From: Pycnococcus provasolii
Lineage: Eukaryota > Chlorophyta > Pseudoscourfieldiophyceae > Pseudoscourfieldiales > Pycnococcaceae
DNA: 64,000 nt
Direction: 5' to 3'
NCBI GenBank assembly: GCA_938743325.2
Contig: OW568861.1
Span: 1,116,001 to 1,180,000 of the forward strand
Below are positions 1 to 64,000 of the stretch, piece after piece. The translations under genes and the position numbers were made by a program. The notes beneath the pieces were generated by a model. That model did not search any database. It was given only the letters and a program-made list of their open reading frames with translations, and was not told where the DNA came from. How positions within the stretch are numbered: position 1 is the stretch's first letter; each line of letters opens with the position of its first letter.

Positions 1-509
1 GCGTATTCCTTCGTGAGTTTTTCCACTTTTTCCTTGGAGCACGGCGATCCGTTGACTTTCCACTCGCTGCTGTTGTCTCTTTTGATTTTGCGGAAGACAG
101 TGACGGGCGCCTCGCCTTCCCCGCTCGCGAGCGTGATTTTGACGGATCCAAACTCCTCCCCTCTTTTGACGTAGTCGGATATTTTGTCCGCACGTCCTAG
201 CAGTTTCGTGTGTCCCGCGAGTCCAACGCAGAGCGCGCACACCAATGACGACTTCCCCGTTCCATTCGGCCCTAAGATGAGGTTTAAGCGTAATCCAGGT
301 TCGACGACGACGTGTGCATACGTCATGAAGTTGCGCATCTCCACACGTAGCACGGTACCCTTGCGCGCTGACGACCGCTCATCCAAGCCAGCATAATCAC
401 CACCACCACCCTCAAGCCGAGCACGCTTTGATGACCCAACGCCACCACCAGGAAGCAGAGACGCCAACGCAGCATCGCGAGCATGCTTCGTAGAGCGGGC
501 GGATGCCAT
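1..509 (-). CDS. SMC5: SMC5 (structural maintenance of chromosomes 5), N-terminal part, cut by window edge
   Basis: The reverse strand reads 169 residues from an ATG at 509 and runs off the left edge without a stop. After a Gly/Ser-rich leader of about 50 residues comes the N-terminal half of an SMC ATPase head: a strand-rich start (VLRVEMRNFMTYAHV), a Walker A motif GPNGTGKSS at about residues 80-88, then the stretch ending LLGRADKISDYVKRG, which is typical of SMC5 rather than SMC1-4 or SMC6. SMC5 pairs with SMC6 in the Smc5/6 complex, which acts in nuclear DNA repair, recombination and chromosome segregation. The coiled coils, hinge and C-terminal head lie outside the window. Family assignment is by motif recognition; the start codon is the first ATG in this frame. 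Confidence 0.85.
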   Translation of the reverse strand, partial: MASARSTKHARDAALASLLPGGGVGSSKRARLEGGGGDYAGLDERSSARKGTVLRVEMRNFMTYAHVVVEPGLRLNLILGPNGTGKSSLVCALCVGLAGHTKLLGRADKISDYVKRGEEFGSVKITLASGEGEAPVTVFRKIKRDNSSEWKVNGSPCSKEKVEKLTKEY

Positions 510-894
510 ACTTCTTCTTTCACAAAGCAAAAGTGGAGAATGACGAGCCTGCTTTCCCCAATCCCAAAGCAAAGCAGGCGGGGCGTGTTTTTGAATCTCG
601 GCGCGTTCATCGGGCGGATTCACATTGGGGGGGGGGGGATCCGCCATGGGTCGGGCGATTTCTATGCTACCTATATTTTTCTCGTCGGGTTCTTCTTGTA
701 GAGTCCTCTGGCTGTCTGGGGATCCCGGTTGTTGTTTTTTGGGTCGGGGGACGGGAGGTGGTATGGCCTAGAGCGGTTTGGTGGGCCTGGCATGGTTGGC
801 ACCCCTCCGGGGCTGAGGTAAAAGGGAAATAGATCAGAAACTCCCGCGTTTCTACATCATTATTTACCTTCTGCCGTCTCAGCAGCAGCTTTAT
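510..894. other. Intergenic region between divergent genes, with a 12-G run
   Basis: This 385 bp stretch separates the SMC5 start (509, minus) from the start of the unknown plus-strand ORF (895). It holds a run of 12 G at 627-638, about 118 bp upstream of the SMC5 ATG. Short open frames here overlap SMC5 or are not protein-like. No RNA gene is visible. Confidence 0.6.
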
Positions 895-1665
895 ATGGCG
901 CCTCCTGGTGGTCGAGCCAACTACGTCTACATCCCGACGTGCTCGGCATCACAGCAGCCGCCTAAGGCGTTCCACGCCGCCGCGGCTGCTCGCGGCTCCG
1001 CACCTCCCAACCTCACCATCGCGGTCGATGACATTGGATCCGCGTACCGCCGTATCCCGACGTCACAACCGCACCTCAGTGCGGCGACGCTCTTCGATCC
1101 GCGCACGCTCCGGGTCGCAATCCAAATTTGCTTCGGACTGCTATTCGGATTCAATGCTACAGCGGCATCCCTCAACACCATGCTAGGAGGAGGCGCGGGG
1201 GGAGGTGGTACTAGCGCAGACGATGCACGTGCTCTTGTGGCGCGAGTGGAAGACTACGCGGCGGCAACTGCCTCGCCGACTGCCTCGCCGGCGGGAGCAC
1301 CTACGAAAGCGATTGTCGAATATCTCGAGCGTCGCGATGGGGAAACAACCAAAGTTACCAAAAAAGGAGCGCAAGAACGCACGAACAGTCGAGGGCTTGG
1401 CTCAGAAGCTCAGCTTGGCCCACCAGAAAGTGCGGCGACTCACGGTAACCAATTCAGCGGAATCCGCGACACGGGCGGAAAACCTTTCTCCGAAGTCGTG
1501 CATTTCTTGTACCACGCCACGGAAGACTTCGCCGAGGCCCAACTTTACAGGACGAAGGCCCTTTCATTGAACAACGGCGCCCGCCTCCTCCAAGCCGCCA
1601 ACGGGACAAAGGGGTCGCGCGGATGGTGCCAAGTAGTAGTACTCGACGGGACCGCCGACTACTAA
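895..1665 (+). CDS. Hypothetical protein, 256 residues
   Basis: An open frame runs from ATG 895 to the stop at 1665. I do not recognise it. The N-terminal half is Ala/Pro/Ser-rich, with one hydrophobic stretch at about residues 78-93 (VAIQICFGLLFGFNATA), a Gly-rich linker at about 98-105, then an Ala/Thr/Pro segment. The last 65 residues look more like folded protein (a helix-like FSEVVHFLYHATEDFAEAQ). A second frame, 1205-1570, is also open over the middle and is Lys/Arg-rich, so a frameshift or a different gene model is possible. There is no clear neighbour logic: it diverges from SMC5 and converges on the channel gene that ends at 1844. Existence is moderately likely from length and an ATG start; function unknown. 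Confidence 0.4.
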   Translation: MAPPGGRANYVYIPTCSASQQPPKAFHAAAAARGSAPPNLTIAVDDIGSAYRRIPTSQPHLSAATLFDPRTLRVAIQICFGLLFGFNATAASLNTMLGGGAGGGGTSADDARALVARVEDYAAATASPTASPAGAPTKAIVEYLERRDGETTKVTKKGAQERTNSRGLGSEAQLGPPESAATHGNQFSGIRDTGGKPFSEVVHFLYHATEDFAEAQLYRTKALSLNNGARLLQAANGTKGSRGWCQVVVLDGTADY

Positions 1666-1843
1666 GCGCGCCACGACGAATGAGCTTATGCTCAAGCGCT
1701 TACAAGTAATGAATAAATTTGTTTTACATCAAACTACTAACTACAGGTCAAATCAATTAATTGGTGCACCCAATGGTCAAGCTCCCGCCCGAGGCGTAGA
1801 GAGAGCTTGGCATAATAACTAGAGGTGAAGCAAGAAGTACAGC

Positions 1844-4507
1844 TCACCCACCTGCCGTGTCATCCACTCCTGCCGCCGACGCCGACGCCGACGCACCCAC
1901 CGGCGTCGAGAAAGACGATACCGATCCAGACGGATTATGATGCATCATCATGAGTTGCGCCATCGTCCTCTCGTTGCGTGATACGGATTCCTGAAGGCGA
2001 ATCAAACGCTTGCTAATGTCTGCTAACCAAGAAAGGGTACCAGAACCACCCGATACATTCACACCGCCGTGAACGTCCGGAGAGATTCCGTCGTAGGCAC
2101 CACTGCCTTCCGCTGATGTCACCGATAAAAAGGAGGACGAAGGCTTGGTCGTTATGGTTCCGCCGTCCGTCATGAGACCGCTGCCGCCACCGTCTGTCAC
2201 CTTGCGACGCAGACGACGCCCAAGGCCGCTCGTACGCAAAATGCGCGCGTATATATAACCCTTAGGATGGAATAACGTACCGGCGTGTCGCAGAATGTGA
2301 CAACGCCAACACTGCTGGATGCGAAGTGCCATTTTGTCCAAGTACTCGCGATTTTCTGTCGTCGCAAGCCACGCAGCATAATCGAAGAATGTGGCAGGCC
2401 GAGCCATTCGGGCCGTCTCGTACGCGGGTGTTGGCTTGCGATTCTTCAGAGCCTGCGCAGCACGTCGTGCAATACGGCGCTTCATCGCGCCAGCGTACTG
2501 GACGAAAACGGTGTACATCAGATTCTTGATGATTCTGCGCCGCACTTTCTTGTAGCTTTTGGGATAGCGCTGCAGCAACGTGTGCATAGCTTCAGCCTCT
2601 ATGATCTGCAGACACGTGTACGTCAGCGTGACGCCATTATATCTATTTGATTTGGTGTGTTAGATTAGATTGTTAGTGACTTTTGTTGTTTATCCAGGGC
2701 CACGGATTGTCAGAGGAACGAACACTTACCCTCGTCTCTGTCGACCGCGACTCAAAAAGGCGCGCTCGCCGAAAACAGACCCTTTGGTGCAAAATCTTCC
2801 TCGCACTGCAACCACGCCACGCTGCACAACGAAGATGTCCCGCGCGAGGTCTTCAGACTTGAAGACAAATTCGCGCGGCGCGAATGTCGTCGTGACCATC
2901 TTCAGCGTGATCTCCACAATCGCGTCGTGCTCAAGGTCGTTGAAGATTGAGACGTGCTCGATCCAACCACGATTAATAGCATATGCCAGCTCACTTCGAA
3001 GCATCGGGCTGAGATCCTGAAGAAGTGCATCCTGGCGCGCCGAGCTAGCGTTCACAACCTCCATGTTGAATCGATATCGGAAAAATTCACGAAGGCGAAC
3101 ACGCAGATCGGCGTCGAGGTTCTTCTCGCGCATGAACGTGTTCAGCTGGCGTATGAAGCGAACAAACTTGGACGCATCCTCGTTCAAATTCTCGATGATG
3201 TTGCTCACTTCGCCGATGAGGAACGCGGTGAGCCATGTGTGCATGAGCACGCTGAACGTCATCACCCACCTCTCCTCCACGTTCTCGCACACGAGATTGC
3301 CAGTCCAAGAGAGATGGATGGCAGAAACCCAAATCTCGTCGTTGGAAAGGGTGCGACCTTCAAGCGACTGGTGAAGGTTATGAATCCAATTATTCGACGC
3401 CTGCCAATCCTTGCCGGCGGCAAAGCGCCACAGGCAAGCCTCCCAATGGATATATACGAGAAGGCCGACGAGGAACTTTGCGAGACGCAGCAATTCGTAG
3501 TTCAGCTCGAAGACGCTTTCAAATTTCTGCATAATGCGCCCGGCGCGAAGCACGCGTAGCAGCTTTGCGAATCGGAGCAGCTTTGCGAGTCTCACCAATG
3601 CAAGGCGCGACTGCGACTGTGGCGTGCCCGAGCCTGGTCGGCCTTTGATGAGACCTACGGGGATGCCGCTGATCACGTCGATGAGGAACCAGCGGCTGAG
3701 GTAAAACTTGGCAATTTTGTGCCACGACGTGACCCATACATCACGACGCTGGTCGTAGAAGGCGGTGACGAAATTAAGCACAACGTCGAGCAGGAAGCAG
3801 AAGTCGAGCAGGAGGTTGATCCACCACAGCACGTTATCCGCCAGCGCCACTTCGTCGTGACTATTCGGCTCGACGATGAACACCACCTCGTACGGCGTGA
3901 CAAGAGCGGTGTACACGAGCAGGGTGCTGGTGAGGAGCATCCACCGCGTCATGAAGGTGGAGCGTGGGTCAAGCGGCAGAGACGGGAATAACCAGAACGA
4001 GTTGGCGCGTATTGGCTGTGCAAGACCGTCACCCCACACTGTTCTCTCGCTTGTTCCCGAATTAATGGTCGTCACCGACGTCGCGCTGTTGATGCGCGTC
4101 ACCTGGTACGTGATCGCCGGTTGGTCGACACCGTACCCGTCCTTGCTCGTGGTGACGTCGAAACCTCGCGCTTCGTGAGCGCGCAGCGTTTCGACGTCAA
4201 GCTTGACACGCCTTTCGCTGTTTTCGCATTCCATAGTACTATCTATGTAGGTAGTACTACCGTCCGGCACTCCTCCTCTTTGGTTTGTCGTAAGTGCCGT
4301 CGGCGCCACCTGGTTCCTCCTACCGAGGTTCTTCACGCTTGTATTTGCACCACTGTGCGCCCCCACACTATCCTCTTGATTCGTTGCGCTTGATTCGTTC
4401 GCGGTTCGAGAAGGAGTGCGTGTGTGCATGTGTGCGCCACCAGCCACTTGCAGGGCCGGCAGCACTGAGAGTGGTATGCTACTACCCGAGGTATCCATTA
4501 GAGCCAT
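1844..4507 (-). CDS. Voltage-/cyclic-nucleotide-gated cation channel (EAG/CNG/HCN superfamily), two exons
   Basis: Joining 4507..2730 to 2642..1844 on the minus strand gives an 858-residue protein. It has a long Ser/Thr-rich N-terminus, a six-segment channel core with a positively charged S4 at about residues 300-325 (RLALVRLAKLLRFAKLLRVLR), a pore loop at about 395-412, a C-linker, and a cyclic-nucleotide-binding fold at about 520-620 (FVFKSEDLARDIFVVQRGVV, then FGERAFLS). An IQ-like calmodulin site (ALRIQQCWRCHILRH) follows. The pore lacks the GYG signature of K+ channels: where TVGYGD is expected it reads WTGNLVCENVEERW. Ion selectivity therefore cannot be inferred. The family gates cation flux across the plasma membrane by voltage and/or cyclic nucleotides. 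The splice restores the cyclic-nucleotide fold, which supports the gene model. The ATG at 4507 is the first in frame. Confidence 0.85.
2643..2729 (-). other. Spliceosomal intron, 87 bp, in the cation channel gene
   Basis: The donor GTAAGT follows the codon pair CGA-GG, and the acceptor is AAATAG at 2643. The intron carries CTAAC/CTAAT branch-point candidates. The phase (2 nt + 1 nt) matches only this acceptor: the more pyrimidine-rich CTGCAG acceptor at 2606 would bring in an immediate TAG. The junction reads RRG-YNGVTLTYTCLQ, a plausible continuation of the cyclic-nucleotide-binding fold. Confidence 0.75.
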
Positions 4508-5148
4508 TTAGACTGAAGCATCATCATCGGAGGCCATGGCCAACACATCCAACTTCCGGGGGCACCCTTAGAAAATAGTTTATTTTTGTGGAACCTTTTC
4601 TCTCTCCCCCCCCCCCCCCCCCCCTGTGGCACCTGGAAATGATTTTGGCGCAGGGAAATCGCCCCCTAAAATTTACCTGTTTTTCCACCGCCTGTTAAGT
4701 TTGCCCGACCGTTTCTTTACAGTTTACGCTAAACTTTACTGCTTGGCTTGGCTTGCCAGCTGGCGGCCCGGACGAGTCTCGCGCGCAACCAGCTCGCACC
4801 TTCCTAAACCTTTACGTTTTTAAAGTTTGACCTTACAGTACCTCAGCTGCCCAGCGGGCGCCGCGGCAACTCAGTCCAGTATCCATAGTACTACGGACGG
4901 TACTATAAAAGTTTACGTGACCACTACAGTATTTGTACTATCGTAGCTAACCTTGGTCCATAGATAGTCTAGCTAGTGGTAGATACCTTAACTTAGTACT
5001 ACTTTAAAGTTTATCGTATTACGGTATGTATTGTAGTAGTGGTACATAATGTACTGTACAAATAATATCCTGCAATTTTTATAAAGAAAGATACAATCAG
5101 CAGTCATCGCACGCGACGAAGAGTGAGTGGCGCCTTATCTTAATTAGA
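4508..5148. other. Intergenic AT-rich region with a 19-C homopolymer
   Basis: This 641 bp stretch lies between the channel start (4507, minus) and the 3' end of the giant membrane protein gene. A run of 19 C at 4606-4624 sits about 100 bp upstream of the channel ATG. The 4880-5070 part is rich in GTACTA/TAGTAC-type short palindromes. No credible ORF or RNA gene is seen. Confidence 0.6.
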
Positions 5149-8100
5149 CTAGAATCCGAGGGGAATGTGCGCATTCTCGTCAAAAACATCATCTTCGAGC
5201 TCGCCGCCGGATTCTCCATTCGCGGTAGGCGTTGCCACATAGCGCGGTCGCGCGCGCGTCATGGTCTGCGACGACAAGTACGTGTCGTCGTCATAACCAT
5301 AACCAAACGACATCGAGACGCCTCCTGGCAAGGCCATCTCCAAATCACCGTCAAAATCAGTCGACAACCAATTGGGAACACGAGGCGCCGAAGGGTCAAC
5401 GACTCGACGGCCTTGGCCCTGACGAGAAGACTGAGGAATTCTGCTGCCACCGCGGCTTCGACGACTCGGCGGCGCGTTGTAGTCGCGAAACGCGTTGTTC
5501 GTTTCAGCCACCACGGCGGATGCAAGGTCGCGGTTCGCGAAATACGAGTCTTCCACGTGGTGCTGCCGCGACGCGTTTTCGAGATGTGCATGAGCCATGT
5601 ACTCTGGAATGCGTAGTGCATTGACGCCGCGCACGACATCTTGCCGGAACTGCACAATTGCACGCTGCGCACGAGGCGGAGGCGCGGGTGCGGCCACTCC
5701 ACCAGACGCCTCGCCGCCGCGATGATACTCGCGAAGTCGCGAGACGTACTCATCTCGCACGCGACGTGCTGCCGCACTCGCAGCTGCAGGTTCGCTCTCG
5801 TGCAAAATATCACGTGCCGCTTTCCCTTTCGACATGAACGTCAGCAGTGCGCCCTCCGCGGCCCTCCTCACAGCATTATCTCCATCGTTGCACAGGGCGC
5901 GGAGAGCATCCACGAGCATGTAGCCCTCCGAATCACGCGTCTTAAGAAATTTCGCATCGTCCTCATCCACGAATGCTCCGATCGTGTGAAATAGGGCAGC
6001 GCAGGACGCGCGCACTGCGGCATTTGGGTCACGCAGAAGTGCCACGAGCGTGGAAAGAAGGTCGGCGGAGCTCATAACCACACCCAAAACTTCCGCACGG
6101 CGAACAGCAGGATCTGTGTCTACCGCAAGAAGATCCGCCTCTACCGCAGACGTCCATCCCGTGCCAGTGGCTGGGCGGCGTGCAACCTTGCCCGGCGCCG
6201 CGCCGCGTCGCGCCGCCGCCGCCGCCGCCCCAGGATTGCCGACATCGTCGATTGGCTGCACCTGTGGAAGGAGCTGTGCGAGAAGTCCAACGCTTGCCGC
6301 CCGCGATCCGGCATCACCATCCACATTCGAGCAAACAACCTTCAGGGTGTGCACGAAGTTATTTGGATCCGAGTGCTGGGCGATGTAGTCCAGGCACTCG
6401 GAGGACGACGTGCGCAAATCTGGTTGAGGCTGACCCTTCAAGGCGAGCAGAGGTGGAACGCCGCCAGACGCCATGAGCTGAGAGATACCACGCTGCCCGC
6501 CACGCGCGGCAATTCCCCGAACAGCGAAGAGCGCGCGTGGCGCCTCTGGGCGAGATATGCTTAGACAGTGCGCCAATGTTCGGCAAGGCCAGCACGGAAC
6601 ACGATCACGAAGCGTGGCAAGGCGCGTCTCCGTACTCTCAGCCTCGTAGCGCGGCCAACGCACAGCTCCACCACGTGACGCAGCGCGTTCCTGACTGCCG
6701 AGCCACTCGCGTGACATGCGGCTGGCAGATACGAGTGTGTTTCGCACCGTTCGAGACAATGCCAGCGTTGTCGTTCTAAACCGAACGATTGCCATGGCCC
6801 TTGATAGCTGCACTTGCCGACCCAAACGCTCAACGCGAGTCTCTGCGTCGAGGACGAGCCCATATTGCATGGCAGCATCGGCAAGTGCCAGAGCGAGTTC
6901 GACGTGGAAAGGAGATCGCGCTCCTACGAACGCGGGAACGAAGCCGTGCCCGAAGGGCACAACACTGTTGTCCCGAGCCCCTCCAAGGCAACAGAAGATC
7001 GCATTCTTAAATGTCATCGTTCTCCGCGCGTCTGGAGGCAGGCTCAGCAGCACGCCAAGTGGGCCTGACGACGACTGTACCACCTTTAGACGCTTCTGCA
7101 GCTTGCGATACTTTTCGTACGTCGGGTACAGTCTCGGCATCTCGTCTACTCGCCTTTTCATCTCTGCGGCTAGGAAAACTTCAGAGCCATTTCGACTGGA
7201 TCCCGCGTCACTTGAATGATCCTGGCTCGCACCTTGCTTCCCCGATTTGTCCTCATCCACGTCGCTGCCAGCGTCGCTATCGCCTGCATCGCTTCCGGCG
7301 ACACTGTCATAATCCTCATCAAGCAGCTTGCGAGCCTTGCTCATATCTGGAGCGCCGCTGTTTGCACCGTCAAGTTCATCCCAGTGCGCGACTAATTCTG
7401 GATCGTCGATAGGCACGTTCACACCCAGCTCGCGTGCCCATCGTGCAAGCGATGGACTGACCGTTGGCTCTTCTGCATCGGCCGCAAGGAGTTCCTTGAG
7501 TCCAATCTGAGACACGGAGAATTCAGCAAGCACGTCAACCGCTGCCGCACGAACGATAGGGGATTCGCCATCCGTATCGGCCATGCGGCACACGTGTCGA
7601 AGGCAGCCAAATCGACAAGCAAGGGTGAGGCGCTCCTGCTCCGAATTTCTAGCAAGATAACCCAGTCGTCGCATGCACGCGACACGAAGTCGATCAGAGC
7701 ATGCGTAAGATCCAAAATGCTCGTGCGAAAATACGCGCATCACCATATCGAGCAGTGCCGCCTCCTCGATCGGCGGTGCGGAGTCAAACACTTCATTCGT
7801 ATTGCCCAAAACCACGCGAAGACCTGGAAGGGACTGAATGAGCCCGAGTCGGTCGTAGCGACGACAAACCACGGCGAAGGCAAGAAATCGACTGCGCACA
7901 CCCTGGCTAATGCGGTCGACCGACATCATACGACGAGGTGTCGAGAGGCGAACCTCGGCTGACGACTGTCGATCCATCCACACTGCGATGACCGCGGCCG
8001 TCACGGCGAGTGCCACAGCGACAGAAGGACTTGACGAGATCAGGCGGGCAAACGAGCTTGCCGCGAGTGCGGCAGGTGACGCAGCGCGCAGTGCCGATGG

Positions 8101-11100
8101 GATTGCCGAGATACCGCGGAAGGGCACGTCGCGGAGGTGGTACGTGCACGCGAAAAATGCAGCGAGAGCAACGACGGTATCGCGCACGAGTGCAAGAGTC
8201 GCGGCTAATTCTGACTTGTGCAAAGGGCCAGTGTCCGCAAAGCTTGCCCAAGCGAGCGCCGTCACAATCTTTAGCAGCGCCGCACCTTGCGCGTGCGCAC
8301 CGCTCACGCGCACGTACGGAAGCGTCGCAAGCCAGCGTCCTGCTGCAGCGTACTCCACGCTGATCCACGCCACCGCAGTGAATGCGATTATGGCATAGAA
8401 TGCAAGCATGACGTGAACACCGCTCCAGCATACCACATTTTCGTCGCGCACAAGGTAAGGGAATGGCTTAGCATCATCTAGATATCGGCATGTCACCAAA
8501 CTCAGGCAGCACTGCATGGCAGGGAGGGCAAAGATGTCGAGAAACAATAGCTGTGCCGCAAACGATGGAAGGGACACCAGCACACGCAAGCTGTTCAGTG
8601 GCTCACGATTTGTTCTTCGACGAGATTTATGCTGACGATCTTGTGGGTATTGGCACCGCGCGTTGCCAAGTCGCTGCATTACGACAAGGTCGATCACTGT
8701 GAGTCTATCTGAACTGTCTGCGTAACCACGCTTGGCATCCCGACCATTGCCACCCCTCCGAGCAGCCTCAGTGGCGGCAGCTCGAAGTCTATCGGAGAAG
8801 CCATTACCTGCAGCACTTTTATCTGCTAGCGCATCTGCGCCACCCTTTGCATCGCGCTCCGCAATCGCTTTCTGCGTAGCTCTTTCCAAGTCTTCCTCTT
8901 CTTCTGATTTCATCATATTCGCGAGTGCATCCGCTGAGGCAAGATAAGCTGATGCAACCGAGGCAATCATGATGTCGGCCTGCCAGATCCACAGGATTGA
9001 GACTGCAATGGATACGGCGGGAAAGCTTAGCGCAACAGCGGCTAACACGCACGAACCGTCGGCAGGATTGAGAGCGAGTACTGCATAGGCGTTGCCGTCT
9101 GCGCCGCGCGCGCGCTCCGGGTGGAACGATAGGAGTACATACTGCACAATCTCAGTGAACAGTCCCGCACAGCTCATTGCGAAGAGAGCTCCAGTACGAA
9201 GGGTCTCGCTCTCGACAATCTTTAGCTTGTCGAGATCCACCTTGAAAACGCGGCGATTCCCGCGAAGATATGCCATCGCATTGTAGGGATGAAGTCCAAA
9301 GATGGAACTTACGCGCGCAATCCAGAAACTACGCTTGATGCCGCCAGCCACTCGACGACGCACGCGTCGAGCCCACCTAGGCGCCCTTGTCTTGGTGTTA
9401 TGCGATTCTTCAGTATCGCTATCATTATCACTATCGTCTTCCGCGTCGCTTAATTCGTCGTCGCCATCCGCACCACTGTCCTTCTCCTGATTATCTCCCA
9501 ATACAGCGTGCGCTTCAACTGAAAGCTGGCTCACGTCGACGGGTGGCATGCTTCTTGCCCTCCCATCCACATGGACGATAGACTGATGGCGTAGGACGTG
9601 TAGCGCATCCGCCTCCTCCAAGGTCACGACGTCAGCGACTAAATGTGCTGTTGAGAAGGAACCGCCGGTATCACCCTGCACGGCAAGTCGACTTGCGGCA
9701 AACGAGGTTGCGAGGAATGCGAACCACAGAAGAGCCAGCACCGTGATAGGGGCTGACATCGCCTGCGAAGTGCACTCGTCACTCCATGGAGTGGAAACGA
9801 GTTGCTGGATCGCGCGCGTTTGGCCTAAGCACCCATCGCCAACAAGCACGGATACGCTGTATGTGGCAGCGTGAATCGACTTGATCGTGACCTGGAGGTC
9901 ACTCGACATCGACGCCGTGGTCCATGAACTCAACAGCCTGCCCGTGCTCTTGAGTCGGTACGGCTCTATGCCCCATCGAATCGTGGCATTATTCACCTGC
10001 CTGAGATCACCCACGAGTCGCACGCCGCGCACTGCGATGCAGTGCTCACCACCGCCCAGCACGACGTCCTCTAGCAGAACGCGCGGCGCGGCATTGCACG
10101 AGGCAAACAGCGTCGAAATTGCTTCGACGGCGCGCTGTCCCCTGCCATCGCAGTTTCCGCTATCCGCCACGACGCGAACATCATAACGGCCAGGGACGTC
10201 CGGCGTGAAGCTCGCGTTTAGACCGGAGATCTCAAAGGCAGCAAGCGAACCATTTGGCTTGAGTGCGAAATCCCACTCGTACGCGAACTGAGGCATTGCC
10301 GGATAACCGGGCTTGCCCGCGGTAGTATTAGGAAGTCCCACCGAAACTCCAACTGGTGATGCCTCGTAGCGAGGCGGCAATCCCGCGGCGGCGATTTCGC
10401 TTTCTAGCTGTTCTTGCGTTAGACTAGTGTTGTACATCAGGAGGTCTATCATGGTTGTCTTCGCCGTGAGGGTATTGTGGCATCTCACGATATCGCTCGG
10501 CGCTACGATGATGACGTTCGCCGTGAGAAGACCGGAAAGCTCGGCGGTGCCGTCGTCGAGACGACCCTGTGGTGACAGAATGCGAACAAGCTCGATGTCA
10601 AATACCTCGCCGACCCGCTCGTAGACCTGATCGTCTTCAATCTTAACCACGATCGTCTCCCTCGTCCTGCCGGCGCGAAGCAGAAGCACGCCGCGATGCA
10701 CGAATGTGAAATCGTCCATGGTCGCCACGTCCCAGTTTCGCGATGATGCCGATTTGTCGCTCGGGGAACGAAGCACAGTTCTCCACTCAACCTCAACGTC
10801 GCCACCGATATCACCTTCTCGAAAGACGGCTACTTGCACGACCTTGTTTTCCTCACGCACGCCCATTTCGAGTGTTCCGTTCAGGCACAGGTTGCCAGGG
10901 TACACGTCCACGCCAGCCTCGTAGCGGGTCACGCGCGTCCCGTTGATGTTGACGCACATATTGGACCGAAATCCAACGCGCGTGACACCTTCGCTCACGC
11001 GAATGAATGCGTGGTCGCGTGCTCCGATAAGGCCGTCAGCACCCGCCTCTTCGAGCCGCACGACGACGAGCTCGTTGCGCTCGTACAACGCGTCGAGGCG

Positions 11101-11679
11101 TGTGTGCAGGTTAATTTCAAGTGTACGAGACGCACGCTTTTCTGCTTCCGTGGCGTTCTTATCAAGAGCTTGCCAGGTGATGGTTCCGCTGTTCACAAAG
11201 ACGTCCGCGTTGGTGTCGACGCCTTCCGTCAACGCCGTGACGTTTCCCGCGACGTTGTGCTTCCTCGCCGCCTCCTCCGCCTTTTCAGCATTAAGTACTT
11301 CCCAGCTGACGGAGATTTCGCGTCCATCCCCGCCCTGCTTGGTGACGGAGAGCTTGGCGACTTGCCCTTCGACGTTGTTGACTTGCACGCTCTCCGGGTC
11401 GAACTGCGTGATTCCTCCCAGGGCTCGGTACTGGGTCGGACTTATCGGCGGCGCGGGCGGCGGGCTTGCGATGAACACGCATGTTCCGTCATCCTCGGAA
11501 GCGAACGGGTCAAAGTTGGCGGCGGTTGTGTACGTGCATCCTGGGTACGCGTTAGCAACACGACAGAACCGCCATGTGCTGATGACGACCCAGCTGTGTA
11601 CGAGCCAAAGGAGCGCAGACGCGGAGAGCAGACGTCGCCGCCTTGAATACGTCGATCTCTTGCTGCAGCGTGTTCTCAT
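5149..11679 (-). CDS. Giant membrane protein: signal peptide, Calx-beta and PKD-type ectodomain, multiple TM segments, HEAT/ARM-like C-terminus
   Basis: From the ATG at 11679 this encodes 2,176 residues. That start is preferred because it leads directly into a basic, hydrophobic signal peptide; the frame is open further upstream to 11877. In order: a short Cys motif (GCTYTTAANFDPFASEDDGTC, about residue 46), two Calx-beta-like domains (about 96-230 and 276-363), PKD-like beta domains (about 460-600), a TM near 645, an acidic Ser/Asp linker, six or seven further hydrophobic segments between about 830 and 1240, and a long alpha-helical repeat region resembling HEAT/ARM (about 1300-1960). The C-tail is basic and Gly/Ser-rich. 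Calx-beta and PKD domains usually serve adhesion or Ca2+-dependent ectodomain structure; HEAT repeats bind proteins. The combination is unfamiliar to me and the function is unknown. It is unlikely to be a chimera, since there is no internal stop over 6.5 kb. Confidence 0.7.
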   Translation of the reverse strand: MRTRCSKRSTYSRRRRLLSASALLWLVHSWVVISTWRFCRVANAYPGCTYTTAANFDPFASEDDGTCVFIASPPPAPPISPTQYRALGGITQFDPESVQVNNVEGQVAKLSVTKQGGDGREISVSWEVLNAEKAEEAARKHNVAGNVTALTEGVDTNADVFVNSGTITWQALDKNATEAEKRASRTLEINLHTRLDALYERNELVVVRLEEAGADGLIGARDHAFIRVSEGVTRVGFRSNMCVNINGTRVTRYEAGVDVYPGNLCLNGTLEMGVREENKVVQVAVFREGDIGGDVEVEWRTVLRSPSDKSASSRNWDVATMDDFTFVHRGVLLLRAGRTRETIVVKIEDDQVYERVGEVFDIELVRILSPQGRLDDGTAELSGLLTANVIIVAPSDIVRCHNTLTAKTTMIDLLMYNTSLTQEQLESEIAAAGLPPRYEASPVGVSVGLPNTTAGKPGYPAMPQFAYEWDFALKPNGSLAAFEISGLNASFTPDVPGRYDVRVVADSGNCDGRGQRAVEAISTLFASCNAAPRVLLEDVVLGGGEHCIAVRGVRLVGDLRQVNNATIRWGIEPYRLKSTGRLLSSWTTASMSSDLQVTIKSIHAATYSVSVLVGDGCLGQTRAIQQLVSTPWSDECTSQAMSAPITVLALLWFAFLATSFAASRLAVQGDTGGSFSTAHLVADVVTLEEADALHVLRHQSIVHVDGRARSMPPVDVSQLSVEAHAVLGDNQEKDSGADGDDELSDAEDDSDNDSDTEESHNTKTRAPRWARRVRRRVAGGIKRSFWIARVSSIFGLHPYNAMAYLRGNRRVFKVDLDKLKIVESETLRTGALFAMSCAGLFTEIVQYVLLSFHPERARGADGNAYAVLALNPADGSCVLAAVALSFPAVSIAVSILWIWQADIMIASVASAYLASADALANMMKSEEEEDLERATQKAIAERDAKGGADALADKSAAGNGFSDRLRAAATEAARRGGNGRDAKRGYADSSDRLTVIDLVVMQRLGNARCQYPQDRQHKSRRRTNREPLNSLRVLVSLPSFAAQLLFLDIFALPAMQCCLSLVTCRYLDDAKPFPYLVRDENVVCWSGVHVMLAFYAIIAFTAVAWISVEYAAAGRWLATLPYVRVSGAHAQGAALLKIVTALAWASFADTGPLHKSELAATLALVRDTVVALAAFFACTYHLRDVPFRGISAIPSALRAASPAALAASSFARLISSSPSVAVALAVTAAVIAVWMDRQSSAEVRLSTPRRMMSVDRISQGVRSRFLAFAVVCRRYDRLGLIQSLPGLRVVLGNTNEVFDSAPPIEEAALLDMVMRVFSHEHFGSYACSDRLRVACMRRLGYLARNSEQERLTLACRFGCLRHVCRMADTDGESPIVRAAAVDVLAEFSVSQIGLKELLAADAEEPTVSPSLARWARELGVNVPIDDPELVAHWDELDGANSGAPDMSKARKLLDEDYDSVAGSDAGDSDAGSDVDEDKSGKQGASQDHSSDAGSSRNGSEVFLAAEMKRRVDEMPRLYPTYEKYRKLQKRLKVVQSSSGPLGVLLSLPPDARRTMTFKNAIFCCLGGARDNSVVPFGHGFVPAFVGARSPFHVELALALADAAMQYGLVLDAETRVERLGRQVQLSRAMAIVRFRTTTLALSRTVRNTLVSASRMSREWLGSQERAASRGGAVRWPRYEAESTETRLATLRDRVPCWPCRTLAHCLSISRPEAPRALFAVRGIAARGGQRGISQLMASGGVPPLLALKGQPQPDLRTSSSECLDYIAQHSDPNNFVHTLKVVCSNVDGDAGSRAASVGLLAQLLPQVQPIDDVGNPGAAAAAARRGAAPGKVARRPATGTGWTSAVEADLLAVDTDPAVRRAEVLGVVMSSADLLSTLVALLRDPNAAVRASCAALFHTIGAFVDEDDAKFLKTRDSEGYMLVDALRALCNDGDNAVRRAAEGALLTFMSKGKAARDILHESEPAAASAAARRVRDEYVSRLREYHRGGEASGGVAAPAPPPRAQRAIVQFRQDVVRGVNALRIPEYMAHAHLENASRQHHVEDSYFANRDLASAVVAETNNAFRDYNAPPSRRSRGGSRIPQSSRQGQGRRVVDPSAPRVPNWLSTDFDGDLEMALPGGVSMSFGYGYDDDTYLSSQTMTRARPRYVATPTANGESGGELEDDVFDENAHIPLGF

Positions 11680-12386
11680 CGTTTCAAATGGGCCTAGCCG
11701 ACAAAGCTGCGTTAACTTCGACAAAGATGCTTCGACTTGGACAAAGATGCGGGTGCGGGCACAATGTCGTGCACGAGCCGGCCATCGTAAAAGCACAGCA
11801 TGGCCCGTAAAGGCACTAAAAATAACCTCGAAAGGGATGGAATGGCCTTGACTCTTGACGCGCGTTTGACTGAACATTCGAAGTTCGAAGTTGTTTCAAG
11901 CTTTCAAGAGAACAACCAACACGCACACACGGTGCAAAACGCCTCCTCTCGAGCACATCGCGTCATTCGTACCAGTTGTTGAAGTGGTAAAAAACTGTAT
12001 CGTGGCATTCCAACCTCAGGCCGCGCGTGTTTCTTGACCACCCGCGTGAGCAGGTCGCGTGGACGACTTTTGTGCAAAGGTCCTTTTAGTGGTATGCATG
12101 GTCCGGCCAATGAGCGCGTGTTTCTTGACCACCCTCGTGAACGACATGACAGAGTGCAAGGTCTGGCCAATATGGTTCGACCTAAGGTTAGCACGCGCAC
12201 CATCCATGGTCAAGGTTTCTTAAATTTAGACACGTCACATGAACAGATGGACATCCCTCTCGCGAACGAAGCTCTTCTCTTCTTCCAGCTCCGTCCCGTC
12301 TTAAGTTGCACTGTTGGTTTCCAAAAGATCCTCTGGCTCGTCTGCGGCCTTAATTGGTTCGTCCATTGCACACCCTTGGAAACAAC
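11680..12386. other. Divergent intergenic region with a direct repeat
   Basis: This stretch separates the giant membrane protein (minus) from the acid phosphatase (plus). A 27-bp sequence beginning gcgcgtgtttcttgaccacc occurs at 12023-12049 and again, with one mismatch, at 12114-12140. Each copy is followed by a gtc(c/t)ggccaat motif (12101-12110 and about 12160-12170), so the duplicated unit is about 90 bp. Open frames here are short and unconvincing. Confidence 0.55.
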
Positions 12387-14042
12387 ATGCAAGGCACAAC
12401 CACCTTGGACGCGCCGACGAGCTTGCGGCCGAAGGGAATGATCACGCGCGCACGCGTCGCCGTCGCCGTGTGCGTCTTACTCGTCGTTATCCTCGCCGCC
12501 GTCGCGCTCTCAACCGAAGACGGTGGCAAGGCGAGTAGCGCGAAGACAAGAGGCAAGGGCACGATCAGCAGCTTGCCTCTCGGGACGTCCAAGCCGCGTA
12601 ACCTCGTGGTCGCGCTCGCGGAAGAGCGCTATGCGCGGGTTGCGTGGACCACGCACGACGCGGCGGGTACGATCGTTCGCTTTGGAGCCGACCCGGACGA
12701 CTTGAGCGATACCAGCACAGGCACAATTGACAGCTACAAGTGCGACTCGCCGAGCTGTGGCGGGCCGGGATACCACAGTGGGTACGTCCACGTCGCGAAG
12801 ATTGGGCCGCTGCAGGTGAACCAGAACGTCTACTACCAGGTGGGCAGTGGGAGCAACGGAACGAGCTCAGTGCAACGCTTCTTCGTGCCTGCCGCAACCG
12901 CGCCAGCCGCGGACGACGAACCCGTCACGCTCGCGCTCATCGGCGACGTCGGGCAAACGGAGCACAGCAACCTGACTTACCACCGCGTTGCAGCCATGAA
13001 GCCGCATGCAATCATCGACGCCGGCGACCTGTCGTACGCTGACTGCGTGCAGCCTCGCTGGGATACGTACGCCGACATGGTCGAGCACCTTTCGCAGAAA
13101 ACGCCGTGGCACAGTGTCGCAGGTAATCATGAAATTGAGGGCTGCGGAAATTCTATGGGAGGCGAGTTTGTGCCATACAAGGTGCGACGCGCGCGCGCGA
13201 TGCCCTTCGCCGAGAGCGGCAGTAGCGATCCTCTCTACTACAGCTTCGACGTTGCCGGCGTGCATTTTGTGATGCTCTCTTCGTATTCCGACTACTCGAA
13301 AGATTCGGCGCAGCACGCCTGGCTGCGACGCGACCTTTCACGGGTCGATCGCGTTCGAACGCCCTTTGTGGTCGTTGTTCTGCATGCACCGTGGTACCAG
13401 ACCAACAGCGCACACAAGGGGGAGGGAGATGCGATGAAGGCGTCGATGGAGGGCGTGCTTCTCGAGTACGGAGTTCACATGGTCGTTGCCGGACACGTGC
13501 ACGCGTATGAAAGGGTGCACGCCGTGTCGAGCGGCGCCGTGCTCAATCAGACGTGCGGCATTCAGTACGTGGTCGTGGGCGATGGTGGGAATCGCGAGGG
13601 TCTTTACCCTTTCCCGAACGCGGATGCTGCGCCCAAGTGGAGTGCATACCGCGAAGCCGCGTACGGCCACGGATGCCTTAAGGTGTTCAACAGCACTCAC
13701 GCGCAGTTTCAGTGGCATCGTGGTGCGGATGCGGCAACCGCGACGCCTGCTGACGAGTCTTGGCTGATTTCAAAAGGCCGAGACGCCTGCGTGACGGGCG
13801 AGGTTGCCCCTCAAAATTCACGTGACGGTGGCGACTCTCGGGTGATCCATCCTCACAGTGGCACATACGGCGACGGCAATGGCGGCAGTCAGCTGGGTGT
13901 GGTCTTGTTTGGCCTGCTTGGCATCGTCGGTGCACTCGTAGGTGCGTACGCGTACTTCTTGCATCGAAATTCGCCGTCATCACGATCGTACAGCAAGTTC
14001 GACAACGAGCTCAGCACGCTCGGCGATGACGAAGGCATTTGA
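12387..14042 (+). CDS. Purple acid phosphatase-like metallophosphoesterase, membrane-anchored
   Basis: The protein is 551 residues from ATG 12387; the open frame reaches back to a TTG at 12354, which is not used here. An N-terminal hydrophobic anchor (about 22-41) precedes an FN3-like domain typical of plant-type purple acid phosphatases (about 60-170). The metallophosphoesterase domain carries all five metal-ligand motifs: GDVG (about 185), GDLSYAD (about 212), GNHE (about 245), VLHAPWY (about 330) and GHVHAYER (about 368). These enzymes hydrolyse phosphate monoesters with an Fe-Zn or Fe-Mn centre, usually outside the cell or in the vacuole, to scavenge phosphate. A second TM (LGVVLFGLLGIVGALVGAYAYFL) near the C-terminus suggests membrane tethering. 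All catalytic residues appear intact. Confidence 0.93.
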   Translation: MQGTTTLDAPTSLRPKGMITRARVAVAVCVLLVVILAAVALSTEDGGKASSAKTRGKGTISSLPLGTSKPRNLVVALAEERYARVAWTTHDAAGTIVRFGADPDDLSDTSTGTIDSYKCDSPSCGGPGYHSGYVHVAKIGPLQVNQNVYYQVGSGSNGTSSVQRFFVPAATAPAADDEPVTLALIGDVGQTEHSNLTYHRVAAMKPHAIIDAGDLSYADCVQPRWDTYADMVEHLSQKTPWHSVAGNHEIEGCGNSMGGEFVPYKVRRARAMPFAESGSSDPLYYSFDVAGVHFVMLSSYSDYSKDSAQHAWLRRDLSRVDRVRTPFVVVVLHAPWYQTNSAHKGEGDAMKASMEGVLLEYGVHMVVAGHVHAYERVHAVSSGAVLNQTCGIQYVVVGDGGNREGLYPFPNADAAPKWSAYREAAYGHGCLKVFNSTHAQFQWHRGADAATATPADESWLISKGRDACVTGEVAPQNSRDGGDSRVIHPHSGTYGDGNGGSQLGVVLFGLLGIVGALVGAYAYFLHRNSPSSRSYSKFDNELSTLGDDEGI

Positions 14043-14272
14043 TCGAGATTTGATCGAGCTGTGACAATGTTACTAAAACAAACCAATTCGACTGTGTTTT
14101 CTTTTTAACGAACGTTACGTACACCTTTATACCACTCATTGCGCTGGTTGGAACCTTACTGTTCCACCCGGCCAGTCAACCAATACTGTGCGTGCGCACC
14201 ACTCACCTAAGTAAGCAGACTATGTACACTATACAATTGGGCCTATATTGTACAGTACAAAATATCACTATA

Positions 14273-16228
14273 TCACTTCGTCGCCCTCACCCTCGCCTTC
14301 TTCCGCATACCGCCACCGCCAGAACTCTCGATGAGAGCCTCGAGTTGTTCGTAGGTCATGCGCTCGAGCGCGTCGGAGTCCTTCTTCTTCTTCTTGGGCT
14401 TCTCCGGGGGAGCCTCGGGGCGGCTCCACGTCGTCTCGGACGTCTTGCGGTTGTAGTAGTACGTCTTGCCCGTGTTGGGGTCCTGCGCCTCCGCCCAGTC
14501 CTTCGGCATCGGGGGGGCCTCGGGGCGGCTCCACGTCGTCTCGGACGTCTTGCGGTTGTAGTAGTACGTCTTGCCCGTGTTGGGGTCCTGCGCCTCCGCC
14601 CAGTCCTTCGGCACGCTGGCACTGGCACCGGCACCTGCTGCTCGCCCCTTCGCCTTCGCACCACCACCCGCCGCTGGCGCCTTGCCCTTGCCGCTGTCAG
14701 AGCGATTCTTGCGTGGCTTCCACGAAAACTTGCAATCTTCGATCGTTTTGAACTCTTTCTCCACCATCGCGAGGTAGTCGTACAGCGCGATGCGCGAAGA
14801 GGAAAGGTTCTCAGAGCTGCTGCTGCTCGACGAGGCACCGGTGCTGTCCGGAGAGGTGATGCCCAACTCGTCGTCAGAAAGACGCAGGAGGTCACGCAAG
14901 TATGCAGCCACGTTCGCGACAGCTTCGCAAGCTTCATCCGGATCCTCGTTGTCGTGAAGCCAGTAGATGTCGCGGTACATCGCCATGGTGATCGCGAGAC
15001 ACCAGCAAAGTTGTTTCGCCTTGTTCTGTTGCGCCGTGCGCACACCCCTCGTTGCGCTCTTCATCGCCTCCATTTCCGCATTTACGATCTCGATGGTAAA
15101 ATTCCCAGTCTGGGTATTCCTCATGCACCCAAAGTACCTCCTAACCCGCGAGCACTCACCCGCGCCTCCGCAGATGTGATTGATGACACGATTGGAGATC
15201 GCGTGCCACTCCGAGGAAAGCCACATTGCACGATGCGTCTCCTCAGTACTCTTTCTCTTCGGATTCTCCTCCTCCTCCTCCTCCTCCTCATCGTCGTCGT
15301 CGTCGTCGTCGTCGCTGCTGCTTTCCGCCGTCTTCTTCTTGGGGGCATCCGCGCGCGGCACAAGCATGTATGTCTTCTCACCGTCGCATTTGCGCTCGAG
15401 GTTGTCAAGGCGCTCAACGAAGGTTTCCTCACCCTTGCCCTTATCGATCCCAGCGCTATCCTTGAATCTGCAAAACACGAGAGATGTGCCGCTGCTGTCC
15501 ACCACCAGCTCCTTGACGGTCTCCGCGTCTCCCAGGAAGTGCAGCTGCCCGCGCACTCTCTTTTCCTCGTCCTGTTGTTCCAAGGCTTCAGTGGCGACGT
15601 AGTCGTACGCGAGTCTGTGCACGTGGCGCAAACCTCGAGACTTCCAGCCGAAGAAGTTGCCAAGCAGATCAAAGACGTCGTCGGAACGTTTGCAAGTCAA
15701 GAGCGCGAGAAGCACGGCACTGTCGCCGTCGCTACTACCACCTTCAGAATTCTCCTTGTTGCTGTCGGCGCTCTTCTTGACACGTACGAGCGGCGGCCCT
15801 GCTCCCTTCAGTTCGGCGGAGAGCCCGTCGCCGCTAAGAGCCAGCGCCTTGCGCGCCGCGGCCGCGAGTGTGGCAGGCTTCGCCTTATCCTTTTGGCTTA
15901 TGCTAAGCTTGCGATGCACAATCACCGAATTCCAGTCGAGGGTGTCAGGTAGAGCTGGTATGAGCTTTTTTGGAATGAGAACCGCAAGTTTCGCGTCGTC
16001 ACCGTCACGGCCATCGCCTCCCGAGCGCACGATGCACTTCCTGAATAGGTCGTCCGGTTCCATTGCTGTGAGCGGGCAGTCGAAGTCATACTCGTCCGAT
16101 ATCGCCTCGACGCAAGCGTGTGCCCATAGGATTTTGAGGTGTGGAGGTGCGCTTAAGGGTGGCATGGATGGCAAGGCTGCGGATCCTTTCTTCTTCGTCG
16201 TCTTCTTAAGTTTATTTGTAAAGGCCAT
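14273..16228 (-). CDS. Protein with two identical C-terminal WW domains
   Basis: The protein is 651 residues from ATG 16228; an upstream in-frame ATG at 16336 would add 36 residues with no obvious role. The body (about 1-480) is unrecognised but globular-looking. It has an acidic Asp/Glu run (SSSDDDDDDDDEEEEEEEE) near the middle, a Cys-containing stretch (HICGGAGECSRVRRYFGC), a Ser-rich linker and an Ala/Gly/Lys linker. Near the C-terminus are two WW domains, each with the DPNTGKTYYYNRKTSETTW core containing both signature Trp and the Tyr block. WW domains bind Pro-rich peptides, and this spacing resembles splicing and transcription adaptors. The basic tail (KPKKKKKDS, RKKARVRATK) could be a nuclear signal. 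Function inferred only at domain level. Confidence 0.75.
   Translation of the reverse strand: MAFTNKLKKTTKKKGSAALPSMPPLSAPPHLKILWAHACVEAISDEYDFDCPLTAMEPDDLFRKCIVRSGGDGRDGDDAKLAVLIPKKLIPALPDTLDWNSVIVHRKLSISQKDKAKPATLAAAARKALALSGDGLSAELKGAGPPLVRVKKSADSNKENSEGGSSDGDSAVLLALLTCKRSDDVFDLLGNFFGWKSRGLRHVHRLAYDYVATEALEQQDEEKRVRGQLHFLGDAETVKELVVDSSGTSLVFCRFKDSAGIDKGKGEETFVERLDNLERKCDGEKTYMLVPRADAPKKKTAESSSDDDDDDDDEEEEEEEENPKRKSTEETHRAMWLSSEWHAISNRVINHICGGAGECSRVRRYFGCMRNTQTGNFTIEIVNAEMEAMKSATRGVRTAQQNKAKQLCWCLAITMAMYRDIYWLHDNEDPDEACEAVANVAAYLRDLLRLSDDELGITSPDSTGASSSSSSSENLSSSRIALYDYLAMVEKEFKTIEDCKFSWKPRKNRSDSGKGKAPAAGGGAKAKGRAAGAGASASVPKDWAEAQDPNTGKTYYYNRKTSETTWSRPEAPPMPKDWAEAQDPNTGKTYYYNRKTSETTWSRPEAPPEKPKKKKKDSDALERMTYEQLEALIESSGGGGMRKKARVRATK
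14412..14613 (-). repeat. Perfect tandem duplication encoding two WW domains
   Basis: Bases 14412-14508 and 14517-14613 are identical over 97 bp, with a 105 bp (35-codon) period. Silent positions match too, so the copies are either very recent or kept the same by gene conversion. Confidence 0.9.
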
Positions 16229-16722
16229 GTTAATATCTCGCTCGTCCCTCTTTAATTCAGACGCCGACGAGATCAGCCACGGCTCCGAGTCAGGCGGGCA
16301 CATGGACGCGGGCATGAGCACCCACGGCATGGCCAATGCTGATGGCGGGCCCCGAGGTTGTTGTTTTGAATTCGGAATCGGCCCGGACGCTTAAAGGTTG
16401 AGACTGGTTGGGCCCCATCACCCCATCCGTGATGTCACTCGACTAAGACCTTAAGTACCTTTCTCGAACATTGGACTATCCAAAACCAAACCATGATGGG
16501 CCCCACCCCACTGCTGCGGAAGAACCCTTTTGCTCGGCGGTGGTGAAAAAGCGGCGTTGAGTACTTGCACAGCTGTAAGAAGGGTGTAGCGAGGGGGTAG
16601 CGGCCGCCGTGACGAATGGTAGGGGGTAGGGACGACCGTGACGAATGGTGCGGCCGCACCTCATTACCGGCACCGGCACTGGCCGGTGATAGGAGGGCAA
16701 CTAAAATAGGAGGTTGTCGTTC
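16229..16722. other. Divergent promoter region between the WW and PLAC8 genes
   Basis: This 494 bp stretch has the two start codons facing outward. A small direct repeat, ccgtgacgaatggt, occurs at about 16607-16620 and 16636-16649, near two NotI-like gcggccgc sites. An open minus-strand frame, 16435-17322, overlaps the PLAC8 gene and is treated as a shadow. Confidence 0.5.
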
Positions 16723-17268
16723 ATGAACACTGAAGCCGCGAACAGTGTCAGTGCGCCTGTCGCAGGTATCGGTGAAGGACAGTGGGATGAGGACATGTTC
16801 AAGTGCGTCGCAGACGGAAACTGTCTCTCCGCGGATAGGAGGGAGGAGGCACTCTGCGCGTGCTTCTGCCCGTGCGTCGTGTTCGGAAAGATCGCCAACG
16901 TGATCTTTGAGAGCTACAAGGAACCTATTGCGCCGCTCAGCTCGCAGGATGGACTCCTGTGGGAGAACTGCTGCTTCCACTGCCTGGCCTTCGGTCCCGC
17001 GGCGGCCATGCTCACAACGCCCTTCGCAACCTTTGCGCCGTTCATCAACTGCTCCGGCTGCTTCGCAATGTACATGCGCGCGAACATTCGCGAGAAGTAC
17101 GGAATCGAAGGTGGCATGACTGGAGACTGTCTCGCGCACCTCGTCAGCTACCCCTGCGCGCTCACGCAGGAGTACCGCATGCTCAAGAAGAGGGTTCCAG
17201 TGCCGCCAGGATTCAAGTTCTACAAGAAGGAGTTCCTCGGCGAGCCGAAGAACTCGCCGGATGATTAA
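16723..17268 (+). CDS. PLAC8 (Cys-rich) family protein
   Basis: The protein is 181 residues from ATG 16723; the frame extends three codons back to a TTG. The Cys-rich PLAC8 signature is clear: CACFCPCVVFGKIANVI near residue 45, a central hydrophobic block with Cys pairs (WENCCFHCLAFGPAAAMLTTPF), and the closing GDCLAHLVSYPCALTQEYRMLKKR. PLAC8 proteins are small membrane-associated proteins. Plant members (PCR/FWL) influence cadmium resistance, Ca2+ influx and cell number, but the biochemical role is unsettled. Length and motif order are normal for the family. It diverges from the WW gene and converges on the LPAAT gene. Confidence 0.9.
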   Translation: MNTEAANSVSAPVAGIGEGQWDEDMFKCVADGNCLSADRREEALCACFCPCVVFGKIANVIFESYKEPIAPLSSQDGLLWENCCFHCLAFGPAAAMLTTPFATFAPFINCSGCFAMYMRANIREKYGIEGGMTGDCLAHLVSYPCALTQEYRMLKKRVPVPPGFKFYKKEFLGEPKNSPDD

Positions 17269-17587
17269 GAAAGGCTCGCGCCGGTTGGTGGAGTTGTTTT
17301 TAGTTGGAGCGTGACGCAACACTTTTCTTGTGCGGGAACCACGCGGTAGACGGTGTGGCGGGCTACGCGCGTGCGTGTTTTGTTAGCATTTTTTTTAACT
17401 TTCTAAATAATATTAAATTCTAATTTTGGTTTTGGTTGTGTGTGTGTGTCGACACGAAGAGTGGAAGTCCTACCCGTAGTAGATGCTGGACATGTTCAGG
17501 CAACGTTACACTTCCATAACTATCGTCACGCGCAAGCACGCGCGCTGTGTCGCCAGTCGTCGTCCCTCCGCCCATTGCACCGCCCCT
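17269..17587. other. Convergent 3' intergenic region
   Basis: This 319 bp stretch lies between the PLAC8 and LPAAT stop codons. It contains a T-run, an AT-rich block and a short GT microsatellite near 17436-17450. Nothing else is seen. Confidence 0.5.
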
Positions 17588-18856
17588 TTAGTACGTTCCT
17601 TCCGGCATCGCAGATGCAATCACAGACCGCGCCTCGTTCATCATATCGTCCGCATTACGAGGCGTACCGTCCGAGTTTACGCTATCCATGGGAGGGTGCA
17701 CGACAATGCCCACAGTGCCAGGCTGAATGCGGCTCTCGCCGCCACTCTGCATCAGCTGACCTGTGCCAAGCAGCGTGATGGGGACGACGCGCGCCTTCGC
17801 CTTGACTGCCGCGCTGAATGCGCCCTTCTTGAACGAATCCATGTTGCCCGAGACGGAGCGCGTTCCCTCTGGGAAGAAGAGCACGGACGCGCCATTTTTG
17901 AGACTTTCGATGCACGTCGACAATACCTTGAGCTGGCTTCGTGCGTCTGTGCGCTTCAGTCCAATGTGTCCGGTGAGGAACATGCTCCATCCGACGATGG
18001 GTATGAGGAATATGGACGTCTTGCTGACAAACTTGAATGGCCTTCGCAGCGTGAAGAGGCTGAATATGTCGAGAAAGCTCTGGTGGTTGGCGACGTAGAC
18101 GCACCCCTCGTCAGGCTTTGGTAGGTTCTCGAGTCCGTAGTGCCTGACACGGTAGAAGGGGAACTGGCTGATGATGGCCCAGATATCGTTAACGAAGTGC
18201 TCAGCGAGCCGCCTTGTGTTGTCGAGTATCCTCACGAACGGGAACAGGACGAGCATGATGCAGAAGAGTGGCACGGCGAGCGCGAGCGTCCACGTGTAGA
18301 AGAGCACCGCGCGTATGCTTCCGAGAAGTTTCGACGCGTTTGTCGTTCCGAACGCGCTCGGGTCAAAGTTCGTTTCAGGTGGTGCTGTCCACGCCGCGCC
18401 AGCCGCCGCGGCACTGCACATGTGCGTGCTGACATTCCTCCTCTCCCTGCCATTCGTAGGAACGTGTGTACGATTATGATTTCTGCCACCCTGCCGACAC
18501 AAATGGTTATTTTGATGAAGATGATGATGATGTTGATGACAAGGAGTAGATGAAGAGGACATGGATGCTTGTAGCTGAGAAGCCCCGTGACGGGAAAAAA
18601 GCTGCTGATGTGAAATCGCACATGCTCTCCCAAATGGGAAGAGGGAAGAAAAACCAGCCGGCCGAATTAAATCTCGCCGATTATCAGGCGAGGAAAGAGC
18701 ACCACCACCACGAGATGCTACTACTAACCCACCACGACCATGACGACACCGGGACAAAGCAGCACCAGGACGAGCACCAGGACGAGCACCAGCACGGGTA
18801 CCCTGAAGTAGAGACGGACGGAGAGGAGAAGACACACCCATTACAGGAGAGGACAT
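17588..18856 (-). CDS. 1-acyl-sn-glycerol-3-phosphate acyltransferase (LPAAT, PlsC family), likely organelle-targeted
   Basis: The protein is 422 residues from ATG 18856. The C-terminal 250 residues are a PlsC acyltransferase: a TM/hydrophobic segment (LFYTWTLALAVPLFCIMLVLF), the catalytic block NHQSFLD (HX4D, about residue 258), and the substrate-binding block FFPEGTRS (about 327), followed by VPITLLGTGQLM. The enzyme transfers an acyl group from acyl-CoA or acyl-ACP to lysophosphatidic acid, giving phosphatidic acid. The first 150 residues are Ser/Arg/His-rich with few acidic residues, consistent with a plastid or mitochondrial transit peptide. This leader includes a 12-bp repeat coding GARP (18768-18800). 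Alternative downstream Met starts exist (for example MSSSSTPCHQ), so the leader length is uncertain. Confidence 0.88.
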   Translation of the reverse strand: MSSPVMGVSSPLRPSLLQGTRAGARPGARPGAALSRCRHGRGGLVVASRGGGALSSPDNRRDLIRPAGFSSLFPFGRACAISHQQLFSRHGASQLQASMSSSSTPCHQHHHHLHQNNHLCRQGGRNHNRTHVPTNGRERRNVSTHMCSAAAAGAAWTAPPETNFDPSAFGTTNASKLLGSIRAVLFYTWTLALAVPLFCIMLVLFPFVRILDNTRRLAEHFVNDIWAIISQFPFYRVRHYGLENLPKPDEGCVYVANHQSFLDIFSLFTLRRPFKFVSKTSIFLIPIVGWSMFLTGHIGLKRTDARSQLKVLSTCIESLKNGASVLFFPEGTRSVSGNMDSFKKGAFSAAVKAKARVVPITLLGTGQLMQSGGESRIQPGTVGIVVHPPMDSVNSDGTPRNADDMMNEARSVIASAMPEGTY

Positions 18857-19560
18857 ATCTTCGCAAGCAAAAGTGTTATCCGAAATGCATTATCCGCCCG
18901 GAAAGCGATCCCAAAAACAGAAACAAAAAAAGAGCACAAATAAAATGGGATTGTGATGTGCGGTGGAGGAGCGCGGCAGGAAAACCCCTAAAGTTCGAAT
19001 AAAAACCCAAACCCCTAAACGAGAGGAGAGATTTCTAACGCCCAGACTAACGCCCTTGTATAATACGTGCGGGATCCACCTGTTGCTGGCGTGGTACAGG
19101 GACAGGGGAGCAATCCAACCAAATATTTGGTAGTGCAAGCGCTCCCAGGTCTCTCCCCTCAGGACTCTCAGGGGGGGCTCGGGAAGGATTCCGGGCTGGC
19201 TGGGAAGACAACCCGCTAACCCTAACCCTAACCCTAACCCTAACCCTAACAGACTTCCCTTGGCCTTGCTGTCTGTGTTGTCTCGCTCGTGTTTTGTGTT
19301 TTGTGTTTTGTGTTTTGTGTTGTTGTGTTGTGTCGTGTACTTAGTGCGTGCTTTGCTCTTGCAGTTACCAACGTGCTTTGCATTCTGACCTATGTATCAG
19401 TACTGCATAAGTAAGTTTTGCTTATTCTATTTAAAAGTGTAGTTTCATTTTCTTACCCAATGAATTTATTGATATACCCTCACAAGAAGAAGAAAAAATC
19501 ATAAATAATTCCTTTCAACGCGCTAATTTATTTACGACGACAAGTCTGCTCGTCGCCTCT
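18857..19560. other. Intergenic region with telomere-type repeats and a TGTTT minisatellite
   Basis: This 704 bp stretch is upstream of LPAAT (minus) and downstream of the scramblase gene. It contains AACCCCTAAA-like motifs at 18981-19020, a telomere-type array at 19216-19250 and a (gtgttttgt)n run at about 19290-19325. No credible ORF. Confidence 0.6.
19216..19250. repeat. Interstitial telomere-type array (CCCTAA)n
   Basis: There are nearly six perfect CCCTAA units. It lies 360 bp upstream of the LPAAT start, so the TTAGGG strand is the coding strand of that gene. It is internal to gene-dense DNA and so not a chromosome end in this assembly. Confidence 0.9.
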
Positions 19561-20430
19561 CTAACCATCCTCCTGCTCAACCAACGTGATGTCGATCAAA
19601 AGCGAAGTCGCAAGCAAAGTCGCCTTGTGCGCAGGCGTCGCCATATCAGGGTACTTGACGGCGTAGATGTTGCGCTTCGTGCAGCACTCGTTCTTGAAGC
19701 CGGCAAACAAATCACTGATCTGAGCGTCGCCATACTTCTCGCGCGTCGACGGGTGACGGACATAGTACGGAACGCGACAGCACTTACCTCTCACGCCGTC
19801 GCACTTGCACTGCACACAAATCCCGCCCACGCACGTGTCCGGGCGGACGAGGTATGCGACCGTCTTCGTGTCAGCCTCAAGCACCTGAAACTTAGGAACG
19901 AAGAGGCACATATCGCACAGGTACTCTGTACGGCCAATGAGGTTTCCGTTGCGGTCCTTTGCGTCGAGGTAGGGCAGATAACAGCAGCACGGGCACCGAA
20001 CAATTCCGTTATTCGTGATTGCCACGACGGCGTTCTGGCCGCACGTACCTTCCTTCTCGAAGGTGTACACAGCCTGGCCAGCCTTGTTGGCAGCGGGCGT
20101 GTCGACGCTCGGCGGCACGTCTTCGAGCACGCGGTACGTCGTCTTCCTGGAACCTGGCGCGAAGAACGAGCAGCATCGTCCGCAGTAAGGGGCTTCTTCT
20201 TGGATCCAGACACCTGTTGGCGCGACGGTATCGAAGTCCTGAATCTGGTGTTGGTACGCGTGCACGGTCCAGTGAATGTTCGGCTGCAAACAGCACGGCC
20301 TGCAGCACTCGCTGGTGAGCTGCCTAACCATAACTCCCTCGGACTGTATGAGTTGTTCCGCGTTCGTGGTTTGTCCCATGAGCGGCTGCTGCTGCGGCGG
20401 TTGCATCATCACGGCCATCTGCGTCGCCAT
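19561..20430 (-). CDS. Phospholipid scramblase family protein
   Basis: The protein is 289 residues from ATG 20430. After a Gln/Pro/Met-rich N-terminus (typical of PLSCR proteins) it shows the scramblase domain with many Cys: CCRPCCLQPNIHWTVHAYQ, RCPCCCYLPYLDAKDRNGN and GKCCRVPYYVRHPSTREKYGD, ending with the characteristic hydrophobic C-terminal helix (ATLLATSLLIDITLVE). Scramblases are Ca2+-responsive membrane proteins linked to transbilayer lipid movement, though the enzymatic role of the PLSCR family is debated. Length is usual for the family. Its start is divergent from the PIG-T gene across a 548 bp region. The sequence just 5' of the ATG contains taaggttagtag, also found before the deaminase gene start. 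Confidence 0.85.
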   Translation of the reverse strand: MATQMAVMMQPPQQQPLMGQTTNAEQLIQSEGVMVRQLTSECCRPCCLQPNIHWTVHAYQHQIQDFDTVAPTGVWIQEEAPYCGRCCSFFAPGSRKTTYRVLEDVPPSVDTPAANKAGQAVYTFEKEGTCGQNAVVAITNNGIVRCPCCCYLPYLDAKDRNGNLIGRTEYLCDMCLFVPKFQVLEADTKTVAYLVRPDTCVGGICVQCKCDGVRGKCCRVPYYVRHPSTREKYGDAQISDLFAGFKNECCTKRNIYAVKYPDMATPAHKATLLATSLLIDITLVEQEDG

Positions 20431-20978
20431 AGCTTAGAATCTACTAACCTTACCTAAGGTACAGGTATCAGAATAAAATGCACGGCGGCCCGTGGACCTG
20501 CACACACCACCAAGTACAGCACGTGCAACAACTTACTTGCACAGGGCACAAGGTCAGTGCACACCGCTGCAACCCACCCTAACCTTACCACCCAGGACAA
20601 GGCTGCCCTACCCGGTACTTTACCATAGACTACCCACGGGTGGTAGGAAGTAAGGTGAAGACATCAAAGCAAGGTATGGCAGTGACGGACCCGTGGGACC
20701 CGTCACCATATACCTTTAGGCCTTCCTAGTACTTACCCACGTTTCCGCAGGGCATGCAAGGTGCTTGGCAGTTGGCACCTACCTTTATCGGTCTGATGAG
20801 CATCCCATCAGACCGTTCAGCGATACTTTACAAATCATCATCGATAGACTCTTAGTTGGGAGAAGGTTAGGGTGTTAGGGTGTTAGGGTTAGGGTTAGGG
20901 TTAGGGTTAGGGTTACGCCACCCGTTTTTGTTTTTGTTTTTGTTTTTGTTTTTGATTTTGTTTTTCCCATTCTCAGGT
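20431..20978. other. Divergent promoter region between scramblase and PIG-T
   Basis: It is rich in CCTTACC/CTAACC motifs at 20440-20600. It then has the telomere-type array 20866-20914 and a (tttttg)n tract at 20926-20966, directly before the PIG-T ATG. No RNA gene seen. Confidence 0.55.
20866..20914. repeat. Interstitial telomere-type array (TTAGGG)n
   Basis: Seven TTAGGG units, the first two spaced by an extra GTG, end 65 bp before the PIG-T start codon. Read as protein it gives a spurious Leu-Gly repeat, which shows why the long open frame beginning at 20880 overstates the gene. Confidence 0.9.
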
Positions 20979-23228
20979 ATGCGCGATACGTGTGGTGGCG
21001 TCAGTCACCGCCGTCGCAGTCGCAGTCACCGTCTTGTCAGCGTCGGCGTCGGCGTCGGCGTCGGTGTCAGCGTCCCTGGTGGTCTGCATGTGTTTCCTCG
21101 TAATCACACTCATGTTTGTCGTGTTGAAAAGCGTTCCTGTGGATCATTGTATTTGTATGTTCTCGTCACTTGTGTCGTGCTTTTGGGGAGGAGCACGGTC
21201 TCGGGGGGGTTGGCATCGGCAGCAGCATCAGCATCATCATCATCATCAGAATCTGAACCGTCACATGATTCCGTAATGGCTTCTCATGGACTGGGATCGG
21301 CTGGACTGGGTTGCTCATGGCACGAAGAGTTATTGATACACCCTCTTGTTTCGTCAGCGTCGTCAGCGTCATCTTCATCCACCGTGTTTGCGCGCTTTCA
21401 CTTCTCCGCAAGCCAATCCGCCTCCTCCTCCTCCTCCTCAAGCGCTAGCAGCACGAAAGAAAACAGCAACGAGTGCATGCCCATGGACGTACTCCAGATA
21501 CTCACGTACAGCAACGCCACGGAATTTCGTACGTCGCTCGCGTCGGGAAGATGGACACAACCACTCGGAGACGCCGCCGACGTTGACCCCGTCGCGAACG
21601 CGGCGCTCGCAGACGCAGCGCGACCACGAGGTTCCGAACTGTACGCCAAGTTTGACGACGGCAATAATACATATAACAACGAACGATTCGCTTCGCTCGC
21701 GCACGCTCTCGGAGGCATGCTCAGCGCGGACTTTGGAACCGCAGCGGCGACGCACGGAGAACCACGCATCATGGTTGCACCCGCCACGTTTCACATCGGC
21801 AACCAAACCAAACGTAACGCCAATTGCAAGTACGGTGCAGTGCCGAGCGAGTTTGCGTGCACGGAAAATCTATCGCGAGCTCTTCGACTGTTGCCTGGCG
21901 GCGGCGCGCACGTCGCGGGACTGCGCACGCTGCTGCGACCAAGGGAATTCGTCGCGGCGGACGCATACGGCGTTCACCTCGCTGCGCGCAAGGAACAAGG
22001 CCGCATTCACGTATCCGTCACATACGACGTCGTGCTTTCGAACGTCAAAGGTTGGAACGACAAAGATGACGACCTTGCTAGCCTGCTGCGTGCGGCATTC
22101 AACGCAAAGGATATCCCCAAGGCGCCTTCTACCGCACAAACAAGCGTCATCTGGATGCACGGTGTCGCTCATGCGCTCAACGACACATCGCTGACGCCCA
22201 ACAAGCACCTCGACGCCTCTGTCCATCACACGATAATACCGGCACTTCGTGCATACCGCAGCATCGTTCCCGCTTCGCGGAATACCGCAAGAGGATGGGG
22301 TGGAAGCTTGGCACGCCCGTTCGCTTCCCTGGGACATGCTGGCGTTGGACGATCGGCGCTCGCCATTGACGTCGTGCGCGAAGTCAAATACACAGGCGGT
22401 AAAGCGGTCATTACGTGCTTCCATCAGCGCCTTCCTTCAGCCGTGCAGCCTTACTTTCACACGCTCGACGCTCGCGCACTTCTCAAGAACGGCTCCGAGG
22501 CGCCCGCTGACACCGCAAAGCTTACGGAGATATCGGCGACGCCTGTTCCTCCCGCTCGTGGCGGAGGGTGGACACTCGAGTTCTGCCTGCGACTAACCTC
22601 GCCATGGTCCACCGCGCGCGTGACACTCGACGTCGAGGAAAGGCACCTGCACATCGACGAACATCCTCCGGACGCAAATCGAGGCGTGGACTTACCTGCT
22701 GCAGCGTACTGCAGCGTGGTTGATGACGATGACGCCACGACGCAAAGAACCGATGCACCCACGCCTCTAATGGCTCTGCTTCAATCTCGCACCGGCGGCC
22801 CGTTGTGCCATGGCCACTACGCCGACAACGGCGTTCTGGTGTTCCTACCCGTCCCCGACATGTCGATGCCATACAATGTCATTTGCTTCACCTCAACCGT
22901 TGCGAGCATGTTCGTGACAATGGCATTGTCCACACTCTTGAAGCGTCGAGAAGAAATTAAGCTTGCGGAGCAGCGGAGAAAGCTGGGGTTGCGTGAACCC
23001 AGCTCGATGACGGTTGTTGCTCGCAAGCTTATTCGCCAGGTGGTGCGTTTGATAAGGGGCAACGAGGCGGCGTCAAAATTGACGAAGCCAGACGAGCTGG
23101 TAAAGATTAGCAAGCTTGACGGGAAACTGCCGCTCCTTTTTATCGGACTTGGTGGCGCGTACGTCGCCTCCGTTGGCGTGGACAAGGCTGAGGGTGAGCT
23201 TAGGCGCGTATTCCGCAAATTTGGATGA
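20979..23228 (+). CDS. PIGT: GPI transamidase subunit PIG-T / Gpi16
   Basis: The protein is 749 residues from ATG 20979, the first ATG after the telomere-type repeats. The N-terminal 180 residues are Ser-rich with a hydrophobic signal/anchor-like stretch (SLYLYVLVTCVVLLG). The lumenal body has N-glycosylation sequons and ends with the family hallmark near residue 625, PVPDMSMPYNVICFTSTVAS, a single TM (to about 655) and a basic cytosolic tail. PIG-T is the ER-lumenal, single-TM scaffold of the GPI transamidase complex, which attaches GPI anchors to proteins. The frame stays open from 20880 through repeat DNA, but this is not expected to be translated. The extended basic C-tail is longer than in animals. 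Together with LPAAT, scramblase and S1P lyase it forms a run of four membrane-lipid genes. Confidence 0.85.
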   Translation: MRDTCGGVSHRRRSRSHRLVSVGVGVGVGVSVPGGLHVFPRNHTHVCRVEKRSCGSLYLYVLVTCVVLLGRSTVSGGLASAAASASSSSSESEPSHDSVMASHGLGSAGLGCSWHEELLIHPLVSSASSASSSSTVFARFHFSASQSASSSSSSSASSTKENSNECMPMDVLQILTYSNATEFRTSLASGRWTQPLGDAADVDPVANAALADAARPRGSELYAKFDDGNNTYNNERFASLAHALGGMLSADFGTAAATHGEPRIMVAPATFHIGNQTKRNANCKYGAVPSEFACTENLSRALRLLPGGGAHVAGLRTLLRPREFVAADAYGVHLAARKEQGRIHVSVTYDVVLSNVKGWNDKDDDLASLLRAAFNAKDIPKAPSTAQTSVIWMHGVAHALNDTSLTPNKHLDASVHHTIIPALRAYRSIVPASRNTARGWGGSLARPFASLGHAGVGRSALAIDVVREVKYTGGKAVITCFHQRLPSAVQPYFHTLDARALLKNGSEAPADTAKLTEISATPVPPARGGGWTLEFCLRLTSPWSTARVTLDVEERHLHIDEHPPDANRGVDLPAAAYCSVVDDDDATTQRTDAPTPLMALLQSRTGGPLCHGHYADNGVLVFLPVPDMSMPYNVICFTSTVASMFVTMALSTLLKRREEIKLAEQRRKLGLREPSSMTVVARKLIRQVVRLIRGNEAASKLTKPDELVKISKLDGKLPLLFIGLGGAYVASVGVDKAEGELRRVFRKFG

Positions 23229-23253
23229 ATTTGTTATTGACGGTTGTACATTA

Positions 23254-25119
23254 TTACACTCCCAGAACTCCATCTTGATAGTGAATGAGCAGATCACCCA
23301 CCGCACCTCTGTCAGGAAAGGTCCCGCCGAGACCATACACGCGCGCCTTGCCGTCGCTCGCCACCCCCTTCTCCTTCATGCGCCGAGCCTCTTCCGCACA
23401 CTCCGCAAGGTCCGACGCGAGCTTACGCGCCGTCTCCAAGCTGTGCGCGCCAGTGAAGCACACGTGGAAAGAGAGAGGTTTCTGCAAGGCATTCAGCACC
23501 CACCCTCGCGCCGTGAGCAGGTCCATGACGATGAGTGAGTCGATGCCGCCGTTGGGAGCCTTCGTATCGGTTCCCACCGCCACGACTCCCATTGCGGGGA
23601 TGCCCATGATGCAGAGTCCATCGATGCGGCTGACGGCATCAACGAGCACATCGCGAGCCTGCAGAATGCCCTCCGCCGACGCTCGCAGGCCACTTCGCCC
23701 GAGGCAGATGAGGCTTGCCCACGCGGTGGCGACAACACCACCATTCCGACTTCCCGGCAGAGTCGGCGAGATGTACAAGCCGCCACTCCACTCCGTCACC
23801 GCCGTGTACTGAAACTTGCGCATCTCCTTCGAGCGGTACAGGAGAACGCTAGTTCCCTTCTGGCCCATGCCAAACTTGTGCGTGTCGGCGGAAATGGAAG
23901 TCACGCCCGGAACGCGGAAGTCGAACGTCGGAACGAGATCCGGTCGAAGTTCTTGCACAAGGGGCAGGCAGAATCCGCCGAGGCACGAGTCGACGTGCAG
24001 CGGTATTCCGCGTCGTTTGCAAAGATCTGCGATGGCCTGCACGTCGTCGACGACGCCGTGCGGGTAGCACGGTGCCGATGCGACAACAAGCATAGTGCGC
24101 CTGCTGATGCGTCGACGCACCGCCGCGGCGGTGAGCCTCATCGTGCTCGGGTCCACCTCAAGAACGACGATGCGCACGTTGAGCCAGCTCGCCGCCTTCC
24201 AGAACGCGGCGTGCGCGCTCCTCGCGACGATAATTTCCGGGACGTCCGTGGCTGCTCGAAAGTGCGGCGAAGCGTACGACGCTCCTGCATACCAAGGGGC
24301 TTGGCGATGGCACCACGCGTCTCTCGCCGCCTTGCAAGCGAGCAGGATGGATTCCGTGCCTCCGCTCGTGACGCATCCGCACACACCTTCCGTCGTTTGT
24401 GGGTCAAGCAGGCTTCTCGCCATGGCGATGATTTCTTGTTCCATGCGCGGGATGGATGGGAAGGAGTCTGCGTGCAGCGGGTTAGCGTGCGCATAGATTG
24501 CGTAAACTTCGCTGAGCATGTTGAGGTGTTCCGTCGTTGCCATGTAAACGGTTCCAGACATTTTGCTTTCTCCGTCACGCCACTGCGTGTCATCCTTTGC
24601 TCGCTTTTGTGCGCGCTTGAGAACGATCGCCGTGGTTGTCGACTCTTCGGGCAGGTGCGTGACGAGTGGGTCGCGATCGAGTGGTTCAGACACCGCATCA
24701 GACGCCGCATCAGACGCACTGTTATTTTCTGCTAAGGGTACCGCTGCGTTATCTTCAAGGGGTGCAGGCGGCGACGCTTTAGGCAACTCCTCTGAGGAAG
24801 ACGACCGCTTTTCACTATTATTAGAACTGGAACTGGAATGACTCTCGCGTGCCACACGTTGAATTTGCTCACGTGCATAGGATCGTATGCACGGACACTC
24901 TTTCAATATACCTGCCAAGAAAGAAACCAATCCCACATCCCGCGACGCCTTTGCACATGAATAACAAGCCCTATAGACTTTCAGGGTCACAAGGGTAGAC
25001 ACAACACTAGAGGAAGCTATTGCGAAAAGAACACCATGATACTGAGTGGGAGTGTGAGGCATGTGAGGTATATTCTGGAGAGAATCCCAAAACAAAGACG
25101 ACACGGATGCCGACGTCAT
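23254..25119 (-). CDS. Sphingosine-1-phosphate lyase (PLP-dependent)
   Basis: The protein is 621 residues from ATG 25119; the frame is open to 25635 but that part overlaps the RCC1-like gene. An N-terminal TM anchor (GVLFAIASSSVVSTLVTLKVY) and a Ser/Glu/Ala-rich linker precede the group II decarboxylase-type PLP fold: SGTVYMATTEHLNMLSEVY, TSGGTESILLACKAAR, HVDSCLGGF, and SADTHKFGMGQKG with the PLP-binding Lys at about residue 415. S1P lyase cleaves sphingosine-1-phosphate in the ER membrane to phosphoethanolamine and a fatty aldehyde, the exit step of sphingolipid breakdown. The Ser/Glu linker (about 95-155) is longer than in animal enzymes. Its 3' end faces that of PIG-T with only 25 bp between stops. 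Confidence 0.92.
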   Translation of the reverse strand: MTSASVSSLFWDSLQNIPHMPHTPTQYHGVLFAIASSSVVSTLVTLKVYRACYSCAKASRDVGLVSFLAGILKECPCIRSYAREQIQRVARESHSSSSSNNSEKRSSSSEELPKASPPAPLEDNAAVPLAENNSASDAASDAVSEPLDRDPLVTHLPEESTTTAIVLKRAQKRAKDDTQWRDGESKMSGTVYMATTEHLNMLSEVYAIYAHANPLHADSFPSIPRMEQEIIAMARSLLDPQTTEGVCGCVTSGGTESILLACKAARDAWCHRQAPWYAGASYASPHFRAATDVPEIIVARSAHAAFWKAASWLNVRIVVLEVDPSTMRLTAAAVRRRISRRTMLVVASAPCYPHGVVDDVQAIADLCKRRGIPLHVDSCLGGFCLPLVQELRPDLVPTFDFRVPGVTSISADTHKFGMGQKGTSVLLYRSKEMRKFQYTAVTEWSGGLYISPTLPGSRNGGVVATAWASLICLGRSGLRASAEGILQARDVLVDAVSRIDGLCIMGIPAMGVVAVGTDTKAPNGGIDSLIVMDLLTARGWVLNALQKPLSFHVCFTGAHSLETARKLASDLAECAEEARRMKEKGVASDGKARVYGLGGTFPDRGAVGDLLIHYQDGVLGV

Positions 25120-25495
25120 CCTACTACCCTGGGGCTGGATGGAGAATGAAAACCAAGATGTGAGAAATGGTTTGAGGAAGGGAAAACGGGGGCACGTGTC
25201 ACTGGGACCCGTGGAAGAGAAGAGGGGCACGGAAAACCCTAAACCCAAGTAGCTAACCCTAACCCTAACCAGTGACACCTCGCGGTAGGAAGTACCGTCG
25301 GCAAGGCGTTGGCATCGCCTATGCCAACCTGCTGAGCCTCCCTCCATTCGCACGGCCATCTTGCTCGCCTCCGTTTTGGACACGTTCGCGTCGGCACCCG
25401 TCATCTGCTGATTTGGGTCGAACTCGCTCGCGAGGACCCCGCCCTTCCGGAACCTCGCACACTTGTTTCTTTCACTCGTCATGGCGTCCTGAGCC
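25120..25495. other. Divergent intergenic region with telomere-type motifs
   Basis: This 376 bp stretch lies between the S1P lyase start (minus) and the RCC1-like gene start (plus). It contains aaaaccctaaaccc at 25233-25246 and ctaaccctaaccctaacc at 25253-25270, about 120-150 bp upstream of the lyase ATG. A four-codon upstream ORF (ATG 25481) ends two bases before the RCC1-like ATG at 25496. Confidence 0.6.
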
Positions 25496-26464
25496 ATGAC
25501 ACTCTCGTCTCTCGCGTACGATGCCCTGCGCGTCTTCGTCAACTGGCAGCGCGAACGGAGGTTACGCAAGGTGCGTGAGCGGAAACAAGCCGCGCGAACG
25601 TCTAACGAACTGCTCGCAGCAGGTGGTAGCGTCATCTATGGAGGTCACTCGTTAGCGATACGAGTCGACGGCAGTATCGCGTGCTGGGGCGTCAACGGCT
25701 TCGGCCAAGCCCCTCCCGACGGCGTTCCGGGTGACTTCGTCGCAATCGCTGCGGGTGATGAGCACTCTTTGGCACTACGAGTCGACGGCAGTATCGCGTG
25801 TTGGGGAGACAACGAGAACGGCCAAGCCCCTCCCGCTGGCGTTCCGGGTGACTTCGTCGCAATTGCCGCAGGTGGTGATCACTCTTTGGCGCTACGAGTC
25901 GACGGCAGTATCGCGTGCTGGGGACTGAACGAGAACGGCGAAGCCCCTCCCGCTGGCGTTCCGGGCAACTTCGTCGCAATCGCTGCGGGTGCAGCGCACT
26001 CTTTGGCGCTACGAGTCGACGGCAGTGTCGCGTGTTGGGGACTGAACGGCAACGGCCAAGCCCCTCCCGACGGCGTTACGGGCAACTTCGTCGCAATTGC
26101 CGCAGGTGGGTATCACTCTTTGGCACTACGAGTCGACGGCAGTGTCGCGTGTTGGGGACTGAACGGCAACGGCCAAGCCCCTCCCGACGGCGTCCCGGGT
26201 GACTTCATGGCGATCGCTGCCGGAACTGGGTACTCTTTGGCGCTTCGAGTCGACGGCAGTATCGCGTGTTGGGAAAACAACGATCAAGGCCAGGCACCTC
26301 CCGACGGCGTTACGGGCGACTTCGTCGCAATCGCTGCCGATATTTGGCACTCCTTGGCGCTTCGGCACGACGGCAGTATCGCGTGCTGGGGAAATAACTA
26401 CGGCGGTGAAGCACCTCCCGCTGGCGTCCCTGGTCCATTCAGGGCTACGCAGGCGGACTTGTAA
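25496..26464 (+). CDS. Seven-repeat RCC1-like beta-propeller protein
   Basis: The protein is 322 residues from ATG 25496. After a 50-residue basic leader come seven tandem repeats of about 39 residues, each following the pattern HSLALRVDGSIACWG-x4-GQAPP-x-GVPGDFVAIAAG. Seven repeats would close a single RCC1-type propeller, so the protein appears complete. The repeats are much more alike than in classical RCC1 (about 50-60 residues per blade) and resemble the short RCC1/alpha-tubulin-suppressor repeats common in bacterial and giant-virus proteins. They lack the loops that classical RCC1 uses for Ran exchange, so a guanine-exchange role should not be assumed. Likely a binding protein; function unknown. 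Confidence 0.8.
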   Translation: MTLSSLAYDALRVFVNWQRERRLRKVRERKQAARTSNELLAAGGSVIYGGHSLAIRVDGSIACWGVNGFGQAPPDGVPGDFVAIAAGDEHSLALRVDGSIACWGDNENGQAPPAGVPGDFVAIAAGGDHSLALRVDGSIACWGLNENGEAPPAGVPGNFVAIAAGAAHSLALRVDGSVACWGLNGNGQAPPDGVTGNFVAIAAGGYHSLALRVDGSVACWGLNGNGQAPPDGVPGDFMAIAAGTGYSLALRVDGSIACWENNDQGQAPPDGVTGDFVAIAADIWHSLALRHDGSIACWGNNYGGEAPPAGVPGPFRATQADL

Positions 26465-26511
26465 AAAAAGGCTTAGTTTTAGTTGTAAAGTTACACTCCT
26501 ACGGAAACATG

Positions 26512-27807
26512 TCACGGCTCTGTTTGTTGTTGCACTTGAACGGTCCACGTGTCAATTGCTTGTTCGATTTCAAGAAGGCGATCCTCGGAGATGAAAGCGG
26601 CACGCGCAGCACTCTTGGATATGTTGGCGAGCTCGTCCAGAGATAAGTCGAACTGATCCGAGCACAGCGCGAACACCTCAGTGAGGTGCCTCTCGGCGTC
26701 GGACACGTACCCCGGATCGTCGCTATTCAAGCTGATGTTGCACCCGCTGTCAATCAGGCGTCGCAGAGGGTGCTCGGCCAGCGAGTTTATGCACCGCAAG
26801 CGAGCATTACTCAACGGACAAACCGTCAAATGCACCTGCTTTTCCACGACGGCTTCCAAGAGACGTCCAGATGGGTCAGCCACACAGCGATAGCCATGAT
26901 CGATGCGCTCAGGATCAATCAGCTTGAGCGCACGCTCCATACCGCTCCAGTCACCGTCAGAACCGTCCGTGAGCTCGCCCGCGTGGCAGCACTTTCGAAA
27001 CCCGAGCGACTCTGCCTTGTGATACAGTGGCGCGTACTGTTCAGGCCACGACGCAACGTAGTCGCTTGATGTGCCGACACCCACGACTCGCCCGACGTAC
27101 GGAGCCATGGCTTGCAGGCACGCCTCTGCACTTCTTACACCACGATTGCGTTGCCAGCTGAAAATCATATTCGCAGTGATGTGAGCACCTGCCGGCGTTG
27201 AGAGTTCGCGCGACGCTGTGTCAATTGCTTCCTCGATACCGTCCACCATGGCACCCGCCGCGATCCCTCTCTCCATGTGCGGCTCAGGGTCGAAGAACAT
27301 CTCGACGTGTCTCACTTCGTCGTCAGCTGCGCGCCTCATGTACGCGAGTGTGATGTCATGGAAGTCTCTCGCAGTTTGCAGTTTCTCCATGCCTTTGTCA
27401 TACACGCCTAAGAAGTCACCGAGTGACATAAAGTTCGCGCCTGTATTTTCCGGTCGGGCGATGGTCCCCTCGAGGTGCACGTGCAGTTCCACCTTAGGTA
27501 ACGCCATAATGTGTATTTGTGCATTGCATCCGTCACCAGGTTGTTTTTTTGCATTCGCACATTGTAACTCCACGGATGATCGGAACTTACCAAGACCAGT
27601 AGCTCGACCACGAAAAGGAACCCTCCTAAACGAACTTGTTCTGTTCATGTTGTTCTTGTTCTGTTCTTGTTCTCGCCCGAGTGTAATTTCTACAAGACTC
27701 GCCCGGCTACGCCGTTCTCGCCCGAGTGCCAAGTCATGCAGGCCAACGTTGGCGCGAAACGTTTCCTTGATGAGTTTGATTCGTTCGGGACAGGCAGAAG
27801 GTGACAT
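26512..27807 (-). CDS. Adenosine/adenine deaminase family protein, possible internal deletion
   Basis: The protein is 431 residues from ATG 27807. The catalytic part begins MALPKVELHVHLEG at about residue 100, with the HxH zinc ligands. It then shows HAGE (about 277), IDHGYR, VCPLSNARLR, and LNSDDPGY (about 362) with the Asp ligand. The pattern (FFDPEPHMERG, LTVCPLSN, SDDPGY) is closer to the adenine deaminase/Aah1 branch than to classical ADA; the reaction is hydrolytic deamination of an adenine base or nucleoside. The first 100 residues are basic and lack homology that I recognise; they may be a targeting leader or untranslated, with the Met at about residue 101 as an alternative start. Between HLEG and LGDFL only about 15 residues remain where relatives have about 30. 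Confidence 0.8.
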   Translation of the reverse strand: MSPSACPERIKLIKETFRANVGLHDLALGRERRSRASLVEITLGREQEQNKNNMNRTSSFRRVPFRGRATGLGKFRSSVELQCANAKKQPGDGCNAQIHIMALPKVELHVHLEGTIARPENTGANFMSLGDFLGVYDKGMEKLQTARDFHDITLAYMRRAADDEVRHVEMFFDPEPHMERGIAAGAMVDGIEEAIDTASRELSTPAGAHITANMIFSWQRNRGVRSAEACLQAMAPYVGRVVGVGTSSDYVASWPEQYAPLYHKAESLGFRKCCHAGELTDGSDGDWSGMERALKLIDPERIDHGYRCVADPSGRLLEAVVEKQVHLTVCPLSNARLRCINSLAEHPLRRLIDSGCNISLNSDDPGYVSDAERHLTEVFALCSDQFDLSLDELANISKSAARAAFISEDRLLEIEQAIDTWTVQVQQQTEP

Positions 27808-28822
27808 GGGGGGAATCCTACTAACCTTAGGGGTTCGGGAAAACGGTTCATTCGGGGTTCACCGGTCTTTCAAATTGGGGTTCGGGGGTGCCCTGGAATT
27901 GACTCCTGGAGCCTCATCGTTCCGCAGCAGTGCGCTCTTCACTTCATGACTTCAGAAAGTCTCTTGCTTTGGAGAGGCTCTTTCCACGTGCTATCCCATA
28001 AAGCTTTCCTGAGGAAAAAAGGAAGGAATGGCGACCGAATCTACTGGTAAGTATTCGGCCATCGACTACAGTATGTATGTATGTACTCCCTGTTCGGTTC
28101 GTGGACCTTGTTCGTGGTGAAGACAGGAGGTCAAGACAAGGCTTGAGTCAAGCTCGCGGCCGGTGTTGCATCGCGTACAGTACTGTATGTTCCTCCCTGT
28201 TCGCTGTGGTCAAGCTGACAAGCTCGCAGGGCTTCCCGGTGTTTTTTAACCACCGCGCCTGATAATGGTACAGTAGGTGGTCACATACTCACATGGATGA
28301 TGTTGAGGAGGGACGGAGGACTGGAGGAGGCCGTAAACTTAAACTTTAGCTAAAGCCTAATGGTAAGTTTAGGTGGATGGAACGACGAGAGATACACGCG
28401 CGTATTCCTACCGGATTCTTTTGCTTCCTCCACCTGGAATGCTTGAATTTCTCCACTGGAAGTCTGCCTCCAAGGGATGAATTACATAAAAAATGGAGGA
28501 ATGGCTTGAAGCCTAAGGGTATCGTACGATAGACTAACTTACAGCCTCTAACTTACCGCTCATTATGTACATAGAAGTCGATGGAATGGATTGGGATAGG
28601 CGGATAGATCAACTTTACCGAGGCGGAGGCGGCCCTTTATTAAGAACTAAGGTAGGCTGATTTCTCAGGATGGATGGGACTTGGGAGGCCCCTCGGCCGG
28701 CAACCTCGGCGGGCGCCCATCACATCACATCTCATCAGCTCTTTTATAGTTGTCGCGATTACACTGCCCCTCTTTTTTTTCCATTTTGGTTTCTTTCCTA
28801 AGGCCTTAAGATCTCATAAGAT
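27808..28822. other. Gene-free divergent intergenic region, about 1 kb
   Basis: It lies between the deaminase start (minus) and the FAM20-like kinase start (plus). It is AT-rich in the middle (taaactt/aagttta motifs near 28330-28370). A loosely repeated segment with ctccctgttcg and gtcaag occurs at about 28084-28170 and again at about 28190-28250. No open frame longer than about 60 codons looks protein-like and no RNA gene is recognised. Confidence 0.5.
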
Positions 28823-31426
28823 ATGCGGCCTGCTGGTGGTGTGACTGATTCTTCTTCTTCATCGCGCAGCGGCGGCGGCGGCGGCGGCGGCGGCTCCGCT
28901 GACTTTTTACCGCTCAACCGAGGAGGATCGCGTGCGATGAATCTCTACCACGTCAACCCAGCCAGATATGCAGCAGCAGCAGATAGTAGACCACCAGCAA
29001 GGACAGCCATCAGAGGCATGCCGCCGACCATGGCGTCGTACGACCAGCAGAAAAGACAAAAAGGTACCAACTTGCTCGCTTGGTGCCTCGTACCCATGGC
29101 TGTCACCGTGCTCGTGCTCTCGCCGCTTCTGTACCTCATCAAGTCCACGCAGGGAAAGGGCGTCGCGTCGTTAGGCGTCGCCAACAGAATTCACAGGTGT
29201 GCAAACGGAAACCCGCCGCTGGAGTCCTACCCGCAAATCTTCTGCCGATGGGGAAATAACCTGTGCCGAAAGCCAGAGCACGAGCTGACCGTGTCGCAGT
29301 GCGACGCACGGTGGCTCGAGTCACTCAAGGCGCCGGTGAGGCGCGTCAACTGGAGGCCTAAGGGCGCCAACGAGGCACAGTGGCTGGGAACCTTTAGCAG
29401 CTTCACCATCGACCTGGCGACGGGACAACGCGCTGTCGCCGCGCTCGTGCCTAACCACAGGCATGTCACGAGCATCATGATTCGGCACGGGCACACAGCC
29501 GCGAGCCGAAGCCACTCCTTTGGGCACGACCTCGCAGGCGCACCACCCGCACCAAACTTTACGCCGTACCGCGTCGCGGGAAAGGGTGGTGGAAATGCGT
29601 ACGCCTTCCACGTCGACCGTGTTGTGGGTTTCCACCGAACGCCCGCGTCGACACTGCGATACTTCTCGTTCAACGAACTCGCCAAGCATCTGCTGGCGGT
29701 GACGACGGACGACACAGCCCTTGAGGATGGCGAGCCGATGCGCATTCCCATCACGGGCGACCGTCGCGCAGGACCCAATGCAGTACGCCGCCGCGATCGG
29801 CGCCGACTGCAGCAGTCAGCGCTCGCGCGCCCACTCGCGGGAGACGAAATGCCCATGCTTGAGGAGAACCTGGGATCGGATGCAGAGCAGATGATCAAGC
29901 GACAGGCAGCCTCAGAAGCGCTTGCAGCCGCTCGTGAGGCGAATGGTCTCAACCTGCCCGAGGCACCAGCTGCGCGACGCGTCACGCGCATGCTGCGCCT
30001 CCTGAGAAAGAGGTACAGCAGCAACGACACACACGCGCTCATCGAGCTAACCGCGCTTGTTCCTAGCGCGCCGCTGCGTTTCCCCAAGCTCACTGAAAAG
30101 AGCCCGCTCGTGGGTGACGACACAGGGGAATTCTGGGAATACGTGAGCAATCCACTCCCGAAGGATGAGACGCTCGAGGGAACGTCGGCACGCCTTTCAA
30201 GTGACAAGGATGCGGCGCAGAGCCTGCAGGGGATCAATGCCAAGATGGCGAAATCGAGCTTCGAGGCTGACGGCATTGGTTTATCCAGCAGGATGGACAC
30301 GATGCAGAAGAAATACGCCGGCATACCGCCGCCGCGGCCACCACCTTCGGGCTTAATCCCACAGCGAAATGCCGGAACCGTGAGCAGCGAGGAGGACGGC
30401 GAGGATGCAGGAGACGACGCAAGCGGCGAAGACGCCTCCGCCGCCTCCTCTTCGACATCGACTCGACGAAGGAGGCGGCATCGAAGACGTCCATCGAAGG
30501 GGTCAGATGGTTTGCAACTTGGCGATGAGGATATCGAACATGACGAGGATGCAGACGAGTCTGTCAAGACGCCGCCAGCGCGCGGTGTTTCGCCGTCGCC
30601 ACCGCCGCCTGCTCTGCAGACGGTATACGGTCGCAGCACGATGCGGCGAAGCCTCCTCTCCGCCGCGGCTGGTGTCCTGCTGCGAAACAAGCAGCGTGAG
30701 CGCGACGAGAAGCGGCGAAGCAGTGCCATGGCGGCGGCGGCGGTAGCAGCGAACCTCGCGGTACACTCGCAGTCTGGCGGCGACGCACCTTTGAGTCGAA
30801 CTGACGTCGCGCACAAGATGTACAACGATGGAAGGCTGGGCAGATGGGCTGATGGTCCGGGACTAGGCGCGCTTCACGTCACGCCGCCACCACCTCCGCC
30901 GAGGACATGGAATGACTTTGACTCGCAGTGGTACGGACGTGCGCTGGAACTGGTGGACATGCAAATCTTCGACTATCTCACCGGTAATGATGATCGCGTA
31001 AGCGGAAACATTGCGCGCGTCGACGATGCTAATGCGTTCCTGCTCTTCTTGAACAATAGTGCGGCGGGCAATGGCGTGGACGATGTGCCTGAGATCAAGC
31101 GACCTTACCCAGGATATCGCTCCCCCAACCTGTTCCTGGGAGTCATAGGCTGCCGATTCCGGAAGAGAACGGTTGACCACCTGCGCGAGGTGGCGACAAT
31201 GAGGCTGAGTTCCCTCGTACGCGCAAGCCTCTCCGCCGACGCGGCGTGGAACGAGCACCATAATGTGCTCGCTCATTCGTATCTCATGAGCAGTATTGTT
31301 GTGCACCCGCAAATTAGTGTGGATTTGCGCTTGGATGAGCATCTCAACAGGATTCTTTCTCACGTTGACAAATGCCTGAAGGACTTTCCAAAGAAGCGTG
31401 GCTACCAAGTCATCGTAGACTTGTAA
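28823..31426 (+). CDS. FAM20/GASK-like secretory-pathway kinase homologue with a large disordered insertion
   Basis: The protein is 867 residues from ATG 28823. It is type II membrane-like: a cytosolic Ser/Gly-rich N-terminus, one TM at about residues 87-109 (LLAWCLVPMAVTVLVLSPLLYLI), then a lumenal part with Cys. The block GNAYAFHVDRVVGFHRTP (about 258-275) matches the HLDRVLGF-type motif of FAM20, GASK and Four-jointed kinases. The block DMQIFDYLTGNDDR (about 710-724) matches their catalytic GNxDR motif. Where the family has a metal-binding Asp (LDN-G/S) this protein reads FLNNSAAGNG, with Asn instead. Between the two blocks is an insertion of about 400 low-complexity residues. Golgi residents of this family phosphorylate secreted proteins or glycans; activity here is doubtful. 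Confidence 0.6.
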   Translation: MRPAGGVTDSSSSSRSGGGGGGGGSADFLPLNRGGSRAMNLYHVNPARYAAAADSRPPARTAIRGMPPTMASYDQQKRQKGTNLLAWCLVPMAVTVLVLSPLLYLIKSTQGKGVASLGVANRIHRCANGNPPLESYPQIFCRWGNNLCRKPEHELTVSQCDARWLESLKAPVRRVNWRPKGANEAQWLGTFSSFTIDLATGQRAVAALVPNHRHVTSIMIRHGHTAASRSHSFGHDLAGAPPAPNFTPYRVAGKGGGNAYAFHVDRVVGFHRTPASTLRYFSFNELAKHLLAVTTDDTALEDGEPMRIPITGDRRAGPNAVRRRDRRRLQQSALARPLAGDEMPMLEENLGSDAEQMIKRQAASEALAAAREANGLNLPEAPAARRVTRMLRLLRKRYSSNDTHALIELTALVPSAPLRFPKLTEKSPLVGDDTGEFWEYVSNPLPKDETLEGTSARLSSDKDAAQSLQGINAKMAKSSFEADGIGLSSRMDTMQKKYAGIPPPRPPPSGLIPQRNAGTVSSEEDGEDAGDDASGEDASAASSSTSTRRRRRHRRRPSKGSDGLQLGDEDIEHDEDADESVKTPPARGVSPSPPPPALQTVYGRSTMRRSLLSAAAGVLLRNKQRERDEKRRSSAMAAAAVAANLAVHSQSGGDAPLSRTDVAHKMYNDGRLGRWADGPGLGALHVTPPPPPPRTWNDFDSQWYGRALELVDMQIFDYLTGNDDRVSGNIARVDDANAFLLFLNNSAAGNGVDDVPEIKRPYPGYRSPNLFLGVIGCRFRKRTVDHLREVATMRLSSLVRASLSADAAWNEHHNVLAHSYLMSSIVVHPQISVDLRLDEHLNRILSHVDKCLKDFPKKRGYQVIVDL

Positions 31427-31676
31427 GCACAAATATTCGTATTTTTGCCTCGTCCATTTCTCGCCCTGCACCCACCCGGGAGGGGGAAGGGGAGTGTGAT
31501 ATAAATGTCCTTTTAAGATGAATTTGTTAGATTATTGCAAGACGATCGCGTTCCCTTACACATCATACTTAAACCCTTGCGAAAACATCATTGCGGATTG
31601 GTGCGACGTACATCACAACAAGGACGAAATATAACACCCACGAAATTGCGTTGGGTGAGAATTCAAAATATCAATA

Positions 31677-34600
31677 TCACGGCGTGGCGATAGGGCTCAT
31701 TCCACCGCCCTCGGCGTACGAACGAGATACCATGCTCACACCAACCGCTGCTAGCGTTGCGACGGGAACCGCAAGGCCTTTTGCTACGCTGCTCGCCATG
31801 CTTCCAAGGCTGCTGAGACCTCCGCCAATCCAGCTGCCTCCTCGGGAGGGAGATGAGGGGGAGATTGGAGTAGAAGCAATGCCCCCTCCACGTGGTGGGG
31901 TCACGCCAGCGCCAGCGCCGCCACCAAAAAGGAGTCCCGCGGCATCCACCTTTCCCATCGTCACACTCGCCGGACCAGCTCCCTTTCTTCCCAAGCCGGC
32001 GGTGCTCATGCTCGGGCCAGGCGTCGCAGAGCCCTTCTTTTTGTTGCCAGTCCCAGGCTCTTTGGAAGTAGCCTCAAGCGCCCGCTTCAGTTCCTGAAGA
32101 CTTACCCGGCCATCACCATCCGTGTCAAACGTTGATGCCAGCACGACGATCAGTCTCACCTCCTCCGCCGTGAGACTGGGAAGCGTTTTACGCACGAGCA
32201 GTGCTACCTCGCTTCGATCCAAATATCCACTATGATTGCGGTCAGCCTCACCGAAGAACGCCTTCAGAGCGTGAGGGCTCTTCTTCACGGCAGCGCGAAG
32301 ACGCCCAACGAGAAGCTCGAGAGCGCTCGCGTCACGATCTCCTTGGAAGGTGGGATACAGGCCACTCGTACGCACCAAGCCTTCTGCAAGTCGACACTCG
32401 CGGATACTGCTCATAAATTCCTTGTACGTCACGCCGCCATCGCCGTCAAAGTCCATCATTACCTGCACATAGCGAATTTGTCCCGCGCTGATGTCGGGCA
32501 CCACCTTCTTCAAAAGGCTAGAAATCTCCGGAGAGCGCAGCGATCCGTCACGGTCCCTGTCAAATTGTCTGAAAAGCTCCATGGGCCTCCACTTTCTAGA
32601 CTTCAGCTCAGCTTCCAGGTTGTCAAAGAGCACTTCGAGCGGCAAGCCTCGCCCTTGGTGCTCGATGTGAGCCATGGGGATTGGCTCCGTCTGAATGCCG
32701 TGCGTTGCCTGTCGTGCACCACGCCCACCCGTTCCAGGCGTCTTCGCGCCCACAGCCTCGGTGAAGGTTGCGAAGCCCGTGCTGGGGAGCGCCTTGCCGC
32801 CACGCACTGGCGATCCCATGGATTTTGGTCGCGCATTGCTCGAAGCCTTCAGGTGTGCACGCTCTTGTGCAATAGCTTGCCGAATCGGGTCGCGCGCCTT
32901 GCGGTCTTTTGCAGCCTTTTTCAGGCGCTTCTGCGCCGCCTCAACAGCGTCTGCGACATCTGGAGGAGCGACATCCTCTGCCGCTGCCAGCTTCATCTGC
33001 TTGTCTCGCCAGTCCTTGTAGCTTAGGCCCGACGCAGTTGGACTCTTGCCGCGGAAGCGCAGGCGCTTGTCTGTTGGAGTTGGTGTCCCGCGCGGGCCCT
33101 TCATCAAGCTTCGTGCCTGGAGACGAGCGGCAGCCTTCTTTTCCTTCGCCGCGAGGTCCATCCAACCAAAGTCGGCGAGCCAGCTAGGAGGCCCATCGTC
33201 CTCGGTAGCCTCCTCAGAGGGCTCCTCCCTCAGGTCTTCTACCGTCTCGTCACGCAGACTTGCCGCATCCGATGCTGCGTCGAATGAAGACTGTGCACCG
33301 AACTGCGTAGCAGACGCAGCGCCTGTCATCGCAGACTGCTGGCCATTGTACATTCCCATTTGCGGGGGATAGTATCCCATACCCTGCGGCATCATGCCAT
33401 ACCCTTGAGGTGGCTGGTGGATCATGCCACCGTAGCCTGGCATGAGCGGCACCATGCCGTAGCTCTGCGACGGCGTCGGCATCATGCCATAACCCTGCGT
33501 CGGCGGGATCGCGCCCATCGATGTTGTTCCGGGAGGGCTTCCACCCAAGCGACGCGCGGCAACGGTTTGGAAACCGTCGCGCTTTCCTTTCTCCCAAGCA
33601 TCACGAAGTGCCTTGCTGATATCATGCGGGCTCTGTGGCTGCACCGTTGGCATTTCGTAGCCAGGCGGAGGGTATGACGCCGCGGCAAGCGACTCGTACC
33701 CCGGGGTAGCGGAACTGGTGAAGGCTTGAGATGGGCTGCCACCGGCAAACCCAAGGGAACTGCTGGTTCCCATACCGCTGGCTGGCACCTTGCTGCTGCT
33801 TTCGAGACCCACAGACCGCAGAAGCGAATCCATCTCCAGGGCGTCCTCGACGCTGCTCTTGAGTGACTGCGCAGTGGTGCTGCTGAACGCGCCCGTGGCC
33901 GACCGCGGACTTCGGCGTGGTGCCGCGGCAGCGTCTAGGCCGAGCGTTCGACGATAGCTCTCGCCGCGCTCGCGACGGACCTTCTGCAGCACATATGCCT
34001 TTGCGCGAGACCACAGGCGCCGAGCTTTTTGCCTCGAGGCGGAATTTTGCGCACTTAAGACCTCCATCTCGAGAGCAATCTTGTCCTGCACTGCGCCAGC
34101 GAGACCTGGTGAGGTCCGGACGGCCGAGCTACCGTGGGCCGCCGACGACGAGAGTGCATCGTGAGCTCGCGCCAGCATCGCCGTTTTGAGCTCCTGCGCA
34201 GCTCGTGTTGCTTCGACGAAGCGCGCGCGAGCTTCCTCCTCACTGCGCGACGAAAGAGCCTGCGATGCGGCACGTACAGCCGTCTGCAGCTCCGCGATAC
34301 TCGCTTCGGACCATGCAATCGCCTCTCGAGCTTCTTCGGTGAACACGCCCGTCGCGTCCTCCGTGCGCTCCAGAGCGCCAGCGAAAGCGCTCGTCGAGTC
34401 CATCACTTCCTGAAGCATGCGCGAGAGGGCAGGGCGGCGAGCCGCGGCATTCGCTGCCCAAGTGGCGCGGTTTTGCGAGATCTCCGCGTTGATGTCTACG
34501 ATCGCACGAACCGCGTCGCGCATTCGCTCCTGACACATGGTTGCGTCTTCGAAAATGTCTCCACTAGCACGACCCGGCGGCTTCAACTCCGAGCCTTGAG

Positions 34601-37589
34601 CATCCACTCCGCGAAGCAGCACATCCTCATGATCCATCGTCCAGCTGTGATCCGTTAGGTCCACGCTCGGCACTGATGTGGGCAGAGCTTGTGTGTTGTC
34701 GTAAGCCGCAAACTTCGCCGCGCTCGTCGCCTGCGCTGCAACGGACGCCTCAAGGCCAAGCGTGGAAAGGTGCAGCTGTCGCTGCATAAGATCGCTGAGA
34801 TGCTCGAGACGATTGTCTAGATTACGGATTGCGGCGGAATTCTTTTCGCCACTCGAGGTGCTCGCAGTCGCCACCGCAGGCACTTCGGGTGGCTTTGGAA
34901 GCTCTTCCCGCACGAGTCGATTAGGCGAGATGGGGGCGTCGTATGAAGCGTTCAGCCGCTCGCTCTGCGCCACTCCAGGAGACTTGTAGTACGTGTCCGT
35001 GTACAGCAGAGCACTCTGCGACGCGCGTGCTGGGGAGTACGCTGGATTTTCCGCAAGGCCAGAGTACGACGGCGCCGCGACAGTACTTGCCGCGACTGCA
35101 CCAACCTTGGGTGCACTGGTGGTGGACTGCACCATCCACGCCTCTTCGCGGCGATTCGGATGTTCCAAATCCGCATTTGAGGACTCCATGCGCAGACGCT
35201 CACGCATGCTCGCACGTGATACTGACGCGGCGGGCACAGGTGCCACCGGCTGTGGACTCAGCCGCGATGGCATCTGTGCGCTTGGCTCAGCGATGGCGGC
35301 CGCCGACTCGACGAGTGCCACGGGCTTTTCCTGGGAAGCTCCGAGGCCAAGCTTCGCAAGCTCGCGCTGCATGTCAACTGCGTCGCTCGCCACGCTTGCA
35401 AGAGCAGGCTTGGCGACGATTTCATCCTCTGCGGATGGCACCTCCGTCGGCCACCGAGATGAATCTCTAGCCTTTGGAGAAACAGAACGGACTGGAGGCA
35501 TCGCCGGTGGGGATTCCACGCGCGTAGGACTCTTGACAGTCTCGCTCTTTGGCGACAGGCCGAGTGCTTCCATTTCCTTGTCAAGGTCGAATGGCTCGTC
35601 AGCATCCGGCACTGCCGTTGGCGCTGCTGGGGCTGGTGCAGGCGCAGCTGCAGCTTTAGACCGCACCTTTCGGCGGCGCTTCACCTCCTTGCGAGCCGCC
35701 CTGCCACGCACGTTAGCCTGTATCTTAATCGCAGCACGCTCTCTCGCTGCACGCTTCTGCTTCGCCAGCTCGAGAATCGCCTCGCGATCATAGCTCCCGT
35801 CCACGTTGCCGCGACTTGGTGATGGCGACGACTTCGGCTCGTCCATTCCCTGAAGGCGACTGGGCACGCCAGACTTTCGATTACGCTGGTGCCTCGCCTC
35901 GCGTCTAGCCGCCTTACCGCGTACTGCCGCCTGAATTTTAATCGCAGCCTGCTCCTCCTCCATTGGCGCCTTCGACGTCGCTCCATCTTTGCCACGTGGG
36001 GAGGTCACGTCCTCCTGGGCATCTTCGTACAAGCTGCGTCGGTGCTTTCGCTTGCCTCCGCTGGTGCCAGGGCTCGAGCTCGTTACGCTCGTTGGGCTCT
36101 GCACTTTTTCGACAGGCATGCGTTCGGTAAGCATCTTTCGAATCTGATCCTCCGCCGACTCTGTTGTCGCACTCGCTCCCTGACCCCGCGACAGCATCGG
36201 ATTCGCCACGATTTCGTCCTCATCCTGCTCCATTTCAACCTTGGGTGTTGCGGATTCCTTGGCGGCTACCGCCGCGGCCGCCTCAACGTCGTGATTGGCA
36301 TCCGCCGCCGTCTTATCCTCGTCGTCGCGCGATCGCTCTCGTCGATGTCTGCGTCCTTCTTCGCCCGGTTCAGCCGACCGATGCCGATGCCGGCGGCTAC
36401 CACCTTCCTCACCTTCTCCACGCTCTGAGGAGCGGTGGCGTCGTCGTCGGCTGCTTCCCTCCTCGCCGCCCTCGCCTCGCTCTACAGAGCGGTGTCGGTG
36501 CCGCCGCCCCTCTTCGCCGCCTTCGCCTCGCTCCGTGGAGCGGTGTCGGTGCCGCCGTCCCTCCTCGTCACCCTCGCCGCGCTCCGCGGATCGGTGACGC
36601 CTGCGTCGCGACGACTCACCGCCCTCCTCCTCGCCACCTTCACCGCGCTCCGTGGAGCGGTGTCGGTGCCGCCGTTCCTCACTTTCACCGCGCTCCGTGG
36701 ATCGGTGACGCCTGCGTCGCGACGACTCGCCGCCCTCCTCCTCGCCGCCTTCACCGCGCTCCGCGGAGCGATGCCTGTGCCGGCGGCTGCTTCCCTCCTC
36801 GCCGCCCTCACCGCGTTCCGCGGAGCGGTGCCTGCGTCGTCGACTCGATGTGCTCATCGTCTCGTCCTCCTTTTTCTCCTCCGCAATCTCCTGTGCCGCC
36901 GACAAACCGCTGCTCTGCGGGCTGCCCATTCCACTGCGCGTGGGGCTTGCTCCTCCGCGCCCTGGTACGAGCACCTTGAGGGCTGCAACGAGCTCTCGAC
37001 GGCCGATGCGCCCGTCGCCTTCGGAGTTGGCTGAGCAAACGCCTGCAAGCACGTATCGAATCTCCTTGGGCGTCGCCGCAGGATACAGCGACAGCATGAG
37101 CTTGCGTACGTCCGCGAGTTCGATCTGCCCATCCGCATCCTCGTCGACTTCGGCGAACACGCGCCTGATTTCGGTGCGGCTTGCAAGCATCGCCTTGGTC
37201 GCATCCGCGAGCGTCTCTTCCACCTCCGTTCTGTCAGAGCGGTGTACGGCAACGGTCGCCTCGTGTCCTTGGTTGACGCTTTCCGCGAACCAGGCGAAGG
37301 TGATGTCACGGCACTCCTTTGCGAGCATGAGCTCCACGTATCGCACCTGCGCGATGCTGAGCGTGCTTGCGGATCCGAATATGTTTCGCAGGAATCGCAG
37401 GAACTGCACGCGGCTGAGACTTCCCCGCTTCAGGCGATCTTCTGCGTGGAAAGCCTTTTCAACAGCGACGCCGTCGCTCTTCACCTTGCTTTGCAGGAAG
37501 CCGATAAACGCCTCTGGCGTCTTGACATTTTCCGGTGCCGGCGTTTCTGTGGCCGGTTCTGTGCTAGCTTCTGCAGCCTCCGCGGCGGC
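31677..37589 (-). CDS. Giant EF-hand and IQ-motif scaffold protein; first exon not identified
   Basis: The open frame gives 1,970 residues counted from a splice-acceptor-like tacag at 37590-37594. No in-frame ATG follows early, so a short 5' exon must lie upstream. EF-hands occur at the N-end (DEDADGQIELAD) and in two pairs at the C-end (DRDRDGSLRSPE, DFDGDGGVTYKE, DRNHSGYLDRSE, DTDGDGRVSLQE), all with good Ca2+-ligand spacing. Between them are a Arg/His/Ser/Glu repeat region, two IQ motifs (AAIKIQAAVRGKAARREAR and RAAIKIQANVRGRAARKEV), long Ser/Pro/Ala linkers with predicted helices, and a Gly-Tyr-Met-Pro repeat (GYGMMP, about residues 1365-1415). This suggests a Ca2+/calmodulin-regulated scaffold, perhaps cytoskeletal or ciliary; the exact role is unknown. 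Confidence 0.75.
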   Translation of the reverse strand, partial: AAAEAAEASTEPATETPAPENVKTPEAFIGFLQSKVKSDGVAVEKAFHAEDRLKRGSLSRVQFLRFLRNIFGSASTLSIAQVRYVELMLAKECRDITFAWFAESVNQGHEATVAVHRSDRTEVEETLADATKAMLASRTEIRRVFAEVDEDADGQIELADVRKLMLSLYPAATPKEIRYVLAGVCSANSEGDGRIGRRELVAALKVLVPGRGGASPTRSGMGSPQSSGLSAAQEIAEEKKEDETMSTSSRRRRHRSAERGEGGEEGSSRRHRHRSAERGEGGEEEGGESSRRRRHRSTERGESEERRHRHRSTERGEGGEEEGGESSRRRRHRSAERGEGDEEGRRHRHRSTERGEGGEEGRRHRHRSVERGEGGEEGSSRRRRHRSSERGEGEEGGSRRHRHRSAEPGEEGRRHRRERSRDDEDKTAADANHDVEAAAAVAAKESATPKVEMEQDEDEIVANPMLSRGQGASATTESAEDQIRKMLTERMPVEKVQSPTSVTSSSPGTSGGKRKHRRSLYEDAQEDVTSPRGKDGATSKAPMEEEQAAIKIQAAVRGKAARREARHQRNRKSGVPSRLQGMDEPKSSPSPSRGNVDGSYDREAILELAKQKRAARERAAIKIQANVRGRAARKEVKRRRKVRSKAAAAPAPAPAAPTAVPDADEPFDLDKEMEALGLSPKSETVKSPTRVESPPAMPPVRSVSPKARDSSRWPTEVPSAEDEIVAKPALASVASDAVDMQRELAKLGLGASQEKPVALVESAAAIAEPSAQMPSRLSPQPVAPVPAASVSRASMRERLRMESSNADLEHPNRREEAWMVQSTTSAPKVGAVAASTVAAPSYSGLAENPAYSPARASQSALLYTDTYYKSPGVAQSERLNASYDAPISPNRLVREELPKPPEVPAVATASTSSGEKNSAAIRNLDNRLEHLSDLMQRQLHLSTLGLEASVAAQATSAAKFAAYDNTQALPTSVPSVDLTDHSWTMDHEDVLLRGVDAQGSELKPPGRASGDIFEDATMCQERMRDAVRAIVDINAEISQNRATWAANAAARRPALSRMLQEVMDSTSAFAGALERTEDATGVFTEEAREAIAWSEASIAELQTAVRAASQALSSRSEEEARARFVEATRAAQELKTAMLARAHDALSSSAAHGSSAVRTSPGLAGAVQDKIALEMEVLSAQNSASRQKARRLWSRAKAYVLQKVRRERGESYRRTLGLDAAAAPRRSPRSATGAFSSTTAQSLKSSVEDALEMDSLLRSVGLESSSKVPASGMGTSSSLGFAGGSPSQAFTSSATPGYESLAAASYPPPGYEMPTVQPQSPHDISKALRDAWEKGKRDGFQTVAARRLGGSPPGTTSMGAIPPTQGYGMMPTPSQSYGMVPLMPGYGGMIHQPPQGYGMMPQGMGYYPPQMGMYNGQQSAMTGAASATQFGAQSSFDAASDAASLRDETVEDLREEPSEEATEDDGPPSWLADFGWMDLAAKEKKAAARLQARSLMKGPRGTPTPTDKRLRFRGKSPTASGLSYKDWRDKQMKLAAAEDVAPPDVADAVEAAQKRLKKAAKDRKARDPIRQAIAQERAHLKASSNARPKSMGSPVRGGKALPSTGFATFTEAVGAKTPGTGGRGARQATHGIQTEPIPMAHIEHQGRGLPLEVLFDNLEAELKSRKWRPMELFRQFDRDRDGSLRSPEISSLLKKVVPDISAGQIRYVQVMMDFDGDGGVTYKEFMSSIRECRLAEGLVRTSGLYPTFQGDRDASALELLVGRLRAAVKKSPHALKAFFGEADRNHSGYLDRSEVALLVRKTLPSLTAEEVRLIVVLASTFDTDGDGRVSLQELKRALEATSKEPGTGNKKKGSATPGPSMSTAGLGRKGAGPASVTMGKVDAAGLLFGGGAGAGVTPPRGGGIASTPISPSSPSRGGSWIGGGLSSLGSMASSVAKGLAVPVATLAAVGVSMVSRSYAEGGGMSPIATP
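36350..36850 (-). repeat. Minisatellite encoding an RHRS-(A/T)-ERGE repeat
   Basis: About nine imperfect tandem units of 45-66 bp each encode a variant of R-R-H-R-H-R-S-A-E-R-G-E plus a Glu/Gly/Ser tail. The array stays in frame inside the EF-hand scaffold gene. Unit-length variation suggests slippage or unequal crossing-over, so repeat number is likely to differ between strains. Confidence 0.85.
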
Positions 37590-40715
<3,126 letters not shown>

Positions 40716-41547
40716 GGACTTGTAACCCATCGATTTTTTTGATTTTCGTTTTACAACACGCTGTATTATACATTGAGACTTGTATTTTGAAGATGATTTT
40801 CATGTGAAATCTTGCCATCTTTCTCGCTCGCCATCGCGGACATCGAGAGCTGTACATACAGTAGAATACTACACGCACATGTCAACATAAGCTCACAACG
40901 AACGGCCTCAGCGCTGTGGCCTCAGACGACTGCTCTTGCTTGGTTTTCGTCCTCCTAACCCTACCCCTAACCCTAACCGCGATGGGACAGATCACAGATG
41001 GAAACCCTAACCCAGGTGGGACAGATGCTCCGGACAGCCGGAGGGGGACAGACAGACGTGGCAACCTCTCGCGAGGGGCAAGCAACCTAAGCTTAAGGGC
41101 CAGCGAGGGAAGTGAAGTGAAGTGAAGTGAAGTGAAGTGAGTGAAGTGAGGGAGTGAAGTGAGGCTCTGTCCAGACATTTAGCTCGCGTTTTCCTGGATT
41201 GATTGTCCGGACGTTTCATGGCCATGATGGCCATCACTCGGACCTGTTGTTTGTGCGGAAATTATCATTCCCCCCGGGCGTCCCCGGGTGTTTCTTTCAG
41301 GGGTTGTAGTAGTATGCACACGTCGTCGGCGTCGGCGTCGGCGTCGTCGGCGTCGGCGTCGTCGTCGTCGTGTGAGAATTGGGCTCCTGATGGGGCGGCG
41401 GCGTGGTTTGGGTTTGGGTTAGCGGCCGCGGCCGCGTCCGCTTTTGTGTCCGCGGCCGCGTCCTTCCAGGCGCGCCTTTCCCGTCGTCGTACCTATGAAA
41501 TAAACTCTCTGCTGAAAAAGAAGACTGGTGATAACCTTAAAGGTAGG
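40716..41547. other. Intergenic/5' region with telomere-type motifs and a GAAGT minisatellite
   Basis: It follows the RUVBL1 stop and precedes the preferred start of the kelch-RING gene. It has ctaaccctacccctaaccctaacc at 40955-40978, aaaccctaaccc at 41002-41013, and a (gaagt)n minisatellite at about 41110-41160. From 41218 the sequence is open in the kelch-RING frame (ATG 41218, Ser/Ala-rich), so the 41218-41547 part could be coding. Confidence 0.55.
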
Positions 41548-44500
41548 ATGCTGGCTCCTCTCGTGCTCGTCGTGCTCTCTCTGTTGCTCGGAATGGTTAC
41601 CACGACATACGCGCAACAAACAAACGTGGTGACCAACCAAACTGGTGACGGTGATGGTGGTAATTTGCTCAACGAGAAGACTGCAGATGCGGTGACAGTG
41701 TCTGCAACGACGACGACGACGACGACGGTGTCAAAGCCACTCATCAAGGCGGCGTGGCAAGTACTAGACACGGTAGACGCAACGACGTTCGGCAACCACA
41801 TCGGATACACAAGGGCGGCGCGCGTGCCGTTCGAAAGTGGGGAAGACGGCCTACTGGTCATCGCGCCGGACCCAATAGACCCGCTACGGCAAAGTACACA
41901 CCAAATGTCAACCTCGCCGTGGCTGAGACACAACGGCGCATGGTCGCCTGCCACCTCGGGGGGAAATAGAACGAGGAACCATCCTGTTGGGAGAAAAATA
42001 GGCGCGGTCGTCGCTACCACCGACGACGGCGTTCTCGCCTACGGAGGAATCAGGCAAACAGACAGCAGCACGGCGCACTTTGCCGATAAGCGCATGTGGA
42101 AGTTCACCGCAAGAGCGGGCTGGAATTACGAAGCGGTCAGCTCAAATGCGGCGCCGATGCTCGCCTTCGCCGCGGGCGGCTGGCTCGCCTCGCCCGTGGG
42201 CACCATGGGTCCCGGCGAGAAAGGCTACCTAATGCTCTTCGGCGGATTCACGTGCATGGACAACCTTGCAAACAAAGAAACTTGCAGCAGAGGACCAGCG
42301 GATGGCGGTGGAGTGAAGCTGCTGCGTGAGAACAGCAACGCGGTGTACCGGCTCGATTTGCAGGGCGAGACTGTTCACTTATCCGACGAGTTGTACGTGT
42401 ACGACCTTCAAACCAATGATTGGGCGAAGATATTATCACATGGCCCGGCGGCGCGCATGAGTCACGCATGCGTTTCGATCGATGGGAAAAGTGGCGAAGG
42501 CGCTCTCATCTGCTTTGGAGGTCGCGGCGCCGGAGGCAAGTTGCTGAGCGATGCATGGGTGCTGCTTCTGCCGCACGCCAACGGCGATGCGCATGGTGCG
42601 AAGGAAGTCGCGAGGCGTGCAGCGTGGATTCAGGCTGAGCAGCGAGGTCGCTATGCAAATCTAAATTCCGCCACACCTTCGGCACGAGCTGGTCACGCGA
42701 TGGCCGCGTCGGGGTCTCGCATTTTTCTCCATGGCGGCATGCAGCGAGTTGAGGTGGATGAGCGCAATTTTGAGCGCAATTTTGTTCCCACAGGCGATCT
42801 GTGGGTCGCAGTTGCACAGAGCTGCGGATATACTGAGCAGGCGAACAACAAACGCTCCCCTCGCTTTGTTTTGACATGGACCAAAATCGCAGCCGCGGAA
42901 TCTCATCCATTTGCGCATCACAGCCTCACCGCCCTTGAGGATGGTGGAATATACGCCGTTGGTGGTACCACAAGCGAATCTGTCAATGCGATGAGTTCAC
43001 TTCAGTCGAGCTATATCCCAATTTCGACTTCGTTGAGGTTTCAATTCATCAATGTTTCGCAGATATGCGATGAAGATATGGTTTCCATGAAGTGTGATGT
43101 CCTAGAAAGCTTGCCACAGCTTCCGAGGGGAGAGGATACACCCGACATTAGTATTCCTGCGTGTGGCACCAAATTATCGATGCGCCGCTTCGAGATCGTG
43201 CTAAATTTTGTGAATTTCTTCACGTCTCCGCACCAATTAATAGAGGATGCAGTTCATCTCGCAAGCTTGCCAAACGTCAGCACTTTTACCAGTGGATTGA
43301 TCACGAGTGAATTTATCTTGTCAGACTGGTCAAATGCAATTTCATTACGTGAGCACAATAGTTCAACTTTCTTCGTGGGCAGTGATCCAACCAAGCCAGA
43401 CAACCTTGTCGTTGACTTCCAGCAGTACACAGAGTGGAATGGTGACACTGCACTCGTGAATTTCTATATAGGGGGTGTGAAGTTAAAAACAAAACAGAGA
43501 TTTTTACCACCGGAATTACAGCAAACTAATTACAGCTTTGTTCTGGAAAAGGTGTCATTCATTGTGGAGAGAACTTCCTTGCAATTTATAAAGATGCAAA
43601 TTACTGAAGAACGCACGAATTTTATACTTGCTAAGAAGCTTGTTCGTGTGTACTACCCGTCTGGCGCTTTGGCATTCGATGGCCAGTCCGATGAAAAAGG
43701 ATTGGTGCAGATGCAATTGTTTGCAACGACTCATGGCGAGAAATATGAGGTTCAGATCGGTCCCATCGGCTCGGAGTCACTCAGTGTGACGCAGATCGAC
43801 GGCATCGGCGTCGATAAGGTTAAGCAAGAGATTCTGATTCAAGTGCCATCTTGGATCCCTTCAGAAAGCGATCCTTCAGAGGTGACGGCGGCGCCACAAA
43901 ACCATCGGGTTGTTGTCAGCATTAGTCTATCCTCCCAGACAGATCGGCAATGGGGTGGCACCTATGCGAATCCGTGGACCACTTGGAACAAGTTGCTCAT
44001 CACGCTCAATGGATGCAGTGATTCAGACGATGTTGTTGTGATGACATCAACCCCCCAATTGCCCAACGATCCTCGAAAAAATCGTCCAAAATTCCACGCG
44101 GATGTCGCCGTCTCAGATACTTCCTTGGAATGGACCTATCCTGGAACATTACTTCCTGGGCAGTCGAAGGATGAACGCCTGGATATCATGAAGAGCACTC
44201 TGACGTTCGACTTCAACAACGGCGGTGATGGTTTAATGCAAAAGTGTGGCACGGAGGCTGTTCTTAAAGTGTCGCTCAAAGAGATGCCACAAATCGTCCT
44301 CAATACGACGCGACTTTCATTTAGCATTCCCTACCAAAATTTAGATCTTCGCGTCTCAACGATGCAGTTTCGGGCAACGTACGCATGCAGTGCGCACGGA
44401 TTTGAGGACAAGCGAACAAGCCAGCCATGGAGTGGGTCTTTAGCTGATGCCACTCGATGGTGGGATGAAGCCGACGCCGCGGAGGCAGTTGTTGCGGCAC

Positions 44501-46059
44501 GACCTTGCTGCGAGGGCAACGACGGGCCTGGTAGCTCTTGCCATTTGATGGTAGCTTATGGTATCGGTGCCGCGCTGGATGCTGTTTCTGTGTCGACTGG
44601 CAAACGGCAAACGCTTGACACGTCTGAGACGGACTTTCGGGGCATATTCAACTTTGAGGCCTTTGCGTCGACGAGCCACGTGTTAGAAGTGCGCTTTGGA
44701 ACAGTGCTGTACAACGATGAAGTGGGCAAAGGATCTTACACGAGCTTGCGCAAGCCAATGCGGCTCAACAGTTTTCAAACGCCGCTATCGGACGTGCCCT
44801 TCACCACAAAAAGGTCTCGCGAGCTTGACCTGTCGGTTGTGCAACTGGAGAGGAACGTGTTGTGCAAAGGATCAACATTGCTGTACGGGCGCGAGGGGAG
44901 CTGGCGGAACGGCGAATTCAAGGTTTCACCGCTCATCGGCAAGCAGATGTATGCCGTGGGGGACTCGTGTCAAATCATCATCATTCCGTATGCCAATGTG
45001 CAGTATTCGATTGTTCTAAAGATTCGGCGCTCGGGCAATGCGCCAAATGACGAGATTCTAGTCGAGCGCGAGATCACGGGCAGATCGAATGATTGGAAGA
45101 GGGTGACCGCGCTGATCGGCCCTTCCAGCGACGTGGACAGACTGTCTTTCTCCGCGAGCGCTGTGCGCGTCACGTTCAGAGATGACCTCACAATCCAGCC
45201 AGCCGCAAGCGCATTCATGCAAGCGAACAGCACCGGTCAATTTGAGGCACACATTGGCGAGGGGTTTACCTTAACGTGGTCAACTGACACAGAATCTGTC
45301 TCCGTGCTGAGCTACGTTTTCTTCCTGGCTATGATGGCAAGCTCTGTCATATCGGTTGCCGTGGTGCTCTTTGCGCACCGTGTGATGCGCCGCACGTGGT
45401 TAATACGCGGTGATCAAGATGCCGAGCAGCGCTTCGGGCGCAGAGACTCGGCCGCTGACCGACCTCCTCCGGGGCAGCAAGTTGGAGTGGCTGCGATAAA
45501 TTTGACGAGGCACAGTAGGAGCCAACAACTCCATGACCCACGTATCCGCCGGATGATCCGATCCTTGCCTCGCTACAAGTATAGCATGGAATCGACCGAC
45601 GAGGTGAACATGTGTTCCATCTGTCTTGAGGAGTACGAAACTGGCGACTCGATGAAGGTGCTGCCATGCATGCACAAGTACCACGAGGCTTGCATAGACA
45701 CGTGGCTCGATCGCGATCTTGCTTGTCCGATCTGCCGCGCGGGTTTGGCTGATGCACAGACTTTTCCCTTTGAGGATGCGACGATGGTGGTGGTTCCCGA
45801 GACACGGTCTGTTGCACAGCTCAACCCCTCCGTGACGGAGGCGACGTTGCCCAACAGCACAACTAGTACAACGGACGACGACGCGGAGGTGAGCACCCGG
45901 CGAGCGGCGGATGAATCTCGTGCGTCGGGGGCGAGGGAGCCCGACGGCGATTCTTCTGAAAGCAGAGCTTCATCTTCTGCACCGCTGCGCGGTCCTTCCC
46001 AAGTGGGTGTCTCTGGCGACCGCGCGAGTCCAAGTCAAGTCCAGCACTTCTTCGTGTGA
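41548..46059 (+). CDS. Kelch-ectodomain, single-TM, RING-H2 E3 ubiquitin ligase-like protein
   Basis: From ATG 41548 the protein is 1,503 residues and opens with a textbook signal peptide (MLAPLVLVVLSLLLGMVTTTYA). The ATG at 41218 would add 110 Ser/Ala-rich residues. The ectodomain starts with kelch-like repeats (about 70-520; VLAYGGIRQ, YLMLFGGFT, LICFGGRG, IFLHGGMQ, IYAVGGTT), followed by about 700 residues of beta-rich, unrecognised sequence. A TM at about 1253-1276 is followed by a RING-H2 finger with perfect C-x2-C-x14-C-x-H-x2-H-x2-C-x10-C-x2-C spacing (about 1354-1398). Ser/Thr/Asp-rich tail. The layout (signal, large lumenal domain, TM, cytosolic RING-H2) resembles PA-TM-RING ligases but with kelch in place of PA. 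Likely ubiquitinates membrane or endosomal clients. Confidence 0.8.
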   Translation: MLAPLVLVVLSLLLGMVTTTYAQQTNVVTNQTGDGDGGNLLNEKTADAVTVSATTTTTTTVSKPLIKAAWQVLDTVDATTFGNHIGYTRAARVPFESGEDGLLVIAPDPIDPLRQSTHQMSTSPWLRHNGAWSPATSGGNRTRNHPVGRKIGAVVATTDDGVLAYGGIRQTDSSTAHFADKRMWKFTARAGWNYEAVSSNAAPMLAFAAGGWLASPVGTMGPGEKGYLMLFGGFTCMDNLANKETCSRGPADGGGVKLLRENSNAVYRLDLQGETVHLSDELYVYDLQTNDWAKILSHGPAARMSHACVSIDGKSGEGALICFGGRGAGGKLLSDAWVLLLPHANGDAHGAKEVARRAAWIQAEQRGRYANLNSATPSARAGHAMAASGSRIFLHGGMQRVEVDERNFERNFVPTGDLWVAVAQSCGYTEQANNKRSPRFVLTWTKIAAAESHPFAHHSLTALEDGGIYAVGGTTSESVNAMSSLQSSYIPISTSLRFQFINVSQICDEDMVSMKCDVLESLPQLPRGEDTPDISIPACGTKLSMRRFEIVLNFVNFFTSPHQLIEDAVHLASLPNVSTFTSGLITSEFILSDWSNAISLREHNSSTFFVGSDPTKPDNLVVDFQQYTEWNGDTALVNFYIGGVKLKTKQRFLPPELQQTNYSFVLEKVSFIVERTSLQFIKMQITEERTNFILAKKLVRVYYPSGALAFDGQSDEKGLVQMQLFATTHGEKYEVQIGPIGSESLSVTQIDGIGVDKVKQEILIQVPSWIPSESDPSEVTAAPQNHRVVVSISLSSQTDRQWGGTYANPWTTWNKLLITLNGCSDSDDVVVMTSTPQLPNDPRKNRPKFHADVAVSDTSLEWTYPGTLLPGQSKDERLDIMKSTLTFDFNNGGDGLMQKCGTEAVLKVSLKEMPQIVLNTTRLSFSIPYQNLDLRVSTMQFRATYACSAHGFEDKRTSQPWSGSLADATRWWDEADAAEAVVAARPCCEGNDGPGSSCHLMVAYGIGAALDAVSVSTGKRQTLDTSETDFRGIFNFEAFASTSHVLEVRFGTVLYNDEVGKGSYTSLRKPMRLNSFQTPLSDVPFTTKRSRELDLSVVQLERNVLCKGSTLLYGREGSWRNGEFKVSPLIGKQMYAVGDSCQIIIIPYANVQYSIVLKIRRSGNAPNDEILVEREITGRSNDWKRVTALIGPSSDVDRLSFSASAVRVTFRDDLTIQPAASAFMQANSTGQFEAHIGEGFTLTWSTDTESVSVLSYVFFLAMMASSVISVAVVLFAHRVMRRTWLIRGDQDAEQRFGRRDSAADRPPPGQQVGVAAINLTRHSRSQQLHDPRIRRMIRSLPRYKYSMESTDEVNMCSICLEEYETGDSMKVLPCMHKYHEACIDTWLDRDLACPICRAGLADAQTFPFEDATMVVVPETRSVAQLNPSVTEATLPNSTTSTTDDDAEVSTRRAADESRASGAREPDGDSSESRASSSAPLRGPSQVGVSGDRASPSQVQHFFV

Positions 46060-46457
46060 AGGGGAGCCTGGCTCGAGCTTGCCAAGGCTACTTGTCCAGG
46101 CGTGCGAGAAGAACAATATATATATATGTAAAGTGAAATAAGTGTACAGTACCTGTAAATAAAACTATACATAATGTACATACTAAAAGAAACGTGAAGG
46201 TGCCATGTAGCTTCTCGAGACGCACGGTCGGTTTGGGTCGGGTCAGCGTCTGAACAAAATCACACGGACAAAATTAAAGGTTCCACGCCGTATGCCCCGT
46301 ATTCTGATTAGGGTTTTAGGGTGGTGGTTCCCCATTTCCTATTTGCATTGTGCTGGTTTGGATTTGGTTTTGCCCCCTCCCCTCCCCTCAAATCATTTCA
46401 ATTCATTTCGGATTCCCCATAAGGAGCTAAGTAAGTGTGTCGTCGTCGTCGTCATTG
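46060..46457. other. Intergenic region upstream of V-ATPase d
   Basis: This 398 bp stretch contains a (TA)n stretch at 46119-46128 after the RING gene and ttagggttttaggg at 46309-46322, about 135 bp before the V-ATPase d start. Immediately 5' is an aagtaagtgtgt and a run of tcg codons. Nothing else is seen. Confidence 0.5.
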
Positions 46458-47699
46458 ATGAACTACAACGCAAGTTTCGGGTACGTGGATGCTCGTGTTC
46501 GAGGCCATTGGGGCGCACTGCTGACGGCGCGTGACTACGCATCCCTATGCGAGTGTCGATCCGTGGAAGATGTCAAGATGCAGCTCGCGTCATCAGCTTC
46601 TGGGGGGGGAGGAGGACAAGGCGCGTCGTCGTCGGCGGCGCAGTCGGGTGGAGCGCGTGGCGACTACGCGCGGTATCTGAGCGCCGAGCCAAGTCCGCTA
46701 AGAGCATCGAGGCTTGTTGAGCTGTGCACGCAGAGCCTCGTCGACGAGTGGTCCGACATGTCCGTGAACGCTGAGGGCACGCTCGCCACGTTTCTCGACT
46801 ACTGCACGCACGGGTACATGATTGACAACGTCATTCTAATCGCTTCCAGCCACATTCAGCAAAGTCGACACGGGGGTTTGGGCGGGTCGCGGATGGCATC
46901 GGCAACGTTGTCGTCGACGTCACATTCAACGCAAGCTGTGATGGCGAAGTGCCACCCTCTCGGACTTTTCGAGGGTATGACGAGCTTGGTCGTCGCGTCG
47001 AATGCTTCCGACCTCTATCGCACGGTACTCGTAGACACCCCGCTTGCGCCATACTTCCGCGAGACGATCGCTTCTGCTGAGGACTTCGATGAGGCAAATC
47101 TGGAGCTGCTGCGCAACTCTCTCTACAAGGCGTACCTCGAGTCCTTTCATAACTTCTGTGTGACGAAGCTGGGAGGAGCCACGTCGGAGGTGATGCAGGC
47201 GTTGCTAAGCTTTGAGGCTGACCGCCGTTCCATCGCGATCACCATGAACGCACTTGGAATGGCAGAAGTTAGCCGAGATGATCGCGCCTCTCTTTACGTG
47301 TCAGGCTTCGGGGCGTTGTACCCGCAGGGTGTCGCGAAGCTCGCAGCTTGCATGGATATGGACGCCGTGCGATCGGCTGTCGAATCCACAGCGCCACAGT
47401 ACATTTCCATGCTCGCGAGCGCAACGACAGGCGGCTGGGGAAGCAGCGAGGATCGCCGAGGCTGTGGTGGAGCGAACGTTGCCGCTCACGAGTCGGCGAG
47501 GCAGGCGCATGCCATTGAGAGGTCTTTCAATGCAGAAGAGGGGAGAAGATGTACGCTCGCCTTTGAGCAGCAGTTCCACTTTGCCGTTTTCTATGCCTAC
47601 TTGAAGTTGAAGGAGCAGGAACTGCGCAATCTGCTGTGGGTTTGTACGTGTATAGAAAATCGGACGTACGATCGTGCGCAAGAAGGGTTGATTTTGTAA
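46458..47699 (+). CDS. V-type H+-ATPase subunit d (V0 sector)
   Basis: The protein is 413 residues from ATG 46458; the frame extends to a GTG at 46437, not used. The start NYNASFGYVDARVRGHWGALLTARDYASLCEC aligns with the conserved N-terminus of ATP6V0D/Vma6, followed by VDEWSDMSVNAEGTLATFLDYCTHGYMIDNV, CHPLGLF, TPLAPYF, and the C-terminal EQQFHFAVFYAYLKLKEQELRNLLWVCTCIENR. Subunit d is the peripheral V0 subunit that couples the central rotor stalk to the c-ring, and so takes part in acidification of vacuoles, endosomes or the contractile vacuole. Relative to the family (about 350 residues) it has Gly/Ser-rich insertions near residues 45-75, 135-150 and 320-345. The first would lie on a peripheral loop. 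Confidence 0.92.
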   Translation: MNYNASFGYVDARVRGHWGALLTARDYASLCECRSVEDVKMQLASSASGGGGGQGASSSAAQSGGARGDYARYLSAEPSPLRASRLVELCTQSLVDEWSDMSVNAEGTLATFLDYCTHGYMIDNVILIASSHIQQSRHGGLGGSRMASATLSSTSHSTQAVMAKCHPLGLFEGMTSLVVASNASDLYRTVLVDTPLAPYFRETIASAEDFDEANLELLRNSLYKAYLESFHNFCVTKLGGATSEVMQALLSFEADRRSIAITMNALGMAEVSRDDRASLYVSGFGALYPQGVAKLAACMDMDAVRSAVESTAPQYISMLASATTGGWGSSEDRRGCGGANVAAHESARQAHAIERSFNAEEGRRCTLAFEQQFHFAVFYAYLKLKEQELRNLLWVCTCIENRTYDRAQEGLIL

Positions 47700-47969
47700 A
47701 GTTTAATTAGAACAGAGACTGCTCATTCAGGAATGGAATGTCCTTTATTTCGTCCAACGGTCGTCCATTCACACCATTCCCATTCACTACTCAGCCCATT
47801 CAATGGTGTGAGGCATAGTGCGTTTGTACATGGCACTAGAGGTTGTTGACACGCGTCGCACACGAGTCGCCACAGACGCATGCGTTTCGGCGGGCGTGGC
47901 GGCAAAAGGGTTTCTATAGACTTGTATTTTCTAGTTAAAATATTGTCGTAAAAAGTAACTCCAAAAGAA

Positions 47970-50900
47970 CTATACTTTGTATATGCGATGAGACATTCCA
48001 TCTTCATCAGGCGTCGATGGCCGCGTGTTGCCGGACGGATCGCGATGATAACTCAAGGCGTGGCCATTCCCATTCGGGAATTGAAAGCCGTTCAAACTTT
48101 GACTTTGTTTGGCGTGGGCCTCTGTGTGGGCTCCTGATTTCCAGCGATTTGCGTAATGTTTCACAGATGTCTGTTCTGTCTTTTTGGACGCTGCATTAAG
48201 CAATGACTCAACGACAATGTCAATAGTTTTTCTCCTCGTAGAATCCATTAACGGATGACCAAATCCACGATCCTTCATTGACGACAGTTTATTCAGGTAG
48301 TATCTAGGTCTACTAGTAGTCGCCTTTCGCTTCAGTTCGTTCGCTTTTCCTGCAATCACCTGCATCACATTGTCTTCACTAATCGTCATCTCTCTTTCCT
48401 TTGATTGCTGGGTGGACAAGTGCACCTCCGTATCGTCTGCATCAAGCATAGAGGCACACTCCCCTTTGATCTGAGAAATGGGATCTCCAACGCTTAGCAA
48501 CAATAGGATACTGCTCATCTCGCTATAGTAACGAACGAGCAGCTCATATGTCAGAAGATCCTCAAGGCCATCTTCATCGCGCACCGCTTCGAGATCGGCG
48601 TCAAGATCCTCCAACTTAAGTTTGATCGAGCGTCTGATCATCTGTTCGTTTCCTTCCTCCATAACCATGACCAGTCCGCGCTCGGATGTCAGGTATGCTG
48701 CAACCGTGAGACGTTGGGCAATCCACTGCTGTCCAATTGATGCAAACGTTATGACATTAGCGATCTTTGCAAAAACCCACGTGATCATGCCGGCAAACTC
48801 ATAGTAGATTTCGACTACAACGCTGTGATAATGGCGTCTCCTCTCTTTTTCCTCCGACAATCGCAGTTCCTCAGTAATAATGGCGTAGGTGTCCATCAGG
48901 ATGGCGAGCAGAATATTAAGAAGAAGAAAGAAAACGAGGATGAGGTAAGAGTAGTAGAAGACTGGAGCCATGTACGGATCAGCGACGAGCAGCGGTTCAT
49001 AGCCGTACTCGCCAGTCATCATCTGGAATAGCACCTGAGTTCCACTCCAAATGTTTGACCATTCTTGCAAAGCAGTCCCAAACATCAGCTGACCCATAAC
49101 CGCGAAGAAGGCAAAAATGAGAACGAACATCAACAGGAACTTCAAAAGACTTGGCGATGCTCTTGTGATGGTGCGCACGAGCGTGCCATACTGCGGACTC
49201 AAATTAAGGAATCGGAACACAGTGCACAAGCAGATGAGCACCGAGACGGCATTGAGCTGCGCGTACACGCGCCAGAGTACAGCAACTTCCTGAAGTCCTG
49301 GCTTGATCTGACCTTCGGGCAGTGGTAGCTTCAGGTCCTCCGATGCCGGATTTGTGAGGATTCGAATGTACCACATCAGAGAGATCAACCACATCAGCAG
49401 CCGTGCCAAATCGATGTAATTCTCGAAAGACCCGAAGTATGCGTAGAGGTTAGTCTCTACCGTAAAATTACCATTCTCCCATATCACTGCCACGAGCTCG
49501 AAAACCTCACATGCAAGGGAAAAAATAATAAAAGTAAAGAAAAGACACTCCAGCACAAAACGGAATAAATCAACTGGAGTGACGTATAGCTCGATCGGGA
49601 AGGTGAAGAATTTAATTTTTTTGGACAGCTTACCCGAAGCTCGCATTCTTATCTGAATCGACATGGTGCTGAACAGGCGGTATGCTGCATTGTACACCGC
49701 AACATCAAGTTCAAGGCGGCGCGTTTGCTTGTCCAAGAATAGATCCCTTCGCAGCTCATCCAGCGTCGCGAGAGTTTGCTTGCGGTCGAGAGGAAAGGCC
49801 ACGGCATACCCACCACCCGTGGCAAATTTCTCGTATACGTACTTTGTGGGATCGTGACTTGGACCAAATGGTGTCGAAGACGCCGTTCCCACGTCCCTAC
49901 TATCGGGGTAGCATATCGGATAGAACTTGCTGAAGCGATCTGAACCTTCGCAATCGCCGGTGTTCACCCTGACGCGTTTTTGCTTCAGCATAAAGCCACT
50001 GAGCTTCTTGTTGTACATTCGAAGGAACCCGCGCTCGCCTTCGGGAAGTCTCTCGCCATTGTACCATCGCTCAGCAGGAAAGAACGACTCGATAAATCCA
50101 CCCTCAAGCCATAGGAAGACATCGTCGAACGACTGCAAGTCTTCGAACCCCAGGCCATCCGCAGTTACCGATCCGGCAACATACTCTTGCATTGCCGTTT
50201 CGAGCTCATTCATCCTCGGAATGCTTCGCTGCAGCTGAACGATCGTCAGAAAGACTATAGTGACGAACAGATAGAGCACAAGTCCCTTGTAAGCCCTCTT
50301 GCGAGAAGTGCGCTCGTGAAGCTCTTGGCATGCGCGATTTCTTCGAATTCCCATCTTTTTCGCGTAGTTGAATAGATGTTTCCCCTTTCCTCTGCCATAG
50401 CGCCGGTCGAGCTCGTTGATCACTTGTGTGCTCTCATCATCATCGAATCCGTCCTGGAGAATTTCCGACTCATCTATTTGACTGAGTGTTCGTCCAGCAT
50501 GCGCAATCGAATCTTTATTCGAATCCAATTTCAATGTCACATGAGAAGCATGAGTACCCGTCACTGAATGATCTGTGACTTCAACATGCTTCCTTTCGTT
50601 CCCTGCCGCTTCTCTCTTCCTTTTACTTTTCGCCTCCTTCATTTTCATAAAGGAGTAGAATGCTGATGTCAAGCAATACCAGAAAAGGAAGAAACCAAAC
50701 ATGCCCATCAAACCATAACCGAAATCACCAAATGAAGATATGGGAGGATCTTTAAAGTACCGCCAGACGTAGCCATGATCATCTTCGGGTAACGTGCACT
50801 GCTGTGCAGAGAACTCCGTGTCGGTCAAGATTTCATAGTCGGCGGGAAGCTCGCCTCCGTAGAACCCAACGAAGTACTCGACGCCGGGCTTCGGGTCACA

Positions 50901-53900
50901 CACGTACATGGTAAAACTCGAGAGCTCTTCCACGCCTTGGTGGTAATGATTCGTACGCATCGTCGTAAGACCGGGGGGCGCACCCTCACGCAGCATCGCG
51001 ACCGCAATAGCGCCTGAAAGAACGTGAACCGTTATTGCAAGCCTTAGGTTCGGCGCAGCGCTGCTGTATCCGTCGTATTCGCTCGGCGCCCTCATGGTGA
51101 CGCTGTGTATGCTCCACTGCTCGGCGGAAACCTGCCCAGGGACTTGATCAGGCAGCCGCAATCCCACCTTAGTTCGACTCGCCGAAACACGGAAACGAAT
51201 CGGGTCATCATTGCACTTAACAGCCACCATGTACGTCGTGTCTGTTTCCACCTTGATCGCGTCTAGGGATGCACGGTATACGCCATTGATGCCAAATGTC
51301 ACCTCTTCGAGGATCCTGCTCACCTGCTTCGCAATCGCCTCTTTGACGGGAAACCCTTCCACCTCTTCATCCTCAATTTCCTCCTCGCCATCTTTCACCT
51401 GCCTCGCCAGCATGACGAACAAACCTCCCGGTCGATCAGTACCTTCTGTGGTGTCCTCGACGTCAAAGACGTAATTATCCTTAGCTCCCTTGGGAATGTA
51501 CAACGAGTACAATTTCAGACCAAATGGCTCGCAACTGTCGTAGGCGAAGTGACCCTCCACTAGTTTGGTCACCGTTTGCTTCTGCATCGTTTTCTCACCG
51601 TGCGTAAACTGCTCCGTGCACGGCGCTAGTCCCGTATCCTTAACAGCTCTACGTTTCCCCATTCCGTCGTCAATCGACGCCCAAACAGCATAGTCGGCGC
51701 AGTGCTCACCGCCACGAAGCGCAAGATAATACTTTTCGTTGTAAAAGTGCTCGACGTCGAGCTGGCAAGCGCGAAAGGTGTGTTGACCCTCGGTTGCGTT
51801 GAGCTTGGCGAAGCGGTACGGAGGCACCAGGCGAATCGGCGGCGTGGATGGCCGTAGCATATAGTAGAAGTCGCCACTGTGCAACTCCACGTCGAATGCG
51901 AGGCTGGCGTGATATACATCCTTATGGAGCTTGCCACCAGGGACATAATCGCTCACATCCACGACGTGGTACACCCAATCACCTGGACAGATCTCGCCGT
52001 GGACGTAAGCACCCCCCGGAACCAGCTGTGCTCGAATCAGGAGAGGGAGTATGCGAAAGCTTGTGGCCACGTCGCCGCACTCCACGGACAGATAGTAAGC
52101 TCCCGCATGCATGTCGTGGTAAGAACGAGAGATTGTCCAAATGCCTTCCGGTGCCGTGGTGCGCCGAAATTCCGTTTCGCGGTTCACCGGAATCTCATAT
52201 TCGTACAGCGAGACGCTCAGCGCATCGAGGCGCAACTCCTCTTCGAGGCTGGTTACGTCAATTACGAGATTGGTTTTACTTTGTGCCTCCGAGACGTACA
52301 GCACAAAGTCCTGGAAATTTTGGTTTTTTTTTGGAAGGGGAGAAATTTTAGTCAGTCAAAAGGTTTTTGAAAGAAGATTTTGAAATCGAGAAAATGTTTC
52401 CCGCTCCAAAATGCGCACCTTCACCTCACGCGGTGCGCAGCTTGAATATGTGAAGTGATCGGGTTCCAGCGTCACAATTCCATGCCCACCAACGTTCGCG
52501 GACAATTCGTGTTCAGGCTCCTTGCACTCGTCACGATGAGGCAATGTGTGGACGTACAATTCGTAGTCCGCGCACTCGCCCATTCCAATCAAGCCGACGT
52601 AATGACGACCTTCCACGACGTCGCAGAGGGACACGTATGTGCTCTCCTCGCTTGTCGTGCGGAAAGGCGGTAAGAGCTTGAGAGGCGGCTCCCCGTGTGC
52701 TGTCTTGTAAGCCACCCGTCCTGTGTGCAATATGATCTCAAATTTGACGTCAAGGTGCAGTCCTTCCGCATATGCCCCACCGCCGGCGGCGGCTCGGCGC
52801 TGTGCCATGCTCGCATCGAAAAAGTGGTAAATAAAATCACCAGGGCACACGTAGCCAACCGCATGTGTGCCTTCTTCCACGGAACCATCTACAATCTCAG
52901 TGAGCAATCTGAAACTTTTTGGCTCATCGCCGCAGCGGACACTTGCGAAATAATTGTCGTCTGCTTTGAAGTCCCATGCATTTAGTGTCACAGAATAGTG
53001 CCCATCTGACGTTTCCGTGCTTTTGAATTCTGTCACGCGATTGCTTGGAATCTCACCCTTGTAGATGAACAGGTTGAGTGCAGACTGCGAAAACCCATTG
53101 CCGAGATCCTCCACCTCAAAAACGACGTTGCAGTCACGCCGCTTCGAATTAGCTGGGAGTATGAAGTCAACAAATTCATGAGGCTCGCAGCTCGCTCGCA
53201 TGAAGTGGTTCACCTCGATTTCCTCCACATCGCCATAGGATTTCTTGCCGCTCGTGCTGTCACCGGCAGTTACCTCATTGCTGCCTCCTCCGAGTTGTCG
53301 TCGACGATGCAAGTCACCCTCGCATTCGCTCAGATCGGCGACGGGGCTTGCTAATACGGAGACCTGGAACTTTGCGAAGTGAAGTCCTCCCACCACGCCA
53401 AGAAATTCAGTGTGGTCAGGCAACACGCAAACCGAAATCCGCTTCGGTGTAAACTCATAGTCACCACCCACGCGAAATTGCATAACATCTGCGCTTTCGT
53501 ACGGAGGAATGAGCTTGATCGGCGGATAATCCACAGAAGTGCGAAGGTTAACATCGCCGGTGAAAAGCGTCAATAGAAACGTGACTCGATACGGAACGGT
53601 TGACGATGCAGGTACCTTGTAATGATAGTGTGTCCATGCCTCCGGTCCAACCTCGCCGTTCACAATATCTCCAACCTTAAGGTCAGAATGGCTCAGCTCG
53701 GCCAAGACGCGAAACTGCACCGGTTCCTCACCAGTGCATCTAACCGAGAGATAGTACCTCGCCACTTTCAAGTCGTGCTCACTCACGATTATGCCCCAGA
53801 TGCCATCAGCCGAATACTCAGTTTTCACCTCCGTCTCACGATCGGTTGGAATTTCATCCTTAAAGAGATAGACGCCGAGAGCCTCAGGTCTGACTTCTTT

Positions 53901-55976
53901 CGAAAGAGTTTCAACCTCAAAGATGAGATTGGATGCTGCTTCTTCTTCATTCACCGTAAGCATGAAATCTTTATATTGCCCCGGCGAGCACGAATCGTAC
54001 TCAAAATGATGGATACTCATCTCTGTGCACTGAATATCACAGTCCTGAGCGCAAATGTGCGTCAGCTCCTTACAGTCGCTCTTTGGAGGATTGATGTCGG
54101 CGTATACTTCGTACTCAGCGCACTTCTCGCCGCCACTAAGGCCAAAGTAGTGCCGACCTGGCTCGGCGTGACATACTTGCGCTGTGTGATTTTTGATGCC
54201 ATCACTCGCGATGGCACGTTGATATGGAGGAGAAAGCTTCAGCGGTGGAAATATGTGTCGCGTGAGATAGTAAAGGTCGCCAGTCGCGACAACGACATTG
54301 AACTCCACATCCACTGTCTCACCGGCTTCGTATGCAGACGAACCACCACCAGCGCCTCGGCGGAAGTAGTACATGGGCGTATCCGAAGACGGCGCGGCGG
54401 TTGTAGAAGTTTCGTAGCCCACCGTCGGGTAGCCCGCCGACGGCGGAGCTGCGACATCGCCGTACGTGTCAGGCCCAACTTGCACATAGTGAAACACAAA
54501 TTGGCCTGGGCACACGAATCCGGCAACGTGGCCGCCAGGAGGTACCTCGCTGTGGATGAAGTACGGAACGAGCCGAAAGCTCTTCCCCTCCATCGACGTG
54601 TACACGCTCACGACATATTCTCCCTGCTTAAGATCCCACTTGTTGATCGTTATGGTATACTCGCCGTTTACGCTGTACTCGCTCTTGTCCTCCGTGTGGC
54701 GGTCTGTGGGAATGGCTCCGTCTCTGTAGAGGTAGAGCCCGAACGCGCGCGGGTCGATCGCACCCGTCGTCTGGTCCTCAAGGTAGATGACCATGTTGTC
54801 GTTGCAGTCATAATCGTCGACATGTACACGGAAGTCCATGTAGGAAAATGGCACCCCCTTGCCATACATGAAGTGGTTGTGCTCGAGCTCCGGCAGGTGC
54901 ATAACGCTGTCAACTTGGCCGTCGCCAATCGCTTGCGTGGTTTCCGACTTCAGGCATACCGAATTGACAAGGCCGCGGGGGTACGTCAGCGTGACGGTGT
55001 ACGGCACACACCCCGCGGACGTCTTGACTGCGACGTAGTACGAGTGTCCCGCGACGACCCAGCACACGTCGACAACGCCCTCCTCGCCTGGCGCAATGCT
55101 TTCGTAAGGTGGCCTAAGTCTTAGTGGTGCTGTGTCCGCGTGCTGCATGACGAGCAGCGCTGCGTTGGCCCCTTTTTTGCTTGCTTTCACCACCACTTGC
55201 GCGAGCGCTTCGCCACCGGCTGGCGCCTCGAACTTGTGGTAGACGAGCTGCTCCTCGCACGCCTCACCGTCGCGCTCCTCGTACTCCACAAGCGGCGCGA
55301 TGACACCTCGCGCGAGAACACGGAACGTCGTCGCCTCGTCGCCGCAGCGCACGGAAACGTAGTACGTTTTCAACTTGACGTCGTAGTAGCTCACCTCCAG
55401 CGTGTACAGCCGATTTTTTGCTTCGGAGGCTACCATACCGGACTTCCGGTCTGGCGCAATCGCATCGACGAACAGGTGAACGGACAGCGCGTCCGTCCTG
55501 TACCCTTCCAGCTCAGGTTTTAAGTCTTCGACTTCGAACAGCCAGTTGTTGTTTAGCATCTCCTTGCTGTTCACCTCGAAGGAGAAGTCGAGCCACGATT
55601 TTGGGAGGCACGTAATGTCGCCGGTCCACTCGTTGGGCATGATTGGTTGGTGGGCGTTCGGCCCACCTGCTGCGTGCACGCCGACATGTGCTCCTAGGTG
55701 GTTAAGCGGCGCCAGTAGGAGCAGGAGCACATACATGCACATATGGCTTAGCATCAACAAAGGAGCAGCTCCTCCTCCTCCTCCTAAAGGCATGTTTCCT
55801 AAGGTACCACCCACAAGGAGGTTGTTGTGTCTTCTGCAAGAAACACGTTGTCGTCTTCTGTACTTGTAGAAGTACGGCGACAAGAAGAAGCCTATCGTGC
55901 CACCGTCACCGTCACCGTGACCACCACCACTGGCACCATTGTCATTGTCGTGCAAGCAAGTTGTGTTGGCCGCCAT
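47970..55976 (-). CDS. Polycystin-2-type TRP channel with a six-module repeated ectodomain, two exons
   Basis: Joining 55976..52419 and 52310..47970 gives 2,632 residues. Six homologous modules of about 240-290 residues begin near residues 125, 365, 655, 924, 1175 and 1439. Each starts H-F-x-Y-x-S-C-x-P, then DF, EVE, P-x-R-x-T-E and VRCGD blocks, and a second half with GYVCPGDFIYH, PPIKLxPPY and HYVGLxGGxxCADYEVY. They resemble PPC-like beta-sandwiches. A TM near 1727 follows, then a polycystin domain: S1 (about 1869), an extracellular loop with Cys, and S2-S6 (about 2085-2340) ending in a pore and FFLLLNILLAILMDTYAII. The channel part matches PKD2-family cation channels of cilia and the plasma membrane. 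The tail is basic. The start ATG 55976 is the first; a TTG lies 24 bp upstream. Confidence 0.85.
52311..52418 (-). other. Spliceosomal intron, 108 bp, in the polycystin gene
   Basis: The exon ends GAG-GTG-AAG before a GTGCGC donor (weak), and the intron ends tttccag before GAC-TTT-GTG. The phase is 0. Splicing rebuilds the repeat signature at its expected place (SCAPREVK joined to DFVLYVSEA), matching the other modules (SCEPHEFVDFILP, SCSPGQYKDFMLT). Without splicing both sides end at stops. Confidence 0.85.
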
Positions 55977-56644
55977 CAAACACACAATAAGTGCCCGCAA
56001 GCACAGTAAATGCGGCCTATAAAAACGACGTCGTATAAAAAAATGGGTTTTAAGGGCTGTGAAGGGTTTTAAGGGCGGGTTTTTAAGGGCGGGTTTTTAA
56101 GGGCCACCCCACGTGGGGAAAAGGCGGGTCCCCCGGCAGCCCGGGTCCTTGAATGAAAGGGCGGTTTGACGCCCGGCCGGAGGGGGAGATCTCCCCAGAC
56201 GTCACTCAGATGTCACTGAGACGTCACTCAAAAGAAAGACTGGCTGGTGGGAAAATGTGCTGTGTTTTTTTAATTTTTTTATTTTTTTTTATTTTTTTTT
56301 CTGAATTTATTTCCATAGATTCCCGTTCTTTTGGGTACCACTGGAACATATTTTTTAAAGGTACTAGGTGGGGGACGGCTGTACCGTACTTCCTAGTCAG
56401 GATTTCCTCGTAAGGTCTCCGTCCTTGCGCTCCTTCCTTGCGCTCCGGCCTGGTCTACTTTTTACCTCCTTGTCTCCGGACGTCTTTCTTTGCACACGTC
56501 ACAACTCCTCTTTCAATTCATGAGATGCAAACGTCATTCTCTTTTCCTTCGAGTTTTTTTGTTTGTTTTTTGGTTTTTGTCTCCTGACACTTGGTTGGTG
56601 CTCCTCCACAATTAAAAAAAAAATAAAGTCAAAAAATCCTGAAA

Positions 56645-56832
56645 ATTTTGTGTTTTTGGCTTCGAAGGCACTTCCAAGCCAAAAATGACTGGCCTGACAC
56701 TTCACTTCGAAGCGTCAACTTCGTAGACGGTAGTTTAGGTCGGGTGTCGCACTTCGAAGCCAAAAACACAAAAATGAGACACCCGCCGACCGAAACTACC
56801 GCATCGAAGTTGACGCTTCGAAGTGAAGTGTT
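56645..56832. repeat. Overlapping double inverted repeat (foldback element)
   Basis: Two interleaved palindromes. The outer-left arm 56645-56667 (attttgtgtttttggcttcg and on) is repeated inverted at 56752-56774. The arm 56696-56749 (cacttcacttcgaagcgtca and on) is repeated inverted, with few mismatches, at 56778-56832. The loop of the second palindrome therefore holds the right arm of the first. A further short hairpin, ttggcttcgaagg/cttccaagccaa, lies at 56656-56682. Confidence 0.8.
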
Positions 56833-56985
56833 AGCGCAATCATTTTTTTTGTGGTTGGTGGATCGTTGCTTGATTTTGACATTTTGACGATCCCATACTG
56901 GGGATACCTACTAAAATAAGGGATTCGACAAGCCTACTGTGTATACAGTGCGCAATCGGCATCATGCAAGGAGGCTTAGGCTGGC

Positions 56986-57630
56986 TCAGACCAAGGGGAA
57001 ATAACACTGGGGAGTTCACTCCCCCCTTTTCGGGAGGACGAGCTGTCCGGTAGGGTTTTGCTTTTTCCCGACCAACCGCATGGGTTCCTCCCTCCCCCCT
57101 CCCCCGACTCACCCCATCTCATGGCAGTGCGCGCAGCGCGGCGAGGCACGCGCCGTGAGGCATGCGCGGCGCGTAGCGACGCCCATGCGCGTCATGTTGA
57201 GCTCGTTCGGTCAGGTAGGAGTATTCCTACACAGTGACACCGCCCATGCTCAATCGGCGCGCTTACGCGACGCGCGCATGGGGAGCGAGCTACGCGCGCG
57301 TAGGCCTACGCGGGCATGCGTGCCATCTTCGGCGAGATGTTTGGGTGTGTTGCGGAGATGTTTTCGTTAGTTTGAAAGTTGAATGCGAAAGTATAAGCAC
57401 TTCCTAAAAAAGTTACAGAGCCAGAAATGTACACATTAAGACCCGATTTTGAGTTACGCACCATTGTTTGCGCCAGACGCGCCAGCGGACGCCATTGCGA
57501 CCAATTGCCCCGTTCAGACTGAAAACCCCTACTCCCCAAGGTCTCCAAAAACAAACCCCTACGGGACAGCTCAGCTCCTCGAAGGAATAGTGGGAGTGAA
57601 CTCCCCATTGTTATTTCCCCTTGCTCAGAC
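56986..57630. mobile_element. Candidate MITE-like element with ~85-bp imperfect terminal inverted repeats
   Basis: The left arm, about 56986-57066, and the right arm, about 57540-57630, are inverted copies. The core aaggggaaataacaNtgggg-agttcactccc matches with a single mismatch; the inner parts (gagctgtcc-ggtagggttttg) match less well. The 645 bp interior has no protein-like ORF but contains GC-rich nested inverted repeats (57164-57191 against 57271-57302) and the palindrome gtagga-gtat-tcctac at 57215-57230. No clear target-site duplication is seen, so mobility is inferred only from the terminal inverted repeats. Confidence 0.55.
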
Positions 57631-57703
57631 AAGCTAAATTTTTTGGATATTCCTGTGAGGATTGGGGTTTTATTCGCGAGTACCTGTCACGAGTTTGACA
57701 ATT

Positions 57704-59125
57704 TTACCCAGAAAACAAACTCATCAAGCTCGTCAATAAATTCGACTCCTCCTCACTATTTCCATCGTCGATCCCCGCACGCTTCGCCACCTCGTGCGCA
57801 ATGGCGGCGGGAGTCGTACAGCCGCCAACGCATATGCAATCGCCACGCGCGAGCGCGAGCGCCGCGAATACACCGCTACCTGACGCGGCATCGCCACCCA
57901 TCGGCAGCGGAGTTGGCGGCAAGTTAAGATTCAGCTCAAGTCCGAGCACGCCAAGACGAGCAGTCACGTGCACCTCGAAAGAGCTCGACATCTCCTCTCC
58001 CGCGAAAAGACCCGCAGCTACCGTCACGCCGCCCTCCGTAACGCGCGCTACCACCTGCGCCTCCGTCACACCCTCGGATGCCAGCTCGAAATTCGACATG
58101 GTTCCACTAAAGACGACCGGCCCTCCACCCGCAACAGCTACGTCCACCACAAGCGTTTCCATCTCCACGCGAAATGACGTGGGGTTCAAAATTTCGAGCT
58201 CGACAGCCATTCCCATCTGCTCGCCGGGCATACTCGGCAAGACTGGCGCCAAACCGCACACCCAAACGGTTGGCGACGACGCCAGCTGTCCGACATCGCT
58301 CGTTCCGGGGCAAGTTGTCAGGTCGTCAGAGTCGCCAATTGCGAGCTTGTCAGTCGCCTCCGCCTCAAGCGCCGCCAAGTCCTCTCCCTGAGCCTCGAGC
58401 GCCTCCATCGTCGCCTCCGCATCGCGGTTGATTTCCTCGAGAATAGCCTCCATCGCCATCTTCGCTGTGCCCTCCATAGTGAGATCAGACGTTGGTGGCA
58501 ACAGCGGTACGGTCATCACCACCACCACCGGCGCTAAGGATTTGCCGAAGACGTTCAGTTTGACTTGCACGCGTGCAATTGCCGTGTTGGGCGTTCCATT
58601 GGCATATGTACTCAGCATTGTGGAAGTAGCTGGAGACGACGTGTGCATGTCACAGCCGATGTTGACGTCGACGTCACCTTTCTTCATCTCAAATGGCTCG
58701 CCAACGCACGTCACGACACGACGCGCTTCGTCGTCAAACACGGCGTCGTATGTTTCTGCGTTTTTCCGTCCGACTGCAAGTACGGTGGGTATTTCTTTGA
58801 ACTGCGCGGTGTCGTGCTCAGCAAGCGCGACGTCCCAAGATTCTGCATTCACCGTGAGACGGTTTGGGTTGTTCATGCGAAGACGCATGTAGAGCGGCGC
58901 GGATCCGGTTGTCCACGCAGTATATTCAAGCGTTCGTGCGCATGACGTGAGGTCTTGCGGTGCCTCCAGGGTGTTTTCCGTCCCTACGTGTCCGCACCCG
59001 TTAACGTAGCAGATGGCAACGTCGGTGATCGGCTTGGGCCAATACAGCGCAGCGAGCGTCGCGAGCGTCGCAATGAGCGTGACGAGCGGGCCTAGGCAGC
59101 AGCACCAGAAGAACGGCGAGCACAT
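57704..59125 (-). CDS. Single-TM protein with two LEA2/WHy-like beta domains
   Basis: The protein is 473 residues from ATG 59125. It starts with a Cys-rich N-terminus (MCSPFFWCCCLGPLVTLIA) and a TM at about residues 10-32, then a lumenal or extracellular part. Two segments have the LEA_2/NDR1-HIN1-like pattern, with the NPN/NPT-turn followed by amphipathic strands: NPNRLTVNAESWDVALAE (about 85-102) and NPTSFRVEMETLVVDVAVAG (about 310-330). A helical Glu/Ala-rich linker separates them, and Cys pairs are scattered. The C-terminal part contains GDCICVGGCTTPAA. LEA2-type membrane proteins bind lipids or act in stress responses; the assignment is by pattern only and the function is not established. 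Confidence 0.55.
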   Translation of the reverse strand: MCSPFFWCCCLGPLVTLIATLATLAALYWPKPITDVAICYVNGCGHVGTENTLEAPQDLTSCARTLEYTAWTTGSAPLYMRLRMNNPNRLTVNAESWDVALAEHDTAQFKEIPTVLAVGRKNAETYDAVFDDEARRVVTCVGEPFEMKKGDVDVNIGCDMHTSSPATSTMLSTYANGTPNTAIARVQVKLNVFGKSLAPVVVVMTVPLLPPTSDLTMEGTAKMAMEAILEEINRDAEATMEALEAQGEDLAALEAEATDKLAIGDSDDLTTCPGTSDVGQLASSPTVWVCGLAPVLPSMPGEQMGMAVELEILNPTSFRVEMETLVVDVAVAGGGPVVFSGTMSNFELASEGVTEAQVVARVTEGGVTVAAGLFAGEEMSSSFEVHVTARLGVLGLELNLNLPPTPLPMGGDAASGSGVFAALALARGDCICVGGCTTPAAIAHEVAKRAGIDDGNSEEESNLLTSLMSLFSG

Positions 59126-59853
59126 CGAAGCTTATCACAGCTTAGAGGAAAAATACGATATAGAGAGGCACTAAGGAATACACACACTGAACGAATTCTG
59201 CATACACATGTGATGATGATTCACGCTGATTCAGGCTGATGAAGACTGATGAACGTAAGACGAAGATTCAAAAGCAGCTTCTCAGACACAGACGGTAGGG
59301 GGACCCGGAAAGGAGACGGACTACTGAGCCTCGTGAGGTGAGGTGAGGTGAGGTGAGGTGAGCGACATGAATGACGGGAACTCTGGTGAATCAGGTGACA
59401 GGTGACAGGTGACGTGGATGTCAGACATGCGAGCGAGGCATCCCAGAAAGTCTTTGAAGAAGAGGTGGGAAGTTCTCGAACAGCACGCCCCCTGCCCCTG
59501 GGGGAAAATCTCCCGGAAAAGCGCTAGCACACTAACCCTAACCCTAGCCCTAACCCTAACCCTAACGGGGGGAGCACCCTACGATAGCCCTACCCGGTAA
59601 CCCGAACCCGAACCCTGGCAGCCTGGCGTGAACCCAACAAAAACGGAACGCGAGACATTATTAATTATTATCGTAACCTTAGTACCCGGTAGTAGGGGAT
59701 GGATGGATCTGTGTGACTCGTCCTTATTCTACTGTACTGTAAGTTATTCGTCAATCCAAACCAACAAAACAGAACAAAACAAAACAAACAAAAGTACTGT
59801 AAGTTGATCTTATGAGTAGTTGATCTTAACTGATGTCAGTCAGTTTAGTTTTT
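59126..59853. other. Intergenic region with a GGTGA minisatellite and telomere-type array
   Basis: This 728 bp stretch is upstream of the LEA2-like gene (minus) and downstream of YchF. It has a (ggtga)n minisatellite at about 59336-59361, a telomere-type array at 59532-59566, and an aaaacaaaac microsatellite at 59765-59790. Short open frames only. Confidence 0.6.
59532..59566. repeat. Interstitial telomere-type array (CCCTAA)n with one CCCTAG
   Basis: Six units, one of them changed to CCCTAG. It lies about 407 bp upstream of the LEA2-like gene start, with TTAGGG on that gene's coding strand. Internal, like the arrays at 19216 and 20866. Confidence 0.9.
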
Positions 59854-61101
59854 TTAATTGTTGAACTTAAACACCATGACGTCGCCCTCGTTCACGACGT
59901 ACTCCTTGCCCTCGAGACGCATCACGCCCTTGTCTTTCGCAGTGCTCCAACTGCCTTCCACATCCAAAAAGTCCGAGTAGCCTATCGTCTCAGCCTTGAT
60001 GAAACCCTTCTCAAAATCCGTGTGAATCACACCAGCGGCTTGGGGAGCGGTCATGCCCTTACGAATCGTCCACGCGCGGCTCTCCGTCTCGCCAGTCGTG
60101 AAGTACGTGCTAAGACCAAGAAGGCCGTATGCCTCCCGAACGAGACTCTGCAGGCCACCCTCACTCACGCCCAAACCTTCGAGGAACTCGACGCGCTCGT
60201 CGTCGCTCAGGTCGATGAGCTCGCTCTCCACCTGCGCGCTCACCACCACCACGGGTGCATTCTCCGCCTTCGCCGCCACCCGGAGGGCCTGCACGTGCAC
60301 GTTCGAATCCGGATCGGCGAGCTCATCCTCGCTCACATTCGCGGCGTAGATGAGAGGCTTGGAAGTGAGCAGCTGCAGGCCACTAAGGAGCTTCAGCTGC
60401 TCGTCGTCGAGGCCGCACGCGCGAACCGGCTTACCCGTCTCGAGTTGCGGCATAAGCGACTCGATGAGCTCTTTCTCCGTCTCAAAGTTTCCCTTTTCGT
60501 TTCCCTTCGCCTGCTTGATGAGCTTCGGTAGCTTCTCGAGGCGTCTCTCCAGCTGCCCAATGTCGCTGAGCGCGAGCTCGAGGTTGATGGTTGCAATGTC
60601 CTCGACGGGGTCGACGCGTCCGTCGACGTGAATGACGTCGTCGCTGTCAAAGCAGCGTGCAACCTGCACGAGGGCGTCACACTCTCTGATGTTGGATAGG
60701 AACTTGTTTCCGAGTCCCTCTCCCTGCGACGCTCCCTTGACGAGTCCTGCGATGTCGACAAACTCGACCGTCGCTGGAATCACCTTGGCACTTTTGGAAA
60801 GTTCCGCAAGTTTTGTCAGTCTCTGATCTTTCAAGCTGACGAGTCCGACGTTCGGTTCGATTGTACAGAATGGGAAGTTTGCCGCTTCTGCTTTTGCGTT
60901 TTCACACATGGCGTTAAACAGCGTCGATTTTCCCACGTTAGGTAGTCCCACGATTCCCGTTTTTAGTGACATCACAGGCTGAAGTCGACCACCACATCTC
61001 TGGAGTAGAGAAGAAGAACCTGAACCTCCCTGGAGAGGTCTTGGACATAACCTTCTTACAGAGCCTCCTGACTTCAATATAAGACGATGAGGCTGCATCA
61101 T
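59854..61101 (-). CDS. YchF-type GTPase/ATPase (Obg-family), organelle-targeted
   Basis: The protein is 415 residues from ATG 61101. The first 43 residues are basic, Ser/Gly/Leu-rich and lack acidic residues ([19 protein letters not shown]), fitting a mitochondrial or plastid presequence. The remaining 372 residues from [17 protein letters not shown] are a bacterial-type YchF: G1 GLPNVGKS, G3 DIAGL followed by [15 protein letters not shown], and the YchF-specific G4 variant NVSE in place of NKxD. That variant underlies ATP preference in this family. The C-terminal TGS-like domain ([36 protein letters not shown]) is intact. Being bacterial-like it is probably an organellar protein acting on ribosomes or stress; the cytosolic OLA1 would be a separate gene. 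Confidence 0.93.
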
Positions 61102-61670
61102 ATTCTATTCTAAGGTATTCTATTCTATGCGAGCGACAAGTATGATCACACCAACCAACCTGTTAACAATATAATATGCAACAGAGTGCTTGATTGTGAT
61201 GTGATGTGATGGCGGCGATAGATACAGGCTTTGTTGGAGAGTCACCTGGGAGAGAAACCAAACCTGTGGTCAAGAACGTGTCTCCAAGGGGGGGGAAAGA
61301 TCAAAGAGGGGGGGCACCCTTGGAACTTTGGAACTGGGAAGGGGAGTCTAGAAACCCGAACTAACTGAACGTCCCCAACTAGTTAGGGGTTTAAAATCAG
61401 TTTCGGCGAGGGTCCGACCTGAGTGTCCGTCGGCCGGGAGTCTAGAAACCCGAACTGAACTTCCCCAATTAGGGGTTTAAAAGCAGGGGTCCGTCCACTC
61501 CGTCGGCCCTGCCTGACCAAGGGAACGGACACTCCCTCCCCTGAGACGAAGCAGGCGCACCCTATTCAATTCTACCCGTCAACGACGACGTCATTTCTCA
61601 TATTTCTCTGGCTGTCTGCCCAGGGACCGGTGGAATCTATATAACTCGTACTCTCTGAGTGAACACTGTC
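61102..61670. other. Divergent promoter region with a tandem duplication
   Basis: This 569 bp stretch lies between the YchF start (minus) and the ISCA1 start (plus). A unit of about 94 bp beginning gggagtctagaaacccgaac at 61342 recurs at 61436, each containing ccccaa-(ct)a-(gt)ta-gggg-type inverted motifs. A tctatataac element (TATA candidate) is present at 61636-61645, some 30 bp before the ISCA1 ATG. Also attctattct repeats at 61101-61128. Confidence 0.55.
61636..61645 (+). promoter_or_regulatory. Candidate TATA element of ISCA1
   Basis: The sequence tctatataac lies about 25-35 bp upstream of the ATG at 61671. If it acts as a TATA box the 5' leader would be only a few bases long. This is inferred from sequence only. 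Confidence 0.35.
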
Positions 61671-62420
61671 ATGATGGCGCAGCACTTCATGAAGTCTTCA
61701 ACAAGTGGTTTCCTCAAGGGTCATCTCATGAAGGGAAGTCTTACCTGGTCTTGTGGCCCTTTCAGCCGCCATCCCTTGTCCACGTTATCGTTTACGCAGC
61801 AGCGCTGTTATCAATTTCACTTTCAGCTTCTGCAGGGCGCCTCCCGGGGTGGGGTTAGGGCGTGTACTTTAGGCTCTTATCACTCTCAGAATCATCATCT
61901 GCTCAAAGATGCATCTTTTGACATTGGGACTTACGCCGCGCTCGCTCGACGAGGGTTCGCGGCGCAGGGAACAAACGTCGTCCCTGCGGCGGAGGCGATG
62001 CCCATCCAAACTCAGGAAATGACACAACACAACAACAGCAGCAGCAGTAGCAGCGCACCTACAAAAGCCGCGTCGACGCCAAAAAGAAGAATTAAAAAGC
62101 AGGCGGTCGAACTCACGCCGAGGGCGGCGGAACGAATCAAACAGCTGCTCAGTACGCGCGAAAAGGAGTACCTCAGGCTCGGCGTGAAGACGAGAGGGTG
62201 CAACGGACTGAGCTACACGCTCAACTACAGCGACGAAAAGAAAAAGTTTGACGAGGAGGTGGACGCACACGGCGTCAAAGTCCTGGTGGAAGCAAAGGCT
62301 CTCATGCACGTCATCGGAACGCGCGTCGACTTCGTGACCGATCGACTTCGCTCAGAGTTTGTTTTTGAGAACCCAAACGCCAAAGGCAACTGCGGGTGTG
62401 GCGAAAGCTTTAATACTTGA
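61671..62420 (+). CDS. Iron-sulfur cluster assembly protein ISCA1-like (A-type, HesB/IscA)
   Basis: The protein is 249 residues from ATG 61671; the frame continues four codons up to a GTG. The C-terminal ~108 residues are a complete A-type scaffold: [53 protein letters not shown], and [22 protein letters not shown], with the three invariant cysteines (one in RGCNG, two in CGCGE). This pattern is closest to mitochondrial ISCA1, which with ISCA2 and IBA57 matures 4Fe-4S clusters. The first 140 residues are rich in Ser, His and Gln with few acidic residues, fitting a long organelle presequence. The presequence is longer than usual. The downstream lumen-type gene is convergent. Confidence 0.93.
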
Positions 62421-62571
62421 CGAAGAAACTGTAAACTAAAACGTAAAAACAGAAAACAGAAAAAAAAACAAGAAACTTCCCACAAACCACAAAAACCACG
62501 ACGGCATTTAGCATGGCGAAATTTTTTCTTCGGTAAAGACTCCCAAACAGTCATTTGCCTAGCTTGTTCTT

Positions 62572-63186
62572 TTACGCGATCTTGCCGCCCGAGGGCAGTT
62601 CACTCTTGGCTGCGCGCTCCGCCTCTACACGTGCGCGTTCCTCCTCCATCTGCTGCTTACGCAGCTTTGCCTTGGCTTGTTTGGCGAGTCTCTCCGCCTT
62701 CTCTTCCTCTGTTTCTTCCTTCTTGAAGCCCTTCTCTTCCTTCTTCATTCCCACTGCTCTGCTAGCTTCGCTCTCGGTTGCGACAGGTGCCCCAGCCGCC
62801 ACCCTTTCCGCACCCTTTCTCTTTTTCATCGCGGCGATGCGCGCCTTCGCCTGTTCTTCGGGTGAGAGTTCAGGCGCCGCCTTTGACTCATCGGCCGCCC
62901 ACACCTTTGACGGCGACGCCACATCCCAAGCAACCAGAGAGATCGCCCCCGAGAGGAGAGCCAGACGACGATTAACAAGAGACTCACGAGGAGCAGAGAT
63001 CAGTGACGACGCCTCACAAGGTCTGCAAGGTTGCCTGCCCATTGCCGATGAAGCCACCTTCACCAAGTTCCCACGGAGCTGAGACCCTCCTCTGAGCTGA
63101 GAAGGACGACCAGAAGGAAATGAAGGACGACGAAGAGCACGAGCACGAGCAGAACTCATATTCAAAGGGGACATGATTGCTACCAT
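62572..63186 (-). CDS. Putative thylakoid-lumen protein with bipartite transit peptide; function unknown
   Basis: The frame reads 204 residues from ATG 63186 (other Met at 63174 and 63159); it opens further back at a GTG, 63285, not used. The N-terminus is Arg/Ser/Ala-rich (MSSARARALRRPSF, stroma-targeting-like). It is followed at about residues 70-100 by a second, hydrophobic signal with a twin Arg (NRRLALLSGAISLVAWDVASPSKVWAAD), a Tat-type lumen signal with an AxA-like cleavage site. The mature part, about 100 residues, is very rich in Lys, Glu and Ala and probably helical (KKEETEEEKAERLAKQAKAK). I do not recognise a family. The bipartite signal is read from composition and motif; if confirmed it shows that the host is photosynthetic. 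Confidence 0.55.
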   Translation of the reverse strand: MVAIMSPLNMSSARARALRRPSFPSGRPSQLRGGSQLRGNLVKVASSAMGRQPCRPCEASSLISAPRESLVNRRLALLSGAISLVAWDVASPSKVWAADESKAAPELSPEEQAKARIAAMKKRKGAERVAAGAPVATESEASRAVGMKKEEKGFKKEETEEEKAERLAKQAKAKLRKQQMEEERARVEAERAAKSELPSGGKIA

Positions 63187-63359
63187 GATTCTCCTAAACT
63201 GAAGGAAAGTGACTGGGGAGGCACCAAGATAAGCTGATAAGGATAGTATCCTGGAAAGAACTGCTCGCCCACCCGATAACTTCACCGTTTCGGGGTTGTT
63301 TTGGACGCCGTTTGTTCTCCACGGAACCTATGTTAGGCCTCATTTGGTTACAACAATTA

Positions 63360-64000
63360 TCAGTCACCGTACAACACTACGTCGTCGCCAGACGCAACCT
63401 CGGCGGCCTGGGCGAGCGAGGCTAGATCAGACCTCCCCCTTGATCGGGTGAAAATAGAGGGACCGGCCCGATTCCCTGTCTGCCCGGGACCCTTTCCTTC
63501 AGAGTCCCCATCAGACTGATCCGACTCAGTCTCAGACTCCAGCAGTTCCGCCCATTCGACTTTCCGCTTCCCCTTCGAATCTGGCAGTGGCGGCGGCGGC
63601 GGTGGCACACCTGGAGGTGGCGGCAGTGGCGGCGGTGGCACAGCTTGTTCAGATGGCAACGGTGGTGGCGGAGGCACATCGCCAGCTGGAGGTGGCGGTG
63701 GTGGCACAGTGCGCGGCATGCTTTCCTCAGGTACGTCGTCCCGAAGACCCTCCCACCGCGAGGGGAAGTCGTGTTCCCACGCACGTTCTGGATCCCACGT
63801 CCACCTCTGTGCCTTTGGTGTTTTTTTGCGGTCTGCGATTGCCTTTTGCGCGTGCGCGTTCTTTTCCCACACCTTCTTTGCCGCCAAACTGAACTGACGC
63901 CACCGATAAAATCCAGGGAACGGGTTTTTTTTTCCCTGGTCGTTCGTGTCGCAGATTGCGGCTTTGAAAGCCGCAACGGCTTCGGCAAAGTCTGCCGGGC
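63360..64000 (-). CDS. Proline-rich protein, C-terminal part, cut by window edge
   Basis: The reverse strand is open from the right edge down to a stop at 63360, about 213 residues, with no start inside the window. The segment nearest the edge is helical and charged (ADFAEAVAAFKAAICDTNDQG), then a Trp-rich stretch (KAQRWTWDPERAWEHDFPSRWEG). A polyproline region (PPPPPP-AGDVPPPPPLPSE and on) follows, then an acidic Ser/Asp/Glu segment and a C-terminal ASGDDVVLYGD. Polyproline stretches of this kind bind WW, SH3 or EVH1 domains and profilin. I do not assign a family. The reading frame is continuous, so it is probably a real exon rather than spurious. Confidence 0.5.
   Translation of the reverse strand, partial: PADFAEAVAAFKAAICDTNDQGKKNPFPGFYRWRQFSLAAKKVWEKNAHAQKAIADRKKTPKAQRWTWDPERAWEHDFPSRWEGLRDDVPEESMPRTVPPPPPPAGDVPPPPPLPSEQAVPPPPLPPPPGVPPPPPPLPDSKGKRKVEWAELLESETESDQSDGDSEGKGPGQTGNRAGPSIFTRSRGRSDLASLAQAAEVASGDDVVLYGD

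Follow-up and report, generated by a model that had tools for sequence, protein, structure and literature searches.

Telomere-type repeat arrays in the 5' flanks of Pycnococcus provasolii genes as possible telo-box-like promoter elements

Telomere motifs in promoters

Telomere-type motifs occur in the promoters of plants, where these telo-boxes are accompanied by site II elements, and of yeast, where Tbf1 has a promoter role. Plant telo-boxes lie near the transcription start, chiefly in the 5' UTR, and favor ribosome and translation genes, where site II is found alongside. The papers considered here on telo-box promoters and TRB (single-Myb-histone) proteins deal mainly with land plants and their streptophyte relatives. 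The plant motifs are described as identical to the telomere repeat, concentrated in 5' flanks and less frequent in coding sequence and 3' regions (PMC3022908), and in Arabidopsis 9.7% of genes have a telo-box within 500 bp upstream (Gaspin et al. 2010, PMC3022908). According to the same source, plant microsatellites lean to 5' flanks as well, and in yeast the telomere-binding protein Rap1 uses a telomere-type motif in promoters (PMC3022908). The ribosomal-protein genes of Chlamydomonas are stated, as data not shown, to be without telo-boxes (2011, PMC3212954). TRBs have been described at telo-boxes in Arabidopsis promoters (PMC10167121, PMC13132431). The origin of the family has been placed in the Streptophyta (PMC10167121, PMC12616469), the later of the two papers adding that it is perhaps older and that the Chlorophyta need analysis, and a 2016 review mentions proteins with the telobox motif also in red algae (PMC4924339); published accounts of the distribution of the TRB motif thus disagree.

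The window considered here, 64,000 nucleotides of chromosome 1 (C1) of the prasinophyte Pycnococcus provasolii CCAP190/2, carries CCCTAA/TTAGGG arrays between its genes. Like plant telo-boxes, these are telomere-identical and 5'-enriched, with other microsatellites leaning the same way. The repeat, however, is for the most part the TTAGGG hexamer, which frequently forms multi-unit arrays and is present in 33 of 108 sampled 5' flanks (600 bp); it has no site II partner, and its host is a chlorophyte. Interstitial telomeric scars of break repair share the telomere unit, the scattering and both orientations, but the Pycnococcus copies are strongly placed in 5' flanks and include isolated single boxes. 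With Tbf1 and Rap1 of yeast the common point is a telomere-type motif in promoters, whereas the protein architecture differs and the reader in Pycnococcus is putative. Searches of open-licence papers turned up no account of such promoter arrays in Pycnococcus among the hits examined. With a TRB-type protein and hexamer arrays in many promoters, this chlorophyte makes it possible to test how old the system is. It hints that a mode of gene control attributed to land plants could have arisen earlier, and its small, gene-dense genome suits the question of whether promoter boxes follow changes in the telomere repeat.

Arrays in the window and over the genome

The window holds 37 copies of CCCTAA/TTAGGG, against a mean of 12.3 and a maximum of 20 after shuffling. 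The initial annotation had listed eight sites, said to lie between genes and 5' of at least one gene each. All eight were recovered (46309-46322 corresponds to 46308-46321 here, and the minimal copy is at 38201), and all are intergenic on the refined gene calls. The distances, usually 65-410 bp in the initial annotation, are ~136 bp for the V-ATPase d gene and ~410 bp for the LEA2-like gene, and for LPAAT, PIG-T and the kelch-RING gene they vary with the start codon chosen; the minimal copy lies ~870 bp from the start of its left gene on the present call, rather than ~600 bp.

The leftmost array, (CTAACC)5.8 at 19216-19250 (plus strand), is 5' of the LPAAT gene (minus strand, 17588 to 18421 or 18856; Acyltransferase domain match), at ~360 or ~800 bp by start codon chosen, and 3' of a scramblase-like gene; two AACCCCTAA variant boxes (18986-19018, plus) also lie upstream of LPAAT. 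Seven TTAGGG units at 20866-20914 (minus), two of them with GTTAGGGT spacing, occupy a divergent promoter serving the scramblase-like gene (minus; domain match of 24.4 bits, slightly below the cut-off of 25.4) and a PIG-T/Gpi16 gene (plus; domain match), the latter ~65 or ~560 bp away by start codon chosen. A second divergent promoter, between an S1P lyase-like gene (minus, start 25062) and an RCC1-like gene (plus, start 25496), both with domain matches, has a CCCTAA cluster with three exact units at 25233-25270 (plus). A first gene model, whose background was mostly coding sequence, put the array at 25237-25268 inside a gene, because it let the S1P lyase frame run on upstream across the array; it was replaced by the refined calls.

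The minimal copy is a single TAACCCTAA box (38196-38206, plus) in the divergent region between the gene at 31677-37328 and RUVBL1. (The former is the putative EF-hand gene of the initial annotation.) Three exact plant-type telo-boxes, AAACCCTAA, at 39112-39205 (plus) precede the RUVBL gene (39345-40715; TIP49 domain match) by ~140-230 bp, and a CCCTAA cluster at 40955-41013 (plus) is ~200 to 540 bp, by start codon chosen, 5' of the kelch-RING gene (domain matches). Two TTAGGG units (46308-46321, minus) precede the V-ATPase d-type gene (46458-47699; vATP-synt_AC39 match), and a (CTAACC)5.8 array with one mutated unit (59532-59566, plus) precedes the LEA2-like gene (57704-59125, minus), which had no Pfam match in the profile scan. 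Weaker copies absent from the initial annotation are found at 18986 and 19013 (the AACCCCTAA boxes above), 20577, 61383, 61469 and 61855; two TTAGGGG variant boxes among them (61383-61474, minus) lie in the region 5' of the gene at 59854-60972.

Perfect runs of at least three CCCTAA units number 1,411 genome-wide, chromosome ends counted, and the arrays listed on C1 are spread along it with borderline evenness (p = 0.08). Location was analyzed in 314 kb made up of two blocks, C1:996001-1260000 (window included) and C20:200001-250000, supplemented by eight 3-kb loci picked for their arrays and by five promoters; genes were called as open reading frames, ignoring introns. The two blocks contain 31 clusters of at least two units, 30 of them intergenic and one at a block edge; dinucleotide shuffles gave 0.44 in place of the 30. 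Isolated AA[AC]CCCTAA boxes are likewise in excess (12 against 1.2 in shuffles), and ten of them have a start codon no more than 600 bp away, four being AAACCCTAA and six the AACCCCTAA variant; the single AAACCCTA(A) box thus exceeds expectation independently of the arrays, as a plant telo-box does.

Could the arrays be the product of ordinary microsatellite drift, an abundant hexamer that ends up in 5' flanks like short repeats of this genome in general? This is very unlikely. Among perfect intergenic arrays of at least 14 bp in the sample, 24 are of the telomere hexamer and at most three of any other hexamer unit, a difference of at least 8-fold, and reading the pattern backward, as a control, yields 2 genome-wide matches as opposed to 5,217. 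What speaks for drift is the distribution of the other repeats, considered below.

Position relative to genes

Of the 30 intergenic clusters, 26 precede a start codon by no more than 600 bp, against an expectation of 16.1 (the zone takes up 54% of intergenic bases), with p between 0.0003 and 0.02 across six cluster definitions; this bin and that of 100-300 bp were picked post hoc, with the data already seen. For a zone within 400 bp of the start, p is 0.03-0.21. Clusters are not equally common in 3' regions, the case that the initial annotation named as refuting: their density per 10 kb is 5.7 in the 600 bp next to starts, 0.7 in flanks that are only 3' and 1.2 elsewhere. Counted by gene, a cluster lies within 600 bp in the 5' flank of about one third of those sampled (33/108) and in 10 of 112 3' flanks. 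The peak is at 100-300 bp upstream of the start, a zone with 16 of 29 clusters, where bases (26%, p = 0.0009) and other microsatellites (29%, p = 0.009) are less concentrated; when each cluster is repositioned randomly within its own gap, p is 0.01-0.10. In a second set from the same chromosome (a partial check, since its eight loci come from the first 14 arrays of at least four units that are listed on C1 away from the ends), all nine clusters of at least three units are within 600 bp of a start and seven of the nine at 100-300 bp. A two-unit cluster (125-138 of locus L034) was left out of this count, its left neighbor being outside the locus; with it, 9 of 10 have a visible start no further than 600 bp away.

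Other observations count against a promoter element. By nearest gene end, 20 of the 30 clusters are closest to a 5' end and 10 to a 3' end, which is not significant (p = 0.24), although the test has little power in tandem gaps, since these put both ends close by. Clusters in tandem gaps show no preferred orientation (8 versus 7). Site II (TGGGCY), treated here as a companion feature of plant telo-boxes outside the definition of the box, is not enriched near clusters over all sampled genes (0.61 versus 0.67 per kb elsewhere). Furthermore, other microsatellites share the 5' bias, 141 of 214 perfect repeats being within 600 bp of a start, so location alone is no proof of function. Fifteen clusters are in divergent gaps, 14 in tandem gaps and one in a convergent gap (deficit p = 0.024), and the convergent-gap deficit is common to other repeats (12/140). 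The shared bias and the shared deficit are the points in favor of drift. Nevertheless, the 5' bias of the clusters is the stronger one (26/30 versus 141/214, p = 0.02), and although their location partly overlaps that of other repeats, abundance and location together set them apart from neutral microsatellites.

By type of gene, two absences also count against a promoter element: none of three LHC loci has a cluster, and one of five ribosome-related promoters is without a box. Of three Myb loci L030 alone has a pair. Among the other ribosome-related promoters, three have a cluster and a fourth has one variant box, a sample too small to set against the 33 of 108 5' flanks overall.

Candidate binding proteins and the origin of the arrays

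Why should telomere repeats collect in front of genes? The best answer, which we regard as evenly poised, is that the arrays are telo-box-like promoter elements, seeded from telomere sequence and read by a TRB-type protein. A TRB-type protein is encoded on contig C37; its telobox Myb (VDLKDKWRN) is N-terminal and its linker-histone H1/H5 domain (Linker_histone PF00538, 39.1 bits, cut-off 22.4) central, the arrangement of plant TRBs, here in a prasinophyte. It is 37% identical across both domains to an AtTRB1 sequence; the C-terminus, where plant TRBs have a coiled coil, is charged and, by eye, helix-like, and BLAST gave no significant match of it to that sequence. (Public databases may include this protein already.) A second candidate is a telobox-Myb protein on C8. 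The arrays would most likely serve as docking sites for one or other of these proteins, which would bind telomeres too, and the bound protein might help to hold the promoter nucleosome-poor or bring in chromatin modifiers. Either orientation would work, and in divergent promoters two genes could be served together. The 5'-flank enrichment, the 100-300 bp peak, the excess of isolated boxes and the TRB-type protein agree with the telo-box role suggested in the initial annotation; the shared bias of other microsatellites, the lack of orientation preference, the nearest-end result and the absence of site II enrichment do not. Binding, an effect on transcription and the sign of that effect are what we infer; origin and present role are two separate questions, and it is location and excess that are established.

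A serious rival, though less likely in our view, is that the arrays are repair scars without a role, as the initial annotation also considered: telomerase or telomere fragments would add TTAGGG where promoter chromatin, open and prone to recombination, breaks, and the scars would persist where promoters tolerate an insertion that genes do not. The same type of origin has been proposed for the motifs of Arabidopsis and rice, where other microsatellites lean to 5' flanks as they do here (PMC3022908). In their unit the arrays match the CCCTAA repeats that C1 carries at its start (567-758), just as a plant telo-box matches its telomere; this hexamer far outnumbers others, a telomerase RNA-binding domain match is present (C10:563906), and tandem gaps lack an orientation bias. 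On the other hand, scars alone fit poorly with a 5' bias beyond that of other microsatellites, with the peak at 100-300 bp or with isolated single boxes in excess, and the CCCCTAA variant forms separate arrays of its own, none of them, among the matches listed and with contig ends covered in part, within 46 kb of a contig start. The promoter-element reading can accommodate such an origin: at promoter breaks, telomerase action or the insertion of telomere fragments probably gave rise to the arrays, some of which would later have been retained. Since second-haplotype contigs of P. provasolii have been deposited (PMC11130579; GCA_938743315.1), the species is a good place to separate tolerated telomerase scars from regulatory elements.

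Two further roles are conceivable. Recruitment of Polycomb repressive complex 2 via TRB, marking genes for silencing, has precedents in the telo-boxes of Arabidopsis and the telomere repeats of Neurospora (PMC8788455), and besides the TRB-type protein there is one E(z)-type CXC match (C11:491803, 26.3 bits, cut-off 23.3, E 5e-4). It is quite improbable here, as the genes with arrays resemble housekeeping genes (RUVBL, V-ATPase d, ribosome-related) and are many, so that silencing alone would fit poorly. Alternatively, structure rather than a protein motif could matter, with a G-quadruplex or i-motif shaping promoters or R-loops. A four-tract G-quadruplex pattern is present in 11 of 31 clusters, but it is missing from the other 20, and single boxes, which are unable to form a G-quadruplex alone, are also in excess, making this the most improbable account.

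A wider extension of the promoter-element reading is possible, if doubtful: the reading of telomere-type promoter boxes by TRB would predate the chlorophyte/streptophyte split, and the multi-unit arrays at about one third of genes would keep matching the telomere repeat of the lineage because telomerase goes on supplying them, so that telomere sequence and promoter code co-evolve. As for the telomere repeat itself, 10 of 36 matches to the heptamer (CCCTAAA)3 are located where C7, C14 and C25 start, so that terminal repeats may be a mixture of hexamer and heptamer.

Abundance of telomere-type repeats

Telomere-type arrays are a real feature of this genome and are abundant throughout it; their location was tested in a 1% sample. 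All eight CCCTAA/TTAGGG sites listed in the initial annotation were found in the window (C1:1116001-1180000). It holds 37 such hexamers, whereas shuffled sequence gives 12.3 on average and 20 at most. In the whole assembly (GCA_938743325.2, 46 contigs), (CCCTAA)3 gives 2,591 + 2,626 matches and (CCCTAA)4 1,897 + 1,909, which together yield 1,411 maximal runs of at least three units, chromosome ends counted in. A backward-read control pattern has 2 matches at three units and 0 at four. CCCTAA repeats occupy C1:567-758, at the start of the longest scaffold (1,490,684 bases); the CCAP190/2 assembly is described as 44 chromosomal scaffolds together with the genomes of the mitochondrion and plastid (PMC11130579). 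Of 36 matches to the plant heptamer, 10 are at the starts of contigs C7, C14 and C25, and chromosome ends may therefore mix hexamer and heptamer units. The CCCCTAA variant has 106 matches, with arrays on C1, C2, C19, C31, C37 and others. Among the places listed, none lies less than 46 kb from a contig start, which suggests that a variant box expanded locally.

Position relative to genes

Genes were called with a codon-periodicity model that ignores introns; a 264-kb block of C1 that contains the window and a 50-kb block of C20 together gave 113. When clusters are defined as at least two units within 40 bp, these 314 kb contain 30 intergenic clusters, compared with an average of 0.44 in dinucleotide-shuffled copies of that intergenic sequence. 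Most (26/30) are upstream of a start codon by no more than 600 bp, and 54% of intergenic bases fall in this zone; one of the remaining clusters is in a 3'-only flank and three are elsewhere. This enrichment has p values of 0.0003 to 0.02 across six cluster definitions, and of 0.03 to 0.21 when the zone is 400 bp. Clusters peak 100–300 bp upstream (16/29 vs 26% of bases, p=0.0009), and the peak is weaker (p 0.01–0.10) when clusters are randomly moved within their own gap. This bin and the 600-bp zone were both picked with the data in view. By nearest gene end, the 30 clusters divide 20 to 10, which is not significant (p=0.24).

The initial annotation had placed the repeats in the 5' flanks of genes, and mapping against start and stop codons bears this out: 33/108 5' flanks have a cluster within 600 bp, compared with 10/112 3' flanks, so the two sides are not equally rich. 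All 10 of these 3' flanks belong to tandem-gene gaps, since the sole cluster in a convergent gap has no stop codon nearer than 1,321 bp. At eight more array loci on the same chromosome, all 9 clusters of at least three units are within 600 bp of a start and 7 are at 100–300 bp, a count that excludes one additional two-unit cluster whose neighbour was out of view.

Is this lean peculiar to the telomere unit? In part it is general to short repeats, because other perfect microsatellites favour the start-proximal zone too (141/214); a similar lean has been described in Arabidopsis and rice (PMC3022908). Telomere clusters are nevertheless more start-proximal than other microsatellites (p=0.02) and also more frequent at 100–300 bp (16/29 vs 29%, p=0.009). 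The unit itself stands out too: it forms 24 perfect intergenic arrays of at least 14 bp, while no other hexamer forms more than 3.

Of the gene names originally proposed, seven agreed with Pfam among nine window genes scanned (the EF-hand gene was left out): acyltransferase, Gpi16/PIG-T, PLP decarboxylase (S1P lyase), RCC1, TIP49 (RUVBL), kelch + RING and V-ATPase AC39, although Pfam cannot separate S1P lyase from other decarboxylases, nor RUVBL1 from RUVBL2. The scramblase and LEA2-like names lacked a confirming match, the scramblase domain falling slightly below cut-off and the Pfam search of the LEA2-like gene giving none.

A possible role and a candidate reader

Why would telomere units gather at promoters? 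We think that the arrays may be telo-box-like docking sites acting on promoters, where a docked telobox-Myb protein would open or mark the promoter. Docking would work in either orientation, often serving a divergent gene pair; orientation in tandem gaps is 8:7. The arrays would have been seeded at promoter breaks by telomerase or telomere fragments, which would account for a unit that matches a telomere repeat. Such seeding alone, leaving functionless arrays, is a serious rival. Isolated AA[AC]CCCTAA boxes outside arrays number 12, against 1.2 in shuffles; multi-unit scars would account for such an excess less readily than a factor that reads the motif. Near clusters, site II motifs are no more frequent than elsewhere. 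Clusters occur at 3/5 ribosome-related promoters, an association that is suggestive only; the genes read as eS12, SNU13, eL30, uS11 and uS8 from first residues and families. The arrays are a variation on the plant telo-box theme in a chlorophyte, with a putative function.

It is plausible that the genome encodes a reader. A search with an approximate plant TRB-type Myb domain found three places, the best on C37 (387959-388132; 1483-2616 of locus L029). In the predicted 378-residue protein, a telobox Myb (VDLKDKWRN) at the N-terminus is accompanied by a linker-histone domain that scores 39.1 bits (cut-off 22.4). The protein is 37% identical over both domains to AtTRB1 (an approximate sequence), and has Myb domains named TRF2 and TRF1 as best solved relatives. 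A C9 locus (L030, C9:345317) has the TRB Myb half followed by other sequence, with no linker-histone match; two CCCTAA units lie ~75 bp upstream of its ATG. A C8 protein carries a telobox Myb near its C-terminus. Matches to a telomerase RNA-binding domain and to a CXC domain of E(z) type also occur in the genome. According to two papers, TRB proteins arose in Streptophyta (PMC10167121, PMC12616469), the later noting that Chlorophyta need analysis (PMC12616469), whereas a 2016 review reports the class in red algae (PMC4924339); the published record is thus inconsistent. The C37 protein, being from a chlorophyte, falls outside the streptophyte range given in PMC10167121 and PMC12616469.

Other features of the genome

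Pycnococcus provasolii is a prasinophyte green alga, and its genome has 51 light-harvesting (PF00504) matches, one similar to LHCI proteins of plants and algae. Two blocks on C31 (133072-142609 and 360395-366434), each of six light-harvesting genes in mixed orientation with identical domain scores, are possibly recent duplications. Across the 314 kb, the 3' flanks of genes are richer in TACATA and GTACTGTA/TACAGTAC than the 5' flanks are; these motifs are possibly 3'-end processing signals. A near-perfect 105-bp tandem duplication (99% matches) at window positions 14405-14613 falls in a reading frame that looks like a WW domain repeated, and at 25645-26392 the RCC1-like gene contains 117/234-bp tandem repeats, one RCC1 repeat multiplied.
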